Shown here piece after piece: positions 1-64,000 of a stretch of 64,000 nucleotides of DNA. Both the position numbers and the translations under genes were made by a program. Every line of letters begins with the position of its first letter. The stretch's first letter is position 1. The stretch is from Microbulbifer harenosus. GTDB lineage: Bacteria; Pseudomonadota; Gammaproteobacteria; Pseudomonadales; Cellvibrionaceae. The notes beneath the pieces were generated by a model. It searched no databases. It was given only the letters and a program-made list of their open reading frames with translations, and was not told the origin of the DNA. The stretch lies in NCBI RefSeq assembly GCF_005771435.1, contig NZ_VANI01000013.1, positions 1 to 64,000 of the forward strand. Direction: 5' to 3'.

Positions 1-3000
1 GTGCCACTCGATCGGCGTTATCCACGATGAGATGTCCGAACTGCTGCAGTGGGTCGAGGACATAAATAGTGCCCGCCCCGGAAGCATCACCAGCTCCAGA
101 CGCGGCATTCAGTGTGCCCAAATACGCTGTGCGATCTGCGGTGTAAATACTGATACGACCGCCGGCACCTGCTGCATAGTCATCACTGCTACTACTCGTA
201 TTACGCTGACCACCGCCTACGGCTGAAATCAACCCGGTGTTTTGTCCACTGATTGTTTCCGCTTCAATATGCACGGAACCACCGGCACCCCCCCGATAGT
301 AGCCCCGCTCACCAGCCGCAAGAATCTGGCCATTTAGCTCAAGACTCGCAGCAAAAATTTCGACGACACCGCCACCACGGCTTGGATAGGAGGCATCATA
401 TCGATAGCCTGCAGCGCCCGCGAAACGTGCGCGCTCGTAGCGTCCATAGACGTTATCCCGATGGCGACGACTACCGCCATGGCTGCCGCCCCAGGACGTA
501 TTCTGGCTGAATTCCGGACCGTAATAGTCGTTCGCCGGATAGCCTTTGCCGGTAACATCTATTTTTGCCAGTTCGCCGACAGAAATATCACCGCCAACCG
601 ATAGCGTCAGTGGGTAAACCTGCTTTATTGAGGCATTGGTATACGGCACAGTCAGGACGGACTGATCCTGTAAAACAATATTTCCGGGCAAATCAATAAC
701 GGAGCTTTCCAGTACAGCTTCGCCAGACAGGTGCAGGTTTTGCGCGGTTACTGCCAGGGAGATAACACTGGCACTTCCAGCTATCGCCAGATCGCCGGCA
801 ACTTCCAATCCACCGTCAAAGTAAACAGTCCCCGAAGTCACCGTGAGCTGGTTAATACTGACTTTGTCACTGAAGCGCAAAGTGCTAGTGCCCAGATTAT
901 CTAGAAGTAGATTGGTAAGCTGTGGGGTGTGACGCAGTGTCACTGCTGCACCGCCTTCGCCTGCAAGCTGAATCAATTCCTGGCTGATCTCGCCCGCAAG
1001 CAGTGAACTGTTCGCGGCAAACTGCGAATTTACCAAATCCAATACAACCAATCGGTCTTCACCAATATCCAGTGAACTACCGCCCAGCAGCTGCACGCTG
1101 GCAAAGGTTTGCACACCGATCAGCTCTTTCCCAAGCGCGGAGTAAAGATCATCGCTGGTGTGAATCTCCAGCATACCTTCGCGGTTGCTGACAATCTGGT
1201 AGTGGCTACTGCCGGTCTCACTGGCATCCAGGTCGACCCAGAGCCCGTCTACACCATAGTCATAGGCATTGTCGGAATCTTTCCAGGGGGTACCGCTGAC
1301 TTCGATCTTCCAGACACCATTGGTGGGCTGGTACACATCGACGATCTGATGACGGCCCACTGAACGCAGTGGTGTACTGCCGGACTGAGCCACTCGATCG
1401 GCGTTATCCACGATGAGATGTCCGAACTGCTGCAGTGGGTCGAGGACATAAATAGTGCCCGCCCCGGAAGCATCACCAGCTCCAGACGCGGCATTCAGTG
1501 TGCCCAAATACGCTGTGCGATCTGCGGTGTAAATACTGATACGACCGCCGGCACCTGCTGCATAGTCATCACTGCTACTACTCGTATTACGCTGACCACC
1601 GCCTACGGCTGAAATCAACCCGGTGTTTTGTCCACTGATTGTTTCCGCTTCAATATGCACGGAACCACCGGCACCCCCCCGATAGTAGCCCCGCTCACCA
1701 GCCGCAAGAATCTGGCCATTTAGCTCAAGACTCGCAGCAAAAATTTCGACGACACCGCCACCACGGCTTGGATAGGAGGCATCATATCGATAGCCTGCAG
1801 CGCCCGCGAAACGTGCGCGCTCGTAGCGTCCATAGACGTTATCCCGATGGCGACGACTACCGCCATGGCTGCCGCCCCAGGACGTATTCTGGCTGAATTC
1901 CGGACCGTAATAGTCGTTCGCCGGATAGCCTTTGCCGGTAACATCTATTTTTGCCAGTTCGCCGACAGAAATATCACCGCCAACCGATAGCGTCAGTGGG
2001 TAAACCTGCTTTATTGAGGCATTGGTATACGGCACAGTCAGGACGGACTGATCCTGTAAAACAATATTTCCGGGCAAATCAATAACGGAGCTTTCCAGTA
2101 CAGCTTCGCCAGACAGGTGCAGGTTTTGCGCGGTTACTGCCAGGGAGATAACACTGGCACTTCCAGCTATCGCCAGATCGCCGGCAACTTCCAATCCACC
2201 GTCAAAGTAAACAGTCCCCGAAGTCACCGTGAGCTGGTTAATACTGACTTTGTCACTGAAGCGCAAAGTGCTAGTGCCCAGATTATCTAGAAGTAGATTG
2301 GTAAGCTGTGGGGTGTGACGCAGTGTCACTGCTGCACCGCCTTCGCCTGCAAGCTGAATCAATTCCTGGCTGATCTCGCCCGCAAGCAGTGAACTGTTCG
2401 CGGCAAACTGCGAATTTACCAAATCCAATACAACCAATCGGTCTTCACCAATATCCAGTGAACTACCGCCCAGCAGCTGCACGCTGGCAAAGGTTTGCAC
2501 ACCGATCAGCTCTTTCCCAAGCGCGGAGTAAAGATCATCGCTGGTGTGAATCTCCAGCATACCTTCGCGGTTGCTGACAATCTGGTAGTGGCTACTGCCG
2601 GTCTCACTGGCATCCAGGTCGACCCAGAGCCCGTCTACACCATAGTCATAGGCATTGTCGGAATCTTTCCAGGGGGTACCGCTGACTTCGATCTTCCAGA
2701 CACCATTGGTGGGCTGGTACACATCGACGATCTGATGACGGCCCACTGAACGCAGTGGTGTACTGCCGGACTGAGCCACTCGATCGGCGTTATCCACGAT
2801 GAGATGTCCGAACTGCTGCAGTGGGTCGAGGACATAAATGGTGCCCGCCCCTGAAGTATCACCAGCTCCGGAGGCTGCACTCAGTGCGCCCAAATACGCT
2901 GTGCGATCTGCGGTATACAGACTGATACGACCGCCGGCACCCGCCGCATAGTCATCACTGCTATTACTGGTATAACGCTGACTTCCACCATCAACAGATA

Positions 3001-6000
3001 TCTGAGACGTACTCAGGCCACTAACACTATCGACTTCTATATGTACGGAACCGCCGGCACCACCCCGATAATAGCCCCGCTCACCAGCCGCAAGAATCTG
3101 GCCATTTAGCTCAAGACTCGCAGCAAAAATTTCGATGACACCACCGCCACGGCTGGGATAGGAAGCGTCATACCAGTAGCCCGCAGATCCTGCGAAGCGC
3201 GCGCGCTCGTGCCGTCCATAAACGCTATCCCGATGACGGCGACTGCCGCCATGATTACCGCTTCTGGTCGCGCTCTGATTGAATTCCGGGCCATAATAGT
3301 CATTTGCCGGGTAGCCCTTGCCGGTGACATCAATCTTCGACAGCTCTCCAACAACAACGGAGCCACCGACGTAGAGTGAAGCCGCATACACTGTCTTCGA
3401 TGAAGCGCTTGCATGGGGTACGGTTATTTCTGACTCCCCCTCCAGCTGCAGATTGCCGACAATATTGAATCCGGAATCAAGCGCGAGCGAAAGCCAGGCG
3501 TTGTTTAATTGCACATCCCCAAGAACAGTCACTGAAGGCGCTTTAATCAAAGATGCTGCTGTCGGTTTTTCGGCGTAATCGAGAGACAGATCTTGTAACA
3601 CCAACTCAGAGGCAGAAGACAGACGACCGCCATCCCGAATCGCCAGTTGAACGACAGGCTCACTAATCAAAGAGCCAACAACCTGTCCGTTATCACTAAT
3701 CGTCGAAAGCGCAATGTCCTGAACAGTCAACCGGTCAGCACCCGTATCAAGGGAAGCTCCGCCGGTTACTGTCAAACTGGAAAATACATATTCACCAACC
3801 AGCTCATTACCCAATACCGAGATCAGGTCGTCCTCGGTATGAATTTCCAGAGTGTTCTCACGGTTCTCAACAATCCGATAAAGAGGGCCATCGGATTCAC
3901 TGGCATCCAGGTCTACCCACAGACCGTCAACGCCGTAATCAAAAGCGTTGTCAGAATCTCTCCAGGGGGTACCTTCGACCTCGATCTTCCATATACCGGC
4001 TAGTGGCTGGTAAACATCGACAATACGGTGGCGCCCAACGGTGCGCAGTGGAGTACTACCGGTCTGCGCTACATGGCCCGCATTATCAACGATCAGGTGG
4101 CCAAACTGCTGCTGCGGATCCTTGATATAGATAGTGCCCGCACCGGAGACATCACCTCCAGCCGATGCAGCACTCAAACTCCCCAGGTAATTACTACGAT
4201 CCGTTGTATACATGCTGATACGACCGCCAGCACCCGCGGAGTAGGTATCAGAGCTGCTACTGGTATAGCGCTGGTCACCGCCATTGGCTGCAATCTCACC
4301 GCTATTCAGCCCGCTGAGACTTTGCACTTCGACATGCACGGAACCACCGGCACCACCCCGGTAGTAGCCTCTTTCACCGTTGGCCAGAATTTTACCGTTC
4401 AAGTTAAGGCTGGCAGCAGTAAGTTCGATTACACCGCCGCCTCGCCCCACATCACCACTCGAGTTATAGCCCGCGGCACCCCCAAAACGAGCGCGCTCAA
4501 ACCGACCATAAGTATTATCCCGGTGACGACGACTTCCGCCGTGTCCAGATGCATGGTCAGCACTTTGTTTGAATTCGGGGCCATAGTAATCATTGGCCGG
4601 ATATCCCTTGGCCGAAACATCAAGCGCTGCACCTTCGGCAACGGTGATATTTCCCGTAACATTCATTGCCAGCTGATAAATCCGCTTATTCGCGGCACTG
4701 GCATAAGGAACCGTCAGGATTGCGTCATTAATGGAAACATTACCACCCACTTGCAGCGCTTCGTCCAATGCAAGAATGACGGTGAGAGTGTTTTCTGGAT
4801 CCACACCGGAAATATTGACATCACCGGCCACGGTCAACGACGGAGCATCAATGGTTGCCTGGCCGGCTCCCGTCAGGCTCATTTCAAAAAGCTCAATCGC
4901 CTGTTCAGTAACAATTCCTCCGCCCTGCGTAAGAGCCAGTTCGATCACATTCTGTGGAAGCGTGTCTGCGGAAATCGTCGCACTACTGATATCCGAGTCC
5001 GCAACTTGCACAACCTGGAGACGGTCCTCCCCTATATCCAGCCAGGCACCATTGCGGACACGCAAGCGGTCAAAGATATGAACACCTACCAGCTCGCTAC
5101 CGACATACTCCACCAGATCATCTGATGTGCCCACAACGAGGGTATTGGTACCATTTTCCAGAATACGATAGCGCGGCGCTGCCTCTCGCTCAGCATCCAG
5201 AACGACCCAACGCCCATCTATCCCCCACAGGTAATCCGTGCTAGACGCTTTCCAGGGGTCGCCTGCGACAGTAACTTCCCAACTATTCTCAGACAGTTGA
5301 ATGACAGACTCGATACGGTGGCGCCCGACGCCCGCCAAAGGCGTACTCCGGGAAGCCGCGGTTACTGAAAAGTTGTCTACGATCAGCTCGCCGTAGTTAT
5401 CCCCAGGTTTTTGAATAAACACCGTACCGGCGCCCGCGGCAGATCCCGTGTCCGCACGCAGTGCCCCGGAAAAACCACTGTCATCACCGACATAAAGGCT
5501 GATACGACCACCAGCGCCATGGTCACGACGACCATTTGCACCACGAACCTCGATAGAACCTGTACCGGACAGCTGTTCGGCTTCGATATGCACCGAACCA
5601 CCAGCGCCACCGCCGTCATAGTCTCCCAGAAGGCCATTTGCCCGAATAGCGGCGCTGCCAGTCAGCTCGATAGATTGGGCTTTAATCTTGACTACGCCGC
5701 CACCTGCCGAGGTGTTGGTGGCATTCTGATAGTCGCCGGAAGCGCCCGGGAGAACAGCCTGTTGATAGCGACCATACGCACAGGTAGCACTTGCGCTCTT
5801 GGTACGAAGACCGCCATGACAGGACCAGTTCTGACTATTTGCGTCTGGGCCACCGGTATACTGATCGAGATACCCCTTGCCATTGAGATCAATACTGCCA
5901 CCATCGGCGATTTTTACCGCGCCCGCCACATCCAGCGCCAGCGGATAGAACACATCACCACCCGCATTGGGAACAGTTAACTTCGCTCCGGACTGGACGA

Positions 6001-8674
6001 TGACATCACCGGTAACGGTTACGCCATTGGCACTGCGTACGATTAACGTAGTGTTGGCATCTACGATCAGATCCCCACCGACAACCAGTTCATCCACAAA
6101 AATACTGGAACTTCCTGCACCAGTTATCAACAGGTCGCCAGCGGACTCCAGCTTATAGGAAGAGACGAATACCGCATCGTCCATCGCGATACTTGCGGCG
6201 AGAAGGTCATCATCGAAGTAATCGAGGGTTACATCCGTCCATTCTTCGGCAATGGCATCCAGCGGGTTTACTTGATAACCAATTTCTCCCGTACTACCGA
6301 GATTACCCGCTAGATCCAGCGCTTCAACACGGAAGCTCAACTGGTCGATCACATCAGGGACCTTATAAACAAAGGTATAAGGAGGGGTGACGTCGGTATG
6401 AACCAGTTCGTTATTGGCAAAGAAATTGACAACAGCCACACGCACATCGTCCTCCACCTCAGCACTCACCCGGTAGGGTCGGCTCTGGAAAAGCTCCTTA
6501 CCAAACTCGGGCTGCTCCCAGGAAATCGTAGGTGCAATACCAGAGATATCCTGAAGCTCCCGGTACTGGTTAATGTAAAGTCGGTTGCGCGCGGTACAAT
6601 AGGCATAGCTAAGGTCCGCATCGACTCCGGAACAGTCGTAATCTCCGTACTGGCTCATATCAATTAACGCTTGATAGAGCGGATTGTTCGGGTCCTTGAT
6701 ATTGACGATCGGTAATGCGCTCGGAAATATAATCTCAGAGTAGAAAGCGTGATCGCCTCGCACTACCACATCATTGGGAAGAAAGTCCCGTGGTGTTTCG
6801 TTAACGACCGGTACAGTGGGATTGGAAAAATCAATACTCGGGTAGTATGAGCTTGATCCACCCGCAATAAATGCATGCTCTCCTTTGATAGCCACCTGAG
6901 TGGCACCAGAAACCGTCACACGTCCCAATTCCGTCGGATTGGTAGCCACGGTAACGCCCACCGCGATGACCACATCCCCCGATATGACGACGGCTAGTTC
7001 ACCCTCAACGGCCACAGATTTTAGGACAGAACCAAGCTGAAGACTGCCCAGCTCTGCAGCAGACTGCGGAGACGAAATATCGAGAATAACCAGGCCACGG
7101 GTTTCCGTAGCGAGATAGGCTTTGTTGTTTTCCAGAGCAATATCATTCACCTGCCCCGCTGCGGTATAAGTCGCCACTACAAAGGGCGCAGCGGGGTCAT
7201 TGATATTGACCATTGCCAGACCAGATTCTGTCGCCAGGTAGGCGATACCACCCGCAACCTTGACGTCCTTAGCCGCCGCAACCGAAAGGTTGCTTGCTAC
7301 AAATGGCGCTTTCGGGTCAGAAAGATCAACAATACTGAGGCCTTTTTGCGTCGCTACGTAAGCGGTAGAGCCTTCAACAGCAACATTGTTCGCCTGGTTT
7401 GTCAGTTCAATATAGCCGAGTGGCTGTGGGGTAAAGGTAACAACGGTAACCTGGACATCTTCGGAGAAATCTCCATTGGTCACGGTAACCGTAGCAATGC
7501 CTTCCTGACCGGCAAACACGCGGCCAGGCTCTATGCCGAAGTTGGCGATGTTCAGATCATTTGAGGTGTAGTTAGTACCTCGGGAAAAATCGGTGATGTC
7601 CACCTGACTACCATCGACAAGCGTGGCAGTTACGCTCAGCTGAAGAGCGGATTCGGAATCAATCGTGTTGTAGAAAAGTACCGCGCTACCTGGGGTGACT
7701 TCAATTTGTGTGATCAGCGCGCTGTAATTGGCATCTTGGCTATCGGTTGGGTCTGAGCCGACGGTCAGCTCAACGCCATCGTTGAGGCCATCTCCGTCGG
7801 TATCAAAAAGCAATGGATCGGTAATGAAACCATCTTCACCGTCCACAGTTTCTTCCAGATCGTCGATACCATCATCGTCGCTATCAGAAAGTCGGGGATC
7901 GGTGCCGATATTGAATTCTTCTAGATTAGAAAGGCCATCTTCATCCAGATCCTCAAATGCATCGACCGGATCAGAAGGATTTAGTCCATTTTCTGCTTCC
8001 CATTGGTCTGGCATGCCATCGTTATCTGCATCACCACCAATAGTTACCCTGACCAAAACAAAAGCTGATACACCGTCCTTCCTGGCGATAACGGTAGAGG
8101 CTCCACTACCGTTAACGGTTATAAGTCCATTAGGAGTAACAGAAACGACTTTCGGATTACTTGACTGATAGTTAATACCAGACTCCGAATAGGTAACATC
8201 AACTTTTTTTTCCACGCCGGCGTAAGACGCCAGCACTTTTAGCTGATAGGTTTCTCCCTGTTCACTAAAAAATAGTTCTGGCGTATACCCACTAAAATCC
8301 AGCGATCCATCTTCATTTACTACATACGAAAAAGCACTAGCATTAGAAAACTCAATTGACTCTGGAATTGGATCTATTGATTGAAATACGAACTGCCCAA
8401 CATCCACTCGCCCATTGGTTTCAACGCTAAAGTAGTCTGACTGAGCACTAAAGGTCGTACCGTCCACGTTACAAGTCGCTCGAGCGCGAACTTGCCCCAT
8501 ATTTGACGGGACATTTGGCATCGCCCAAGTTCCATCAGCGGACACACTGACAGTGCGATTGAGTATGCTGACCACACAATTTTCGCCCAGCTCGATCTGA
8601 CTTTGCGCCCAAGTTAGTTCTGCCCCAAAAAACCCCATAAACATAAAGAGGCAGCGCTTAAAATACGGCACCAT
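1..8674 (-). CDS. Giant exported repeat protein (BIG2, TSP3/EF-hand-like, LVIVD propeller, Gly-rich tandem repeats), 3' end outside window
   Basis: I translated the minus strand from the ATG at 8674 to the window edge and found 2891 codons without a stop; the gene continues to the left. Residues 1-23 look like a signal peptide ending WAQS. Next come a BIG2-like Ig domain (about 153-212, ending in a typical NGLITVNGSGASTV stretch), Asp-rich calcium-binding TSP3-like repeats (about 213-310), a second Ig-like domain (about 311-410), an LVIVD-type beta-propeller (about 418-700), a further Ig-like domain (about 711-805), and then at least five long tandem units to the edge. Each unit has a GKGYPANDYYGPEF-like segment, GGAGGSVHIE turns and a WKIEV..PW segment, suggesting a beta-helical fold. 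It starts 31 bp after the thioredoxin-like gene, so it is probably the last or near-last gene of that operon. Surface adhesion or matrix function is inference. The missing C-terminus could decide this (secretion signal, RHS core or anchor). Confidence 0.85.
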   Translation of the reverse strand, partial: MVPYFKRCLFMFMGFFGAELTWAQSQIELGENCVVSILNRTVSVSADGTWAMPNVPSNMGQVRARATCNVDGTTFSAQSDYFSVETNGRVDVGQFVFQSIDPIPESIEFSNASAFSYVVNEDGSLDFSGYTPELFFSEQGETYQLKVLASYAGVEKKVDVTYSESGINYQSSNPKVVSVTPNGLITVNGSGASTVIARKDGVSAFVLVRVTIGGDADNDGMPDQWEAENGLNPSDPVDAFEDLDEDGLSNLEEFNIGTDPRLSDSDDDGIDDLEETVDGEDGFITDPLLFDTDGDGLNDGVELTVGSDPTDSQDANYSALITQIEVTPGSAVLFYNTIDSESALQLSVTATLVDGSQVDITDFSRGTNYTSNDLNIANFGIEPGRVFAGQEGIATVTVTNGDFSEDVQVTVVTFTPQPLGYIELTNQANNVAVEGSTAYVATQKGLSIVDLSDPKAPFVASNLSVAAAKDVKVAGGIAYLATESGLAMVNINDPAAPFVVATYTAAGQVNDIALENNKAYLATETRGLVILDISSPQSAAELGSLQLGSVLKSVAVEGELAVVISGDVVIAVGVTVATNPTELGRVTVSGATQVAIKGEHAFIAGGSSSYYPSIDFSNPTVPVVNETPRDFLPNDVVVRGDHAFYSEIIFPSALPIVNIKDPNNPLYQALIDMSQYGDYDCSGVDADLSYAYCTARNRLYINQYRELQDISGIAPTISWEQPEFGKELFQSRPYRVSAEVEDDVRVAVVNFFANNELVHTDVTPPYTFVYKVPDVIDQLSFRVEALDLAGNLGSTGEIGYQVNPLDAIAEEWTDVTLDYFDDDLLAASIAMDDAVFVSSYKLESAGDLLITGAGSSSIFVDELVVGGDLIVDANTTLIVRSANGVTVTGDVIVQSGAKLTVPNAGGDVFYPLALDVAGAVKIADGGSIDLNGKGYLDQYTGGPDANSQNWSCHGGLRTKSASATCAYGRYQQAVLPGASGDYQNATNTSAGGGVVKIKAQSIELTGSAAIRANGLLGDYDGGGAGGSVHIEAEQLSGTGSIEVRGANGRRDHGAGGRISLYVGDDSGFSGALRADTGSAAGAGTVFIQKPGDNYGELIVDNFSVTAASRSTPLAGVGRHRIESVIQLSENSWEVTVAGDPWKASSTDYLWGIDGRWVVLDAEREAAPRYRILENGTNTLVVGTSDDLVEYVGSELVGVHIFDRLRVRNGAWLDIGEDRLQVVQVADSDISSATISADTLPQNVIELALTQGGGIVTEQAIELFEMSLTGAGQATIDAPSLTVAGDVNISGVDPENTLTVILALDEALQVGGNVSINDAILTVPYASAANKRIYQLAMNVTGNITVAEGAALDVSAKGYPANDYYGPEFKQSADHASGHGGSRRHRDNTYGRFERARFGGAAGYNSSGDVGRGGGVIELTAASLNLNGKILANGERGYYRGGAGGSVHVEVQSLSGLNSGEIAANGGDQRYTSSSSDTYSAGAGGRISMYTTDRSNYLGSLSAASAGGDVSGAGTIYIKDPQQQFGHLIVDNAGHVAQTGSTPLRTVGRHRIVDVYQPLAGIWKIEVEGTPWRDSDNAFDYGVDGLWVDLDASESDGPLYRIVENRENTLEIHTEDDLISVLGNELVGEYVFSSLTVTGGASLDTGADRLTVQDIALSTISDNGQVVGSLISEPVVQLAIRDGGRLSSASELVLQDLSLDYAEKPTAASLIKAPSVTVLGDVQLNNAWLSLALDSGFNIVGNLQLEGESEITVPHASASSKTVYAASLYVGGSVVVGELSKIDVTGKGYPANDYYGPEFNQSATRSGNHGGSRRHRDSVYGRHERARFAGSAGYWYDASYPSRGGGVIEIFAASLELNGQILAAGERGYYRGGAGGSVHIEVDSVSGLSTSQISVDGGSQRYTSNSSDDYAAGAGGRISLYTADRTAYLGALSAASGAGDTSGAGTIYVLDPLQQFGHLIVDNADRVAQSGSTPLRSVGRHQIVDVYQPTNGVWKIEVSGTPWKDSDNAYDYGVDGLWVDLDASETGSSHYQIVSNREGMLEIHTSDDLYSALGKELIGVQTFASVQLLGGSSLDIGEDRLVVLDLVNSQFAANSSLLAGEISQELIQLAGEGGAAVTLRHTPQLTNLLLDNLGTSTLRFSDKVSINQLTVTSGTVYFDGGLEVAGDLAIAGSASVISLAVTAQNLHLSGEAVLESSVIDLPGNIVLQDQSVLTVPYTNASIKQVYPLTLSVGGDISVGELAKIDVTGKGYPANDYYGPEFSQNTSWGGSHGGSRRHRDNVYGRYERARFAGAAGYRYDASYPSRGGGVVEIFAASLELNGQILAAGERGYYRGGAGGSVHIEAETISGQNTGLISAVGGGQRNTSSSSDDYAAGAGGRISIYTADRTAYLGTLNAASGAGDASGAGTIYVLDPLQQFGHLIVDNADRVAQSGSTPLRSVGRHQIVDVYQPTNGVWKIEVSGTPWKDSDNAYDYGVDGLWVDLDASETGSSHYQIVSNREGMLEIHTSDDLYSALGKELIGVQTFASVQLLGGSSLDIGEDRLVVLDLVNSQFAANSSLLAGEISQELIQLAGEGGAAVTLRHTPQLTNLLLDNLGTSTLRFSDKVSINQLTVTSGTVYFDGGLEVAGDLAIAGSASVISLAVTAQNLHLSGEAVLESSVIDLPGNIVLQDQSVLTVPYTNASIKQVYPLTLSVGGDISVGELAKIDVTGKGYPANDYYGPEFSQNTSWGGSHGGSRRHRDNVYGRYERARFAGAAGYRYDASYPSRGGGVVEIFAASLELNGQILAAGERGYYRGGAGGSVHIEAETISGQNTGLISAVGGGQRNTSSSSDDYAAGAGGRISIYTADRTAYLGTLNAASGAGDASGAGTIYVLDPLQQFGHLIVDNADRVA
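3..2837 (-). repeat. Two identical 1386-bp tandem units
   Basis: Positions 3 to about 1451 match 1389 to about 2837 at an offset of exactly 1386 bp (462 codons, in frame). Every segment I compared was identical, including silent positions. The match breaks on the left at base 2 (t versus a at 1388) and on the right near 2838, where ataaatagtgcc becomes ataaatggtgcc. A recent duplication or gene conversion fits. Collapse or expansion of such repeats during assembly is also possible. Confidence 0.9.
2838..6100 (-). repeat. Older diverged tandem units of the giant protein
   Basis: Three further units precede the identical pair in protein order. The conserved GKGYPAND landmark lies at about 534, 1920, 3306, 4596 and 5869, giving periods of 1386, 1386, 1290 and about 1270 bp, all multiples of three or close to it. 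Units 2-5 keep a basic GGSRRHRDxxYGRxERARF motif. Unit 1, nearest the propeller, lacks it and instead has two cysteines (SCHGGLRTKSASATCAYGR). Divergence rises towards the 5' end of the gene, so the array seems to have grown at its C-terminal side. Confidence 0.8.
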
Positions 8675-8705
8675 GTGCAATACCCATCCCTGAATCACGT
8701 GTTAA

Positions 8706-9425
8706 TTATCTAACCAACTTGGCCGGACGTACTTGGCCATTAAAAAATACGACATCGCCTTTGAGCAGATCCGCACCGACAAGTAAAACAAGCTCTTCAA
8801 ATAAATCTGGATCACTTTCGCGTTTAACCACAAACCAGGAATAACGCTCATCAAGAACCAGTTTATTTTCCAGATCATCAAGAGACACATTATCAGGAAA
8901 AATTAGTCCAAATTTTTCAGGGCTTCCCGCCCCAACACGAACCTCACTAAAAATTTCCCGATAACGCTCCCAGTCTATCCTTGTTATACCCTGAGGATTC
9001 CAAGAAAAACCGCTATCATTTTCATCCAACTTTGACTTAAGGAAATTCCAGCTGACGACCTTTCCGTCAAGCAAAATCTTAGGAACAAATGAAACCGATT
9101 CCTCTTCAAACTTCTCTATATTTGATTCCCACCTGGCATCATCGAAAGATCCCTCGCATCGAGGAATTTGTCCATTTATCGCAGATTCGATTACTACCAA
9201 TAATTCGGAGCTAGAACATTCGTAAATCTTGCGAACATACTCTCTACTTCCCTCACCAAGAATTGGAGCCCAAACCAACTCCAAATCGTAATTACTGTCA
9301 AGCCGTTCATAATCTCTAAGAACCCGCTTGCAATATGGACAATACGGATCCAAATAAATTTTTAGCTCCGACGACAAGGCTGAGACTGAAAAAAGCGATA
9401 AAAAAATAAAATATAGTAATTTCAA
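8706..9425 (-). CDS. Periplasmic thioredoxin-fold thiol:disulfide protein with CPYC site
   Basis: 239 residues. The first 18 or so form a signal peptide, followed at once by a beta strand and a CPYC active site (C29, C32) in the context YLDPYCPYCKRVLRDY, as in glutaredoxin or DsbC/DsbA-like proteins. A VPKILLDGKVV segment about 100 residues later supplies the expected cis-proline loop. Two more cysteines (IYECSSSE, PRCEGS) lie between. The second half has no family I recognise. It sits 20 bp downstream of the two-TM gene and 31 bp upstream of the giant repeat gene. The first gene of the same operon encodes a very cysteine-rich exported protein, so a dedicated disulfide oxidase or isomerase role is a reasonable inference. 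The gene is AT-rich compared with the core genes further right. Confidence 0.7.
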   Translation of the reverse strand: MKLLYFIFLSLFSVSALSSELKIYLDPYCPYCKRVLRDYERLDSNYDLELVWAPILGEGSREYVRKIYECSSSELLVVIESAINGQIPRCEGSFDDARWESNIEKFEEESVSFVPKILLDGKVVSWNFLKSKLDENDSGFSWNPQGITRIDWERYREIFSEVRVGAGSPEKFGLIFPDNVSLDDLENKLVLDERYSWFVVKRESDPDLFEELVLLVGADLLKGDVVFFNGQVRPAKLVR

Positions 9426-9445
9426 GAGCTCTCCCCAGAAGCAAC

Positions 9446-9952
9446 CTATGAACTCTTTATTTCTTTAACCGGAACCCCAAATTCCTGCGATATATTTCCG
9501 GCCAAAGATCTGGCCATCCAATATCCACTATCATCAAAAAAACGTTGCAGAGAAATAATTCTTCCTTTGCCATCCTTGAGGCTAACTTTCGTCACGGAAC
9601 TCGCAAGCCGCCTATCTCCATACTCATTAATCGCTGCTATCTTGCTATACGTTCCTCGCTCAACAATGATAAATTTTATATCCCGCATATCGTATAGCGT
9701 AGAAGTTCCTACACCCAAAACCCCCTTCCTAACTACAAGACTTGTAGAACCGAAACTTAGATAATTGACAGTGGAGAGAGAAAAAAAAATACAAAGCAAT
9801 GCTACCAAAATAAAAAATGACCATGAGAAGTAGCTACCATAGACTTTATAAATTTTCACCCCAGCCGGCGCAACAAAACATAAATAAAATAAGAAAACTA
9901 AAACCAACTTCGCCTTAGAAGAATCATTTTTATATAGCAGCTTATGAGGCAT
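9446..9952 (-). CDS. Two-TM membrane protein with PH-like cytoplasmic tail
   Basis: 168 residues. Two hydrophobic helices (about 16-33 and 41-60) are followed by a soluble tail of about 105 residues. The tail has the pattern of short beta strands and a C-terminal helix seen in bacterial PH-like (YdbS/bPH-type) domains, for example LVVRKGVLGVGTSTLYDMRDIKFI. This assignment rests on pattern only. Its ATG (9952) directly abuts the TAG of the upstream gene (9953-9955), indicating co-translation. The sequence is AT-rich. I do not recognise a specific family. Confidence 0.6.
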   Translation of the reverse strand: MPHKLLYKNDSSKAKLVLVFLFYLCFVAPAGVKIYKVYGSYFSWSFFILVALLCIFFSLSTVNYLSFGSTSLVVRKGVLGVGTSTLYDMRDIKFIIVERGTYSKIAAINEYGDRRLASSVTKVSLKDGKGRIISLQRFFDDSGYWMARSLAGNISQEFGVPVKEIKSS

Positions 9953-11176
9953 CTATTTACCTTTTATAAATTTTCTATACGAAGGGATAAGCACATTTTC
10001 TGTCAATAAGAGATAGGTTATATCTCTATTCAGATTCAAATATATATTGCCGGTGCGACGATCAAACACTAAAACCTGAAGCAACTTTCCTTGCTCACCA
10101 GATGAGCTTTCATCTGCAACTTCCGGGGACTGACTCGCATCGCCTACTTTCTGACCAACATCATAAACAACCAATGGTGGCTCAAAATTTTCGTCCATCC
10201 CCAAATACACATACGCAATATCGTCATACGCCAAGAAACCAAAGACCTCAACATCATCCAGGTACTTAAACTTATTAAAAAAGGCGGACGGAGAAAATGG
10301 ATAAAAAGCCTCACTATTTTTATCTAATAGAGAGTTGATCCTTACGTAAAAATCCTGAAAACCACTCAACTTTTGATTTACATCAAAAGGCAAATCAATC
10401 TTTTCCAACCCGAAGTTTACGTCAGACAAATTTACTGAAATCGACTTTACCGTATCTAAATATAACGCCCGCTCTTTGGCGGAAAGAGGTTTTGCATCCA
10501 CATATATTTCGATTGGAAGCTGATCTGATCCGGGCTTGTAAATATCTCCAGATGGCAAAAAATGCGCAACGAAGTCACTATCTTTAGATAGTCTACTTCT
10601 TGTTAAATTTAACCTTGCTCCGGATAGTTTTCTCGCCTGCATTAACATACCAAATAAGCGCACATCCTCACCCCCTCTCATGAGGAACGTACTTGGGTGA
10701 CATCCGTCTTTCAGACAAATTGAAGCCTCAAAAAAGCTAACAGACCTCCCTCCACCAATCAACTGCACATCAAATATAGTGTAAATACCCCATTTGAATG
10801 CTTCAGAAAAGCTTACTCTCTCTAAATCTTTGAATCCTACTCGCTGTTTAGAAAACAAAGAAATTTCATTTTTAGCCAATTCTCGACTTCCATCCTTGCT
10901 AGATAGCAAATTGGCTGCTGCCGCAAATTTGCCATTCTTAAGCAGCGAATAGTATTCTAAAAGGATTTTATGATCGTCATTTGGAGAATTTTTAGATCCA
11001 CCCATCAAATACGAGTCTTTATACTGTTTTACCGCAGGAAAAAAGATAGATATCTTGCCATCAACTAAACCTGGGTTATAGCTGTAGACTTCATTTACAA
11101 ACCCTGCCCCAACACAAAACGGTGAAAAAAGAATAAAAGCTAACGGGAGCAATCGAAACCATATTTTCATTCCCAT
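9953..11176 (-). CDS. Exported protein of unknown function (407 aa)
   Basis: The N-terminus MGMKIWFRLLPLAFILFSPFCVGAG is a clear signal peptide, so the protein is probably periplasmic or outer-membrane associated. I recognise no domain in the rest. It has only two further cysteines (ICLKDGCHP), a negatively charged SPEVADESSSGEQG linker near residue 350, and a C-terminal segment with alternating strand character. The start codon overlaps the stop of the upstream 1.8 kb-residue protein by one base (TAATG), a translational coupling arrangement, and the stop abuts the next start. Such tight packing suggests a partner or accessory of the large exported proteins. Base composition is AT-rich, unlike the large genes on both sides. 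Confidence 0.65.
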   Translation of the reverse strand: MGMKIWFRLLPLAFILFSPFCVGAGFVNEVYSYNPGLVDGKISIFFPAVKQYKDSYLMGGSKNSPNDDHKILLEYYSLLKNGKFAAAANLLSSKDGSRELAKNEISLFSKQRVGFKDLERVSFSEAFKWGIYTIFDVQLIGGGRSVSFFEASICLKDGCHPSTFLMRGGEDVRLFGMLMQARKLSGARLNLTRSRLSKDSDFVAHFLPSGDIYKPGSDQLPIEIYVDAKPLSAKERALYLDTVKSISVNLSDVNFGLEKIDLPFDVNQKLSGFQDFYVRINSLLDKNSEAFYPFSPSAFFNKFKYLDDVEVFGFLAYDDIAYVYLGMDENFEPPLVVYDVGQKVGDASQSPEVADESSSGEQGKLLQVLVFDRRTGNIYLNLNRDITYLLLTENVLIPSYRKFIKGK

Positions 11177-14100
11177 TACCCCTTACAATTTATAGAAGCT
11201 TTTTCAATTAAAACTAAGGATTCGGAATAGCTCCAATTGTAGCTATAGAAATATACATTCACGGCAACACTCATACTCCAGTTCGCTTTTACGGGGCCCA
11301 CAGATCCGTTGCAATTTGCACCTCCACATGAATCAACATTTGCTCCAACAGACGCGCTACCGGTTACCGTACCTCTTATACTTCCCTTCGCACCTAAATC
11401 AAGCGCCCAGCAGTCATCAGATTCGTTGGGTTTTCCCCAAGCGTTGCAAGAACTACCGTTGGTCGAAGAGTAGGTAAATATTCCCGCAACTAAATCACCA
11501 CCAACTCCCCCCGTAAGAGTTCCAGTAAGGCCGAGTCCTGCACCATAACATCCATCCTGATCTTCACACTGGCTAGACTTTTGCTCTACAGTTGCACTTC
11601 CCTCACCTTTACCTTCTACGATAATTCCAATTCTCGCCCTGATACTTAGTCGAGTTTTCTTACCAATATAAACGTCAGGTATTTTTCCTATACCGGGACC
11701 AAATGGTCCTCCACCCCAGGCCACCAAAGCAGTCCCATTTCCAGACTCTTTTGTATAAAGCCCTGTTTCGGGGTCACATTTACCACAACATTCGAATCCC
11801 TGCTCTCTCTTACCTGAAAATTCAAAGTTGGCTTGTGCTTTTAGGCCTGAAATGGCTCCTACACCCCGATTAACCATATCTGCTAATCTATTCCACTCGG
11901 GGTTTCCCTTTATCTCAATTACCTCTTTTTCGTCATCAATGTCACAATGGTTGCCGCATTTGCCATCTTTACACGTATAACAACCTGTGTCTGAACCTGG
12001 ATTTGATCCTGCGCAACTTAGTCCATTTCTGTTTTCATTCGCGACAACCGAACCGTTCTTGCAAGTTTTACATTCCACATCGTCAACTTTATCTGGATGA
12101 TCGATAGTTCCATCATCCTCAACCTCTCCATTTACACAGGCCTTGCAGTTGCCTGGATCCTCAGCGGCCGGATCTATCACGCAATTCTCTCCCGAAGGGT
12201 CGCACTCATCCGCGCCATCCTTTCTCTTCTTGCACTCGGGGCATCCACCGCCTCCAGCACCGCCACCTCCGCCACAACAGCCACTACCACTAGGCTGCGC
12301 ACCACAATGCCAACCAGCACGAACAACACCAACGCCAGGATTCGAACGAATTGCCGTCCCGTCCTCACTAACTGTCCCAAGACCAATCGCAACAAATTCC
12401 TCAAGGTCGTGATCAAACGAGAACATCTCCACCTGAGCGCCGGGCGTGTGACCGTCGACATTGGGTAAGGTCAAACGCGCGGGCGGATCAAACAGGGCGT
12501 TTGTTGGTTGAATGGTGACAATAAACTGCGGTTGCATACCATTGGGTGGTGTCATTGGCACTTTCGAGCTATTTACCACCGTGACCGATACATAGCCCTC
12601 GCGTGAGCCATCCGGGAAGGTGACCGAGTTCGCGGGGACTTCGAGCTTGAATCCAGGTACTTCTGGCAGAGTCAGCTCCACATCTTCCTTGCCCGCCCAT
12701 ACCGCATTTTCGGTATTCAGCTTGACCATATAGATTGGGGAAGAAAGTGGATTGTCGACACCGGATACGGTAACGAGGTTGTAAGCCAGTGCCGGGTATT
12801 CGCCTTCGACAGTGGTCGTAGAGCCATCCGCGATCAGGTGAACTGGTCCAGCAGGCACTTCAGTGATTTTGAATTGCCCTTCTGCGTCGGAGACCGCCTG
12901 GCGAGTGGTGCCGTCTACTCGGATAGTCACACCCGGTAGCGGCGTGTCCTGGTTGTCCATGACTACACCACTAATGGAGGTATTACCGGCGTCGCCCGGT
13001 TTGAACGCAGAAGCGGTGAATCCAGCGGTGATGGTTTGTACTGTGCCGTCGACAACAGGAGCATCCAGCAGTGTCGCCTTGATACGCTGCTGATCCAGTC
13101 CGGTAACGCCCCCCATAACCAGATGCGCACTCGCCCGGCCATCGCCGTCGGTCTGGGTTTCAAAAACCGTGCTGTCATTCTGGAAGTGGCCGCCGCCGGA
13201 GGAAACTTCGAATCGTATCCGCGCTCCGGGCACAACATTAGCCCCCTCGTCGGTCACGACAACGACAAACGGGGCGGGCAGTGGCTGGTGGGTGCCGCCA
13301 CGCTGGTTATTGCCACTATTAACGCTGAGCTTGTTGCCGATATTTCCTTCCGCGGAAGCGGAGAAGATCACCTCATCCTGGTAACCGACGACCTTTGCGC
13401 GGACTTTCTGGTTACCGACACCAGCCCGCTGGCCGAGCCTGAAGCGGGTAGTCGCTATCCCATCAGCATCGGTTTTCGCCAGCACACCGCGGCCTTCAAG
13501 GTCAGTGCCGATGCCAACTGCCCCGGAGCCCTGAGTAACCCGGAAAACCACATTCTTATCAACAACGGGGTTTCCAGCTCCGTCCAATACTTTCACCGCT
13601 AACGGATTTGAGATCTCTGTGTTTATTTTTGCCTTCTGATTGTTACCAGAAACCAATTCGAGCCTTTGTCCTGTCAATGGCTCGTACACCAACGTGAAGG
13701 TCTGGCTGGCACTATTGCCCACCTGATCAACCGCTTCTACGGTGATGCTGTTTTCTCCAACCTCCAGGGGCACATCTACCGCCTGGTAGCTCCGGTTGAC
13801 AATGTCGGCGGCGATGCCGTTCACGGTTACCGTGGCTTCATCTTCCTCGATGGTGCCCCGGACAATATCGTTGACCAATCCGGTGATCGAGACCGCCTCG
13901 GTGTGAACCACCTGACCATCTTCGTGGGAATCGACCGTGATATAAGGCGGTGTCAGGTCCAATGCGATGCTAATTGACGCGGTTGAAACCGTATCTGAAG
14001 CATCAACCATACGGGCGACAACGGTGTTATGCCCTTCATGCAGCGAAACCTGGGCAGTGAATACTCCTCCTTCGAAGGGTACCGCCAGACCATTCACCGT

Positions 14101-16620
14101 AAACGCCACCGCATCGGGATCCACAACGCCCTGAACAGTGATGGGCGTGTGCCCCACCGTACTCAGCGTCGCCGGGCTGTTGATCATGACTACCGGCAGT
14201 TTGTGTCGGTTGGGGTCATCCGGGAATGCGTCACTATCGTTTTCTACACCGTCACCATCGCGATCGGAATCGGCATTGTCCCCAATTCCGTCATCATCCT
14301 GGTCGGCGCTTTCTGCCGGGTTTTCTGGGAAAACATCAAAATCGTTTTCTACACCGTCGCCGTCTCTATCGGTGTCGCTGTTGTCACCAATCCCGTCGCC
14401 ATCCAGATCACTTGACTCTTCCGGATCCTCCGGGAAGGCGTCGTCTACGTCGACAACACCATCATTGTCGGTATCCCGCTGACTGTCATCACAGCCCGTT
14501 GCGTCAACAGGTGTTCCTGGTACAGTTGATGGACACTGGTCTTGGGAATCAAGAATGCCATCACCATCGGAATCGATATCAAGCTGGCTGGGAGAGCAGC
14601 CTTCACTGTTGGCCGCTTCGCCAGTAGGAGTTGCAGGACATTGGTCGTTGCCATTCGCAACGCCATCGCCGTCGTCATCTCGCTGAACCTCCGAACAGCC
14701 TTCAGCATCGACAGCTTCGCCCGCTTGAGTCGCAGGGCACAGGTCTTCGCCATCAGCAATACCATCTCCATCGCTATCTGTAGAGATAGAGATTGATGTA
14801 TCGCCAATGTTGCCCGCCATATCACTCAAGGATGCTAGAAGATTGATTTGACCAACAGGTAAATCAGCAGGCAGAGAACAGGCCGCCTCGTTTTCAAAAA
14901 GGTCACAGCTGGCGGCTACCTTCACACCATCGACGGAAATCACCAGCGTTTCTGGATCCAGCGCCAGATTATCAGCGATAGAAAGCTTCAGCTCAGGGCG
15001 CGCCCCTGTTAACACAGCATTATTTTGCGGCGATATAAACGCAAGAACTGGCGCTGTCTGGTCAATATTTAATACATGACGATTTTCTGTGGAATTACCA
15101 GCGATATCGACAGCAGAAGCAGAAACACTCAGCTGCGCGCCTTCCTCGGTGACATCAATCGACTCCGGGCACTCCGCCACACCGCTCAGAGAGTCAGAGC
15201 ACCTATAATTCAATGTGACCGGCTGGCTATGCCATCCGTTTGAGTTGGGTTCGAGAGAAGGCTCAACACTGATCTGCGGTGGCACCTTGTCAATACGTAC
15301 AATTGCACTTGCCGTGCTCGTATTTCCGGCCAGGTCTCCTGCGATACCAGAGACTTCGTGATTGCCACCATCTTGCCTAATAGTGTAAGGCTCACTACAG
15401 GAAGCAACACCACTCATGGCATCACTACACTCAAAATGCGCCGTAACATTGGTGTTATTCCAGCCTGCCGCATTTGCGGATGGCTGTAACACTAGGCTAA
15501 GCTCCGGTGCAGTAAGGTCGATACTTGCACTGACTTCAACTTCCGCGGTATTTCCAGCCTTATCCCGTACCAAGCCTACAACCAATTGATCACGTCCTTC
15601 GACTTGCAGGCGCCGCTCCTGTGGGCACTCCAGAACGCCACTGAGTGCATCACTACAATTGAATCTATACTCCACCTCGGTACTATGCCAGCCGGCCGCA
15701 TTGGGCTCCGGCGCAGCAGTTACGAGTAATTGCGGAGCAGTTTTATCTAAGTTTATAGTCCCACTAGCACTAGCACTGTTACCGGCGTGGTCTTCAGCAG
15801 TACCAGAAATCTGTTGGTTAGCACCCTCTTCACTGACCAGAATTGGCTCAGGGCAAACTGAAATGCCAGTTCCCCCATCTGCGCACACAAAGTTCACAGT
15901 TGCATCTGTATTGTGCCAACCCTCTCCGTTCGCCGGCGGGTTTATCTCCAATGAGATCGTTGGTGGCGTTCGATCCACGCCCACTACCTCGACACGTAAA
16001 GCACTGCCAAGCGGGCTATAAATCTTGACTTCAAGTGTGTTTAATTCAGCTAGCGAAACAGGGAATTCAAAGTAACCAGTTCTGTCTTTATTTCGCCATT
16101 GCCCCCAAAAACCGGACCAACCGCGGATAAAATCTCTGGTATCGACGATTCTCTTGCCATTGAGTTTTACATACCCCGCAGTCACTCGCCGATAGTTCGA
16201 AGGGCCATTTTGTATACGTAAGGTATATGAAGATGACGTATCTGCTACGGCAAAGGTACGGCTTGCGCCAAAACCGCCCCACTTTTCGAGAAGCTTCCCA
16301 ACGCTTATAAAGCGATCATCTCTCCAGCCCAAAGCATGTCCATTAGACTCGCCCCAGCGACGCCCGCGCGGGGGATGGCCAAAATCTTCACCGTCTTCAT
16401 CATCGAAATAGAAAAGTCGATCATGAACAAAGAGTTCCGGACCAAATATTGATGACTCAGCAGAATCTGCCATTGCGAAAGGCGACAGGGCCGCCAGTAT
16501 CAACCCCAGTACGGCAATAAAGCCCTTGGATTGAAGCACCAAACTGGAAATAGCTGTGCCACGATCTGCATCATTATGGATCAGCGAGAAAATAGAGGAA
16601 TTAAATTGAGCGAAACGCAT
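11176..16620 (-). CDS. Large exported Ig/TSP3/Cys-rich multidomain protein
   Basis: The frame is open from a GTG at 16671. I prefer the ATG at 16620, since it still leaves a long n-region before the hydrophobic segment FIAVLGLILAALSPFAMA; neither start has a strong SD. Numbering from 16671: four Ig-like modules of about 76 residues (about 237-536), each with GWH/N and two cysteines spaced about 12-13 apart; another Ig-like domain (537-627); Asp-rich TSP3 calcium-binding repeats (628-820); two Ig-like domains (824-994); two invasin-type Big_1-like domains (995-1215); a carboxypeptidase-regulatory-like domain (1227-1300); and a ZU5-like region (LEVPANSVTFPDG). Next is a stretch with CPEC, CKAC, CKTC, CYTC and CGKC motifs, then a Gly-rich C-terminal domain. 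About 26 cysteines lie in the last 400 residues. It is probably extracellular or surface-bound; function unknown. It is first in an operon that includes a thioredoxin-fold protein. Confidence 0.8.
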   Translation of the reverse strand: MRFAQFNSSIFSLIHNDADRGTAISSLVLQSKGFIAVLGLILAALSPFAMADSAESSIFGPELFVHDRLFYFDDEDGEDFGHPPRGRRWGESNGHALGWRDDRFISVGKLLEKWGGFGASRTFAVADTSSSYTLRIQNGPSNYRRVTAGYVKLNGKRIVDTRDFIRGWSGFWGQWRNKDRTGYFEFPVSLAELNTLEVKIYSPLGSALRVEVVGVDRTPPTISLEINPPANGEGWHNTDATVNFVCADGGTGISVCPEPILVSEEGANQQISGTAEDHAGNSASASGTINLDKTAPQLLVTAAPEPNAAGWHSTEVEYRFNCSDALSGVLECPQERRLQVEGRDQLVVGLVRDKAGNTAEVEVSASIDLTAPELSLVLQPSANAAGWNNTNVTAHFECSDAMSGVASCSEPYTIRQDGGNHEVSGIAGDLAGNTSTASAIVRIDKVPPQISVEPSLEPNSNGWHSQPVTLNYRCSDSLSGVAECPESIDVTEEGAQLSVSASAVDIAGNSTENRHVLNIDQTAPVLAFISPQNNAVLTGARPELKLSIADNLALDPETLVISVDGVKVAASCDLFENEAACSLPADLPVGQINLLASLSDMAGNIGDTSISISTDSDGDGIADGEDLCPATQAGEAVDAEGCSEVQRDDDGDGVANGNDQCPATPTGEAANSEGCSPSQLDIDSDGDGILDSQDQCPSTVPGTPVDATGCDDSQRDTDNDGVVDVDDAFPEDPEESSDLDGDGIGDNSDTDRDGDGVENDFDVFPENPAESADQDDDGIGDNADSDRDGDGVENDSDAFPDDPNRHKLPVVMINSPATLSTVGHTPITVQGVVDPDAVAFTVNGLAVPFEGGVFTAQVSLHEGHNTVVARMVDASDTVSTASISIALDLTPPYITVDSHEDGQVVHTEAVSITGLVNDIVRGTIEEDEATVTVNGIAADIVNRSYQAVDVPLEVGENSITVEAVDQVGNSASQTFTLVYEPLTGQRLELVSGNNQKAKINTEISNPLAVKVLDGAGNPVVDKNVVFRVTQGSGAVGIGTDLEGRGVLAKTDADGIATTRFRLGQRAGVGNQKVRAKVVGYQDEVIFSASAEGNIGNKLSVNSGNNQRGGTHQPLPAPFVVVVTDEGANVVPGARIRFEVSSGGGHFQNDSTVFETQTDGDGRASAHLVMGGVTGLDQQRIKATLLDAPVVDGTVQTITAGFTASAFKPGDAGNTSISGVVMDNQDTPLPGVTIRVDGTTRQAVSDAEGQFKITEVPAGPVHLIADGSTTTVEGEYPALAYNLVTVSGVDNPLSSPIYMVKLNTENAVWAGKEDVELTLPEVPGFKLEVPANSVTFPDGSREGYVSVTVVNSSKVPMTPPNGMQPQFIVTIQPTNALFDPPARLTLPNVDGHTPGAQVEMFSFDHDLEEFVAIGLGTVSEDGTAIRSNPGVGVVRAGWHCGAQPSGSGCCGGGGGAGGGGCPECKKRKDGADECDPSGENCVIDPAAEDPGNCKACVNGEVEDDGTIDHPDKVDDVECKTCKNGSVVANENRNGLSCAGSNPGSDTGCYTCKDGKCGNHCDIDDEKEVIEIKGNPEWNRLADMVNRGVGAISGLKAQANFEFSGKREQGFECCGKCDPETGLYTKESGNGTALVAWGGGPFGPGIGKIPDVYIGKKTRLSIRARIGIIVEGKGEGSATVEQKSSQCEDQDGCYGAGLGLTGTLTGGVGGDLVAGIFTYSSTNGSSCNAWGKPNESDDCWALDLGAKGSIRGTVTGSASVGANVDSCGGANCNGSVGPVKANWSMSVAVNVYFYSYNWSYSESLVLIEKASINCKG

Positions 16621-16671
16621 AGATCTATCGGCTGCTTCATTCCGGGGGCAGTGACCCCTGGTCACGCACAC

Positions 16672-16929
16672 TTGTATACATATTGGGCACAGTCCGTCAG
16701 ATATATGCCCAAAGATTAGCGATTAGAAAATTACAGCCGGCAGGAAAAGGATCATCCAGGCACACCAATCCAACTGGCAACAACAACCTAATCCGTTAAA
16801 AAGCAAAATTTCCGTACAAAAACAGCACTATATCGTCCCGTTCTCACGGAGGTTTACTTCTTGTCTTTACCTCAATGAAGCAGCGATACTATAGCAATAC
16901 GTTTTTATAAACAAATTGAATAATGCCGA
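16672..16929. promoter_or_regulatory. Divergent intergenic region between the exported-protein operon and the FG-GAP/cytochrome pair
   Basis: These 258 bp separate two divergent transcription units, so promoters for both should lie here. For the plus strand I see a possible -35 TTGTCT (16861-16866) and -10 GATACT (16885-16890), 18 bp apart, about 40 bp before the ATG at 16930. No convincing minus-strand pair was found by eye. No long palindrome is evident. Confidence 0.4.
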
Positions 16930-19900
16930 ATGCGGCCCGCGTTCATTCGGTCTTGGAAAATGAAACGAAAGTACCAAATTAGAACACCAATGCGTGAGTA
17001 TGTATTTACTTATCTGTCAGTCCCCATAGTTGCAGCGTCGGCACTGCTATTTATCGTATTTCAATTAGTAAACCAGACCGCACTAAACCGACCGCTGGTA
17101 TCGCTTGCTAATGAAAGCGAAGTACATAGTAAGTCAGCATTCCCAGAATTAATTTCTGATATTGATCATCCAACCCTCCAACAACCTCGACTTCGCGAGG
17201 AATCCCGGGCGCGAGGGATAAATTACTCACACCTGCAACAGAGCCATGGAATTGCCGGTCTGGATGAAACCCTCGGTAGTGGTCTTTGCGTATTTGACTT
17301 CAATAAAGATGACTCACCTGACTTATTTGTCGTAGGTGGCAGCGGTCACACTCGATTTTATGGCCGGGATTCCTGGTGGGCGCAAAAGCAAGGGAGCAGA
17401 CTCTATAAAAACGACGGTCTCGGCCATTTCGAAGACGTGTCGGCACTACTGGATTTACCAGCCGACACTTGGGGAATAGGATGCAACTCTGCAGATCTCG
17501 ATCAGGATGGTTACAGCGATCTCATATTAACGAGCAGAGACTCGGTATATCTGCTGCACAATCAACAAGGAAAAAATCTAAAAAGCATAAAGTTATATCA
17601 AAACGAAATAATCTGGCCAACCAGCGTGTCTATCGCCGATGTCAACTCTGATTCCCAGCCGGATATTTATATTGCCAACTACCTAAAGTACGACAAGACC
17701 GCAAAGCACTTTGAAGGCGCCAGTGGATATACTCAGGTAACACCAGCAGCATTTCGGCCGGGTTTTTATCAAGGGCAGAGTAATTTGCTGTTCATCAATA
17801 AGGGGCAGCTGCGGTTCGAGGAGTCGGCCTCAAGGTTCAATCTGGACAAAGGCGACGGCCGCTCCCTATCGGCTCACTGGCTGGATGCAAACAAGGACAG
17901 GTTCATTGATTTGCTTATCGTCAATGACCAGGGTTCAACAACTCAGCTATACCTGAATAACGACGGCAAAACCTTTACCAAAGCGGACCCATCGCGACAT
18001 ATTGACCTGCCCAGTGGCACTCGCAGCGCCGCCATAGAGGATATCGATGGCGATGGGGATGCCGACCTTGTTTTTTCCACCATACCTGGTGAAAGCCCGG
18101 TAATCCTCGCCAATGAAAACCAGAAGTACACCAACTTGACCTGGACAAAGGTGCAGTCCGGACAAAAGCTGACCGGAACATCTGGTTTTGGAGTCTCAAT
18201 AAAAGATATCAACAACGATGGCTATCCAGATCTTCTGTTTGCCAATGGCTTCCAGCACCCAGACAGCGATTCGTACTATGTTCCGCAAGGACAAGCGAAT
18301 TCATTATTGCTCAATGATGGCAATGGCAATTTTTCGCTGTGGACCCCAGGCAAAAATCTGTTTAGCAATACGCTTTCCAGCAGGAGCCTGGCATTTGCTG
18401 ATTTTGACAGGGATGGCGATAGCGATTTCGTTATAAGCAACAATAACGGCCCTATTGAGCTTTATGTAAACCACACCCCTAATCCCAATTGGATTGGTTT
18501 CACTGGCGACTCTACCAGACTACTGAATTTAAAGTACATTCGTGTTGAAACAGATAGACGATCACTGACAAGGTATCCGGATACTTCAGGGTTTCTCGGG
18601 TCGGGTAGTGTGCAATTTTCCATTTCTCTAATGAAAGGCGAAACTGTTAAGCAGGCATTGGCGCACTGGTACGGTCATTCAGAAACTCATTTGAAAGGGC
18701 CTGACACTGGCTACTACTACCGTATTGAAAAAGAAGCACTCACGCGCATGCCGCCCCCGAAACGTCAAGTTTCGACACCACCAGAACCGCTTCAGCTGAC
18801 CATATGGAAAATTCTGGGAGAACAGTCCGACCCATCCGCTGTTGCTTCAAGTTACGAAAACTTCAACAAGAGCGAAAAACTCCGGCTACTGGAAGTTATC
18901 CGTAACAACAAGCCTATTAATTACCTGGCAACGGTGCAACGAGCACTGGAAAGCAGTGATATTGAAATAATTAAGAGCGCCATTGATATCCTTTTCACTA
19001 CTGAAAGTGACAGTAGCCTACACTGGTTGTCTCCTCTCTTCTCTCATCAGGACCCTGGTGTGTTATGTCACTTATCCAATGGCTTTCGCCATCTTTTCAT
19101 AGAAGAGGAGGCTGCGATACTAAGGAAAAATCTCTGGATACCTAGCTTAATTAGACTATTGGAAGATCCCTCTGCGGAGGTGCAAGTTTGCGTACTCGGT
19201 GCACTGGGCGAAAGTAAGAGTTTTCGCGCTGTAGCCCCAATAATTCGTCTAATTGATGCCACAACAGACGTAGAGGTATTGTATGGTGCTTATGCCGCGC
19301 TGGGGGAGCTACGTAGAACCCATTCAGCAGATACAATGAAACGGCATTTACGGGATTCCCAACAGCGAAAGAAACTGGAACTCGCTCTGCAAAAGACATT
19401 GGGAAATCTCGATCACAGTGAGGGCATTTCAACATCGGAGCAGCCAGTAGTGCCCCCCTCTCCTCCAGCAATAACTAAACTTCGCCAGGGGTGTATAAAG
19501 CTGAGCAACGAAAAGCTCAAGACTGCCCACCCCAAGCAGTTCGCCAACCTGTTTAATACATGCAGCCAATTGCAGCTAAGCTCGTGGCTGACATTGAATC
19601 GAGAGTTCAATAGTGAAAATTATTCGCTATTTATCGACAACCACTATATTTCAGAGCAGGTGTTATCCACCTTCCTGAGTTCACTATCCAGAAACCCTCC
19701 CTCCGGGTTTAGTGACCTGATGGACACAAAAATCAAAAAACGCTCACCCAAAAGAGCTACTTATATTGAGGCGCTCAAGGACTACAAGGTTTCTTCCAGC
19801 ACACTGGCCATACTTGAAGAGATACTGAGAGACCCGAAAGAACCCACAAAGAACCGCAGGCTTGCCGGCGATATTTTGATCCATCACAAAAGTGCGCTCG

Positions 19901-19938
19901 TCTTGAGCTACAGTGAAGCATTATTCTATGAGCACTAA
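16930..19938 (+). CDS. FG-GAP/VCBS propeller protein with HEAT-like repeats, membrane-anchored
   Basis: 1002 residues. A single hydrophobic segment (about 29-46, YLSVPIVAASALLFIVFQLV) is a signal anchor or uncleaved signal. Residues about 95-520 form an FG-GAP propeller with seven calcium-binding loops: DFNKDDSPD, DLDQDGYSD, DVNSDSQPD, DANKDRFID, DIDGDGDAD, DINNDGYPD and DFDRDGDSD. A CRTAC1/UnbV-like region follows (about 525-600). Residues about 635-800 look like HEAT repeats (LIRLLEDPSAEVQVCVLGALGE, YGAYAALGELRR). The C-terminal 200 residues are unassigned. Start alternatives are ATGs at 16960 and 16990. Its 3' end overlaps the cytochrome gene by 11 bp, so the two are probably translationally coupled and act together. 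I would guess a periplasmic scaffold for the cytochrome. Confidence 0.75.
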   Translation: MRPAFIRSWKMKRKYQIRTPMREYVFTYLSVPIVAASALLFIVFQLVNQTALNRPLVSLANESEVHSKSAFPELISDIDHPTLQQPRLREESRARGINYSHLQQSHGIAGLDETLGSGLCVFDFNKDDSPDLFVVGGSGHTRFYGRDSWWAQKQGSRLYKNDGLGHFEDVSALLDLPADTWGIGCNSADLDQDGYSDLILTSRDSVYLLHNQQGKNLKSIKLYQNEIIWPTSVSIADVNSDSQPDIYIANYLKYDKTAKHFEGASGYTQVTPAAFRPGFYQGQSNLLFINKGQLRFEESASRFNLDKGDGRSLSAHWLDANKDRFIDLLIVNDQGSTTQLYLNNDGKTFTKADPSRHIDLPSGTRSAAIEDIDGDGDADLVFSTIPGESPVILANENQKYTNLTWTKVQSGQKLTGTSGFGVSIKDINNDGYPDLLFANGFQHPDSDSYYVPQGQANSLLLNDGNGNFSLWTPGKNLFSNTLSSRSLAFADFDRDGDSDFVISNNNGPIELYVNHTPNPNWIGFTGDSTRLLNLKYIRVETDRRSLTRYPDTSGFLGSGSVQFSISLMKGETVKQALAHWYGHSETHLKGPDTGYYYRIEKEALTRMPPPKRQVSTPPEPLQLTIWKILGEQSDPSAVASSYENFNKSEKLRLLEVIRNNKPINYLATVQRALESSDIEIIKSAIDILFTTESDSSLHWLSPLFSHQDPGVLCHLSNGFRHLFIEEEAAILRKNLWIPSLIRLLEDPSAEVQVCVLGALGESKSFRAVAPIIRLIDATTDVEVLYGAYAALGELRRTHSADTMKRHLRDSQQRKKLELALQKTLGNLDHSEGISTSEQPVVPPSPPAITKLRQGCIKLSNEKLKTAHPKQFANLFNTCSQLQLSSWLTLNREFNSENYSLFIDNHYISEQVLSTFLSSLSRNPPSGFSDLMDTKIKKRSPKRATYIEALKDYKVSSSTLAILEEILRDPKEPTKNRRLAGDILIHHKSALVLSYSEALFYEH

Positions 19939-21943
19939 ACAATCCCTTCTTGAAAGGGAGTCTTCCAGCTTTTATCCGCTAGCTTCCGCTTTCATCATTT
20001 GTTGCCTGTCCGGACTGGCTATTTTCGCACTCCCCAAAATCCTGGTATTCAACCAGATCAACATTCTTGCGCATATTCTGGCTGGCTGCGTTTTTTCAAT
20101 TTTTATCCTCGCCTATGGGTTCCTGCATTTCAAACGCACTTTGGGAGTGAGAAAACCGCTGATCATTCTCAGCGGTGTCGCCGCCATCTTGACCATCTTT
20201 GTATATATATACACAGGACTCTCCCTGGCGATTAAGGGACATCAGGAGGCTTCCCCCTGGATAGCCTACTTGCACAAGCTTGGTAGCATCGTGCTGATTT
20301 CTCTCGTTGCACTCCATATCGTTCTTCATCGCGTGCTCAGATATAAGAACCGGCCAAACGAGAAACGCAACTATACTTATAATTTGGGAACGCTTTTCAG
20401 CACTCTGAAGTCGTCGGCTGTTTACGCGCTATCTGTTGGTTTTTTGTCCATAATTTACACCTGGGTAGAACCTCCCCTGCAGGTAAAATCCATGGATGAG
20501 GGCTATACCACGCCATATGGAGACCACCCCTTTCGCCCCAGCCAGGCTGAAACGACTACCCGAGAATTTATCCATCCCAAGCAAATTGCCGGTGCCGCAG
20601 AGTGCGCGTCTTGTCACCAGGGTATTGCCAGAGAATGGTTCAGCTCTGCCCACCGCCAAGCTGCATCCGATCCTGTCTACATGAAGAATGTCACCCTGCT
20701 TGCCGATGAGCGCGGCATAGAAGCCACAAGATACTGCGAAGGCTGCCATACCCCCATTGCGCTGCTTACCGGTGAATTGACACCGGGAGGTGAGCACGGT
20801 GGGATTCCCGGATCTATCGGTCACGCGGAGGGCATAACCTGCCTGGGCTGCCATGCCATGGCGGATACCGTACATCTGGATGGTGTTGCCAGCTATCTAT
20901 ATCAGCCCCCGGAGCCCTACCTGTTTGCCAACAGCGATTCAATGCTGCTCAAGGGAGTCAGCCAGTACCTCATCAGAACTTCCGCAGGCCAGCACAAATC
21001 GGATGTTGCTGCGCCGGTACTCCGGGAACCAAGGCAGTGCGCTACCTGCCACATCCAGTTTATGGACAAAGACATTAACAACTGGGGCTGGGTAAAAATG
21101 CAGGATGAATATACATCCTGGTTGAGCAGTCCATTCTCTCGGCAACATCAGCAGACCTTTGCATCCGAACACGCCATGCGATGCCAGGACTGCCATATGC
21201 CGCTGGTGAAATCCAATGATCCATCAGCCAACAGCGATGGCATGGTTCGCTCGCATCGCTTTCTGGGGGCGAATACGATGCTGCCGCTTCTTACTGGCGA
21301 TACGGATCAACTGGAGCTCACCAAGGCCTTCCTGCAGAGCAATAAATTGCGAGTTACCATTGAAAAACCGAACCGTACTCAGGCAGTGCAAACGGAGGTA
21401 AGCCTGGACGAGCGGCTGAGAGAGCACAGAGAAACACCGTATTACTACTACCTGGGCGAAACGGTTAATCTCAAAGTCCTCATCAACAATATTGGCGTCG
21501 GTCACGAATTTCCCGGTGGAACTATTGACCTGAACGAAGCCTGGGTTGAACTGCTGGTACACGATGCTTCCGGAGAACTCGTGCACTCGAGCGGCGGACT
21601 GTCGGAAGATGGCCATCTAGATCCCGAAGCTCACGCGTATCGCAGTATCCCGGTTGATCGTTACGGTAAACAAGTGTGGACGCACGAACTGTTCAACATG
21701 GTCGGCGAGACATACAAGAACGTTATCGAGCCCGGTGGTTCTGACGTTGCAGAATATGCGTTTGTCGTACCGAGTTGGGCCAAAGGCCCGCTGGTGATCG
21801 ATGCAACCGTAAAATATCGAAAACTAAATCAGCGCTATGCGAAGTGGGCCCTGGGAGACAAGTACCAGGAGTTGCCGATCGTTGATATGGCCAGAGATAC
21901 ACTGCTGCTGGAGTTGCTGCACGAAAAAGAAGTGACGAATTAA
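19928..21943 (+). CDS. Membrane-anchored pentaheme c-type cytochrome (cytochrome c554-like)
   Basis: Starts at ATG 19928, inside the end of the upstream gene (an in-frame GTG at 19913 is the alternative). The first 190 residues contain about four to five hydrophobic helices. A periplasmic domain follows with five CxxCH heme-binding motifs at residues about 226 (CASCH), 270 (CEGCH), 305 (CLGCH), 371 (CATCH) and 419 (CQDCH). The spacing and the surrounding text (AECASCHQGIAREWFSSAHRQA, GITCLGCHAM, MRCQDCHMP) resemble the cytochrome c554/multiheme family. A C-terminal beta-rich domain (about 490-660, VGHEFPGGTIDLNEAWVEL) resembles a common tail of such proteins. It is likely to accept electrons from the quinone pool or pass them within the periplasm; the substrate is unknown. 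The gene ends before a strong bidirectional terminator. Confidence 0.85.
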   Translation: MSTKQSLLERESSSFYPLASAFIICCLSGLAIFALPKILVFNQINILAHILAGCVFSIFILAYGFLHFKRTLGVRKPLIILSGVAAILTIFVYIYTGLSLAIKGHQEASPWIAYLHKLGSIVLISLVALHIVLHRVLRYKNRPNEKRNYTYNLGTLFSTLKSSAVYALSVGFLSIIYTWVEPPLQVKSMDEGYTTPYGDHPFRPSQAETTTREFIHPKQIAGAAECASCHQGIAREWFSSAHRQAASDPVYMKNVTLLADERGIEATRYCEGCHTPIALLTGELTPGGEHGGIPGSIGHAEGITCLGCHAMADTVHLDGVASYLYQPPEPYLFANSDSMLLKGVSQYLIRTSAGQHKSDVAAPVLREPRQCATCHIQFMDKDINNWGWVKMQDEYTSWLSSPFSRQHQQTFASEHAMRCQDCHMPLVKSNDPSANSDGMVRSHRFLGANTMLPLLTGDTDQLELTKAFLQSNKLRVTIEKPNRTQAVQTEVSLDERLREHRETPYYYYLGETVNLKVLINNIGVGHEFPGGTIDLNEAWVELLVHDASGELVHSSGGLSEDGHLDPEAHAYRSIPVDRYGKQVWTHELFNMVGETYKNVIEPGGSDVAEYAFVVPSWAKGPLVIDATVKYRKLNQRYAKWALGDKYQELPIVDMARDTLLLELLHEKEVTN

Positions 21944-21960
21944 GTAGCTTCAGCGTGCAT

Positions 21961-21997
21961 AAAAAAGCCGATGGTATATCAATACCATCGGCTTTTT
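21961..21997. terminator. Bidirectional rho-independent terminator
   Basis: A 16-bp perfect inverted repeat (21962-21977 and 21982-21997) with loop ATCA, ending in T-runs on both strands. It lies between the convergent cytochrome and aceF genes, so it can end both transcripts. Confidence 0.93.
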
Positions 21998-22018
21998 CGC
22001 GACTGCAGCCTATTGAAA

Positions 22019-23656
22019 TTACAGCAGCAGCTTGCGCACGTCCGCGAGTACCGCAGCCAGATAGGTCAGGAAGCGTCCGGCATCACCGCCATTGACTGCG
22101 CGGTGGTCGTAGGACAGCGCCAGCGGCAGCATCTGCCGTGGCACGAATTCCTTGCCGTTCCACTCCGGGCGCACCGCCAGCTTGGACACACCGAGAATAC
22201 CCACTTCCGGCGCATTGACGATTGGGGTAAAGCCGGTGCCGCCGATGGCGCCGAGGCTGGAGATGGTGAAGCAGGCACCCTGCATGTCGCGGGGCTTCAA
22301 CTTGCCATCGCGTGCGGCGAGCGCCATGGTGGTCGCCTCTTCCGCCAGCTCGTAGAGTCCTTTCTTGTCCACGTCGCGGATTACCGGGACCACCAGCCCT
22401 TTGGGGGTATCCACCGCCATGCCGATGTGTACGTAATCCTTGTGCACGATATGTTCGCCATCGTTGTGCAGGGATACGTTGAAGCTCGGTACTTCGCGCA
22501 GGGCCGCAGCAGCGGCTTTCAGCAAGAAGGGCACGGGGGTGAGTTTCACACCGCGTTTTTCCGCTTCTGCTTTCATGGATTTGCGGAATTCTTCCAGCTC
22601 AGTGATATCCGCATCGTCGAACTGGGTAACGTGGGGTACGTTCAACCAGTTGCGCGACATATTGGCCGCAGTGATCTTGTGGATTTTGCTCATCGGCTCG
22701 GTGCGCACCGGGCCGAACTGGCTGAAGTCGATCTCGGGCATCGGCGCGATACCGATACCGCCGCCAACACCGGCGGAACCGCTTTCCGCTTTTTTCACCT
22801 GTTCGCGGATATACGTGTTCAGGTCGTCCTTAGTGACACGGTTGCGCGGACCTGTGGGCTTGACCTTGTTCAGTGTCACACCCAGTTCGCGCGCCAGCTT
22901 GCGCACCGCGGGGCCGGCGTACACTTCCGCGGAGGGGGAGTGATCCCGCTCCAGATGGTGGTCTTTTTGGGGCGCTGCCGGCGGCTCTTGCGACTCCACA
23001 GGTGCCGGCGCAGCAGCCGGGGCCGGAGCGGGCGCAGCTGCTGCCGGCGCTTCAGCAGCGCCAGCCGCCTGGGCCTTCATCACACCGATCACGTCACCGG
23101 TGGAAACCTTGTCGCCCACTTTCACGGACAGGGACACGATGGTGCCCGCCGCCGGAGAGGGAACGTCCATGGAAGCCTTGTCGCCTTCCACCACGATCAG
23201 GGAATCGCCCTCGCCCACTTCGTCGCCGGCGCCAACGGAAAGTTCGATCACATCCACGGAGTCGGCACCGCCGAGGTCCGGAACTACGATGTCCATCTCT
23301 TTGGCTTCGCCTGCGGGCGCTGCTGCAGGCGCCGGAGCGGGTGCAGCGGCGGGAGCTGGTGCCGGTGCGGCTTCGGCGGCTGGCGCCGCTTCTTCCGCTT
23401 TCTCTTCCGAAGAGTCACCAGCCACTTCAATTTCGCCGATCACATCGCCTTCGGAGATCTTGTCACCCACCTTGACGGAGATGCTCAGGATCTTGCCGGC
23501 GAGCGGCGCAGGCACGTCCATGGAGGCCTTGTCGCCTTCAACGACAATCAGCGCATCCTCTTCCGCCACCGTGTCACCCACGGCAACGGCAATTTCAATA
23601 ACATCGACCTGATCGGCACCGCCGAGATCGGGCACTTTAATGACTTGTTTTGCCAT
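22019..23656 (-). CDS. aceF: Pyruvate dehydrogenase E2, dihydrolipoamide acetyltransferase
   Basis: 545 residues. It transfers the acetyl group from E1 to CoA on a swinging lipoyl arm, in the cytoplasmic pyruvate dehydrogenase complex. Two lipoyl domains are visible, each with the lipoylation motif EGDKASMDVP (first Lys at residue 43, second near 160), joined by Ala/Pro-rich linkers. An E1/E3-binding domain (AGPAVRKLARELGV, about 250-285) and the catalytic domain follow. The catalytic motif is SYDHRAVNGGDAGRF, with His as acid/base; the Asn after it is usual in the Pseudomonas-type enzymes. E. coli AceF has three lipoyl domains, so two is the shorter form. The ATG follows an AAGGAAGG ribosome site 27 bp downstream of aceE. 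No E3 gene (lpd) is in the window. Confidence 0.97.
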   Translation of the reverse strand: MAKQVIKVPDLGGADQVDVIEIAVAVGDTVAEEDALIVVEGDKASMDVPAPLAGKILSISVKVGDKISEGDVIGEIEVAGDSSEEKAEEAAPAAEAAPAPAPAAAPAPAPAAAPAGEAKEMDIVVPDLGGADSVDVIELSVGAGDEVGEGDSLIVVEGDKASMDVPSPAAGTIVSLSVKVGDKVSTGDVIGVMKAQAAGAAEAPAAAAPAPAPAAAPAPVESQEPPAAPQKDHHLERDHSPSAEVYAGPAVRKLARELGVTLNKVKPTGPRNRVTKDDLNTYIREQVKKAESGSAGVGGGIGIAPMPEIDFSQFGPVRTEPMSKIHKITAANMSRNWLNVPHVTQFDDADITELEEFRKSMKAEAEKRGVKLTPVPFLLKAAAAALREVPSFNVSLHNDGEHIVHKDYVHIGMAVDTPKGLVVPVIRDVDKKGLYELAEEATTMALAARDGKLKPRDMQGACFTISSLGAIGGTGFTPIVNAPEVGILGVSKLAVRPEWNGKEFVPRQMLPLALSYDHRAVNGGDAGRFLTYLAAVLADVRKLLL

Positions 23657-23683
23657 AACTCTACCTTCCTTACTCAGCGGGCG

Positions 23684-26353
23684 TTAAACCAGGCGCGGAT
23701 TCACTTTTTCCGCGTCGATGTTCAGTTTCTTGATGGCATCCGCCACTTCACTGGCATCGATCACACCCTGCTTGGCCAGGCCGGCCAGCGCGGCGATGGT
23801 TACGTAGTTGCGGTCCACTTCGAAGAAGCGGCGCAGCTGCTCGCGGCTGTCGGAGCGGCCGAAACCGTCGGTGCCAAGCGCAATTACGTTGCCGTCGATG
23901 AACTCGCGCAGCGGCTCTACGTAGGCGCGGATGTAGTCGGTGGAGATAATCACCGGGGTCTCGTTGCCTTCGAACTGCTCGCTGATCCACGCTTTGCGCG
24001 GCGCCTCGGTCGGGTGCAGCATGTTCCAGCGCGCCACGTCCTGGGCCTCGCGGGAGGCTTCGTTGGCAGAGGTCAGGTTCCACACGTCGGAGGTCACACC
24101 GAACTGGTCAGCGAGGATCTCGGCCGCCGCGATGACTTCGCGCAGGATGGAACCGGCGCCCACCAGCTGTACATGCTTCTTCGCTGCCTTGCCTTTACCG
24201 GCCTTGCGCGAGTTGCCTTCCAGCTTGTAGATACCGCGGATGATGCCCTCTTCCACGCCCTGCGGCATTTCCGGTTGCAGGTAGTTTTCGTTTTCGATGG
24301 TGACGTAGTAGAAGAGGTTCTTCTGTTCTTCGTACATCTCCTTCAGACCGTGGCGGACGATGACCGCCAGATCGTAACCATAGGCCGGGTCGTAGCTCTT
24401 ACAGTTGGGGATGGTGCCAGACAGCACGAGGCTGTGGCCGTCCTGGTGCTGCAGACCTTCGCCGTTCAGGGTGGTGCGGCCGGCGGTGGCGCCTACCAGG
24501 AAGCCCCGCGCCTGCATGTCGCCCGCGGCCCAGGCCAGGTCGCCGATACGCTGGAAACCGAACATGGAGTAGTAGATGTAGAACGGCACCATCGGCACGC
24601 CGTGGTTGCTGTAGGCGGTCGCCAGCGCCATCCACGCGGACATGGCACCGGCTTCGTTGATGCCCTCTTCCAGCACCTGGCCTTTCTTGTCTTCCTTGTA
24701 ATACATGATCTGGCCGTGATCGACCGGGGTGTATTTCTGCCCCTGGGAGGAGTAGATACCCAGCTGACGGAACAGACCTTCCATACCGAAGGTACGGGCT
24801 TCGTCGGGCACGATCGGCGCCACGTTCTGGCCCATATTCTTGTCTTTCACCAGCACCGACAGCAGGCGCACGAACGCCATGGTGGTGGAGATTTCGCGAT
24901 CGCCAGAGCCCTTGGTAACGGCACTGAAGGCGTCCAGTTCCGGAATCTGCAGCTTCGCCACTTCGGTGCTGCGGGACGGTACCGGGCCGCCCAACGCCTT
25001 GCGACGCTCGGCCATGTATTTCATTTCCGGGCTGTCGGGAGACGGACGGTAGTAGGGAACTTCCTCGATTTCCTTGTCGGTAATCGGGATCGCGAAGCGG
25101 TCGCGGAAGCGCTTCAGCGCTTCGGTGTCCATCTTCTTCACGTTGTGGGTATCCATCGCCGCTTCACCGGCGGCACCCAGGCCGTAGCCTTTCACGGTCT
25201 GCGCCAGGATTACGGTAGGCTTGCCCTTGCTCGCCATGGCTTCGGCGTAAGCGGCATAGACCTTGTAGGGGTCGTGGCCACCGCGATTCAGCTTCATGAT
25301 CTCGTCGTCGGACATGTCCTTGACCATTTCCAGCAGCTCGGGGTACTTGCCGAAGAAATGCTCGCGGGTATAAGCGCCGCCGTTGGCCTTGAAGTTCTGC
25401 ATCTCGCCGTCGACGGTCTCGTCCATGACTTTCTGCAGCAGACCTTTGTCGTCTTTTTCCAGCAGCGGGTCCCACAGGCGCCCCCACAGGACCTTGATCA
25501 CGTTCCAGCCGGCACCACGGAAGACACCTTCCAGCTCCTGCACGATCTTGCCGTTGCCGCGCACCGGGCCATCCAGACGCTGCAGGTTACAGTTGACCAC
25601 GAACACCAGGTTCTCCAGGCCCTCGCGACCTGCCAGCGCAATCGCGCCCAGGGATTCCGGCTCGTCACACTCGCCGTCGCCGAGGAAGGCCCACACCTTG
25701 CGATCGCCGCGCGGAGACAGACCGCGGGCGGACAGGTAGCGCATGATGTGCGCCTGGTAGATCGCCTGGATCGGGCCAAGGCCCATGGACACAGTGGGGA
25801 ACTGCCAGTAGTCCGGCATGAGCCACGGGTGCGGGTAGGAGGACAGACCCTGGCCGTTCACTTCGCGGCGGAAGTTATCCAGTTTGTCTTCATCGAAGCG
25901 GCCTTCAAGATAAGAGCGGGCATAGATACCCGGCGCGCTGTGGCCCTGGAAGAAGATCAGGTCGCCGCGCTCTTCGCCCTCGTTGCCGCGGAAGAAGTAA
26001 TTGAATGCAACGTCGTACAGGGTGGCCGCGGAGGAGAAACTCGCGATGTGGCCGCCCAGGCTGTCGCTGTTGGAGTTGGCGCGCACCACCATGGCCAGCG
26101 CGTTCCAGCGGATCAGGGAGCGGATTCGACGCTCCATGAACAGATCACCCGGCATACGCTTTTCCGCCTGTGGCGGAATGGTATTGCGGTAGGGGGTGGT
26201 GATGGCCGCCGGCAGCTGAACGCCAATATTGGTGGCGCGGTCAGACAGCTGCTTGATCAGGAACGCTGCGCGCTCCTTGCCGCTGTGGCGGATTACCGCC
26301 TGCAGCGCGTCAAGCCATTCCTGCGTTTCCTGAATGTCGGTTTCTTCGTGCAT
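23684..26353 (-). CDS. aceE: Pyruvate dehydrogenase E1 component, homodimeric type
   Basis: 889 residues, close to the 887 of E. coli AceE. It decarboxylates pyruvate with thiamine diphosphate and acetylates the E2 lipoyl arm. The ThDP motif GDGECDEPES...NCN is present (about 230-260), as are the conserved N-terminal active-site region SYPHPWLMPDYWQFPTVSMGLGP and C-terminal FGRSDSREQLRRFFEVD. The start is the ATG at 26353 (MHEETDIQ), preceded by GAGGAG; a TTG just upstream extends the frame by one codon only. It is the first gene of the aceE-aceF operon. A 17-bp palindrome about 400 bp upstream may be the operator. Confidence 0.97.
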   Translation of the reverse strand: MHEETDIQETQEWLDALQAVIRHSGKERAAFLIKQLSDRATNIGVQLPAAITTPYRNTIPPQAEKRMPGDLFMERRIRSLIRWNALAMVVRANSNSDSLGGHIASFSSAATLYDVAFNYFFRGNEGEERGDLIFFQGHSAPGIYARSYLEGRFDEDKLDNFRREVNGQGLSSYPHPWLMPDYWQFPTVSMGLGPIQAIYQAHIMRYLSARGLSPRGDRKVWAFLGDGECDEPESLGAIALAGREGLENLVFVVNCNLQRLDGPVRGNGKIVQELEGVFRGAGWNVIKVLWGRLWDPLLEKDDKGLLQKVMDETVDGEMQNFKANGGAYTREHFFGKYPELLEMVKDMSDDEIMKLNRGGHDPYKVYAAYAEAMASKGKPTVILAQTVKGYGLGAAGEAAMDTHNVKKMDTEALKRFRDRFAIPITDKEIEEVPYYRPSPDSPEMKYMAERRKALGGPVPSRSTEVAKLQIPELDAFSAVTKGSGDREISTTMAFVRLLSVLVKDKNMGQNVAPIVPDEARTFGMEGLFRQLGIYSSQGQKYTPVDHGQIMYYKEDKKGQVLEEGINEAGAMSAWMALATAYSNHGVPMVPFYIYYSMFGFQRIGDLAWAAGDMQARGFLVGATAGRTTLNGEGLQHQDGHSLVLSGTIPNCKSYDPAYGYDLAVIVRHGLKEMYEEQKNLFYYVTIENENYLQPEMPQGVEEGIIRGIYKLEGNSRKAGKGKAAKKHVQLVGAGSILREVIAAAEILADQFGVTSDVWNLTSANEASREAQDVARWNMLHPTEAPRKAWISEQFEGNETPVIISTDYIRAYVEPLREFIDGNVIALGTDGFGRSDSREQLRRFFEVDRNYVTIAALAGLAKQGVIDASEVADAIKKLNIDAEKVNPRLV

Positions 26354-26750
26354 CAAATGCTCCTCGGCGAAAGTACGACGTCGAGTCGGTGTTTTTTATG
26401 GTCAGAATTTTGCCGCGCAACAGTACCTCAAGCGCGGGAGTTTACCCCGGCCCCGAGCCCTCACTCGCCAATTCACCGCCCTAAATGGCGGAAAAGCAGC
26501 GCGTACTGCTCAGAGATTCAGCACTGGGAGCGCGTTCAGTGGAACTGTGCGATCTGATTACCGCCGGTCAGGAAACTCTGGTGCATTAATGGGACCTGAC
26601 TCAGAGACTCCTGAAAACCGGCTCGACATGAATTCGGCATTGAATTCGAAAGTGCATACGGGGCCAGTCAATTGGCTCGCGGATCAGACTCAGCACCAGC
26701 AGTGGTGTGGCTGTCCTCAATTAACAGACCTGCGCAAGCAAGCGAGGCGA

Positions 26751-26767
26751 TTGTAGTATTACTACAA
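26751..26767. promoter_or_regulatory. Perfect 17-bp palindrome, candidate GntR-family (PdhR-like) operator for aceEF
   Basis: TTGTAGTATTACTACAA is a perfect inverted repeat of 8-bp arms around a central T. Its core GT-ATT-AC matches the GT-N3-AC pattern of FadR-subfamily GntR operators; PdhR sites read like TGGTNNNACCA. It lies just downstream of a possible minus-strand promoter, where repressor binding would block initiation. No GntR regulator gene is in the window. Confidence 0.5.
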
Positions 26768-26801
26768 GCGATTTACCAGATAGGACGATTAGTAACAAAT
26801 A
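26768..26801 (-). promoter_or_regulatory. Candidate promoter for aceE
   Basis: On the minus strand TTGTTA and TAAATC are separated by 17 bp, in an AT-rich stretch immediately upstream of the 17-bp palindrome. The -10 is weak. Another start nearer aceE cannot be excluded. Confidence 0.3.
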
Positions 26802-27121
26802 AAACCAAATTGCAAAACAAATATTTGCTTAAACACCAGAATTCCGAAACCAATTGGGGATAATTTGCGTAATCCCGCTACAAAATAAAGTCCAGATTTT
26901 CAGTTTCGGTCACGAATTTTGCCCAAAGCCCGGTAGTACACCGCGTCAACATGAACGGGAGTACCTGTTCGCTGAACCAGCGGGTGACGACAGAGTAAGC
27001 GGTGGAGGCACGCGCCTGCGGCAACTGCACTCCATATCCCTCGCGGTCATGCCCAACGCTGACATCTGCAGAATACCCAGCCGCACCTTTCATCCATTCA
27101 TTATTTTGTCGGCCACAAATA

Positions 27122-27745
27122 TTACAGCTCCACAATATGGTCGGTCGCGGTATCGGGCGCAGATTCCGCATAGACCAGATACCGCAGGGGGCCACCGGCA
27201 TCCAGCGCATCAAACGGGTAGCAAGTCACCAGAATCAGGTCCGGCACGTCGCCCGCCTGTGCAAATGCCGGCAGCGTACCGCTGCGACTATCCGCTACCT
27301 GCGCGCCCAGCACCCGAAAACTGCGCCAGCGGCCGTCGCGCCCCTGCAGCTGTATCGGCATATTTGGACGCAAAGACCTGAGCCCGCGAAAGTGCGTGTC
27401 GCGGTGGGCGGCGATCACGGTGGTTGTTTGCGCGGTACTGGAGCCCGGCAACCCCGAGGTTTCATAAAGCCCGGGACCGAAGGCCAGAGCCTGGCCACTG
27501 ATACCCTGCAATACCACCAGTGGTTTTTCATCCCCGAGTTGCAGTTGCGCCACCGGCCAGGTGTCCGCCCAGGGCCAGGGCTTGTGCACTTCACCGCTTA
27601 CGAGCTGGCGCTGCCAGGAATCGCTGATCAGGTACTGAGCCAGTTCCGCCTTGAGCAGTACCCAGGTGCCACTGCCGAGCTGCCACAACCCGGCACCAAT
27701 CAACAAGGCAGGCAGCCAGCGCATAAGCTTGCCGAGAGAAATCAC
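27122..27745 (-). CDS. Class GN (proteobacterial) sortase
   Basis: 207 residues from the GTG at 27745, chosen because it forms a 4-bp GTGA overlap with the upstream substrate gene; the frame extends further but only as a shadow of that gene. An N-terminal membrane helix (about 8-30) is followed by the sortase barrel. The catalytic triad is visible: His114 in IAAHRDTHF, Cys175 in LILVTCYPFDA and Arg188 in GPLRYLV. Class GN sortases act in Gram-negative bacteria and usually have a single adjacent VIT/vWA substrate, as here. It would cleave the C-terminal sorting signal of that substrate on the periplasmic side of the inner membrane. The attachment target is unknown. Confidence 0.88.
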   Translation of the reverse strand: MISLGKLMRWLPALLIGAGLWQLGSGTWVLLKAELAQYLISDSWQRQLVSGEVHKPWPWADTWPVAQLQLGDEKPLVVLQGISGQALAFGPGLYETSGLPGSSTAQTTTVIAAHRDTHFRGLRSLRPNMPIQLQGRDGRWRSFRVLGAQVADSRSGTLPAFAQAGDVPDLILVTCYPFDALDAGGPLRYLVYAESAPDTATDHIVEL

Positions 27746-30102
27746 TGCACGCGCTCCTGACGCGGCACATTCCGGCCGCGCAGGTCCGGCAATACGCCGC
27801 GCAGCCAGCGGCGCAGGTTGCGCTCCACTGCGCCCCGCCACTTGCGCAGCAGACCGCCCAACGCGAGCAACAGCGTCGCCAGCAGCCACTGTCCATAAAT
27901 ACCATTGGCGGTTGCGGGGTAAGTGAACGGTTGCTGCACCTGGCCGTGGGCCACTGCATTTGGCACCGGACTGGACTTGAGGGGTTCCGAAACCGGGCGC
28001 ACCGGTGTCTGCTCCACCGCAACAAAACTCGTGTAGGGGCTGGCCAGTTGATGTTCGAGCGCCAAGTGCAGGATCTGCTGGCGCAGCGGGTCTTCCACAT
28101 CCTGATCTGTCGACTGGCCGCGCTCGCGTTGCTCATCCCTGAGCGCGGCAATTTTCTCCCGCGCCCACAGGCTACCGATACCCTTGCCGCTGATGTCCAC
28201 GGTGAGCTGTGACAGCGACAGGTTGCGGATAAAACGTTTGCCGGCGAGACGGCCACTTATACGCACCTCTCCCGCACCACTGTGCCCCAGCGCATTCCCG
28301 TCGAACCGCGCCACCAGTTGCACCGGTTCACCGCGATAGAGATCCGGCAGGCGTCGGGGATAGCCCTCGACCTTGATTCCCTGTGGCCACTGCACCTGCA
28401 GGTCGGTGACCAGCGGGCTTTCCAGTTTGGTAAACAGTGCCGCCATTTTGCTCTGCACTTCGTTCAAATCACCGATCTGCACAAAACTGCCGCGGCCGTA
28501 CTGCGCGGCCTTGGTCATGAAGAAGCTATTGGGTGCGGAGCCGATGCCCACGGTAAACAGGCGCACTTCACCGAGACGTTGGCGGATCAATTCAAACAAC
28601 GCGTTTTCATTGCCCACGGCACCGTCGGTGATAAAAATCACCTGCCGCACCAGTTCGCCAGGCTCGTCGCTCAGTTGCTGCGAGAGCGCTTCTTTCAGCG
28701 CCGGCGCCATCTCGGTACCACCGCGGGCATCGAGGGATTCCACCCAGTCCCGCGCGCGCTGGATATTTTCCGGCGTGGCGGCGAGCGGGCGCGGATACAG
28801 GGTGTAATAGTCGCTGTTAAATTCGATCACGTTGAAGCGATCCATGCCGTCGAGACGCGACAGGGCTAACAGCAGGCTTTCCTTGGCCTGGCGGATGGAG
28901 TTGCCGCCCATGGAACCGGACGTATCCACCACGTAAACCACCTCCCGCGGCAGCTTGCGGGAATGCGCATCGCCCTGGGGCGGCAGCAGCAACAACTGTA
29001 GATACTGCGAGGAATCCGTCGCAGATTGCTCGGCAAACATCGCCGCCGCCGGCATCGCCGATGCCTGCGGTCGCCAATAAAGCGCAAAGTCCCGGTCCAT
29101 GGGCACGCTGTCCTGCTTCAGGCGGATGTTGTAGCGGTGGTCGCTCTCACTGCGGAAATCGATCTCGTGGTATGGGCTGTAAATGTCCGCGAGCGGCAAT
29201 CCCATGCCGAGGTCAATGTGGATTTTCATCTGGTGGCTCCCCTGCTCCGCCAGTTCGTTCATTGGCATCATCACCGGAGAAATCTGGTCCGCGTCCGGCA
29301 CCTGATCGGTGGGCAGCGACCAGCCGTGGGGGTTGAGGCTTACCTGCTGTTCGGCGACCACCGGCACGCCCGGCATATAGCGCGGGGTCAATGTGCTGGG
29401 CAGACGCAGGCTGAACTGGCCGCTGTCGAAGCGCAGGTTTTGCAGGTAGCGGATTTCCACGGCAATTTTTTCACCTGGCGCGATATTCGCGACCCGGCTG
29501 GTAAACAGATTCGGGCGCTGCTGCTCCAGCAGCGCCGCGCGCTTTCCCGCTTCCCGCGCTTCTTTGTAAATCTTTTGCGCCTGCTGGCGCTCGCGCACCT
29601 CGCCGACGATACGCCGCTCGCCCACCATTATTTCCATGCCATTTACCGCGGCATTTTCCGGCAGTGGCAGTACATACACCGCTTCCTGCCAGTCGTTGCT
29701 GGTGTTGGAAAACTGTTGCTGCAGGGTTACTTCCGCCACCAGGCCGCGCACTTTGATATCCACTTCGGTGCCGAGGTGGATGGCGGGGATGTAGCGGCCT
29801 TGTTCGCCGGTCTGGAACAGGAGGTCGCCACTGCCGGTGTCGTTGATGCCCACGCTTTCAAACTCTGCACCTCGCTCTGCACTCCCCTCAATTTCCAATT
29901 CCTGCGCTTTTGCCCCTAGTGCGGCAAACAGTACGGCGATCGCGGTTACCAGTAACAACAGCCAGCTGCCGGTGCGGTTTTTGCGGTAGCGCCGGCGGTA
30001 GTATTCCTCGGTGGGGAGAATCAAAAGGTCGCGCTGGATGCGCGGTGCATGGAAAAAGGGACGGTTCACTGGTGCCTCCAGAGTTTTCATCAATGGAGAC
30101 AT
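27742..30102 (-). CDS. VIT/vWA-domain sortase substrate (marine proteobacterial sortase target type)
   Basis: 786 residues. It has a cytoplasmic N-terminal segment with an Arg-rich patch (YYRRRYRKNR), then a hydrophobic helix (about 46-64) ending AKAQE. A VIT domain (about 95-225) precedes a von Willebrand A domain (about 385-560) whose MIDAS reads VVDTSGSMGG. The C-terminus is a sorting signal: YPATANG (about 727-733), a hydrophobic helix (GQWLLATLLLALGGLL) and a positive tail (RKWRG..RRWLR). The Pro-x-Thr-Ala pattern fits class GN substrates. It overlaps the sortase gene by 4 bp. The vWA/VIT combination resembles inter-alpha-trypsin inhibitor heavy chains; a surface-adhesive role is inference. 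Confidence 0.87.
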   Translation of the reverse strand: MSPLMKTLEAPVNRPFFHAPRIQRDLLILPTEEYYRRRYRKNRTGSWLLLLVTAIAVLFAALGAKAQELEIEGSAERGAEFESVGINDTGSGDLLFQTGEQGRYIPAIHLGTEVDIKVRGLVAEVTLQQQFSNTSNDWQEAVYVLPLPENAAVNGMEIMVGERRIVGEVRERQQAQKIYKEAREAGKRAALLEQQRPNLFTSRVANIAPGEKIAVEIRYLQNLRFDSGQFSLRLPSTLTPRYMPGVPVVAEQQVSLNPHGWSLPTDQVPDADQISPVMMPMNELAEQGSHQMKIHIDLGMGLPLADIYSPYHEIDFRSESDHRYNIRLKQDSVPMDRDFALYWRPQASAMPAAAMFAEQSATDSSQYLQLLLLPPQGDAHSRKLPREVVYVVDTSGSMGGNSIRQAKESLLLALSRLDGMDRFNVIEFNSDYYTLYPRPLAATPENIQRARDWVESLDARGGTEMAPALKEALSQQLSDEPGELVRQVIFITDGAVGNENALFELIRQRLGEVRLFTVGIGSAPNSFFMTKAAQYGRGSFVQIGDLNEVQSKMAALFTKLESPLVTDLQVQWPQGIKVEGYPRRLPDLYRGEPVQLVARFDGNALGHSGAGEVRISGRLAGKRFIRNLSLSQLTVDISGKGIGSLWAREKIAALRDEQRERGQSTDQDVEDPLRQQILHLALEHQLASPYTSFVAVEQTPVRPVSEPLKSSPVPNAVAHGQVQQPFTYPATANGIYGQWLLATLLLALGGLLRKWRGAVERNLRRWLRGVLPDLRGRNVPRQERVQ

Positions 30103-30210
30103 TTAACTGGGGCAAGTGGGCGGCAGAGGGGCTCGATCTGGGCAGGGTCGGGATCAATTGTGGCGAATTGTGGCGGTGCCACTTTCTGGGTTAACTCCGT
30201 AGGAAGATCG

Positions 30211-30320
30211 TTGGCGGCAGACCACCGGGGAGGGCGTTTCAGGACCGCTGTGAATACATCCCTGTACGCTTCGTCGGCAACGTCCCTGTTGCCGACGATC
30301 CTGAAACGCCCTCCCCGGTG
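30211..30320 (+). repeat. Hairpin element R1 (plus orientation)
   Basis: Outer arms 30223-30244 and 30299-30320 are a perfect 22-bp inverted repeat. Between them lie the conserved segment TACATCCCTGTACGC and an inner hairpin (CGTCGGCAAC, loop GTCCCT, GTTGCCGACG; 30272-30297). The left edge carries TTGGCGGC at 30211-30218. It forms a convergent pair with R2. Confidence 0.85.
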
Positions 30321-30399
30321 CTCTGCCTTATCGACGAGTTCAGTTTACTGATCCACCTTGGTTAAATAGTCAAATCGGACATACGACTCTTCAAGAGAA

Positions 30400-30516
30400 G
30401 CCAAAGTGCTGGGGGCGGGTTTTCAGGAGCGTCGCAAACAGGATGTTTGCGCCGCAGCGCCCAGGGATGGGTTCACAGCGGTCCTGAAAACCCGCCCCCA
30501 GTGCTTTGGCGCCACA
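30400..30516 (-). repeat. Hairpin element R2 (minus orientation)
   Basis: Outer arms 30400-30428 and 30482-30510, 29 bp with two mismatches that are still wobble-compatible. The inner hairpin is GCAAACA/TGTTTGC, and the conserved segment reads CATCCCTGGGCGC on the minus strand. It ends with GCGCCAC near 30515. It starts 79 bp after R1. R1 and R2 lie between the start of the sortase substrate gene and the purC terminator; apart from the pair I see nothing else in that interval. Confidence 0.85.
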
Positions 30517-30534
30517 GCAGCAATTCACCCGCAC

Positions 30535-30568
30535 CCGAAAAAAAGAAACCGGCACAGAGGCCGGTTTC
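30535..30568 (-). terminator. Terminator of purC
   Basis: Inverted repeat GAAACCGGC / GCCGGTTTC (30545-30553, 30560-30568) with a 6-nt loop, followed on the minus strand by TTTTTTT (interrupted once). It lies 22 bp past the purC stop. Confidence 0.85.
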
Positions 30569-30589
30569 AAAATTTTCTTGTGGGAAAAG

Positions 30590-31693
30590 TCAGTCAATCA
30601 GACCATATTCATCCCGCAGAACCTGAATAATTTCCGCTTTCGGATTGTCAGAAATCTCCAACTTACCTCCAATAATTTTCTCGGCGATACCCACGTAAGT
30701 CGCCGACAGGTCCATCAACATAGACTCCGGCAGTGCGTTGTCGCGAGCCAGCGCTTCTCTCTCATCCATGCGATCCTTGTTCAACAGAATGTCCGGATCT
30801 GGGAAGTAGCTCAGCAGCGCCTGGCGGAAGCCCTCTTTGGAGTTTTCCAGCACCTTGCCGTTGCGATAGGCCTCGCCATCCCAGATACGGGAAGAGTCCG
30901 GCGTACCCACCTCATCCATGTAGATCAGCTTCTCGTTACCTTCCGCATCCGTCACATAACCGAACTCGAACTTGGTATCCACGAAGATCTGATCCAGCTC
31001 CGCCAGCGCCGAGGAAATCACCTCGAAACCCTCTTTCAGCAGTTTTTCGTACAGCGCTATGTCGCCCTTACTGCGGAAATTGAACGCCTCGAAATTGTCC
31101 TCAATATTCTTGCGGGTGATATTCACATCGTCTGCTTCCGGAACACCGGGAATGCCTTTCAGAATGCCCTTGGTGGAGGGTGTAACCAGCAACTCCGGCA
31201 GCTTCTGATCCTTCTGCAATCCATCCGGGATCTCGATACCACAGAACTCGCGCTCGCCCTTGCTGTAGGCGCGCCACATGGAACCGGTGATGTACTGGCG
31301 CACGATGGCTTCAATTTTGACCGGACTGGCCTTCTGTACGATCCATACACCCGGATGGGGAATATCCAGGATATGACTGTCCGCCAGTCCCTGCTCCTTG
31401 AACAGCTTGAACCAGTGGTTGGAGATCGCATTCAGGGCCGCGCCCTTGCCCGGTACACCCAACAGGCCGCCCTCGCCGGTCCAGATACAGTCGAAGGCGG
31501 AGATACGGTCAGAAATCACCATAACCGCCAGCGGCGCGTCCGCGGCTACCGGGTAGCCCTTCTCCTCGATCAGGCGGCGGCTGTCCGCTTCGGTCAGCCA
31601 GTACACGGAGCGGACCTTGCCGCTGTGTACGGGCTTGTCGGTGCGGATCGGTAAATCGTTGTTCACTGCCAGTACTTTGTCAGCAAGGCTCAT
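30590..31693 (-). CDS. purC: Phosphoribosylaminoimidazole-succinocarboxamide synthase, long form
   Basis: 367 residues. It joins aspartate to CAIR with ATP in step eight of IMP synthesis, in the cytoplasm. The SAICAR synthetase signature regions are visible: [10 protein letters not shown] near residue 24, [12 protein letters not shown] near 58, [16 protein letters not shown] near 128 and DTKFEFGYV near 240. It belongs to the long version of PurC; the E. coli form is about 237 residues. The start is supported by AGGAAAGACCC before the ATG. It is transcribed alone, with its own terminator. Confidence 0.95.
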
Positions 31694-31770
31694 GGGTCTT
31701 TCCTATGGCTGGTTCAACGGCCGGGCCACGCAGCGCGCGACGGCGAGAAATGAAGCGCGGGATATTAGTG

Positions 31771-31803
31771 CCCCGGGCGGGAGAATGCCACTCCCGCCCG
31801 GGG
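31771..31803. terminator. Strong GC hairpin between the PerM-type gene and purC
   Basis: A perfect 13-bp inverted repeat (31771-31783 and 31791-31803), 7-nt loop, just past the stop of the PerM-type gene. There is no T-run after it on the minus strand, so it is either a weak terminator or an RNA-stabilising 3' stem. Confidence 0.5.
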
Positions 31804-31811
31804 CCTGCGGA

Positions 31812-32924
31812 TTAATTGCTGGCGTCGGTGCTCTCGCTGGCGGCCAGCAGTTCGCGTTCCTGCCACGCCGCCTGGTGATCCGCCGTGGGCCAGGCGTTCA
31901 TGATGGCCTTGGCAAGGGTAGCCAGGGGGATGGCGAAAAACACACCCCAGAAACCCCAGATGCCGCCGAACACCAGTACCGCGAGAATAATCGCCACCGG
32001 GTGCAGGTTGACCGCTTCAGAAAAGAGGATGGGCACCAGCACATTGCCGTCCAGCAGCTGGATGATGCCGTAGGCGAACATCAGCCAGAAAAACTCGCTG
32101 CTCCAGCCCCACTGGAACAGACCGATGGCCGCCACCGGAATGGTCACCGCCGCCGCGCCGATATAGGGGATAAGCACGGAAAGCCCCACCGCCACCGCCA
32201 GCAGCAGCGCGTAATTGACGCCAAGAAGCAGGAATGCGATGTAACTGACCAGCGCCACAATAGCGATTTCGATCACCTTGCCGCGCACGTAGTTGGCCAC
32301 CTGGTCATTCATCTCATGCCAGATCTGGCGCAGCATGGGGCGCTGGTGGGGTAGAAAGGAGGCACACCAGGCGAGCAGTTTGTTGGAGTCCTTAAGAAAG
32401 AAGAACACCAGAATGGGCACGACAACCAGATAGATAAGCACCGCTGCCAGCACCGGAATGTTGGCCAGAGAAAAGGTCAACACCGTCTGACCAAAGGAAC
32501 CCAGCTCGCTGCCCAGGGTATTGAAGATTTCGTCGATCTGCTGCGCAGTAACCAGGCGCGGGTACTGCTCCGGCAGCAGCAGCAACAGCTCCTGGCCGCG
32601 ATCGATCATGTTCGGCAGCTCGGCGAACAGGCGCACGGTCTGGCGCCAGATGATCGGCATCACCACAAACATCAGCCCTGCGATGGCCCCCACCAATACC
32701 AGGCAGGCGATGGTGACCGCCAGCCAGTGCGGCACCTTCCAGGATTCCAGCCGCTGCACCATTCCCTGCAGCAAAAACGCGATAACCAGGGCCGCCAGCA
32801 CCGGTGCCAGCACCCCCCCCAGGGTCGCCAGAACAACCATGGCGGCCAGCAGCAGCAGTACCAGCAGTACCACCTCTTCCTGGCTGAAATAGCGATTTAC
32901 CCAACCCCTGACGATCGCGAACAT
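31812..32924 (-). CDS. AI-2E family transporter (PerM-like permease)
   Basis: 370 residues with about eight hydrophobic helices in the arrangement of the AI-2E/PerM family: two near the N-terminus (about 17-45), one at 60-85, a periplasmic region (LPNMIDRGQELLLLLPEQYPRL), then a cluster from about 150 to 335. Family hallmarks such as PYIGAAAVTIP and a C-terminal GGIWGFWGVFFAIPLATLAKAI are present. Members range from autoinducer-2 exporters to sodium/proton antiporters, and the substrate cannot be told here. The gene order with a TusA-like gene 78 bp upstream and a BepA-like protease gene next to it is common in Pseudomonas relatives. Confidence 0.88.
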   Translation of the reverse strand: MFAIVRGWVNRYFSQEEVVLLVLLLLAAMVVLATLGGVLAPVLAALVIAFLLQGMVQRLESWKVPHWLAVTIACLVLVGAIAGLMFVVMPIIWRQTVRLFAELPNMIDRGQELLLLLPEQYPRLVTAQQIDEIFNTLGSELGSFGQTVLTFSLANIPVLAAVLIYLVVVPILVFFFLKDSNKLLAWCASFLPHQRPMLRQIWHEMNDQVANYVRGKVIEIAIVALVSYIAFLLLGVNYALLLAVAVGLSVLIPYIGAAAVTIPVAAIGLFQWGWSSEFFWLMFAYGIIQLLDGNVLVPILFSEAVNLHPVAIILAVLVFGGIWGFWGVFFAIPLATLAKAIMNAWPTADHQAAWQERELLAASESTDASN

Positions 32925-33002
32925 AAAACGACGTTACCTGACTGTGGATATGTGAACTTGCATGGACGACAGCGCGGCGTATCCCGCTTTTGTACGACCG
33001 CT

Positions 33003-33275
33003 TCAGATGGCGGCGAGCCAGTAGTGGAACTCGCCCCCCGGGCACTCGGCACGCAGCAAAGGTACACCACTCAGGCGGCAAAAGCTGCGAATATCCTCGC
33101 GGGACGCGGGGTCGGTGGCGATCAGGTGCAACAGGGAGCCCGGCGCCAGTGTTTTCAGCGCGCGGCGCATGGCCAGCAGTGGTTGCGGGCACGGGAGTCC
33201 GCGGGCATCTACCCTTAAAGCTGAATCCCAGTTGAAGTCCGGGGCTTCTGCGGCGCGCTTGACTGATTCGGTCAT
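33003..33275 (-). CDS. TusA/SirA-like sulfur carrier protein
   Basis: 90 residues from the ATG at 33275 (MTESVKRAAE), which follows GGGGAG; the frame extends upstream without support. The single TusA signature VDARGLPCPQPLLAMRRALKTL is present, with the conserved Cys in the CPxP motif that carries the persulfide. It is shorter and more divergent than TusA used in tRNA thiolation, so a generic sulfur-transfer role is the safest reading. It probably shares a transcript with the PerM-type gene downstream and diverges from the M48 protease gene. Confidence 0.88.
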   Translation of the reverse strand: MTESVKRAAEAPDFNWDSALRVDARGLPCPQPLLAMRRALKTLAPGSLLHLIATDPASREDIRSFCRLSGVPLLRAECPGGEFHYWLAAI

Positions 33276-33450
33276 GACTCCCCGGTTTCCGGTGGTAAAG
33301 AACAGTAAACGCCGCGAATTATACCGGCGCCATCGGGTCAATGGGCCGATCAGTAGAACCTTTTCCCGGGGAACTGCTCAAAACCTCGACAGTCCCACAG
33401 GGTTACGTATAGTGTTAGCCACAGGCAACCTGGCAGTCCCAGTAAATGAT

Positions 33451-34977
33451 ATGACCGAATTTTCCACCACGATCAGGCGAACCACAGGGCGCACCCCGCG
33501 CCACAGCGGGTGCTGGCAGGGCCTGCGTCGGAGCGTCGCCGGCATGGCCACCGGCCTGCTTCTCGCAGGCGCTTCCGTTGGCGCCACCGCGCAGGACGAC
33601 CACCAGCACATCCAACTGCCACAACTCGGAGACACCAGCAGTGGCCTGGTCTCCCGCGCGCGCGAAAACGAGCTGGGCGAGATGTGGCTGCGCATGTTCC
33701 GCAGCCAGGTGCGCACCTCCAGCGACGCCCTGCTACAGCAGTACGTGGAAAACTCCCTTAAAGTCCTCGCCGAATACAGCCCGCTGGAAGACAAGACCCT
33801 GGACGTCGTGGTAGTCAAAAATGACACCATGAACGCCTTCGCGGTACCCGGTGGTGTGGTGGGTGTACACACGGGTCTGTTTCTGTTCGCGGAGAATGAA
33901 GACCAGTTCGCCTCGGTTCTCGCCCACGAACTCGCGCACTTGAGCCAGCGCCACTACGCCCGCTCGCTCGAGGCCCAGCGCAACAGCACCCTGCCCACCC
34001 TCGCCGGCATGCTCGGCGCCCTGGTGCTCGCCGCCACTGCCGGGGGCGACGCCGGTATCGCCGCAATGACCGCCACCCAGGCCGCTGCACTCGACAACCA
34101 GCTGCGCTTCTCCCGCCAGAACGAGCAGGAGGCAGACCGCGTGGGCATCGAGACCCTGGCCAAGGCCGGCATGGACCCACAGGCGGCCGGCGAAATGTTT
34201 GAACAAATGCTGAAGGCCACCCGCTATTACCGCCGCCCGCCGGAATTCCTGCTCACGCACCCGGTGACGGAAAAGCGGATTGCCGACGCCAAGCTGCGCG
34301 CCAATCGCATGGAAAAGGTGCCACTGCGGGACAGCCGTGAATACCACCTGATGCGCGCCCGTATTCGCGTGGCCGCCGAGGCCACACCACAGCAGGCGGT
34401 AAAGCGATTCCAGGCGGAACTGCGAGGGGTGAATGACAACGAAGACGCCGCGCGCTACGGCTTGGTGCTCGCCCAGACTTCAGCGGGCAAACCCGACGAA
34501 GCGCTGGAATCTCTGCAGCCGTTGCTGGACAAAGAGCCGGATAAAGACGCCTTTATCCTCGCCCGCGCCGACATCGACCTGGCCCGTCACGACTACACCA
34601 GTGCCACCCGGCGGCTGGAAAAAGCCGTGGAGAACAATCCCAAGAATCACGCCTTGATCATGGGTTTGGCCAACGCCCACTTCAAAGCAGGCAATTATCT
34701 GGCCGCCGAGCGCATCCTCTCCAAACACAGCCGTGAGCGCCGCAAGGACCCGGCAGTGTGGTACCTGCTGGCAGAGACCCACGGTCTGGCCGGCGATATC
34801 GTCGGCGTGCACGAGGCCCGTGCCGAGTACTACATCCTGAACGGCGTGTTCGACAAAGCCCTGCAGCACCTGCGCCACGGCATACGCCTGGCAAAGAACG
34901 ACTACCAGACCCACGCGATTCTGGAACAGCGGATGAAGGATGTGATCAAGATGCAGGAGAAGGCAAAAGAACTCTGA
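33451..34977 (+). CDS. bepA: M48-family periplasmic metalloprotease/chaperone with TPR tail (BepA-like)
   Basis: 508 residues from ATG 33451; the frame is open further upstream but overlaps the divergent TusA-like gene. A signal peptide (GMATGLLLAGASVGATAQ, cleavage near residue 48) leads to an M48 domain with the zinc motif HELAHLSQRH near residue 160 and the third ligand in the NEQEADRVG segment. The C-terminal half (about 300-505) is TPR repeats. In E. coli BepA assists LptD assembly and degrades misfolded outer-membrane proteins. It is followed by hairpin element R3 and converges with nadA. Confidence 0.9.
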   Translation: MTEFSTTIRRTTGRTPRHSGCWQGLRRSVAGMATGLLLAGASVGATAQDDHQHIQLPQLGDTSSGLVSRARENELGEMWLRMFRSQVRTSSDALLQQYVENSLKVLAEYSPLEDKTLDVVVVKNDTMNAFAVPGGVVGVHTGLFLFAENEDQFASVLAHELAHLSQRHYARSLEAQRNSTLPTLAGMLGALVLAATAGGDAGIAAMTATQAAALDNQLRFSRQNEQEADRVGIETLAKAGMDPQAAGEMFEQMLKATRYYRRPPEFLLTHPVTEKRIADAKLRANRMEKVPLRDSREYHLMRARIRVAAEATPQQAVKRFQAELRGVNDNEDAARYGLVLAQTSAGKPDEALESLQPLLDKEPDKDAFILARADIDLARHDYTSATRRLEKAVENNPKNHALIMGLANAHFKAGNYLAAERILSKHSRERRKDPAVWYLLAETHGLAGDIVGVHEARAEYYILNGVFDKALQHLRHGIRLAKNDYQTHAILEQRMKDVIKMQEKAKEL

Positions 34978-35023
34978 ACCAGAGTATTGGAGAGCTTCTT
35001 CTGGAATGAATTAGGTTGAATCG

Positions 35024-35155
35024 AAGGCAAAGTGCCGGGTATCTGTTTTTGAAAGCGTCGGCGACATGGACGTCGCCGACGCAGCGTACAGGGATGTATT
35101 GAAGGGGGGCGCCTAGCCCGGTTCTGAAAATGTCCACCCAGTGATCCGCCGCCAC
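35024..35155 (-). repeat. Hairpin element R3 (minus orientation, unpaired)
   Basis: The inner hairpin is an 11-bp perfect stem (35055-35065 / 35072-35082, loop ATGGAC). The conserved segment reads GCGTACAGGGATGTATTG on the plus strand. The outer arms are degenerate compared with the other copies. It carries the insert GGGGGGCGCCTAGCCC also seen in R5, and ends with GCCGCCAC (35148-35155). It lies between convergent bepA and nadA and has no partner element. Confidence 0.75.
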
Positions 35156-35176
35156 TGAGCCCCCTACAAAGCTCCC

Positions 35177-36256
35177 TCAATCCAGCGGCTTGCGGAAATC
35201 CAGCATACGCTGCAGCGGCATCATCGCGCGTTTGCCCAGTTCCGGATCGACAAGGATTTCATTGTCGCCGCGCTCCAGCACTCCACACAGATTTTCCAGC
35301 GAGTTCATCGCCATCCACGGGCAGTTGGCGCAGCTGCGACAGGTGGCACCGGAGCCGGCGGTGGGCGCAGTGATCAACTCCTTGTCCGGACACTGCTGCT
35401 GCATCTTGTAGAAAATGCCCTGGTCAGTAGCCACGATAAACTGCTTGTTCGGGCGGGTTTTGGCGGCGTTGATGATCTGGGAAGTCGACCCAACCACATC
35501 CGCCAGCTCCACCACCGCAGCGGGCGACTCCGGGTGCACCAGCACCAACGCGTCCGGATACAGCGCCTTCAGGTCGGCAACCCCCTTGGCCTTGAACTCC
35601 TCGTGCACGATGCAAGCGCCGTCCCACAGCAGCACATCGGCACCAGTCTGCTTCTGCACATAACTGCCCAGGTGCTTGTCCGGCGCCCACAGGATTTTCT
35701 CTCCCTGGGAATCCAGGTAGTCCACCACGTCCAGCGCAATACTGGACGTCACAACCCAGTCAGCGCGGGCTTTGACCGCCGCAGAAGTATTCGCATATAC
35801 CACAACCGTGCGGTCAGGATGCTGGTCGCAAAATGCAGAGAATTCTTCGATAGGACAACCCAGATCCAGCGAACAGGTCGCCTCCAGGGTAGGCATCAGC
35901 ACACGCTTGTTGGGAGTGAGAATCTTGGCGGTCTCACCCATAAACTTCACCCCGGCAACGATCAACGTGTCCGCCTGATGCTGAGCGCCGAAACGCGCCA
36001 TTTCCAACGAGTCGGACACGCAGCCGCCGGTCTCCTCCGCCAACTGCTGGATCAGCGGATCGGTATAGTAGTGCGCAACCAGCACTGCATTCTGCTCTTT
36101 CAACAGACGCTTGATGCGCTCGCGCCACAGCTCCAGCTCTTCCGGGCTGTACTCGTGTGTCGCGGGGTGTGTCATATGCTCCTGCACGAATTCGCGGGCA
36201 TCAATGGCATTCGGCGCGGGGCTGCTGGTGGCAATTTTTTCGCTGCTGTCTGTCAT
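35177..36256 (-). CDS. nadA: Quinolinate synthase
   Basis: 359 residues from ATG 36256; an in-frame GTG at 36277 is the alternative. NadA condenses iminoaspartate with dihydroxyacetone phosphate to quinolinate in NAD synthesis, using an oxygen-sensitive 4Fe-4S cluster. Cluster cysteines are visible in [14 protein letters not shown] and in the C-terminal [13 protein letters not shown]. The substrate-binding stretch [21 protein letters not shown] is also conserved. It is next to the tRNA-Lys genes as in Pseudomonas. Confidence 0.96.
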
Positions 36257-36439
36257 GCTGTGATGGATCTCTGTCACACGGAAAGGCCGGCATTATACCG
36301 GTCTGCAGAAATTTCGCTGAATTCAGCACCGGCAATGGCGGCTTCCACTGAAATTCTAGGGTGGAATAGGAATGGGAACGACGCAGCACAGAATATCTGT
36401 GGAGTCCAAATCGGCTCTTTGCGTGAGAAAACTGGGGAA

Positions 36440-36515
36440 TGGTGGGTCGTGCTGGATTCGAACCAGCGACCAATTGGTTAAAAGCCAACTGCTCTACCAA
36501 CTGAGCTAACGACCC
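36440..36515 (-). tRNA. tRNA-Lys (TTT), copy 1
   Basis: 76 bp on the minus strand, from GGGTCGTTAGCTCAGTTGG to an encoded CCA end. The anticodon loop CTTTTAA gives TTT. The T-arm is GCTGG-TTCGAAT-CCAGC. It differs from copy 2 by one base in the T-loop. Both copies are probably one transcript. Confidence 0.97.
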
Positions 36516-36602
36516 TTTGGCAGCCGGGCGTGAAACAGCCCTGACTGAAAGTACACGACAAATGGCCTGGTAGAGAGCGATTTGTCATGGGCGCGGAGAA
36601 TA

Positions 36603-36678
36603 TGGTGGGTCGTGCTGGACTCGAACCAGCGACCAATTGGTTAAAAGCCAACTGCTCTACCAACTGAGCTAACGACCC
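36603..36678 (-). tRNA. tRNA-Lys (TTT), copy 2
   Basis: 76 bp with encoded CCA; acceptor GGGTCGT pairs with ACGACCC; anticodon TTT. The T-loop reads TTCGAGT rather than TTCGAAT. It is the promoter-proximal copy. Confidence 0.97.
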
Positions 36679-36706
36679 TTAATCCCCTCGCCTTGAGGAG
36701 CTGCGT

Positions 36707-36734
36707 ATCTTACGGATCTAATCCGAAAACACAA
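36707..36734 (-). promoter_or_regulatory. Candidate promoter of the tRNA-Lys pair
   Basis: On the minus strand TTGTGT (36729-36734) and TAAGAT (36707-36712) are 16 bp apart, ending about 28 bp before the first tRNA base. Confidence 0.5.
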
Positions 36735-36772
36735 GTCCCGATCATAAAAAAATTTCCAGCAAATATAAGGGC

Positions 36773-37456
36773 TTAGCGATGCCCGGCGTAGATGGTCGGA
36801 TCATCCAGGCCGGCCTCGGCAAAACCCGCGGCGCGCAGGCGGCAGCTGTCGCAGCGGCCGCAGGCGGCGCCATCAGGCCGGGCCTGATAACAGCTCACGG
36901 TCAGACTGTAGTCCACGCCGAGCTCTGTGCCCCGCGTGACGATATCCGCCTTGCTCATTTTCATCAGCGGCGCGTGAATCGTGAGTTTCTTACCTTCCAC
37001 CCCCGCACGTGTGGCAAGGTTTGCCATCTTTTCAAACGCGTCGATGTACTCGGGGCGGCAATCCGGGTAACCAGAATAGTCAACCGCATTCACACCCACA
37101 AAAATATCCTGTGCACCGAGCACCTCCGCCCAACCCAGGGCGATGGAGAGGAACACGGTGTTGCGCGCCGGTACATAAGTAATCGGGATACCACTGGTCT
37201 CCTCTTCCGGCACGGCGATGCTGTCGTCGGTAAGCGCAGAACCTCCGATAACCCGGAGGTCCAGCTTTACCACCTTGTGTTCCACGGCCCCGAGGTCTAC
37301 CGCCACACGCCGGGCGGCGGCAAGTTCCGCACTGTGGCGCTGGCCGTAGTCAAATCCGAGTGCATAGCATTCGTAGCCGTCACGGCTCGCCATGGCCAGA
37401 ACCGTGGCGGAATCGAGTCCGCCGGACAACAGAACGACTGCTTTTTTGTTACTCAT
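36773..37456 (-). CDS. queC: 7-cyano-7-deazaguanine synthase
   Basis: 227 residues from ATG 37456 ([19 protein letters not shown]); the upstream extension lacks support. QueC turns carboxy-deazaguanine into preQ0 with ATP and ammonia, for queuosine in tRNA. The PP-loop SGGLDS is at the N-terminus, and the zinc-binding [17 protein letters not shown] cluster is near residue 190-206. It lies downstream of queE in the same direction with a gap of about 57 bp, so they are probably co-transcribed. Confidence 0.96.
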
Positions 37457-37513
37457 AAATCCATCCGAATTCTTCTGGCGAACTTCCAGCGAACATGGGC
37501 AAACCACTCGCCA

Positions 37514-38203
37514 TCACACGCCGGGTACATCGCCCCACAGCAGCTTGTGCAACTGGATCTGCATGCGCACAGGCAGACCGTCTTCCAGTATCCACTCCGC
37601 TAACTGGCGCGGGCTCAGCTGCTCGTAGCTGGGGGAAAACAGCACTTCACCCACCCGCTCGGCCAGGCGGTACTGGTCCAGGGTAAACCTGGCCCAGTCG
37701 TAGTCACCACGATCACAGATCACAAACTTGACCTGATCTGCCGGACCGAGCAGCGGTATATTTTCCAGGCGATTGCGCGACTGCTCCCCGGAGGCGGGGG
37801 TTTTCAGGTCCACTACCCGGGATACCCGGGCGTCGACCGCATCCACCGGCATGGCGCCACTGGTTTCCAGTGACACCCGATAACCGGCGTCGCACAGCGC
37901 CGTCAGCAGCGGCAGGCAATTGGGTTGGGCCAGCGGCTCACCACCGGTAACACAGACGTGGCGGGCGGGATAGCTCCGGACCTTCTGCAAGATGTCGGCC
38001 AGCGTCATGCGCTCGCCACCGTAAAAGGCATATTCCGAATCACAGTAGGTGCAACGCAGCGGACAGCCGGTGAGGCGCACGAATACCGTGGGCAGGCCGG
38101 AGTCGCGCGCCTCGCCCTGCAGAGAATAGAAAAGCTCGCTGATACGAAGAGACTCTTCAGTCAGGTCAACTCCGCTCAGATCTGTCTTTGTCTCAGCTGT
38201 CAT
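37514..38203 (-). CDS. queE: 7-carboxy-7-deazaguanine synthase (radical SAM)
   Basis: 229 residues from ATG 38203 (MTAETKTDL). It converts carboxy-tetrahydropterin to carboxy-deazaguanine using a 4Fe-4S cluster and S-adenosylmethionine. The cluster motif CPLRCTYC (CX3CX2C) is near residue 48-55. FYSLQGEARDSGLPTVFVRLTGC and CVTGGEPLAQPN are typical of the family. It sits between the Tol-Pal operon terminator and queC. Confidence 0.95.
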   Translation of the reverse strand: MTAETKTDLSGVDLTEESLRISELFYSLQGEARDSGLPTVFVRLTGCPLRCTYCDSEYAFYGGERMTLADILQKVRSYPARHVCVTGGEPLAQPNCLPLLTALCDAGYRVSLETSGAMPVDAVDARVSRVVDLKTPASGEQSRNRLENIPLLGPADQVKFVICDRGDYDWARFTLDQYRLAERVGEVLFSPSYEQLSPRQLAEWILEDGLPVRMQIQLHKLLWGDVPGV

Positions 38204-38284
38204 TCGCAATCCGCATCCCGCTCAGTGAACATCTCACACCGCCTCTGGCCACGGCTTCAACCCGTGAAGCGTCCCAGACACATA

Positions 38285-38317
38285 TAAAAACGCCCGGGTG
38301 GCGTAACCACCCGGGCG
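38285..38317 (-). terminator. Terminator after cpoB
   Basis: Inverted repeat CGCCCGGGTGG / CCACCCGGGCG (38291-38301, 38307-38317) followed on the minus strand by TTTTT. It ends the Tol-Pal transcript before queE. I see nothing else in the 265-bp gap. Confidence 0.85.
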
Positions 38318-38468
38318 CGGGATCATAGATTCTTTTTGATCACAAAACCAGCACCGACTGATGGCACCCACCAACAGTACTCAAGTCTGAGCACTGCCTG
38401 CGTCACCCTCTCACTTGGAGCAGCAACCGGATTGCGGTGGCTTTACCGAGGTCGGACATGTATCGGTT

Positions 38469-39308
38469 CTAGTTGAAATTTTCCTTCAGGTACTGCTTTG
38501 CCAGTCCTGAGGCGCGGGCGTCGCTGGACGCCACCTGTTGCAGCAATTCCCGGGCCTTGGCATTGTCGCCCAGCTGATGGTAGACGGTGCCAAGCTTGTA
38601 GCGCCCATCCCAGACCTTGCTGGAATTGGGGTAGCTCTCCAGCAACGCGACAAACCAGGTGCGCGCTTCTTCCACATTGCCCTGCACCAGCGCTATTTCA
38701 CCCAGCCAATAATTGGCATTGGGTGCATATTGCCCGTTCGGGAAATCATTCAGCAGGCTTTTGAACGCCTTGCTGGCACCGTCGTAGTCGCCGTTGCGCG
38801 CAAGATCAAAGCTCGCCTGGTAGCGATCCCGCTCGTTTTCACTGGCCTCCGCAGCGCCGCCGTTTGTCGGCAACTGGGGCGGAACCTCTGCACCAGCCTC
38901 TTCAGCGCCGCTGGCGCCGGACTCTGGAGCATCAGTGGCGGGAGCCGTGCCACCCAACTTGGAAATTCTGCGGTCGAGATCCATATAGTCCTCGGTGCGC
39001 TGTTGGCGCAACCGCTTGACTTCATGTCTCAACTCCTCCACAGCGCCCCGCAATTCCTGCACTTCCTGCTGCAGTATCTGCATCTGGTAGTAGGCGTCCG
39101 CCTGCGGGTTAGCCTGCAGGCGGCCGGCTGAGGCATCCGTACGGCTCGCAAGCTGTGGATAACTCGGGGGCGGCGGAGTTGCATAGCCCCGGTCCGTGGT
39201 ACTGCCGTTGGACAGATCCACTACCGGAGCCTGCGCATACGAGGTCGATGCCGCAGCCATACAGGCTGCGGCAACCGCGATACTTCTAATCAGAAAAGAC
39301 AAGTGCAT
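38469..39308 (-). CDS. cpoB: Cell division coordinator CpoB (YbgF)
   Basis: 279 residues. A signal peptide ends at STSYAQA. A trimerising coiled coil follows (about 75-112, QILQQEVQELRGAVEELRHEVKRLRQQ), then a low-complexity linker, then three TPR repeats (about 160-270, SFDLARNGDYDGASKAFKSLLNDFP...). CpoB links Tol-Pal to the PBP1B-LpoB peptidoglycan synthase at the septum. It is last in the operon, 9 bp after pal. Confidence 0.95.
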   Translation of the reverse strand: MHLSFLIRSIAVAAACMAAASTSYAQAPVVDLSNGSTTDRGYATPPPPSYPQLASRTDASAGRLQANPQADAYYQMQILQQEVQELRGAVEELRHEVKRLRQQRTEDYMDLDRRISKLGGTAPATDAPESGASGAEEAGAEVPPQLPTNGGAAEASENERDRYQASFDLARNGDYDGASKAFKSLLNDFPNGQYAPNANYWLGEIALVQGNVEEARTWFVALLESYPNSSKVWDGRYKLGTVYHQLGDNAKARELLQQVASSDARASGLAKQYLKENFN

Positions 39309-39317
39309 GCTTTCAGA

Positions 39318-39797
39318 TTAGTTGATAACCACACGGCGGTTCATGGCGCGATCGCTCTCGCTGCTGCCCTCAGAGGCAGGGCGCTCTTCACCGTAGCTGA
39401 TTACTTCCAGGTTGGCGGCATTCACGCCCTGCAGCACCAGGAAGTCGCGAACAGCGTTGGCGCGACGCTCGCCCAGAGCCAGGTTGTACTCACGAGTACC
39501 CAGCTCGTCAGCGTGGCCTTCCAGACGCACGGTGCCAGCAGCGCCGCGCATACGGTCCGCGTGCTTGATCAGCAGCTCGCGGGTGGAGGGCTTCAGCAGT
39601 GACTGGTCGAAGTCAAAGTAAACTACGTTATCCAGAGCAACCGGTGCCTCAACAGTAGTGGTATCTTCCACTACTGGCGGCGGGGTCTGGTCGAGCTGGT
39701 TGGCGCTCGCGCTGTCGTCGGTATCGGTGCTGGAACAACCAGCCATAACGGCCAGTACGCAAGCCAGGCCCAGGCCGGTTTTAACTGATTTGAACAT
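39318..39797 (-). CDS. pal: Peptidoglycan-associated lipoprotein Pal
   Basis: 159 residues from ATG 39797, with GGAG upstream. The lipobox VMAGC places the lipidated Cys near residue 21. The OmpA-like domain (about 55-159) has the peptidoglycan-binding motif GHADELGTREYNLALGERRANAVRDFL. Pal anchors the outer membrane to peptidoglycan and binds TolB. The 136-bp gap after tolB contains a small CCCGGT/ACCGGG hairpin (39846-39863). Confidence 0.97.
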   Translation of the reverse strand: MFKSVKTGLGLACVLAVMAGCSSTDTDDSASANQLDQTPPPVVEDTTTVEAPVALDNVVYFDFDQSLLKPSTRELLIKHADRMRGAAGTVRLEGHADELGTREYNLALGERRANAVRDFLVLQGVNAANLEVISYGEERPASEGSSESDRAMNRRVVIN

Positions 39798-39933
39798 AAA
39801 CAACTCCGCTTTAAGTGTTATCGAAAAATTCTGTCAGACTTACCACCCGGTTACTTTACCGGGCTTTACCTTTTTCTTATTTGTTTGATTTCACACCCGC
39901 AGCAAGAACATAAGGCCCGCTGCAGGTACTGCA

Positions 39934-41232
39934 TCAATCAAAGTAAGGCGACCACGCCGGCTCGCGGACATTTCCCTGTTGCGAAGGCAGGCTGTATTTG
40001 ACTCCGGCATCCAGCGACACCGCTGCCAGAATACCCTTACTCCCCCGCTTGGTGGCGTACATCAGCATCGCGCCATTGGGCGCAATACTTGGGGATTCGT
40101 CCAGGCGCGTCTCCGTAAGGACACGCATTCTGCCGGAAACGATATCCATCGTAGCGATGGTGAAAATCCCGCTGCTACGATGCACCATTACCAGCGTTTT
40201 GCCATCGGGAGAGACCCGCGGACGCGCGTTGTAGTCGCCGTCGAAGGTTAAGCGGTCTACTTGACCCGTGGCAAGAGTCAATTGGTAAATTTGTGGTTTA
40301 CCTCCCCTGTCGGAAGTGAAAACCAGCGACTTTCCGTCTGGCATCCAGTTCGGCTCGGTATCAATGGAGAAGTGGCGGGTCATACGGGTGAACTGGCCGC
40401 TTCGCAGATCGAGCACATAGATCTCCGGGTTGCCGTCTTTCGACAGCACCATCGCCAGCCTGGTCCCATCCGGCGACCAGGTCGGCGAGCTGTTCAGCCC
40501 TTTGAAGTTGGTGAGCTGCTGGCGCGCACCGGTGCGAATGTTCTCGCGGAAAATGGCCGGGCGTCCGGTTTCAAAGGAGACATAGGCCACTTCCTGGCCG
40601 TTGGGTGACCAGCTCGGCGACATCACCGGCGTCGAGAAGCGGCGGATCTGACGGGCGCGCGCGCCATCGATGTCGGACAGCATCAGCGCATAGCTGGGCT
40701 CGCCACCGCGAGAGGTCTCCTGCACATAGATCATCTGAGTGCCGAAAGCGCCGCGAATGCCCGTAATGGCCTCGTAGATTTCATCCGCCGCGCGGTGGGC
40801 GATATCCCGCAGCTGCTGTGGGCCACCGGTCACCTGTTTGGTGAACATCTTGCTCTGGCCGAAGATATTCACCAGATCAAAGCTCAACAGGTAACCACCG
40901 GACTGGGGCTGTATGCGCCCGGTAACGACATACTCGGTACCCAGCACACGCCAGTCGCGGAAACTCACCTCTTCCGGCGTCTTCGGGAACGACAGCATGT
41001 CTTCCCTGGGCACCGGTGCGAACAGCCCGCTGCGGCGGAGGTCGGCAGCGACAATTTCGGAGACATCCTCCGGCAGCACGCCGGTACCGGACCAGTCAAA
41101 CGGTGCGACCGCAATCGGGGTCGGGTCCTGATTGCCATCGGTAATCTCCACCACCAACTGTGCCCGGGCGGACACCGCCAGCGCGCAGCTGATTAGGGTG
41201 GCAAACAACAGTGAGAAGGTTTTTTTCATCAT
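39934..41232 (-). CDS. tolB: Tol-Pal system periplasmic protein TolB
   Basis: 432 residues with a signal peptide ending at SARAQ. The N-terminal domain (about 25-165) carries the TolA-binding segment, and a six-bladed WD40-like PD40 propeller (about 190-430) shows repeated SPSWSPNGQEVAYVS / SSPTWSPDGTRLAMV motifs. Its ATG overlaps the tolA stop (ATGA). An ATG three bases on is an equal start candidate. Confidence 0.97.
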   Translation of the reverse strand: MMKKTFSLLFATLISCALAVSARAQLVVEITDGNQDPTPIAVAPFDWSGTGVLPEDVSEIVAADLRRSGLFAPVPREDMLSFPKTPEEVSFRDWRVLGTEYVVTGRIQPQSGGYLLSFDLVNIFGQSKMFTKQVTGGPQQLRDIAHRAADEIYEAITGIRGAFGTQMIYVQETSRGGEPSYALMLSDIDGARARQIRRFSTPVMSPSWSPNGQEVAYVSFETGRPAIFRENIRTGARQQLTNFKGLNSSPTWSPDGTRLAMVLSKDGNPEIYVLDLRSGQFTRMTRHFSIDTEPNWMPDGKSLVFTSDRGGKPQIYQLTLATGQVDRLTFDGDYNARPRVSPDGKTLVMVHRSSGIFTIATMDIVSGRMRVLTETRLDESPSIAPNGAMLMYATKRGSKGILAAVSLDAGVKYSLPSQQGNVREPAWSPYFD

Positions 41233-42014
41233 TGGCGCAGGCCTTCGACTCTGAATATCAGTTTGGTTGTTCGGATCTGGCGCTCGAACAGTGACGGCTC
41301 CTCGCGGGCCACTTCGGCCACCTCCGGAAATACTTCCACTTTTTTAACGGCGGTCAGTACCGACCTGTCCACAGCGGCATTGCCACTGCCCCGGGTGATG
41401 GTGGATGCCACCACCCGGCCTGTGGGCACGAAATTGATCTGGACTTCCACCACCATACCATTGCGGGCACTGGGCGGGCGGCTCCACACCGCTTCGATAC
41501 GCTGCTGAATGGCCTGTGCCACCGACATGACGGCGGCGGCATCACTGCTGGCGTCATGGATCTCTTCCTCATCTTGCAGCGCATCCTCAAATGCGCTTTT
41601 GCGCTCCTGCTCAAGCTTTTCCTGGCGCTCTTTCTCCTTGCGCTCCTTCTCTTTACGAGCCTTTTCTTCCGCCGCCTTCTTCTTGCGCGCGGCCTCGTCA
41701 GCCTTGCGCTTTTTGTCTGCCTCTTCTTTTTTCTTACGCTCGGCGGCGGCCTGGCGTTTCTTCTCTTCCGCCGCCTTCTGCTGGCGCTCCAGCTCCTGCT
41801 GACGGCGCTGTTTCTCTATCAGATCCACCTTCGGCGGCGCCTTGCGCTCCTGGGTGGACTTGGATTCAAGCTGCACCAGCTTCGCCTGCACGAATTTGGG
41901 CATAGGCTTGAGCTCTTTCTTGTGCTCTGCCTCCCAGCCAAAGGTCAACACCGCGATCAACAACGCGTGCAGGGCAACACTGATAACGATAGCCGGGCCG
42001 TAAGAGCCGTTCAT
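41229..42014 (-). CDS. tolA: Tol-Pal system protein TolA
   Basis: 261 residues from ATG 42014 (MNGSYGPAIVIS), preceded by GAGAGGAA; upstream codons overlap tolR. One N-terminal helix anchors it in the inner membrane. A long Lys/Ala/Glu/Arg-rich helix (about 45-160) spans the periplasm, and a TonB-like C-terminal domain (about 170-261, VEVQINFVPTGRVVASTITRGSG) contacts TolB and Pal. Confidence 0.95.
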   Translation of the reverse strand: MNGSYGPAIVISVALHALLIAVLTFGWEAEHKKELKPMPKFVQAKLVQLESKSTQERKAPPKVDLIEKQRRQQELERQQKAAEEKKRQAAAERKKKEEADKKRKADEAARKKKAAEEKARKEKERKEKERQEKLEQERKSAFEDALQDEEEIHDASSDAAAVMSVAQAIQQRIEAVWSRPPSARNGMVVEVQINFVPTGRVVASTITRGSGNAAVDRSVLTAVKKVEVFPEVAEVAREEPSLFERQIRTTKLIFRVEGLRQ

Positions 42015-42033
42015 AGATTCCTCTCGCCCCGCA

Positions 42034-42465
42034 TCACTCGGACGGCGGCTCGGTAACAAGACCGACGCTCGGCGCGCCCGCCTGCTGCAGGTGTGTCATG
42101 GCACCCACGATCAGGCCGTAGCGGGCATCGGTATCGCCCCACACCAACACGGGAGTTTTCGGCTTCTGTCGCAGCACCTTGGCCACTGTTTCCTTGATTT
42201 CCGGCAGTGGCTTGGCGACTTTTTCGTCCTCTCCCAGGTTCAGGTAGTAGGTGCCATCTGCTTTGACGGACACGATCAGTGGCTCGTCGTCAGTATCCTC
42301 GATAGGCGCGGATGGCGCGTCGGGAAGATCAACTTTCACCCCCTGCATCAGCAGCGGCGCGGTCACCATGAAGACGATCAGCAATACCAGCATCACATCG
42401 ATGTAAGGCACCACGTTGATCTCGGAGACCAGCTTGCGCTTTGGGGCTTTGCGGAAATTGCTCAT
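42034..42465 (-). CDS. tolR: Tol-Pal system protein TolR
   Basis: 143 residues of the ExbD/TolR family. A single helix near the N-terminus contains the conserved proton-pathway Asp in NVVPYIDVMLVLLIVFMV. A periplasmic domain follows. It works with TolQ as the motor that energises TolA. It lies between tolQ (35 bp) and tolA (20 bp). Confidence 0.97.
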   Translation of the reverse strand: MSNFRKAPKRKLVSEINVVPYIDVMLVLLIVFMVTAPLLMQGVKVDLPDAPSAPIEDTDDEPLIVSVKADGTYYLNLGEDEKVAKPLPEIKETVAKVLRQKPKTPVLVWGDTDARYGLIVGAMTHLQQAGAPSVGLVTEPPSE

Positions 42466-42500
42466 GATTCGACTCCTGGCACAGCGTCGCTGTTGGCGCC

Positions 42501-43193
42501 TCAGCTGGCGGCGTGCACTTTGCGGTGCAGGATGGAGGAGAATTCTTCAGCAAAGGTCTCGTAGCTGGACAACAACCACTCGGCCTTGGCGGAGTAGCGG
42601 TTGTATGCCATTACCGCGGGAATAGCGGCAAACAACCCCATGGCGGTCGCCACCAGCGCCTCGGAAATACCCGGTGCCACAGTGGCGATGGTGGCCTGGT
42701 GCATAGTCGCGAGGCCGCGGAAGGAGTTCATAATGCCCCATACGGTACCAAACAACCCGATGTACGGACTGACAGAACCCACGGTGGCAAGGAACGGCAG
42801 GTTCATCTCCACCTTTTCCTGCTCCCGCGACATGGCTACGCGCATGGCGCGCTCGGTGCCTTCCATCACGGCCGCCGGGCTGCTTTTACCCTGTTGGCGC
42901 AGTCGGGTGAACTCGGTGAAACCGGCGCGAAACAGAGACTCGACACCATCGATCCGGCCCCGTTCCGCCGCCGCATTGCCGTCGCGGAACAGCTGGTTCA
43001 GATCCGATCCGGACCAGAACTTGCGCTCGAAGTTGATCATCGCTTTGCGCGCGCGCGATAAGTAGGTCCCGCGCTGGATGATCATCACCCAGGAGATGAC
43101 CGAGGCCAGCAGGAGCAGCAGCATTACCAGCTGTACCAGCAGACTGGCGCTGGAAATCAGCCCCCACAGAGATAGTTGTTCACCGGCATTCAT
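42501..43193 (-). CDS. tolQ: Tol-Pal system protein TolQ
   Basis: 230 residues, ExbB/TolQ/MotA family. Three membrane helices are visible (about 17-40, 130-160 and 170-195), with the conserved FLATVGSVSPYIGLFGTVWGIMNSFRGL and EALVATAMGLFAAIPAVMAYN segments. It forms the proton channel with TolR. It starts 5 bp before the ybgC stop. Confidence 0.97.
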   Translation of the reverse strand: MNAGEQLSLWGLISSASLLVQLVMLLLLLASVISWVMIIQRGTYLSRARKAMINFERKFWSGSDLNQLFRDGNAAAERGRIDGVESLFRAGFTEFTRLRQQGKSSPAAVMEGTERAMRVAMSREQEKVEMNLPFLATVGSVSPYIGLFGTVWGIMNSFRGLATMHQATIATVAPGISEALVATAMGLFAAIPAVMAYNRYSAKAEWLLSSYETFAEEFSSILHRKVHAAS

Positions 43194-43197
43194 GTCG

Positions 43198-43602
43198 TTA
43201 ACTCGCTGCCTTCAATGCTTGATAAATGGGTTCGGGTAGAGCGCAGGGTTTGCGGCTGGCGTCGTCGACGCAGGCCACTTTGACCACACCCTCGCAAATA
43301 ATTTCATCGCCGCGCCAGATTTTCTGTTCAAAGGTAATGGCGGCGCGCCCCAGTTTGCCGATGGCGGCACTGGCGTGCAATTGGTCATCCAGTATTGCAG
43401 ACTTTCGATACTGAACCTCCGCTGAATGAACCACCAGTAACAGCCCCTGCTGAGGCATTGCCGGCTTATCATAGCCGAGTGAGCGGACCAGTTCTGTGCG
43501 GGCCCGCTCCATATACTTCAAATAATTGACGTAATAAACGATGCCACCAGCGTCGGTATCTTCGATATAGACACGGATGGGGATGTGGAAGGGTTCTGAC
43601 AC
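43198..43602 (-). CDS. ybgC: Tol-Pal-associated acyl-CoA thioesterase
   Basis: 134 residues, hotdog fold. The catalytic motif YIEDTDAGGIVYYVNYLKYMERART near residue 10 contains the Asp of the 4-hydroxybenzoyl-CoA thioesterase group. It is the first gene of the Tol-Pal operon in most gammaproteobacteria, as here. The 150-bp gap to ruvB holds no recognised feature. Confidence 0.95.
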   Translation of the reverse strand: MSEPFHIPIRVYIEDTDAGGIVYYVNYLKYMERARTELVRSLGYDKPAMPQQGLLLVVHSAEVQYRKSAILDDQLHASAAIGKLGRAAITFEQKIWRGDEIICEGVVKVACVDDASRKPCALPEPIYQALKAAS

Positions 43603-43753
43603 TTTCTGTCCTTAAATCGCCGACCGCGAACTCGGTTTTATTGGTCTTCTGCGGTTTTGGGGCCACCGGTCCACCCGCAAGGAACCTCTGGAAACCTAGC
43701 GAGCGGTGGCGACCAACGATGGGACAACATGCTACAGGATGACGACCGCTTCG

Positions 43754-44776
<1,023 letters not shown>

Positions 44777-44789
44777 ATGCACTCAATTA

Positions 44790-45401
44790 TCAGGCAGGGG
44801 CCATGCTCTTCAGGGCGATACGGATCAAGCTGGCGCTGTCGGCGTCGGGCTGCTCCTTGGCGGCGCGGGAGACCATTTTGGTGGCATCCGTGGGCTTGTA
44901 ACCGAGCGCAACCAGAGCACTTTCCGCCTCGCCCGCATGGTCCAACTTGGGTTCGGCATTCACCGCCAACAGCGGGATGTCGCCGAGATCACCGGCCTGC
45001 GGGGTGAGCTTGCCGCGCAGCTCGATGATCAGGCGCTCGGCGGTTTTCTTGCCCACACCGGGTACTTTTACCAGCGCCCCCACATTATCGTCCGCCACAC
45101 AGCGCGCCAGCGCGGCGCCATCGAGGCCGGAGAGAATTGCCAGCGCCATTTTCGGGCCGACGCCGTTGACCTTGATCAGGATGCGGAACAGCTGGCGATC
45201 CGATTCGCGGATAAAACCAAACAGCTGCTGGGAGGTTTCCGACACCGCCAGATGGGTATGCAGCTGCACGCTGCCGCCCAGTTGCGGCAATTCGAAGATG
45301 GTGGTCATGGGAGCCAGCACTTCGTAGCCGACACCCTGCACATCCACCAAAAGTTGCGGCGGCTGAACCGCGGCCAGTTTGCCGGTAAGTCTTCCAATCA
45401 T
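44790..45401 (-). CDS. ruvA: Holliday junction DNA-binding protein RuvA
   Basis: 203 residues from ATG 45401 (MIGRLTGKLAAVQPP). The frame extends upstream only through hairpin element R4 and lacks conserved sequence. It has an N-terminal OB domain, helix-hairpin-helix motifs (FRILIKVNGVGPKMALAIL, LVKVPGVGKKTAERLI) and a C-terminal RuvB-binding domain (ALVALGYKPTDATKMV). It forms tetramers on four-way junctions. Confidence 0.97.
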   Translation of the reverse strand: MIGRLTGKLAAVQPPQLLVDVQGVGYEVLAPMTTIFELPQLGGSVQLHTHLAVSETSQQLFGFIRESDRQLFRILIKVNGVGPKMALAILSGLDGAALARCVADDNVGALVKVPGVGKKTAERLIIELRGKLTPQAGDLGDIPLLAVNAEPKLDHAGEAESALVALGYKPTDATKMVSRAAKEQPDADSASLIRIALKSMAPA

Positions 45402-45456
45402 TGTTGTTCCAGTATCAATTCTTTTATGCCGGGGCCCTCGCTCTTTAGAAACCCCA

Positions 45457-45573
45457 GTGGCGGTACTGCTACCGATATTTGTTTGCGAGACACGCCGTGA
45501 ACCCATCCCTGGGGGCTCTTCCGCGAGGTCCCTCTCGCGGAAGGTCTCGCAAACAAATATCGGTAGCAGCACC
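45457..45573 (+). repeat. Hairpin element R4 (plus orientation)
   Basis: Outer arms 45462-45491 and 45544-45573, 30 bp with one mismatch. The conserved segment is ACCCATCCCTGGGGG. The inner hairpin is TTCCGCGAG / CTCGCGGAA (45519-45542) with loop GTCCCT. The left terminus is GTGGCGG at 45457. It lies in the ruvA leader, about 56 bp before the ruvA start. Confidence 0.85.
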
Positions 45574-45652
45574 TTCGCTTCTTAGCACAATGCCATGTAA
45601 ACCCAAAGGGTATTTCCCGTGAACGCCAAGTACAGTGCACTACGACGCTAAG

Positions 45653-45784
45653 GCTTTGATACCGGGGGCACCTTTGCGGGACCGTCTGCGGCCTGGATGG
45701 CCGCAGCCGAGCCCCCAGGGATGGGTTAAGGGGGGGCGCCTAGCCCGTGTCCCGCAAAGGCGTCACCGGTAGCAAAGCCGCCAC
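45653..45784 (-). repeat. Hairpin element R5 (minus orientation)
   Basis: Outer arms 45653-45682 and 45749-45778, 30 bp with a few mismatches. The inner hairpin is CTGCGGCC / GGCCGCAG (45686-45706). It carries the same GGGGGGCGCCTAGCCC insert as R3. It ends with GCCGCCAC (45777-45784). It starts 79 bp after R4, the same distance as between R1 and R2. R4 and R5 fill most of the 414-bp gap between ruvC and ruvA. Confidence 0.85.
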
Positions 45785-45815
45785 CGGCCCTCCCAACAGC
45801 GAACCACGAAGCCCG

Positions 45816-46346
45816 CTAAGAAATACTCAACCTTCCGCGCCGGAACCGGGCCCGGCTTCCGGTAGAGGACTGGATCAATGTCTGCATCGTGTGCAGATGA
45901 CAGAGTGCCACCGCCAGTGCATCCGCGGCGTCTTCCTGCGGCGAGGCGGGGAGTTTCAATAGGGTTTTGACCATGTGCTGGACTTGTAACTTGTCCGCCG
46001 CACCACTGCCCACCACCGCCTGCTTCACCTTGCGCGCTTCGTATTCCGACACCGGCAGACCTGCGTTGGCAGCGGCGACGATGGCGGCGCCCCTCGCCTG
46101 GCCGAGCTTCAGGGCCGAACCCGCGCTCTTGGCCATGAACACATTTTCAATGGCCATCTGCTGTGGCTGGTACTGCTGGGCAATCTGGCTCACTGCGTCG
46201 AAGATGAGTTTGAGCCGCTCCGGCAACGGGGCATCCGGTATGCGGATCACGCCGCTGGCCACATAGCGGGCACTGGAGCGCTCCACGTCGATCAGGCCAT
46301 AGCCGGTCTTGCGTGAGCCGGGGTCTATCCCCAGAATTCGGGTCAC
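45816..46346 (-). CDS. ruvC: Holliday junction resolvase RuvC
   Basis: 176 residues from the GTG at 46346 ([17 protein letters not shown]); an ATG seven codons upstream is possible. The RNase H-fold catalytic acidic residues are visible in GIDPGS, AIENVF and the C-terminal [12 protein letters not shown]. It cuts junctions after RuvAB migration. It normally abuts ruvA but here is separated from it by elements R4 and R5. Confidence 0.96.
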
Positions 46347-46440
46347 GGCTGCCTGCCCCCTGTACATTTATACAATTCCGGCGGGAAGTGTCCCAAGGCG
46401 ATTGCGGGGCGTCAAGGCGAAAGGGGCAATCCCCGGAAAC

Positions 46441-46465
46441 AAAAATGCCCCGACTGGCGGGGCAT
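46441..46465 (-). terminator. Terminator after the YebC-family gene
   Basis: Stem ATGCCCCG / CGGGGCAT (46445-46452, 46458-46465) followed on the minus strand by TTTTTG. It separates yebC from ruvC. Confidence 0.85.
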
Positions 46466-46485
46466 ATCAGGGGCGCGAAGCAGGA

Positions 46486-47229
46486 TTACCCGAGTTCGGC
46501 CATTACCTCTTCCGGGATATCCGCATTGGTGTAGACGTTCTGCACATCGTCCAGGTCTTCCAGCATATCCACCAGTGCCAATACCTTCTCCGCACCCTCT
46601 TTATCCAGCGCGATGGTGGTGGAGGGGATCATGGCGATTTCCGCGCTCGCTGGAGCGAAGCCCGCTGCGGTCAACGCCTCCTTTACCGGCATGTAATCGG
46701 TAAACTCGGTGGTTACCTCGATGCTGCCGTCGTCATTGGTGACGATATCTTCCGCACCGGCTTCCAGCGCCGCTTCCATCAGTGCATCTTCATCCACACC
46801 CGCGTCGTAGAACATCTGCCCCTTGCGCGAGAACAGATAGGCCACGGAGCCGTCGGTACCCAGATTGCCGCCACGCTTGCTGAAGGCGTGGCGCACTTCA
46901 CTTACGGTGCGGTTGCGGTTGTCGGTCAGGCATTCCACCAGCACCGCGACACCGCCAACGCCATAGCCTTCGTAGATGACCGCCTCGTAGTTATCGCCGT
47001 CATTGGCGCCAGCACCGCGGGCAATCGCTTTGTCGATGGTGTCGCGCTTCATGTTCGCGCCGAGGGCCTTATCGATGGTGGCACGCAGGGTGGGGTTGTC
47101 ATCCGGATTGGCACCGGCCTTGGCGGCGACGGTCAGTTCGCGAATGATCTTGGTGAAAATCTTGCCCCGCTTGGCATCCTGGGCAGCCTTGCGGTGCTTG
47201 ATGTTGGCCCATTTACTGTGTCCAGCCAT
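46486..47229 (-). CDS. yebC: YebC/PmpR family protein
   Basis: 247 residues from ATG 47229 ([23 protein letters not shown]), with GGAGG upstream. The three-domain family signature is intact ([39 protein letters not shown]). Members were described as transcription regulators; more recent work links the family to relief of ribosome stalling. It stands between aspS and ruvC, its usual place. Confidence 0.95.
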
Positions 47230-47251
47230 CAATTTTTCCTCCGTCGTCTCC

Positions 47252-47317
47252 CTGTAGGAGCCTGCTTGCAGGCGAACATTCGCAGTGCGAAATTCGCCTG
47301 CAAGCAGGCTCCTACAG
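47252..47317. repeat. REP-like palindrome between aspS and the YebC-family gene
   Basis: A perfect 25-bp inverted repeat (47252-47276 and 47293-47317). The arms begin CTGTAGGAGCCTGCTTGCAG, which resembles Pseudomonas REP sequences (GTAGGAGC...GCTTGC). The loop is 16 nt and has its own TTCGCA/TGCGAA complement. No T-run. This is a single copy in the window. Confidence 0.8.
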
Positions 47318-47331
47318 CGGTTTTCTACAAC

Positions 47332-49110
47332 TTAACCTACCTGCTCTTCTTTACTGCGCAGGCGAATGCTCAGCTCGCGCAGCTGTTTGGCATCTACCGC
47401 GCCGGGGGCGTCGGTCATCACACAGGCAGCACTCTGGGTTTTCGGGAAGGCGATGACGTCGCGGATGGAGTCGCTGTTGGTCATCAGCATCACCAGGCGG
47501 TCGAGGCCGAAGGCAAGGCCACCGTGGGGCGGCGCACCGTATTTCAGTGCATCCAGCAGGAAGCCGAATTTTTCGCGCTGCTCTTCGGCGCTGATGCCCA
47601 GGGCGCGGAATACGGTCTGCTGCATTTCCTGATTGTGGATACGGATGGATCCTCCACCCAGCTCAGTGCCGTTCAGCACCATATCGTAAGCGCGCGACAG
47701 GGCCTCCAGCGGGTTCTTCTCCAGCTCCTCCGGTGCGCAGGAAGGTGAAGTGAACGGGTGGTGCAGCGCGGTAATACTGCCGTCGTCGTTCTCTTCGAAC
47801 ATCGGGAAGTCCACCACCCACAACGGGGCCCATTCGGCGACGTACAGGTTGAGGTCTTCTCCCAGCTTGCAGCGCAGGGCGCCGAGAGCTTCGGATACAA
47901 TTTTGCCCTTGTCGGCGCCGAAGAAGATCAAATCGCCGTTCTCCGCCCGCAGACGGTCGAGAATAGCTGCGCGCACATCGTTTGGCAGGAACTTGACGAT
48001 GGGGGACTGCAGGCCGTTTTCCAGGTCGGACTTGTCGTTGACCTTGATATAGGCGAGACCCTTGGCACCGTAGATACCCACAAACTTGGTGTAATCGTCG
48101 ATCTGCTTGCGCGTCAGTTTGTCGTTGCCACCGGGCACTTTCAGCGCAGTGACACGGCCTTTCGGGTCGTTCGCGGGGCCGGAGAACACTTTGAAGTCCA
48201 CATCGGTCATCAGGTCCTTGATGTCCACCAGTTCCAGCGGAATGCGCAGGTCAGGCTTGTCGGAGCCAAACTTTTCCATCGCCTCGCTGAACGGCATACG
48301 CGGGAACTCCCCCAGCTCAACGCCTTTCAGCTCCTTGAACAGCTTGCGGATCATGCCCTCGGTGATGGACATGATGGCGTTTTCATCGAGGAAACTGGTC
48401 TCGATATCAATCTGGGTGAATTCCGGCTGGCGGTCTGCGCGCAGGTCTTCATCGCGGAAGCACTTGGCGATCTGGTAGTAGCGGTCGTAACCGGACACCA
48501 TCAGCAGCTGCTTGAACAGCTGGGGAGATTGCGGCAGCGCAAAGAATTTGCCGGCGTGGGTGCGGCTTGGCACCAGATAGTCGCGGGCCCCTTCCGGCGT
48601 GGCGCGGGTGAGGATCGGGGTCTCGATATCCAGGAAGCCCTCGCCATCCAGGTAGTTGCGGATGGCATTGGTGATCTTGGAGCGGAACCGCAGGTTGCGC
48701 TGCATCTCACCGCGGCGCAGATCCAGGTAACGGTATTTGAGGCGCACATCCTCGCCAACGGCCGTGTGCTCGTCCAACTGGAACGGCGGGGTTTCGGCGG
48801 AGTTGAGAATTTCCAGCTGCTGGCCGTAAATCTCGATCTCGCCGGTGGCCATGTTCGGGTTGACCGCTTCCGGGGCGCGCGCGCGCACTCGCCCGGTGAC
48901 CTTGAGCACGAACTCGCTGCGCACGCGGTCCGCCAGTTTGAAGTGTTCGGCGGCATCCGGATCAAACACCACCTGGGCAATACCATCGCGGTCGCGCAGG
49001 TCGATGAAGATCACCCCGCCGTGATCGCGGCGGCGGTCTACCCAGCCACACAGGGTTACTTCGCGGTCAATATCGGCGGATCGCAGGGCGCCACAGTAAT
49101 CGGTGCGCAT
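47332..49110 (-). CDS. aspS: Aspartyl-tRNA synthetase
   Basis: 592 residues, the bacterial length. It has an N-terminal OB anticodon-binding domain (about 1-105) and a class II catalytic core with motif 2 [18 protein letters not shown] and motif 3 [13 protein letters not shown]. The bacterial GAD insertion lies at about 280-420. Whether it is discriminating or also charges tRNA-Asn cannot be decided here. Confidence 0.97.
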
Positions 49111-49142
49111 GGAGTCTTATTCCCTTAGTCAGTAATGTTGAA

Positions 49143-49424
49143 TCAGCTTGCTTTGGCGGAGCCGGAGGCGCTGCTGCCTGTGTTGGCTGCCGGCTTGTCC
49201 TTATTCGGCTTGGCGGCGTCGCCCGCCAGGTTCTTCTTGCTGCCGGTCTTGAAATCGGTCTCGTACCAGCCACCGCCCTTGAGCCGGAATCCGGCTGCGG
49301 AAATTTTCTTGCTCAACTCCGCCTGGTTGCAGGCGGGGCAATCGGTCAGTGGCGCATCGCTCATGCGCTGCAGGGCTTCCATCTGGTGGCCACAGGCCTT
49401 GCACTGGTATTCGTAGATAGGCAT
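49143..49424 (-). CDS. FmdB-type zinc-ribbon protein
   Basis: 93 residues from ATG 49424. The N-terminal zinc ribbon MPIYEYQCKACGHQ...LTDCPACNQ has the two CxxC pairs, and the conserved FRLKGGGWYETDF follows. The tail is a low-complexity Ala/Ser/Lys segment. The family often sits upstream of aspS, as here, 32 bp away. The function is not established; it may be co-transcribed with aspS. Confidence 0.9.
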   Translation of the reverse strand: MPIYEYQCKACGHQMEALQRMSDAPLTDCPACNQAELSKKISAAGFRLKGGGWYETDFKTGSKKNLAGDAAKPNKDKPAANTGSSASGSAKAS

Positions 49425-49607
49425 GGCTTTTACCCGAAATCTCACGGCATTCAAAGGGGCGCAGATTATACATGAGCCCCCCGGAGGGAAGAAGTTACCG
49501 GTGTATGGGAACCCCGCCCGGGCATCAGAAGGCTAAATTCCGGCCAAAACCCTGTAAAAATGCACTTTTTTTCCAATTTTTCCCGATGCGCGCGGATAAA
49601 AACTGGA

Positions 49608-49648
49608 TATACTCAGTCCAGTACTTGGGAACACCCTGTCGTACTGGA
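49608..49648. promoter_or_regulatory. Possible promoter element and inverted repeat before the HU-like gene
   Basis: TATACT (49608-49613) could be a -10 box, but no matching -35 is clear. Just downstream TCCAGTAC (49617-49624) and GTACTGGA (49641-49648) form an 8-bp inverted repeat in the probable leader. This lies in the 295-bp divergent gap between the zinc-ribbon and HU-like genes. Confidence 0.3.
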
Positions 49649-49719
49649 GAATCCGACCGATTTCCGGAGCTCCCGAACCACTTTTATTGGAAAAACACTG
49701 ATACAAAAGGAAGCTAACG

Positions 49720-50160
49720 ATGGCCGCACGCAAGACCGCCGCAGCTAAGAAAGCCCCCGCCAAGAAAGCCGCAGCCAAAACCGCAGCGAAAAAGGCTCCA
49801 GCCAAGAAGGCCGCAGCCAAGGCCGCTCCGGCCAAGAAAATGGCTGTAGCAAAAGAAAAATTCACAAAAACCCAGGTACTGAACCACATTGCCGAAGCCA
49901 CCGAGCTGTCCCGCAAGCAGGTTCAGGCGGTACTGGACGAGCTGACCAACGTGATTGAAAGCCATGTGAAGAAGAAGGCCGTGGGCGAATTCGCCCTGCC
50001 GGGTCTGCTGAAAATCACCACCGTGAAGAAGCCGGCCAAGAAAGCGCGCAAGGGCATCAACCCCTTCACTGGCGAAGAGACCATGTTCAAGGCCAAGCCC
50101 GCGAGCATCCAGGTAAAAATCCGTCCGCTGAAGAAGCTGAAGGAAATGGCCGAGTCCTGA
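49720..50160 (+). CDS. HU-family DNA-binding protein with histone H1-like Lys/Ala-rich N-terminus
   Basis: 146 residues. Residues 1-45 are almost only Ala, Lys, Pro and Thr (repeats of AAKKAPAKK), like histone H1 tails and AlgP-type proteins. Residues about 46-140 form an HU/IHF fold (FTKTQVLNHIAEATELSRKQVQAVLDELTNVI, then GEFALPGLLKITTVKKPAKKARKGINPFTGEE). The start is supported by AAGGAAG. It probably compacts the nucleoid. A strong terminator follows. Confidence 0.93.
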   Translation: MAARKTAAAKKAPAKKAAAKTAAKKAPAKKAAAKAAPAKKMAVAKEKFTKTQVLNHIAEATELSRKQVQAVLDELTNVIESHVKKKAVGEFALPGLLKITTVKKPAKKARKGINPFTGEETMFKAKPASIQVKIRPLKKLKEMAES

Positions 50161-50182
50161 TTCTCGCCGCCTTCAGCCAAGA

Positions 50183-50210
50183 AACCCCGCTTTTGCGGGG
50201 TTTTCCGTTT
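50183..50210 (+). terminator. Terminator of the HU-like gene
   Basis: Stem AACCCCGC / GCGGGGTT (50183-50190, 50195-50202), loop TTTT, then TTCCGTTTTT. Confidence 0.92.
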
Positions 50211-50317
50211 TTGGGGCAACGATGCCCCAGCTTCCAACCGGGCAACCCTACCAAAACGCCGTTGCTACGGCGTAAAATGGCCGCCCCCTGAAATTCAACG
50301 ACCAAAAAGAAAGCCCT

Positions 50318-52048
50318 ATGCGCGCCTCCCGCTATCTGATCGCTACCCAGAAAGAAACCCCCAATGACGCCGTGGTCATCAGCCACCAGTTGATGCTCCG
50401 CGCCGGCATGATCCGCCGCCTGTCCTCCGGTCTCTATACCTGGCTGCCCACCGGCCTGCGTGTTCTGCGCAAGGTGGAGCGTATCGTGCGCGAGGAAATG
50501 GATCGGGCGGGTGCGCTGGAGGTGCTGATGCCGGTAGTGCAGCCGGCGGAGCTGTGGGAAGAATCCGGCCGCTGGCAACAATACGGGCCGGAACTGCTGC
50601 GTATCCAGGATCGCCACGACAACCCTTTCTGCCTGGGCCCAACCCACGAGGAAGTGATCACCGATCTGATCCGTACCGAGATCAGCAGCTACAAGCAGCT
50701 GCCGGCGAATTTCTACCAGATCCAGACCAAGTTCCGCGACGAGATCCGCCCGCGTTTCGGCGTAATGCGCGCGCGTGAATTCACCATGAAGGACGCTTAT
50801 TCTTTCCACCTGAGCGCGGATTCCCTGCAGGAAACCTACGATGTGATGCACGATGCCTACTGTCGCATCTTCGATCGCATCGGCCTGGATTACCGCCCGG
50901 TGTTGGCGGACACGGGCTCCATCGGCGGATCCCACTCCCATGAATTCCACGTACTGGCCCAGAGCGGCGAGGACGATATCGCGTTTTCCACCGTGAGCCG
51001 TTATGCGGCGAACGTGGAGCTCGCGGAAGCCGTGGCACCCGCCGGCGAGCGCCCGGCGCCGTCGAAAGACATGGCGGAGCTGCACACTCCGGGGCAGAAA
51101 ACCATTGCTGCACTGGAGGAGGCCTTCGGTATCGCGGCGAATACCTCGGTGAAAACCCTGATTGTGCTGGGCGAAACCGAGGAAGAAGGCGCGGAAGCGC
51201 CGCTGGTGGCGCTGGTGCTGCGCGGTGATCACGAGCTGAATGAGCTGAAGGCAGAGAAACTGCCGGGCGTTGCCAGCCCGCTGCAGTTCGCTCCGGAAGC
51301 ACGTATCGCCGCGGAGCTGGGCTGCGGTATCGGTTCATTGGGCCCGGTCGGCCTGACGATTGATGTGATCGTGGATCGCGCTGCGGCGCATCTGGCGGAC
51401 TTCGTGTGCGGCGCTAATAAGGACGATTACCATTTGACGGGCGTGAACTGGGACCGCGACGCGGCGCTGGCTCGCGTGGAGGACCTGCGCAATGTGGTGG
51501 CGGGCGATGCGAGCCCGGATGGCGAGGGTGTGATCGAGATCAAGCGCGGTATCGAGGTGGGGCACATTTTCCAGTTGGGGAATAAGTACAGCAAGGCGAT
51601 GAATGCCAAGGTGCTGGACGAGAACGGCAAGGAGCAGGTGATGGTGATGGGCTGTTACGGCATCGGGGTTTCCCGTGTTGTGGCGGCGGCCATTGAGCAG
51701 AACCACGATGATGCGGGCATCATTTGGCCGGAGGCGATTGCGCCGTTCCAGCTGGCGATTGTGCCGATCAATATGCAGAAGAGCGAGGCGGTTACCTGGA
51801 AGTGTGAGCACATCTATGAGGCACTCACTGCGAAGGGTATCGATGTGCTGCTGATGGATGAGCCGAAGGCGCGCCTGGGTGCGATGCTGGCGGATACTGA
51901 GCTGATGGGCATTCCGCACCGCATCGTGGTTGGCGACCGCGGCCTGGAAGGCGGCAAAATCGAGTACAAGGGCCGTCGCGATTCTGAGAATTCAGAGTTT
52001 TCTGCGGATCAGATCGTGGACATCCTGCTCGAGAAAATTTCGCACTGA
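50318..52048 (+). CDS. proS: Prolyl-tRNA synthetase, bacterial type
   Basis: 576 residues. The class II core has motif 1 near [23 protein letters not shown], motif 2 [25 protein letters not shown] and motif 3 [13 protein letters not shown]. The INS editing domain (about 220-385), which hydrolyses Ala-tRNA-Pro, lies between motifs 2 and 3. A C-terminal anticodon-binding domain follows. Confidence 0.97.
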
Positions 52049-52094
52049 TCTTGGCAGGCTCTTCGTAGCCCGTCTTCCTTCGTAAGCAGGTGCG

Positions 52095-52211
52095 GTGGCG
52101 GCCGATCACTGGGTGAAAGGTTTCGAAACCGCTGTAAATACATCCCTGTACGCTGCGTCGGCGACGTCCCTGTCGCCGACGCTTTCGAAACCTTTCACCC
52201 AGCACTCGGCC
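52095..52211 (+). repeat. Hairpin element R6 (plus orientation)
   Basis: Outer arms 52100-52128 and 52183-52211, 29 bp with three mismatches. The conserved segment is TACATCCCTGTACGC. The inner 11-bp hairpin is GCGTCGGCGAC / GTCGCCGACGC (52155-52182) with loop GTCCCT. The left terminus is GTGGCGGCC (52095-52103). Confidence 0.87.
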
Positions 52212-52274
52212 TTCGCGAAGAGTTCACAGTTTTGTTCGGCTCGCTCTATGCGGAGTACAACACTCTGATGCGAA

Positions 52275-52393
52275 GGGCCTGATACCGGGTATACCTTTGC
52301 GAGACCTTCCGCGAGAGGGACCTCGCGGAAGAGCCCCCATGGATGGGTTCACGGCGTGTCTCGCAAAGGTATACCCGGTAGCAGGGCCGCCAC
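52275..52393 (-). repeat. Hairpin element R7 (minus orientation)
   Basis: Outer arms 52275-52305 and 52358-52387 are near-perfect over TACCGGGTATACCTTTGCGAG. The inner hairpin is TTCCGCGAG / CTCGCGGAA (52307-52330), identical in stem to R4. The right terminus GGCCGCCAC (52385-52393) is the exact complement of the left end of R6, so the pair behaves as one 299-bp unit. Apart from this pair, the 415-bp gap between proS and the transglycosylase gene shows nothing. Confidence 0.87.
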
Positions 52394-52463
52394 CGAACTA
52401 TAAAACGAAGCACCAATCACTGCCCCTGCCCTTCCCCCCAACCTTCCCGTAAAATCCCACCCC

Positions 52464-53024
52464 ATGATAAGAGCAATCCTCACCACACTCCTGCTGTGCC
52501 TGTTCAGCACTGCCGCATCTGCCCAGGTCAAAGAGGTGGATCCGCAGCTGTTGTTGGCACTCAAGGAAGCCGTCACCGAAGCCGACTCCTTCGTCGATCG
52601 CTTCGATGCCGAGGTGTGGTTGATGGCCAAGTCCCAGCCGCTGGCGCGCTATATCAAGGATCCCCAGCGGCGTATGCACGTGCTCAAGGCGATCCACCGC
52701 GAGGCGACGCGCGCGGGGCTGCAGCCGGAAATTGTACTGGCGGTGATCCAGATCGAAAGCGCGTTTGACCCCTACGCGGTCTCCCGCGTAGGCGCCCAGG
52801 GTATGATGCAGGTGATGCCGTTCTGGAAAAACGAGATCGGTCGCCCGGACGACAATCTCATCAATATGGATACCAACCTCCGCTACGGCTGTACCATCCT
52901 CAAACACTATATCCAGAAAGCCAAAGGCAATATGGCCAACGCCCTCGCCTATTACAACGGTAGCTACGGCCGGCACACTTACAGCAGCAAAGTGCTCGAC
53001 GCCTGGGCTGATCGCTGGCGCTGA
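52464..53024 (+). CDS. Periplasmic lytic transglycosylase, SLT domain
   Basis: 186 residues. A signal peptide ends at AASAQV. The SLT fold (about 75-186) has the catalytic Glu in AVIQIESAFDPYAVSRVGAQGMMQVMP and the later ALAYYNGSYGR motif. It cleaves peptidoglycan glycan strands to 1,6-anhydro products. It is shorter than MltC or Slt and consists of little more than the catalytic domain. Confidence 0.92.
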   Translation: MIRAILTTLLLCLFSTAASAQVKEVDPQLLLALKEAVTEADSFVDRFDAEVWLMAKSQPLARYIKDPQRRMHVLKAIHREATRAGLQPEIVLAVIQIESAFDPYAVSRVGAQGMMQVMPFWKNEIGRPDDNLINMDTNLRYGCTILKHYIQKAKGNMANALAYYNGSYGRHTYSSKVLDAWADRWR

Positions 53025-53058
53025 GCGGCCGCGAAAAACCGATGTTGCGAGGTACCAG

Positions 53059-54096
53059 ATGACCCACAGTTTCTTTGCCGGCGCCGCCTGTGGACTGCTG
53101 CTCCTGGCGGCGGCGAGGCTTGCCATCGGGCAGCGGCAGCGGGACAACCGCTGGTTGTTGATCGTGATTTTAGGGGCTTTCTTGTATCTTCTGCGCCCCC
53201 TGCTGAACGACCTGAACTCTCTACTCGACCTGCTGATTGATCTCCCGACCACACTGATTCCCGGCGCCTTCTGGCTGTTCACTCATCAGCTCTGCAGCGA
53301 GCGCGAACCGTTTCCGTCCTGGGGATGGGGAGTGATCGGTGCCGAGTTGCTCGTAGATTTGGCCAGCCAGCTGCATATCCACACGTTTTTTTACCTGCTC
53401 GCACAACCCTTCAAGCTGGGCTTGATCGGCGCCGGACTGGTGACGCTGTTGCGGCAACTGCATTGCGACCTGGTCGCCGAGCGGCGCATGCTTCGCGTCG
53501 CCCTGCTGATTGCCATCGGCAGCTATATGGTGATCGTGGTATGCGCGGAATTTCTGTTCTCCTATCTGCCCGTCCCCAGTGGTATTCCGACCCTGCACGC
53601 GCTGATGGCCAGTATCCTGGCATTCAGTGCATGCCTGTGGTTACTGGCGCTTTCTCCGGGCGCACTGGATGAGTCCCTGCCACCACCGTCGGCAGCCCCG
53701 GACAACCAGGGGAAGACGCTCCTATCCGCGCCGGAACCGCTGGAAGAGCATCAGCGCCAGCTGCTGGAGCAGCTGCAGCAACACATGCAGAACGGCGGCT
53801 ACCGGTATACCGGATTAACCATTCGCGAGCTGGCAGAGAAACTGGGTGCGCGGGAGTATGTGTTGCGGGCGCTGATCAACCGGCATCTCGGTTATCGCAA
53901 TTTCAACGAATACCTGAACCAGTACCGTATAGATGAGGCGAGCCGGCGTCTGGCAGACCCCAACGAGATACACCTGCCGGTACTCAGCATTGCGCTGGAT
54001 ATTGGTTATCGCTCCCTCAGCCCATTCAACGCGGCATTCAGGCGCCGACACGACATGACGCCGACAGAGTACCGGCGGGAACGGATACCGGCGTAA
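53059..54096 (+). CDS. AraC-family regulator with membrane-embedded sensory domain
   Basis: 345 residues. The first 210 or so contain about six to seven hydrophobic helices. After a Pro-rich linker, an AraC-type double helix-turn-helix occupies about 240-345 (LTIRELAEKLGAREYVLRALINRHLGYRNFNEYLNQYRIDEA, then LSIALDIGYRSLSPFNAAFRRRHDMTPTEYRR). GCGAGGTACC precedes the ATG. Targets are unknown; the neighbouring transglycosylase, 34 bp upstream on the same strand, may be co-transcribed. Confidence 0.88.
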   Translation: MTHSFFAGAACGLLLLAAARLAIGQRQRDNRWLLIVILGAFLYLLRPLLNDLNSLLDLLIDLPTTLIPGAFWLFTHQLCSEREPFPSWGWGVIGAELLVDLASQLHIHTFFYLLAQPFKLGLIGAGLVTLLRQLHCDLVAERRMLRVALLIAIGSYMVIVVCAEFLFSYLPVPSGIPTLHALMASILAFSACLWLLALSPGALDESLPPPSAAPDNQGKTLLSAPEPLEEHQRQLLEQLQQHMQNGGYRYTGLTIRELAEKLGAREYVLRALINRHLGYRNFNEYLNQYRIDEASRRLADPNEIHLPVLSIALDIGYRSLSPFNAAFRRRHDMTPTEYRRERIPA

Positions 54097-54132
54097 AAAT
54101 TACTGAATCGGATGACGTAATCTACTGGCGAT

Positions 54133-54153
54133 AAAACCCGTTCAGGGTTTTTG
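54133..54153. terminator. Weak hairpin terminator after the AraC-type gene
   Basis: AAAACCC / GGGTTTT with a 5-nt loop, T-rich on both sides, between convergent genes. Confidence 0.5.
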
Positions 54154-54293
54154 AGAGGAAATACCCGCCAAATTTTTTCTACGGCCACGAGCCGGAATAC
54201 GCCCTGTCGGCCACACTAAAATTTGCAGGACCTGTTCTGCAGGCAATTAGCCCAGTCACCATCTCGCCCGCAGATCAGGTTCCTGCGATCCCA

Positions 54294-54605
54294 TCAGGGT
54301 TTGGGCGACGACATGAACTTGATCAGCGCCTTGTATTCATCGTCACTGCAGTCAGGACACATACCGCCGGGAGGCATAGCGTTGAGCCCGTTCTTGACGG
54401 AGTTCAGAAGGGCGTCCATACCCTTGTCCATGCGCGGCTTCCAGGCTTCCACGTCGTGTACTTTCGGTGCATTGGCCACACCAGTGGCGTGACAGATATG
54501 GCAGTACTGGTTGTACTTGTCTTCCACCGCATCCGCCGTGGCCAGACCGCTCCCAACCAGGCTGCCAAATAGAAAAATAGCCGCTGAGCGCATCAGAGTT
54601 TTCAT
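54294..54605 (-). CDS. Small periplasmic cytochrome c (c5-like)
   Basis: 103 residues from ATG 54605, preceded by GGGAG. A signal peptide (MKTLMRSAAIFLFGSLVGSGLATA) leads to one heme motif, CHICH, in NQYCHICHATGVANAPKVHD. A likely axial Met is in NAMPPGGMCPDCSDDEY, and the CPDC pair near the end matches the disulfide of cytochrome c5. It is probably an electron shuttle to a terminal oxidase or peroxidase. Confidence 0.9.
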   Translation of the reverse strand: MKTLMRSAAIFLFGSLVGSGLATADAVEDKYNQYCHICHATGVANAPKVHDVEAWKPRMDKGMDALLNSVKNGLNAMPPGGMCPDCSDDEYKALIKFMSSPKP

Positions 54606-54836
54606 CGCATTGCTCCCTTGTTTCACTGAATGTATTCGTGGTTACCCGGTCAACCTTATCAATCCAGAACAGAGTGTAGATTCCTTTCAGCGCCAAAAAC
54701 CACAATTTTCTTGCCCTTATCTCTGCCTATCTGCCGCAAACCCGCTTTTCCAACCCCGACGCGTTGCCATTCGTGGTCTATTCTCATTGGCACGAGAAAT
54801 TTTCCCGATACAACAGCCGTACGCCGGAGTTCTCCC

Positions 54837-55646
54837 ATGACTCTGCATTGGATCAAAAACCGCAGTATCCGTATTGCCCTTGTCGGTACCCTGTTGTTTG
54901 GTATCAGCTTCCTGACCCAGGCACATGAACTGCGCCCGCCCCTGCTCAGTCCCTTCCAGAGTACCGTGCCCAACTTCGACGTCCCCTCTACAGATTCCAT
55001 CTACAGCCGCGACGAGATAGCGCAGTGGCCGGTTTCCGGAAAAAACGCGGGTATGTACTTCGCTCTGGGATTCACGCACATGCTGCTAGGGATGGACCAT
55101 TTGCTGTTCGTGCTCGCGCTGGTAGTGCTAGTGAGCGGCTGGCGGCAGCTGATTACCACCATTACGGCGTTTACTCTCGCCCACAGCGTTACCCTGTCGC
55201 TGGCGGTACTGGGGATAGCCGGGCTTCCGCAGGAGCCGGTGGAGGTGGTCATTGCGCTCAGTGTCGCATTTGTGGCGGTGGAGATCTTGCACAAGCTGGA
55301 GGGACGCAAAACCCTGACCATTCGCAAACCGTGGCTGGTGGCGTTTGGCTTTGGGCTATTGCACGGGTTCGGATTTGCCGGCGCGCTTTCGGATATCGGC
55401 CTACCCGATCATGCAATCCCACTGTCGCTGGCGGTGTTCAATCTGGGGATAGAAGTAGGACAGCTAGCGTTTATCCTGGCGATCGGTGCGCTGGGCCTGG
55501 TGTTGCGGCGCATGCCGTCGGTACACCAGTGGGAAGTCCGCACCGGCCACTCCGCCACAGTGGCTTCCGCGTTACCGGTGGCTTACCTTGTGGGAGGGCT
55601 TTCAGTCTGGTGGTTAATGGGGCGCACGATTGCGCTCGTAATATGA
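54837..55646 (+). CDS. HupE/UreJ-family membrane protein
   Basis: 269 residues from ATG 54837, with GGAG nearby. After a signal peptide ending TQAHE, the six-helix HupE/UreJ domain begins with GFTHMLLGMDHLLFVLALVVL and continues with FTLAHSVTLSLA and FGFGLLHGFGFAGAL. His-rich helices suggest metal transport (nickel or cobalt in characterised members). No hydrogenase or urease gene is near. Confidence 0.88.
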   Translation: MTLHWIKNRSIRIALVGTLLFGISFLTQAHELRPPLLSPFQSTVPNFDVPSTDSIYSRDEIAQWPVSGKNAGMYFALGFTHMLLGMDHLLFVLALVVLVSGWRQLITTITAFTLAHSVTLSLAVLGIAGLPQEPVEVVIALSVAFVAVEILHKLEGRKTLTIRKPWLVAFGFGLLHGFGFAGALSDIGLPDHAIPLSLAVFNLGIEVGQLAFILAIGALGLVLRRMPSVHQWEVRTGHSATVASALPVAYLVGGLSVWWLMGRTIALVI

Positions 55647-55648
55647 GA

Positions 55649-56125
55649 TTACTCCTGAAACAAAAGCTCCAGCGGATAGCCGGTAAAAGGTTTGGTCTTT
55701 TCGATCACCAGGTGTGATGTCATACGGGTGATCGCCGCATCCTCGTCCGCCAGCAGCTGCTCAGACACACGGTTGAAGTCGCCCGCATCCGGACATACAA
55801 AACGCAGCATGTAATCGAACTCTCCCGACATTTTGACGCAGGAGACGATCTGCTCAATCTTGTTGATGGCGCGGCGGAAGCTTTCACTGGTTTTGGAATC
55901 CTGACGCTTCAGCGCCACGTTCACGTAGAACTCCGCATGGCGCACCTTGTCGAGATTGACCTCCGCCTGAAACTCGCGGATAAACTTTTCACTGGTGAGT
56001 TTTTTAACCCGCGCCAGACAGGCGCTCTCAGACAGTCCGATTTCATCCGCGAGATTGAGATTGCTGATGCGGGCGTTGGTCTGCAGGACTTCGAGAATCT
56101 TGAGGTTGTGACGGTCTATTTTCAC
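55649..56125 (-). CDS. Lrp/AsnC-family transcription regulator
   Basis: 158 residues. The winged helix-turn-helix (LKILEVLQTNARISNLNLADEIGLSESACLARVKKL) lies at 8-45, and the RAM ligand-binding domain follows (about 65-145, GEFDYMLRFVCPDAGDF). It lies 102 bp downstream of an aminotransferase gene on the same strand, so it may regulate or sense that amino acid pathway. Its stop abuts the convergent HupE-like gene. Confidence 0.92.
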   Translation of the reverse strand: MKIDRHNLKILEVLQTNARISNLNLADEIGLSESACLARVKKLTSEKFIREFQAEVNLDKVRHAEFYVNVALKRQDSKTSESFRRAINKIEQIVSCVKMSGEFDYMLRFVCPDAGDFNRVSEQLLADEDAAITRMTSHLVIEKTKPFTGYPLELLFQE

Positions 56126-56227
56126 GTGATTTTTACGCTTTTATACAGCTGAAGGAGTTGTCGGGAACAGTTGGCGACTTAGGATAGCGGCAAACGCCCC
56201 GAGCGGAAACCGGCAGTGGCGATGCAC

Positions 56228-57421
56228 TTATCCAGCCTTCAGACAACCACATGTTACAAACCGCTCAATCCTGTCCAGAGCCCGCGAAATCTCTGCCTCA
56301 TCCGCCGCCAGAGTGAGGCGCACATGGTTGATGGCACTGGGACCAAAAGGCTTGCCCGGCAACACCGAGACCCGCTCCGCGTCCAGCAGCGCCTCGGCAA
56401 ACGCCTCGCCACTTTCCGCCACCGCGGAAACATCCACCATCACGAACATGCCCGCATCCGGTGAATTGCAACTGATCCCGGGAATCCGGTCGATACGCTC
56501 GACAATCAGGTCGCGGCGCTTTTCGTAGGCATCGCGCATCTGCTTGACGAAATAGGTATCAAATTCCAGCGCAAAAGCGGCAGCCTCCTGGATAAATTGA
56601 GGCACGCCGAAGATGGTGGCACCGGCGTATTCGATCAGGCGCTCCACCAGCTCCCCCTGAGCCACAGCCCAGCCGAGACGCCAGCCGCTCATGGCGTGGG
56701 ATTTGGACAGGCCGTCGATCACGATCACGTTATCCAGATGCTCCGCGGCGGTGCGCAGCGAAGTATGGCGGCGGGCAAATGTGATCATCGAGTACATCTC
56801 GTCGGAGATGAGCCAGATATTGCGCGCACGGCAGTAGGCGGCGAGCTCCCGCAGCTGCTCGGGTGTCGCCATGGCGCCGGTGGGATTGACTGGAGTATTG
56901 ATCATGACGGCGCGGGTGTCTGCACCGATGGCTTGCTTGATGGATTCGATATCAAAGGCGAAGCCCCGTTCGGGCGGACAGGCAACTTTTCTGACATCCA
57001 GTTGCAGCGCGTCGGTGATCGGTACATAGCCGATGTACATGGGCTCGGGGATAACGATCTGTTCACCGGGATTGAGCAGGCAGGACAGGACGGCATAGAT
57101 GGCGTTGGTGCCACCGGGGAAGACGACGACATCCTCCGGGCTGCAGGGGTGTGGGCTGACGCGGCTTTCGATGTCGGCAATCGCACGGCGCAGCATGAGC
57201 TCGCCAGCCGCCGGGGAATAGTGGGTGCGGCCGACGCCGAGGCGGGCGCGGGCGAAGTCGAGGATGGGTTCGGGGGTGTCGAAGTTGGGATCGCCGACGC
57301 ACAGGAAAATGACGTCTTCGCCTTTGTTGGCGAGCGCGTGGGCGCGATCACTGACCGCCCATACGTCCGCGTCGGCGGAGTGAAGGGCCTGGCTCTGCTT
57401 GCTAAAGCGCGGGGTGTACAT
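56228..57421 (-). CDS. Class I/II PLP-dependent aminotransferase
   Basis: 397 residues from ATG 57421 (MYTPRFSKQSQALHS); the open frame upstream is unsupported. Fold-type I features: NTPVNPTGAM, SDEMYSMITF, and the PLP lysine in DGLSKSHAMSGWRLGWA. The C-terminal arginine motif is NHVRLTLA. It resembles aspartate or branched-chain aminotransferases of the AspC/AlaA group; the substrate cannot be assigned. Confidence 0.9.
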   Translation of the reverse strand: MYTPRFSKQSQALHSADADVWAVSDRAHALANKGEDVIFLCVGDPNFDTPEPILDFARARLGVGRTHYSPAAGELMLRRAIADIESRVSPHPCSPEDVVVFPGGTNAIYAVLSCLLNPGEQIVIPEPMYIGYVPITDALQLDVRKVACPPERGFAFDIESIKQAIGADTRAVMINTPVNPTGAMATPEQLRELAAYCRARNIWLISDEMYSMITFARRHTSLRTAAEHLDNVIVIDGLSKSHAMSGWRLGWAVAQGELVERLIEYAGATIFGVPQFIQEAAAFALEFDTYFVKQMRDAYEKRRDLIVERIDRIPGISCNSPDAGMFVMVDVSAVAESGEAFAEALLDAERVSVLPGKPFGPSAINHVRLTLAADEAEISRALDRIERFVTCGCLKAG

Positions 57422-57609
57422 CGTCGGAGTCCATCTTTCGCGGTTGTTATCAATGGTTCTAAGGTAACAACCGGCGGGGTAATCCATGCCGCTTCGCGGT
57501 AGCTGTTTTCGCAGCAGGCAGGTCATTTTGCATTGATCGCCGCAGAAAATGCGGAAGCAGCCGGAGTTTTAAGCTGGGCGAGGGGCGGGAAAGCACTGGG
57601 CGTATCCCC

Positions 57610-59799
57610 CTAAAACCGGTAGTTCAGGCTCAATCCGCCCACGGTGTCTTCCGGCCGCACAAGCAGGTCCGCGGCCAGGCGCAATTTTTCCGTCACGTTC
57701 ACACCCACCATGGCGCCAACACCATTTTGGAAATAACCGGCGTTTTTACTGCGATAGGACGGCAGGCGCGCATAGTTGTTGAAGATGGAGTTGACGCCGA
57801 TGCCGAGGTCGGCAAAATCATCGCCACTGACATGTTCCAGCCAGAGCTCACCGAACCACTGGTACTTGGCGGTATCCGGGCAGTTAAAGAAAAGGCCCGC
57901 GCGGTAGCGCAGGTACTCCCGATCCTGGCCGTGAACCCAGAGGCCGAGGGGATCCTGGCCCGGGCCGAATCGGCCGGTGTAGGTGTAGGCCGCTTCAGTG
58001 CTTTCGCTGAAGCCGTTGACGTCGATTTCGGTCCAGTCGACGGCGACGAAGGGGCCCATCTGGCTGGTGAGATTGCGCGTGGCGTTGTAACCGGCGCGAA
58101 GGAAGGCATTGTAGCCGTCGCCGTCGGTATCGCCATCGAGGCGGTGGCGAAACGTTTCGCCAAGGCGGATAGTGCGGTGGATGTTGTCGTACTGGATGTC
58201 GGAGAAACCAAGCCCACCATCGGCAAACCAAAAACCGTTGTCCCAACGGGCGAAGGCACTGACGTTGAAGTTGCGGGACTTGGCGAAAAAGTCTGACGGC
58301 TCGTATTCACTGCCGCCATACGACATGCCGAGCCCCCATTCGAGATGTTCAAAGCCCGCGAAACTCATGCCGAAAAATCCGTCCCACGCCGGGAATTCAT
58401 CGTTTACCGCGGGGCCAGTGCCCAACTCCGCGTGACCTACGCTGGCGCCAAAAAATACCGTGGTATAGGGGGGGCGGAAGCGCTGAGAGAGCAAGTGGTG
58501 GTCGATGTTGATGCGATGCTGGCGCATGTTCTGATACCCGAGGTCCGGCAGCACGCCAAATTCCACGGCGGCGGTGAGCGTTTCGTAATAATAGTCCGCG
58601 AGTATGCGCTGGGCGGCCAGCGTGGGGTGGATACTGTCGTAGAACACCAGCATATCGGCGTTGGGGCTGGTACCCGCCGCGCCGTAGGTGGCATTCGGGT
58701 TGGCGCAATCGATATAACAGGTGGCGCTCTGGTTGATCGGCGCAAATCCGTAGTTTCCCGGTCGCTGCACAATCAGTTCGAGCAACCCCGCCATATCCAG
58801 CAACAGAATATTGCCGATCCGGTTGGCCTGCCTGCGCAGCGTTTCATTGAACAGCTCGGTACCGTAGTTGGCATACTCGATGGCCGCCTGCCCTTGGGCG
58901 TAGATCGCGGGCGTGCGGCCGATACGCGGGGCGTTGGTCATGACGATATATTTCGCCCCGGCCGCTTTCAGCTCATGGCCGGCGGTGGAGAGGAAGGTCG
59001 CGGCACGCGCCATTGACATCGGCGACAGACTGCCGCTGCGCACGCCATCGAGAATATTGTTACCGCCACCGTTGAGGAAATAGAGATCGCTGCGCGATGG
59101 TGTATTGCCCTGCAGGTATCCCTGCCCTGTGGCAAAGGGCACGCCGGTCAGCGTGATGTTATTGCTGGGGTCGTCCACCAGTGCCTGCAGCGCCGCGGGA
59201 TCATTGAATGCCGCAGTCGCCGCTTGAACCTCCTCAACACTGAGATAGGGACTCTCGCCCGCTGCAGGGTCGCACACACCGTCGGCGCCACAGCGGCTGG
59301 AGTCCGGCAAAATAGTCGTCAGGGTGTTGTGATCCGCCACCGTGGTATTCGGGAACAGCTGGCGGAAGCGCTGCGGCCCCACGAGATCCAGTAAAACATC
59401 CGCGGTACGGTTGCCACCCACCGCCCAGTTGGGGCCATTGGTCAGCACCGAGCCGGTAATCTGCTGCAACTGCTGCTCCATTGAACCCGCCGCAGGCGCG
59501 CAGGGAATGGCGCCGCCAAATGCCGGCCCCAATCCAAAACAGGAATTCTGTTTGGGCACTCCGAGCATGTCAGCGAGGAAGGACACCGCCGGCTGGCGCG
59601 GATAGATTCCCGCGGGGTCATCGGAAGTAAAAACGCCGGCATTGCCATTGTCGGAAAGGCTATCGCCGAAGACGACCAGCGAGCGGTACAGCGGTTCTTC
59701 TGCCTGTGCCACAGCGCCATTTAGTGCAATGGAGTTTGCAAGAACGCAGACAAAAAACAGGGACGGGATTCTGGCGAATGGATTTCCTTTCGGGAACAC
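57610..59799 (-). CDS. Autotransporter GDSL esterase (EstA/EstP-like)
   Basis: 729 residues from a GTG preceded by AAGGAGG. A signal peptide ends near VAQAEE. The GDSL-type passenger (about 37-410) has the catalytic Ser in VVFGDSLSDNGNAG and the Asp/His pair in DSIHPTLAAQ. The C-terminal beta-barrel (about 440-729) ends LNYRF, the usual outer-membrane C-terminal Phe. Such enzymes stay on the surface and act on lipids, rhamnolipid precursors or acyl esters. Confidence 0.93.
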   Translation of the reverse strand: MFPKGNPFARIPSLFFVCVLANSIALNGAVAQAEEPLYRSLVVFGDSLSDNGNAGVFTSDDPAGIYPRQPAVSFLADMLGVPKQNSCFGLGPAFGGAIPCAPAAGSMEQQLQQITGSVLTNGPNWAVGGNRTADVLLDLVGPQRFRQLFPNTTVADHNTLTTILPDSSRCGADGVCDPAAGESPYLSVEEVQAATAAFNDPAALQALVDDPSNNITLTGVPFATGQGYLQGNTPSRSDLYFLNGGGNNILDGVRSGSLSPMSMARAATFLSTAGHELKAAGAKYIVMTNAPRIGRTPAIYAQGQAAIEYANYGTELFNETLRRQANRIGNILLLDMAGLLELIVQRPGNYGFAPINQSATCYIDCANPNATYGAAGTSPNADMLVFYDSIHPTLAAQRILADYYYETLTAAVEFGVLPDLGYQNMRQHRINIDHHLLSQRFRPPYTTVFFGASVGHAELGTGPAVNDEFPAWDGFFGMSFAGFEHLEWGLGMSYGGSEYEPSDFFAKSRNFNVSAFARWDNGFWFADGGLGFSDIQYDNIHRTIRLGETFRHRLDGDTDGDGYNAFLRAGYNATRNLTSQMGPFVAVDWTEIDVNGFSESTEAAYTYTGRFGPGQDPLGLWVHGQDREYLRYRAGLFFNCPDTAKYQWFGELWLEHVSGDDFADLGIGVNSIFNNYARLPSYRSKNAGYFQNGVGAMVGVNVTEKLRLAADLLVRPEDTVGGLSLNYRF

Positions 59800-59867
59800 T
59801 GCAGCCTCCTTGCCACGGCAGAAATTCGTGGCAAGTATAGGTCAGCTTCACGATAGCAATGGCCGCA

Positions 59868-60398
59868 TCAAGACATCGGACTCTCGGCCGCTTCCATCTG
59901 CTCGATCGCGGGCACCAGCACGCCGCTGACCAGTGCAGCGAGCGCACTCCATACCAGAGCGATCGCCAGCAGACATTCCCACATAGGGCGCCCCCAACCG
60001 GCAGGGCCGAACTGCACACTGTTGAAGTAAAACGCAGGGGCAAGTAACAACCCGGCCAGTGCCGCCCAACGGGGTTTACTGACCAGCCACGACAGAGAGT
60101 AGCGCACGGTGGTTGCGAGCATGGCCCAGATGCAGATGGTCCAGGCGGGCGGCAGGTTGGAGTGGTAATCCTGGACGCCGTTGGCAATAAAGGCCCATTC
60201 GACCCCGAAGCCGCCGAAAATGAAACCGAGTATCAGAAAAATATCCCGCACGTCCCGCCACAGGATGAAATGCACCATAAGCACCAGAAATAGTGCAATC
60301 AGCGCCAGAGCATTCCCGAACAATAGAGCCGTCCACCATCCGGCGACAAACAGCGTGAAGTTAACCAGCTTTCTATAACTCATGGGCGACTCATTCAT
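59868..60398 (-). CDS. DUF2878-type membrane protein
   Basis: 176 residues with about five to six hydrophobic helices (FTLFVAGWWTALLFG, ALALIALFLVLMVHFI, DIFLILGFIFGGFGVEWAF and others). The sequence matches the pattern of the DUF2878 family, often found near photolyase genes, as here (74 bp downstream of phrB). An internal ATG (MSYRK, residue 6) is an alternative start. Function unknown. Confidence 0.8.
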   Translation of the reverse strand: MNESPMSYRKLVNFTLFVAGWWTALLFGNALALIALFLVLMVHFILWRDVRDIFLILGFIFGGFGVEWAFIANGVQDYHSNLPPAWTICIWAMLATTVRYSLSWLVSKPRWAALAGLLLAPAFYFNSVQFGPAGWGRPMWECLLAIALVWSALAALVSGVLVPAIEQMEAAESPMS

Positions 60399-60472
60399 CA
60401 GAAGGATTTCTGTACCGCGAGCGCATGCCCCGACCTATGCACGGGACCCGGCAAAAAACAGGCCCTGCAGAA

Positions 60473-61975
60473 TTAATCAGAGGATTCCTGAGACTTCAAG
60501 TTAGCAAATACCTCAATTGCGTGTTTACGCGATTGGGTCACATCGCAGATGGGGACAGGGTAGCTTCCGCCGCGGAACAGATCCCTCGGTGGGCAGTGAA
60601 TGTCTTTGTTAGAGTAGTCTTCAAGTTCCGGGACAAACCTGCGGATGAAATCCCCATCGGGATCAAACCGCTTGGATTGGCTGTAGGGATTGAACACGCG
60701 GAAATAAGGCGCGGCGTCGGTACCGGTGGACGCGGCCCACTGCCAGCCTCCGTTGTTGGCGGCGAAGTCCGCATCCACCAGTTGCTGCATGAAATAGCGC
60801 TCCCCGAGGCGCCAGTCCGTCAGCAGGTTTTTAGTAAGGAACGACGCTACCACCATACGCAGGCGGTTGTGCATCCATCCAGTCTGGTTCAACTGGCGCA
60901 TGGCCGCATCCACAATGGGCACACCGGTTTGCCCTTCGCGCCAACGCTCAAAATCCGAGGGACGGTTCGCCCAGGGGACACCTTCGGTTTCAGGCTTGAA
61001 TGGCAGGTTGCGGCACACCCGCGGAAAATGCACCACCAGGTGTTGGTAGAATTCCCGCCATAGAATCTCGTTCAGCCAGCTGCTTGCGCCCTCGCAGCTC
61101 CCCGCCCAGCGACCGCCATTTTCTTCCAGCGCCATGCGGGCACATTGGCGTACGGAAATAGCGCCGCAGTTCAAATAGGGCGACAGCCGGGAGGTCCCCT
61201 CGAGCGCCGGAAAATCCCGCTGCTTGTGGTAGTCCGGAATTACGGCGGAAAACGCCTCCAGGCGCTTTTTCGCCGCGCCCTCGCCCACTGTCCAGTCCAG
61301 TACCTTGCGCTCTCCCCCGGGCGCCACACCATAGTCGCCGACACTATCGGGGATCGAGCGCACCAGATTGTTTTCGCCGGCAAGCGCTATCCACTCGGGC
61401 CATCGATTTCCGTGATCGGGCCCCAGTGAACGAGGCGCCGGCAACGGATCGAAACCGCAGTCGCTATTGTCGTGCTGAGCGATAAAAGCGCGCTTAAAGG
61501 GCGTAAAGACTTTGAAACCGTCACCGCTGTTCGTGGTCAGGCTGCCGGGCGGAATCAGGGTGCGGTCGGTGCAGTATTCCACCGGCACCCGGATCTGCTT
61601 CAGCGTATCGCGTACCGCCGCATCGCGGCGCTGTTCATTGAGCGGGTACTCCGCATTGGCGAAAAGTGCATCCACTTCGAGCTTGCCACAGATCTGCTGC
61701 AGTGCGGCGGGCACCTGCGCGAAGCGCGACAGTTCAAGGAAATACAGCGGAATGTGCTTTTTCGCGAGGGATGCCTGCAGCGACTTCAGCGTGCGCAGGC
61801 GCATCGCCACCACATTGTCGCCGTCGCCGTGGCTGCGCCAGGTTTCGGGGCAGGCAATGAACACGGCGGCAAGGGCATCGCAAGCCCTGGCCGCGCGATA
61901 GAGCGCAGTGTTGTCTTCCATGCGCAGGTCGTTGCGCAGCCAGACCAGGCCACGCGCGAAGTTGTTCTCAGACAT
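60473..61975 (-). CDS. phrB: Deoxyribodipyrimidine photolyase
   Basis: 500 residues. An N-terminal antenna-binding Rossmann domain (GLVWLRNDLRMEDNTALYRA) is followed by the FAD-binding helical domain with FALEGTSRLSPYLNCGAIS, WRLGERYFMQQLVDADFAANNGGWQWAASTG and the C-terminal PYFRVFNPYSQSKRFDPDG. This matches class I CPD photolyases, which use blue light to split pyrimidine dimers. The start lies five bases after the stop of the DUF523/DUF1722 gene. Confidence 0.94.
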   Translation of the reverse strand: MSENNFARGLVWLRNDLRMEDNTALYRAARACDALAAVFIACPETWRSHGDGDNVVAMRLRTLKSLQASLAKKHIPLYFLELSRFAQVPAALQQICGKLEVDALFANAEYPLNEQRRDAAVRDTLKQIRVPVEYCTDRTLIPPGSLTTNSGDGFKVFTPFKRAFIAQHDNSDCGFDPLPAPRSLGPDHGNRWPEWIALAGENNLVRSIPDSVGDYGVAPGGERKVLDWTVGEGAAKKRLEAFSAVIPDYHKQRDFPALEGTSRLSPYLNCGAISVRQCARMALEENGGRWAGSCEGASSWLNEILWREFYQHLVVHFPRVCRNLPFKPETEGVPWANRPSDFERWREGQTGVPIVDAAMRQLNQTGWMHNRLRMVVASFLTKNLLTDWRLGERYFMQQLVDADFAANNGGWQWAASTGTDAAPYFRVFNPYSQSKRFDPDGDFIRRFVPELEDYSNKDIHCPPRDLFRGGSYPVPICDVTQSRKHAIEVFANLKSQESSD

Positions 61976-61980
61976 ATTTC

Positions 61981-63000
61981 TCAGTGAAAGTCGCAGAGCC
62001 CCAACTCCGCCGGCTCCGCGGCGAGCAGGACCTGGCTGTGGATAAAACCGTTTGGGCTGCGAGGGAGGTAGTGGCGCAATAGCGTGAGGACGGCCGAGAG
62101 CGGCTTGCGCCCGAGGCGATATTCTTCGATCAGCTGCTGTAACTCGGCCTTTTCCCGCCGGTCGAGAAACGCCTTGAGATGCCCCTGGCTGTGCATCAGC
62201 GCATTGGTGCGGTCCTTGCGACTGGCCGGGCGCGACAGAATCTGCATAATCCGGCCGCGCACCGCCAGCGCCAGTGCGTCCTCCGACATGGACTTACTAT
62301 CCGCCAGTACCCGGCCAAGCTCGCGGGTCGCCTCCTGGTTGTGCGCCAACAGCAGATATTTATAGGCGGTGTAGAAGTCGATAATACGGGCGATACGCGA
62401 AGGCATCCGCTCACTCTCGCTCCAGATGACGTTGCCTTCTTCACCTTCCACATAGCGAAACCAGGCATCGTAGGCAAATACCCGGGTAAGGAAGTTTTCA
62501 CGCAATTCGCTGTTGTTCAGCCGCCCCACCTCCTCCATCGGCAGATGGGGAAAGTGGTGCCGGAGGCGCAGGGCGAACAGCCCGACCCCCTCGCTGTCGA
62601 TGCCGTGGCCGTTGTCGAGGTAACGCCGCACTCCGCGCAGGCCACAGCTCGGGGAGTTCTGCATAAGGATGTAGCCGCGCACCCGCTCCAGCTGCGGCAC
62701 CACGGAGTCCGCGTAGTCACGCAGTGGGGCGGTCACGTCCACGCTGGCGTCTTCCACCCCCACCACGCGCACCGCGTCCACCGGCTCACCGGCCTTGTCG
62801 ACCAGTAGATGAATGGGCTTGCGCGGTATCCCGAGTCCTATCGCCACTTCAGGGCACAGCGGTACATACTCAAAGCACTGGCTCAACAGCTGGGTGCACA
62901 CCTTGCTGTGCTTGTGGCCGCCGTTGTAGCGCACAGGATCACCCATCGCGCACTGGCTGATGCCTACCGGGATCTTTGACTGGCGAGGCGTTATCCGCAT
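61981..63000 (-). CDS. DUF523-DUF1722 fusion protein (YbgA-like)
   Basis: 339 residues from ATG 63000 (MRITPRQSKIPVGISQC). The DUF523 part (about 8-155) has conserved cysteines in GISQCAMGDPVRYNGGHK and SPSCGLRGVR. The DUF1722 part (about 190-310) includes YKYLLLAHNQEATRELGR. The family is often found with photolyase and is thought to help in repair, without a proven function. It is first in the phr operon. Confidence 0.9.
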   Translation of the reverse strand: MRITPRQSKIPVGISQCAMGDPVRYNGGHKHSKVCTQLLSQCFEYVPLCPEVAIGLGIPRKPIHLLVDKAGEPVDAVRVVGVEDASVDVTAPLRDYADSVVPQLERVRGYILMQNSPSCGLRGVRRYLDNGHGIDSEGVGLFALRLRHHFPHLPMEEVGRLNNSELRENFLTRVFAYDAWFRYVEGEEGNVIWSESERMPSRIARIIDFYTAYKYLLLAHNQEATRELGRVLADSKSMSEDALALAVRGRIMQILSRPASRKDRTNALMHSQGHLKAFLDRREKAELQQLIEEYRLGRKPLSAVLTLLRHYLPRSPNGFIHSQVLLAAEPAELGLCDFH

Positions 63001-63236
63001 GATCTGCCGCTCCGGGAATATCCTTTGTTGCAAGTGTACTCTGAACGAAGAGTCTCTTCCGGCTTATACGTCCGGATTGGAAATACAGATCAAACGGGGC
63101 GTGGGGGCAGTCTGCGCAATATCCGCGCTTCCCAGCGGTGGTTTTCCGGTATTTGTTGCGCAGCCGGCTGCCACCGCTAAAATGCCAGTCCTTCTTTGAT
63201 ACACGACCAAGATTCACCTGATCCCCGGGGCCCGGA
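63001..63236. promoter_or_regulatory. Divergent promoter region of the phr operon and the ydiJ-like gene
   Basis: On the minus strand TTGATC and TATAAG are 19 bp apart in the middle of this region, a marginal promoter. No clear operator for a light-responsive regulator was seen. Confidence 0.25.
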
Positions 63237-64000
63237 ATGATTCCAGCACTGCGCGAAATCAACGCTGTACAGGCGCTCTACCTGCAGTTTCTCAACGCAC
63301 TCAAGCAGGCGGGCTTCCGCGGCGACACCAGCCCCAGCTACGCCAGTCGCACGGTGCTTGCCACCGACAACTCCATCTACCAGGTGCTGCCCCAGGCGGT
63401 GGTCTACCCGCGGGACGTGCACGACCTGCAGCTGCTGATGGAACTGGCGGAGCGCGAGGAGTTCCACAAGGTAGTGCTGTCTCCCCGCGGCGGCGGCACT
63501 GGCACCAACGGCCAGTCCCTCACCGACGGCCTGGTGGTGGACATCTCCCGACATATGAACCGCATCCTCGAAATCAATCCCGAGGAGGGATGGGTGCGGG
63601 TGCAGGCCGGGGTAGTGAAGGACCAGCTGAACGCGGCACTGAAGCCCCACGGACTGTTCTTTGCCCCGGAGCTTTCCACCAGCAACCGCGCCACCATCGG
63701 CGGCATGATCAATACCGACGCCTCCGGCCAGGGCTCCTGTGTCTACGGCAAGACCCGCGACCATGTGCTGGAACTCAGCACCGTGGTGATGGGCGGCACA
63801 CTGTGGCAGTCGCACGTTATCGACGACGCCGACCTCGCTGCAATCAGCGAGCAGGACAGCCGCGTCGGCAAGATCCACCGCACCGTAGAAGGCATCCATC
63901 GGGAAAAACGCGAGTTGATCGACGCCCGGTTCCCCAAGCTGAACCGCTGCCTCACAGGCTACGACCTCGCGCATATCCGCGATAGCGAGAAGGGCAAAGA
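63237..64000 (+). CDS. ydiJ: FAD-binding oxidoreductase, YdiJ-like (3' truncated by window)
   Basis: The ATG at 63237 opens a frame of 254 codons that runs off the right edge. The visible part is the N-terminal FAD-binding PCMH domain: PQAVVYPRDVHDLQLLMEL, the flavin motif SPRGGGTGTNGQSL near residue 86, and APELSTSNRATIGGMINTDASGQGS. This matches YdiJ-type D-2-hydroxyglutarate dehydrogenases, which are about 1000 residues with an Fe-S C-terminal half. Confidence 0.85.
   Translation, partial: MIPALREINAVQALYLQFLNALKQAGFRGDTSPSYASRTVLATDNSIYQVLPQAVVYPRDVHDLQLLMELAEREEFHKVVLSPRGGGTGTNGQSLTDGLVVDISRHMNRILEINPEEGWVRVQAGVVKDQLNAALKPHGLFFAPELSTSNRATIGGMINTDASGQGSCVYGKTRDHVLELSTVVMGGTLWQSHVIDDADLAAISEQDSRVGKIHRTVEGIHREKRELIDARFPKLNRCLTGYDLAHIRDSEKGK

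What the first reader, a model, noticed from the sequence alone, without database searches (positions are those of the whole stretch)
30211..52393. A family of seven hairpin elements with variable but matched outer stems, mostly as convergent pairs
R1-R7 share a conserved CATCCCTG segment and an inner hairpin, usually with loop GTCCCT or its complement. The 22-30 bp outer arms differ between copies, yet in six of seven copies (R3 is degenerate) both arms carry matching changes. Three loci hold a plus element followed by a minus element: R1/R2, R4/R5 and R6/R7. The gaps are 79, 79 and 63 bp. The outer ends carry GTGGCGGC-like inverted termini (exact 9 bp in R6/R7). Two minus elements (R3, R5) share the insert GGGGGGCGCCTAGCCC, suggesting modular exchange. 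I know no named family that fits; a REP/BIME-like or MITE-like non-autonomous element is the closest idea.
Basis: seen in the sequence. Interest (0 to 1): 0.78.

Follow-up and report, generated by a model that had tools for sequence, protein, structure and literature searches.

The report
Mobile hairpins with CsrA-type loops
Scattered over this marine bacterium's genome, mostly just behind genes, are at least 150 copies of a hairpin element, related to a repeat known from Yersinia, whose long arms differ from copy to copy yet nearly always match each other, and whose two small loops carry the sequence that the regulator protein CsrA is known to bind.

Summary
The seven hairpins belong to a family with at least 150 copies in this genome and relatives across Gammaproteobacteria (46 of 274 sampled genomes, own included). 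It is not unnamed: the core is that of the Yersinia repeat YPAL/RU-2 (27 identical bases with one gammaproteobacterial copy) and, below threshold, Rfam Ysr224.

New here:
- Outer arms carry little sequence information yet pair: 97.7% of structure cells in 142 copies, 34 of 39 pairs with changes on both sides.
- Mismatches show which strand folds: G.U 177 against A.C 2 on the GGA strand, alike in copies read sense or antisense by the neighbouring gene.
- On that strand both inner hairpins have ANGGAN loops, the CsrA/RsmA site; 39 of the genome's 43 exact CsrA SELEX consensus sites lie in listed copies.
- 104 of 107 placed clusters lie behind a gene; 29 of 33 close pairs have GGA strands pointing outward.

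Best reading: a YPAL-type mobile hairpin that works as a folded single strand. CsrA docking is suggested by sequence, untested, and orientation neutrality argues against a simple role in the host mRNA.

The parts
30216..30327 (-). R1, GGA strand on minus; type A; hp1 holds GTACAGGGATGT at 30256-30267
   Evidence: model match 118.6 bits; exact match to the CsrA SELEX consensus
30400..30510 (+). R2, GGA strand on plus; outward-pointing partner of R1; hp2 loop of 5 bases (AGGAT)
   Evidence: 109.7 bits; sequence
35026..35150 (+). R3, single copy between convergent genes (own gene caller); carries the GGGGGGCGCCTAGCCC-type insert; SELEX-type site 35086-35097
   Evidence: 75.4 bits; sequence; site; genes
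45462..45573 (-). R4, type B
   Evidence: 107.4 bits; sequence
45652..45779 (+). R5, type B with insert; partner of R4; hp2 loop TGGAT lacks the first A
   Evidence: 87.6 bits, matched 45653-45778; sequence
52100..52211 (-). R6, type A; SELEX-type site 52140-52151
   Evidence: 115.7 bits; site; copies at the same place in related species
52275..52388 (+). R7, type B; partner of R6
   Evidence: 114.2 bits, matched 52276-52388; copies at the same place in G021, G005, G032
52095..52103 (.). left 9-bp inverted terminus GTGGCGGCC of the R6/R7 pair; conserved flanks reach about 25 bp beyond the stem on either side of an element
   Evidence: sequence; flank profile
52385..52393 (.). right inverted terminus GGCCGCCAC of the R6/R7 pair
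   Evidence: sequence; flank profile

Best explanation
This is a YPAL-type non-autonomous mobile element (about 112 nt of folded core and arms, about 165 bp with conserved flanks) whose working form is one single strand, the GGA strand. That strand folds into a long stem of nearly arbitrary sequence, capped by a junction with two small hairpins whose loops read ANGGAN. SHOWN: the fold and its covariation, the strand asymmetry, loop constancy, position behind genes, inverted pair geometry, presence and absence at the same place in related species. INFERRED: the folded GGA strand (ssDNA during movement, or RNA) is what an unidentified mobilising protein recognises, so that mainly foldable copies are passed on; arms stay matched by this filter, helped by conversion between copies or between the two arms. 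INFERRED, about 0.4 on its own: the loops are CsrA/RsmA docking sites, two per copy with GGA motifs 23-24 nt apart, so that a GGA-sense transcript could hold CsrA.
For: Family and fold. Homology to YPAL: 27-nt identity of RU-2 with copy L163, Ysr224 matches of 28.3 and 24.4 bits. Strand: with Watson-Crick +1 and every other pair -1.5, mismatches on the GGA strand are G.U 177 / A.C 2 in 122 of 142 own copies and 67 / 10 in 82 of 121 class-wide copies, the rest failing the arm filter; rare mismatches alone give G.T 29 and 43, A.C 2 and 7. Not tied to host orientation: G.U/A.C 39/0 in 25 sense singles and 36/0 in 22 antisense singles, or 20/0 and 25/0 without the two positions that carry shared G.U. 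Loops: hp1 A 142 of 142, GG 141 of 142 and 140 of 141, A 141 of 141; hp2 GG 142 of 142, flanking A 134 of 142 and 135 of 138; alike class-wide. CsrA consensus RUACARGGAUGU with AC/GU closing a hexaloop (passage, PMC7652899); 43 sites against 1 for the reversed pattern, 39 in the 150 listed copies. Mobility: filled places and spacers of 14-21 bp at the R4/R5 place. Pairs with GGA strands outward: 29 of 33 own, 4 of 4 in G286, 7 of 12 multi-copy clusters in named loci.
Against: No mobilising gene was found. No protein binding was tested. Single copies are not biased towards the GGA strand lying in the upstream gene's mRNA (32 sense, 26 antisense), which speaks against a cis mRNA role for CsrA. 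Ysr224 as modelled in Rfam is the opposite (CCU) strand, so in what I saw transcription of the GGA strand is not documented. Eleven genus genomes with 5-27 csrA matches have few copies (0-12, one with 45); they are all among the more distant ones (74-78% identity), no tree was built, and the direction was not predicted. Of 12 multi-copy clusters in named loci three are tandem and one is inward. hp2 lacks the N base in 30 of 142 copies.
Confidence: 0.58

Rival explanations
1. Host-serving CsrA sponge or docking element: copies in 3' untranslated regions put two CsrA sites into many mRNAs and so buffer CsrA, like a dispersed CsrB/RsmZ.
For: Exact SELEX-type hp1 and ANGGAN loops; location just behind genes; csrA present in the genome; two GGA motifs 23-24 nt apart in the 16 copies listed.
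Against: No clear sense-strand bias (32 against 26), and equal strand asymmetry in antisense copies. Very long stems are not what SELEX favoured: most hairpins had four or fewer contiguous pairs (PMC7652899 passage).
Confidence: 0.25
2. 3'-end structure only: a stable hairpin behind genes that blocks exonucleases or ends transcripts; the loops have no special partner.
For: Position after stop codons, median 45 nt in the 32 singles of the ++ class; predicted energies of -64 to -101 kcal/mol for 13 copies folded with flanks.
Against: Does not explain constant ANGGAN loops with a free second base, nor the one-strand mismatch pattern.
Confidence: 0.15
3. REP/BIME-type element moved by a Y1 (RAYT) transposase.
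For: Inverted pairs; fold of one strand; Y1 matches in 45 of 48 genus genomes.
Against: G012, G013 and G004 have 50, 47 and 16 copies but no Y1 match, while G046, G020 and G033 have 4, 2 and 5 Y1 matches and no copies; no fixed GTAG at the hp1 foot.
Confidence: 0.08
4. Arms are matched by template-switch correction of palindromes during replication, without selection on folding.
For: Long arms of arbitrary sequence (median 29-32 bp, up to 48); copies at the same place in related species show 26 double changes that stay paired against 15 one-sided.
Against: Gives no reason for the strong one-strand mismatch bias. Could still act beside selection.
Confidence: 0.2
5. Arms come from the target: the core enters existing palindromes, or insertion makes an inverted duplication of local DNA.
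For: In G286 arms are unrelated between 11 copies (outer 25 nt 0.29 mean identity) while hp2 stem columns are 0.70 alike; YPAL targets span or adjoin dyad symmetry (PMC2229807 passage).
Against: In the own genus arms share conserved segments between copies. The one G286 place looked at in a relative of about 70% identity holds neither arm by eye, which is too distant to decide.
Confidence: 0.2

Closest known systems
YPAL / RU-2 (Yersinia palindromic sequences)
   Same: Core sequence (27-nt identity with copy L163), two hairpins with loops AAGGAT and ATGGAT in the printed RU-2, total size about 165-168 bp, intergenic and multicopy, filled and empty sites.
   Different: Here: arms almost free in sequence but matched, inverted outward pairs, at least 150 copies, other outer ends (GTGGCGG / TACGAAG type). 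Whether YPAL arms vary likewise was not examined.
Rfam RF02770 Ysr224
   Same: Model covers hp1 and hp2 on the CCU strand; 28.3 bits at R6 and 24.4 at R1.
   Different: Below the gathering score of 70; the printed model does not pair the long outer arms.
TwoAYGGAY (RF01731)
   Different: Not listed in three E-value scans up to 10 of R1/R2, R4/R5 and R6/R7. Reported from human gut, Gammaproteobacteria and Clostridiales (table row, PMC2864571).
REP / BIME with RAYT
   Same: Dispersed hairpins, inverted pairs.
   Different: Much longer, no fixed GTAG, no tie to Y1 transposase genes.
CsrB / RsmZ-type RNAs
   Same: ANGGAN-type hairpin loops.
   Different: Those are single-locus regulatory RNAs with many loops (recalled); here two loops per copy in many copies.
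Pae-1 of P. aeruginosa (Petrillo 2008)
   Same: 133 copies of a pair of adjacent stem-loops (passages, PMC2267715).
   Different: Sequence not seen, so not compared; it could be a relative under another name.

Membership tests
YPAL/RU-2 | core sequence | tested here: met
   RU-2 letters from PMC2759123 share 27 identical bases with L163; R1, R6, R7 share runs of only 9, 12 and 8, but match the related Ysr224 model
YPAL/RU-2 | about 168 bp, intergenic, multicopy | tested here: met
   flank profile gives about 26 + 112 + 25 bp; 107 of 109 clusters do not overlap called genes by more than 30 bp
YPAL/RU-2 | target-site duplications of 3-26 bp | tested here: inconclusive
   empty places found but spacers too diverged to read duplications
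YPAL/RU-2 | targets span or adjoin dyad symmetry | tested here: inconclusive
   two copies, L034 and L074, lie between arms of a longer palindrome by eye; others not assessed
Rfam Ysr224 | gathering score 70 | tested here: not met
   best 28.3 bits; only the two tRNAs pass gathering in the window
REP/RAYT | associated Y1 transposase | tested here: not met
   copies without Y1 and Y1 without copies among 48 genomes
REP/RAYT | GTAG foot of a short hairpin (recalled) | tested here: not met
   112-nt element, variable bases at the hp1 foot
TwoAYGGAY | model match | tested here: not met
   not listed at E <= 10 for three of the four loci
CsrA/RsmA binding site | ANGGAN hexaloop, SELEX consensus | tested here: met
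   exceptions in hp2: 30 of 142 lack the N base, 8 have C in place of A
CsrA/RsmA binding site | binding by CsrA | not testable with these tools
   needs gel shift or CLIP
MITE | ends shared with an autonomous element | tested here: inconclusive
   ORFs called between neighbouring copies 200-4000 bp apart show no transposase by eye, first 160 aa only; rest of genome not examined
ERIC | 127-bp ERIC sequence | not tested
   no comparison run

The most novel reading that the evidence does not exclude
A class-wide mobile element family that spreads by carrying paired CsrA/RsmA docking hairpins: the folded GGA strand, not a duplex end, is the unit of recognition, CsrA (or a CsrA-like protein) is its partner, and the long arms are rewritten from site to site yet stay self-complementary. 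Genomes would then hold hundreds of CsrA sites of selfish origin that titrate a global regulator.
Probability: 0.27. Interest if true: 0.88.

Novelty: new variant of a known kind. Interest (0 to 1): 0.68.

Why it matters
If the loops bind CsrA, a marine bacterium carries at least 150 mobile, structured CsrA sites, and the same would hold in many Gammaproteobacteria; that would alter how Csr/Rsm titration is modelled and give YPAL, for which no partner protein appears in the passages I saw, a candidate one. If they do not, the strand-specific fold with free but matched arms still points to an unidentified protein that recognises a folded single strand. Either way a gel shift or a CLIP data set would decide quickly.

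Tried and rejected
Rejected: 'no named family' (YPAL fits the core). Rejected as main reading: REP/RAYT. Rejected as evidence against CsrA: six genus genomes without a csrA match; for five of them a whole flank of the expected neighbourhood reads N, and for the sixth the neighbourhood was not recovered, so nothing follows. Led nowhere: a plasmid search with a composite core (no match); a mobilising gene between neighbouring copies; pair partners are not clearly more alike than random pairings (238 of 2000 random sets reach the observed mean; subtypes agree in 9 of 27); a G286 empty place too diverged to decide; eleven G136 stretches were fetched but my pattern found no copy in them, so they were not analysed; copies beside csrA paralogs are rare (1 match in 20 loci), and my pattern failed to find the paralogs themselves in the 13 loci that I scanned.

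Papers, all in the held open library only: YPAL or Ysr224, 52 papers, 20 listed; YPAL with CsrA, 0; five-term Yersinia/CsrA search, 0; CsrA binding with miniature inverted-repeat, 1, listing only; Ysr224/Ysr197/CsrA, 2, listing only in that call; CsrA/RsmA/repeat terms, 23 papers, 20 listed; Microbulbifer/repeat terms, 11, listing only; TwoAYGGAY, 7 papers, 5 listed. Passages seen: PMC9029176 (Ysr224 among the most abundant annotated sRNAs), PMC2267715, PMC2759123, PMC2229807, PMC5193452, PMC7652899, PMC2864571, PMC4333381. The original YPAL paper (De Gregorio 2006) was not read.
Full report
WHAT IS THERE. On it an element reads: CGAAGG, outer arm, hp2 (variable stem, loop A-N-G-G-A-Y), a linker ending in AGC, hp1 (UAC or CCC stem, loop A-N-G-G-A-U), TTCAC or similar, matching outer arm, CCGCCAC. 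A 16-copy alignment (A1) gives 39 predicted pairs, of which 30 have a change on both sides.

HOW MANY. CATCCCTG occurs 264 times in the 4.67-Mb genome against 37 for the reversed control. A covariance model from A1 (R1) matched all 150 scored candidates, of 2170 first-look candidates, so 150 is a lower bound. I fetched stretches holding 141 of these 150; the 9 on contig C67 were not fetched. One further copy turned up, giving A2 with 142. On A2 97.7% of cells pair against 69.8% in shuffles and 33-45% with slid partners; 34 of 39 pairs change on both sides. A2 is fitted to the model, so I also measured arms on raw sequence.

GENUS. The genus is most likely Microbulbifer: contig C28 of same-genus genome G043 has 873,413 bases, the length of a Microbulbifer variabilis contig.

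WIDER SPREAD. In the class 46 of 274 genomes match, own included, in 41 of 222 genera. In a phylum draw 20 of 299 match, all of them labelled own, same genus, same order or same class; how many of the 299 lie outside the class is not shown. Both used strict filters. For the class-wide analysis I gave cmsearch 100 loci: 72 of the 80 listed (eight Microbulbifer left out) and 28 of the 29 non-own loci; the 39 unlisted stretches were not used. It returned 124 matches (A3); 121 were kept after dropping three wrong-strand doubles.

WHAT IT IS RELATED TO. Rfam has nothing above gathering in the window except two tRNAs. In E-value scans of short stretches Ysr224 (RF02770) matches R6 at 28.3 bits (E 1.3e-4), R1 at 24.4 (1.8e-3), R7 at 17.1 (0.21) and R4 at 15.0 (1), against a gathering score of 70. 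At R2 and R5 the top lines are animal microRNA models (best 34.6 bits, E 4e-5, at R2), which I take as chance matches to a long hairpin; they are also far below their gathering scores. The RU-2/YPAL sequence printed in PMC2759123 (passage) has the same core layout and loops AAGGAT and ATGGAT, and shares 27 identical bases with copy L163 from a gammaproteobacterial MAG; with R1, R6 and R7 the longest identical runs are only 9, 12 and 8. PMC2229807 (passage) gives for YPAL about 168 bp, duplications of 3-26 bp, and targets that span or adjoin dyad symmetry. The own element, with conserved flanks near TACGAAGTA...TCGAAGG and GCCACCGAACCAGCTACGAAGCACC, is of that size.

ARMS. In own copies model columns 18-20 carry about 0.1-0.3 bits yet pair in 97-99% of copies. 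Class-wide most arm columns carry 0.02-0.4 bits. Arms are not long in every copy: of 121 class-wide copies 82 pass a raw-sequence filter, with median arm 29 and maximum 48; of 142 own copies 122 pass, median 32; Halomonas copies, for example, have 8-24 bp. In G286 eleven copies have like cores (hp2 stem columns 0.70 identical) but unrelated arms (outer 25 nt 0.29; letters). At the R6/R7 place seven comparisons in four of seven loci tried passed a 60% left-arm identity filter; they give 26 double changes that stay paired, 15 one-sided changes (6 via G.U, 9 mismatched) and 3 double changes not paired. Whole hp2 modules are exchanged too. So arms change quickly and mostly together.

WHICH STRAND. 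With Watson-Crick pairs at +1 and all others at -1.5, so that G.U is not favoured, mismatches on the GGA strand are G.U 177, G.G 85, G.A 80, C.T 9, T.T 4, C.C 4, A.C 2 in 122 own copies, and G.U 67, G.A 34, G.G 13, A.C 10, A.A 10, T.T 5, C.T 5 in 82 class-wide copies. Part of this is shared ancestry: positions 23 and 24 hold 89 of the 177 G.U, and 62 of 85 G.G sit at position 2. Restricted to rare mismatches the bias remains: G.T 29, G.G 23, A.G 21 against A.C 2, C.C 4, C.T 9 (T.T 4); and G.T 43, A.G 27, G.G 12 against A.C 7, C.T 5, no C.C (A.A 8, T.T 5). Strand-symmetric mutation would make the two sides equal. The G-containing mismatches are the stable ones (recalled), so I read the GGA strand as the strand that folds. 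The bias is the same where the upstream gene reads the GGA strand (39 to 0, 25 copies) and where it reads the other (36 to 0, 22 copies); without positions 23 and 24, 20 to 0 and 25 to 0. It is therefore tied to the element, not to the mRNA it lies in. RNA and ssDNA cannot be told apart by this.

LOOPS. In 142 copies hp1 has A 142, GG 141 of 142 and 140 of 141, A 141 of 141, second base G 98 or T 44; hp2 has A 134 (C 8), GG 142, A 135 of 138, second base G 86, T 23, C 3, absent in 30. Class-wide alike, with all four bases at the second place (hp1 there is partly biased by the search pattern, hp2 is not). This is the RsmE ANGGAN hexaloop, and the type-A hp1 GUACAGGGAUGU equals the CsrA SELEX consensus RUACARGGAUGU with its AC/GU closure (PMC7652899 passage). 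The genome has 43 such sites against 1 for the reversed pattern; 39 lie in the 150 listed copies, and one of the other four lies 94 bp from a listed copy, where a pair partner would be. PMC4333381 (passages) made the same inference for TwoAYGGAY, whose external stem is also poorly conserved.

PLACE AND PAIRS. With a gene caller of my own (hexamer model) 107 of 109 clusters were placed (2 overlap a called gene): 104 lie downstream of at least one gene and 3 between divergent genes, against 42 divergent of 141 element-free gaps of 100 bp or more. Single copies: 32 with GGA sense to both neighbours, 26 antisense, 14 between convergent genes, 3 divergent. In G286 and the named loci 53 clusters counted (24 overlapping long ORFs and 10 at edges set aside) gave 5 divergent, against 51 of 188 gaps (cruder ORF rule). 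Of 33 own pairs 29 have GGA strands pointing outward and 4 inward, none same-oriented. In G286 4 of 4 point outward; of 12 multi-copy clusters in named loci 7 are outward pairs, one a double outward set, one inward, three tandem. L149 and G501 show tandem arrays. Partners are not clearly more alike than random.

HOW IT MAY WORK. Copies at the R4/R5 place in G005 and G007, and spacers of only 14-21 bp in G011, G018, G039, G023 and G035, show gain or loss. I infer a mobile element passed on as a folded GGA strand, with new copies often landing near the hp2-side end of an old one in inverse orientation. The CsrA reading is the most specific explanation of the loops, but the lack of a sense bias means that it is not simply an mRNA element; CsrA could instead matter to the element itself, or a CsrA-like protein could be the partner.

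LIMITS.

Noticed in passing
window 47252-47317: A perfect 25-nt inverted pair CTGTAGGAGCCTGCTTGCAGGCGAA, a classical GTAG-type REP pair (name recalled), separate from this family.
   Followed up: no
L002 (same copy as L021:2501-2643) and L018 near 2567: A REP-like GTAG hairpin sits inside the hp2 loop of two copies, a mobile hairpin nested in another.
   Followed up: no
G009, G020, G028, G029, G030, G034, G038, G040, G043, G044, G045: CsrA-family matches number 5-27 per genome; these genomes have few copies of this element. Probably one clade, no tree built. RHS-like and intron-like ORFs lie near some, by eye.
   Followed up: partly
G501 C1:94414-95653: Six copies in tandem at about 227-bp spacing.
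   Followed up: no
L034 and L074 near 2501: Near-identical copies lie between the arms of a longer terminator-like palindrome that differs between the two sites (by eye).
   Followed up: partly
L300 about 8877-9028: A 34-bp perfect palindrome around a core that seems to lack a normal hp2, a decayed copy with intact arms (by eye).
   Followed up: no
window 36443-36515 and 36606-36678: Two nearly identical tRNA genes in tandem.
   Followed up: no
window 49724-49852: Seven 15-base-spaced repeats inside the ORF 49720-50160, lysine/alanine-rich by eye.
   Followed up: no
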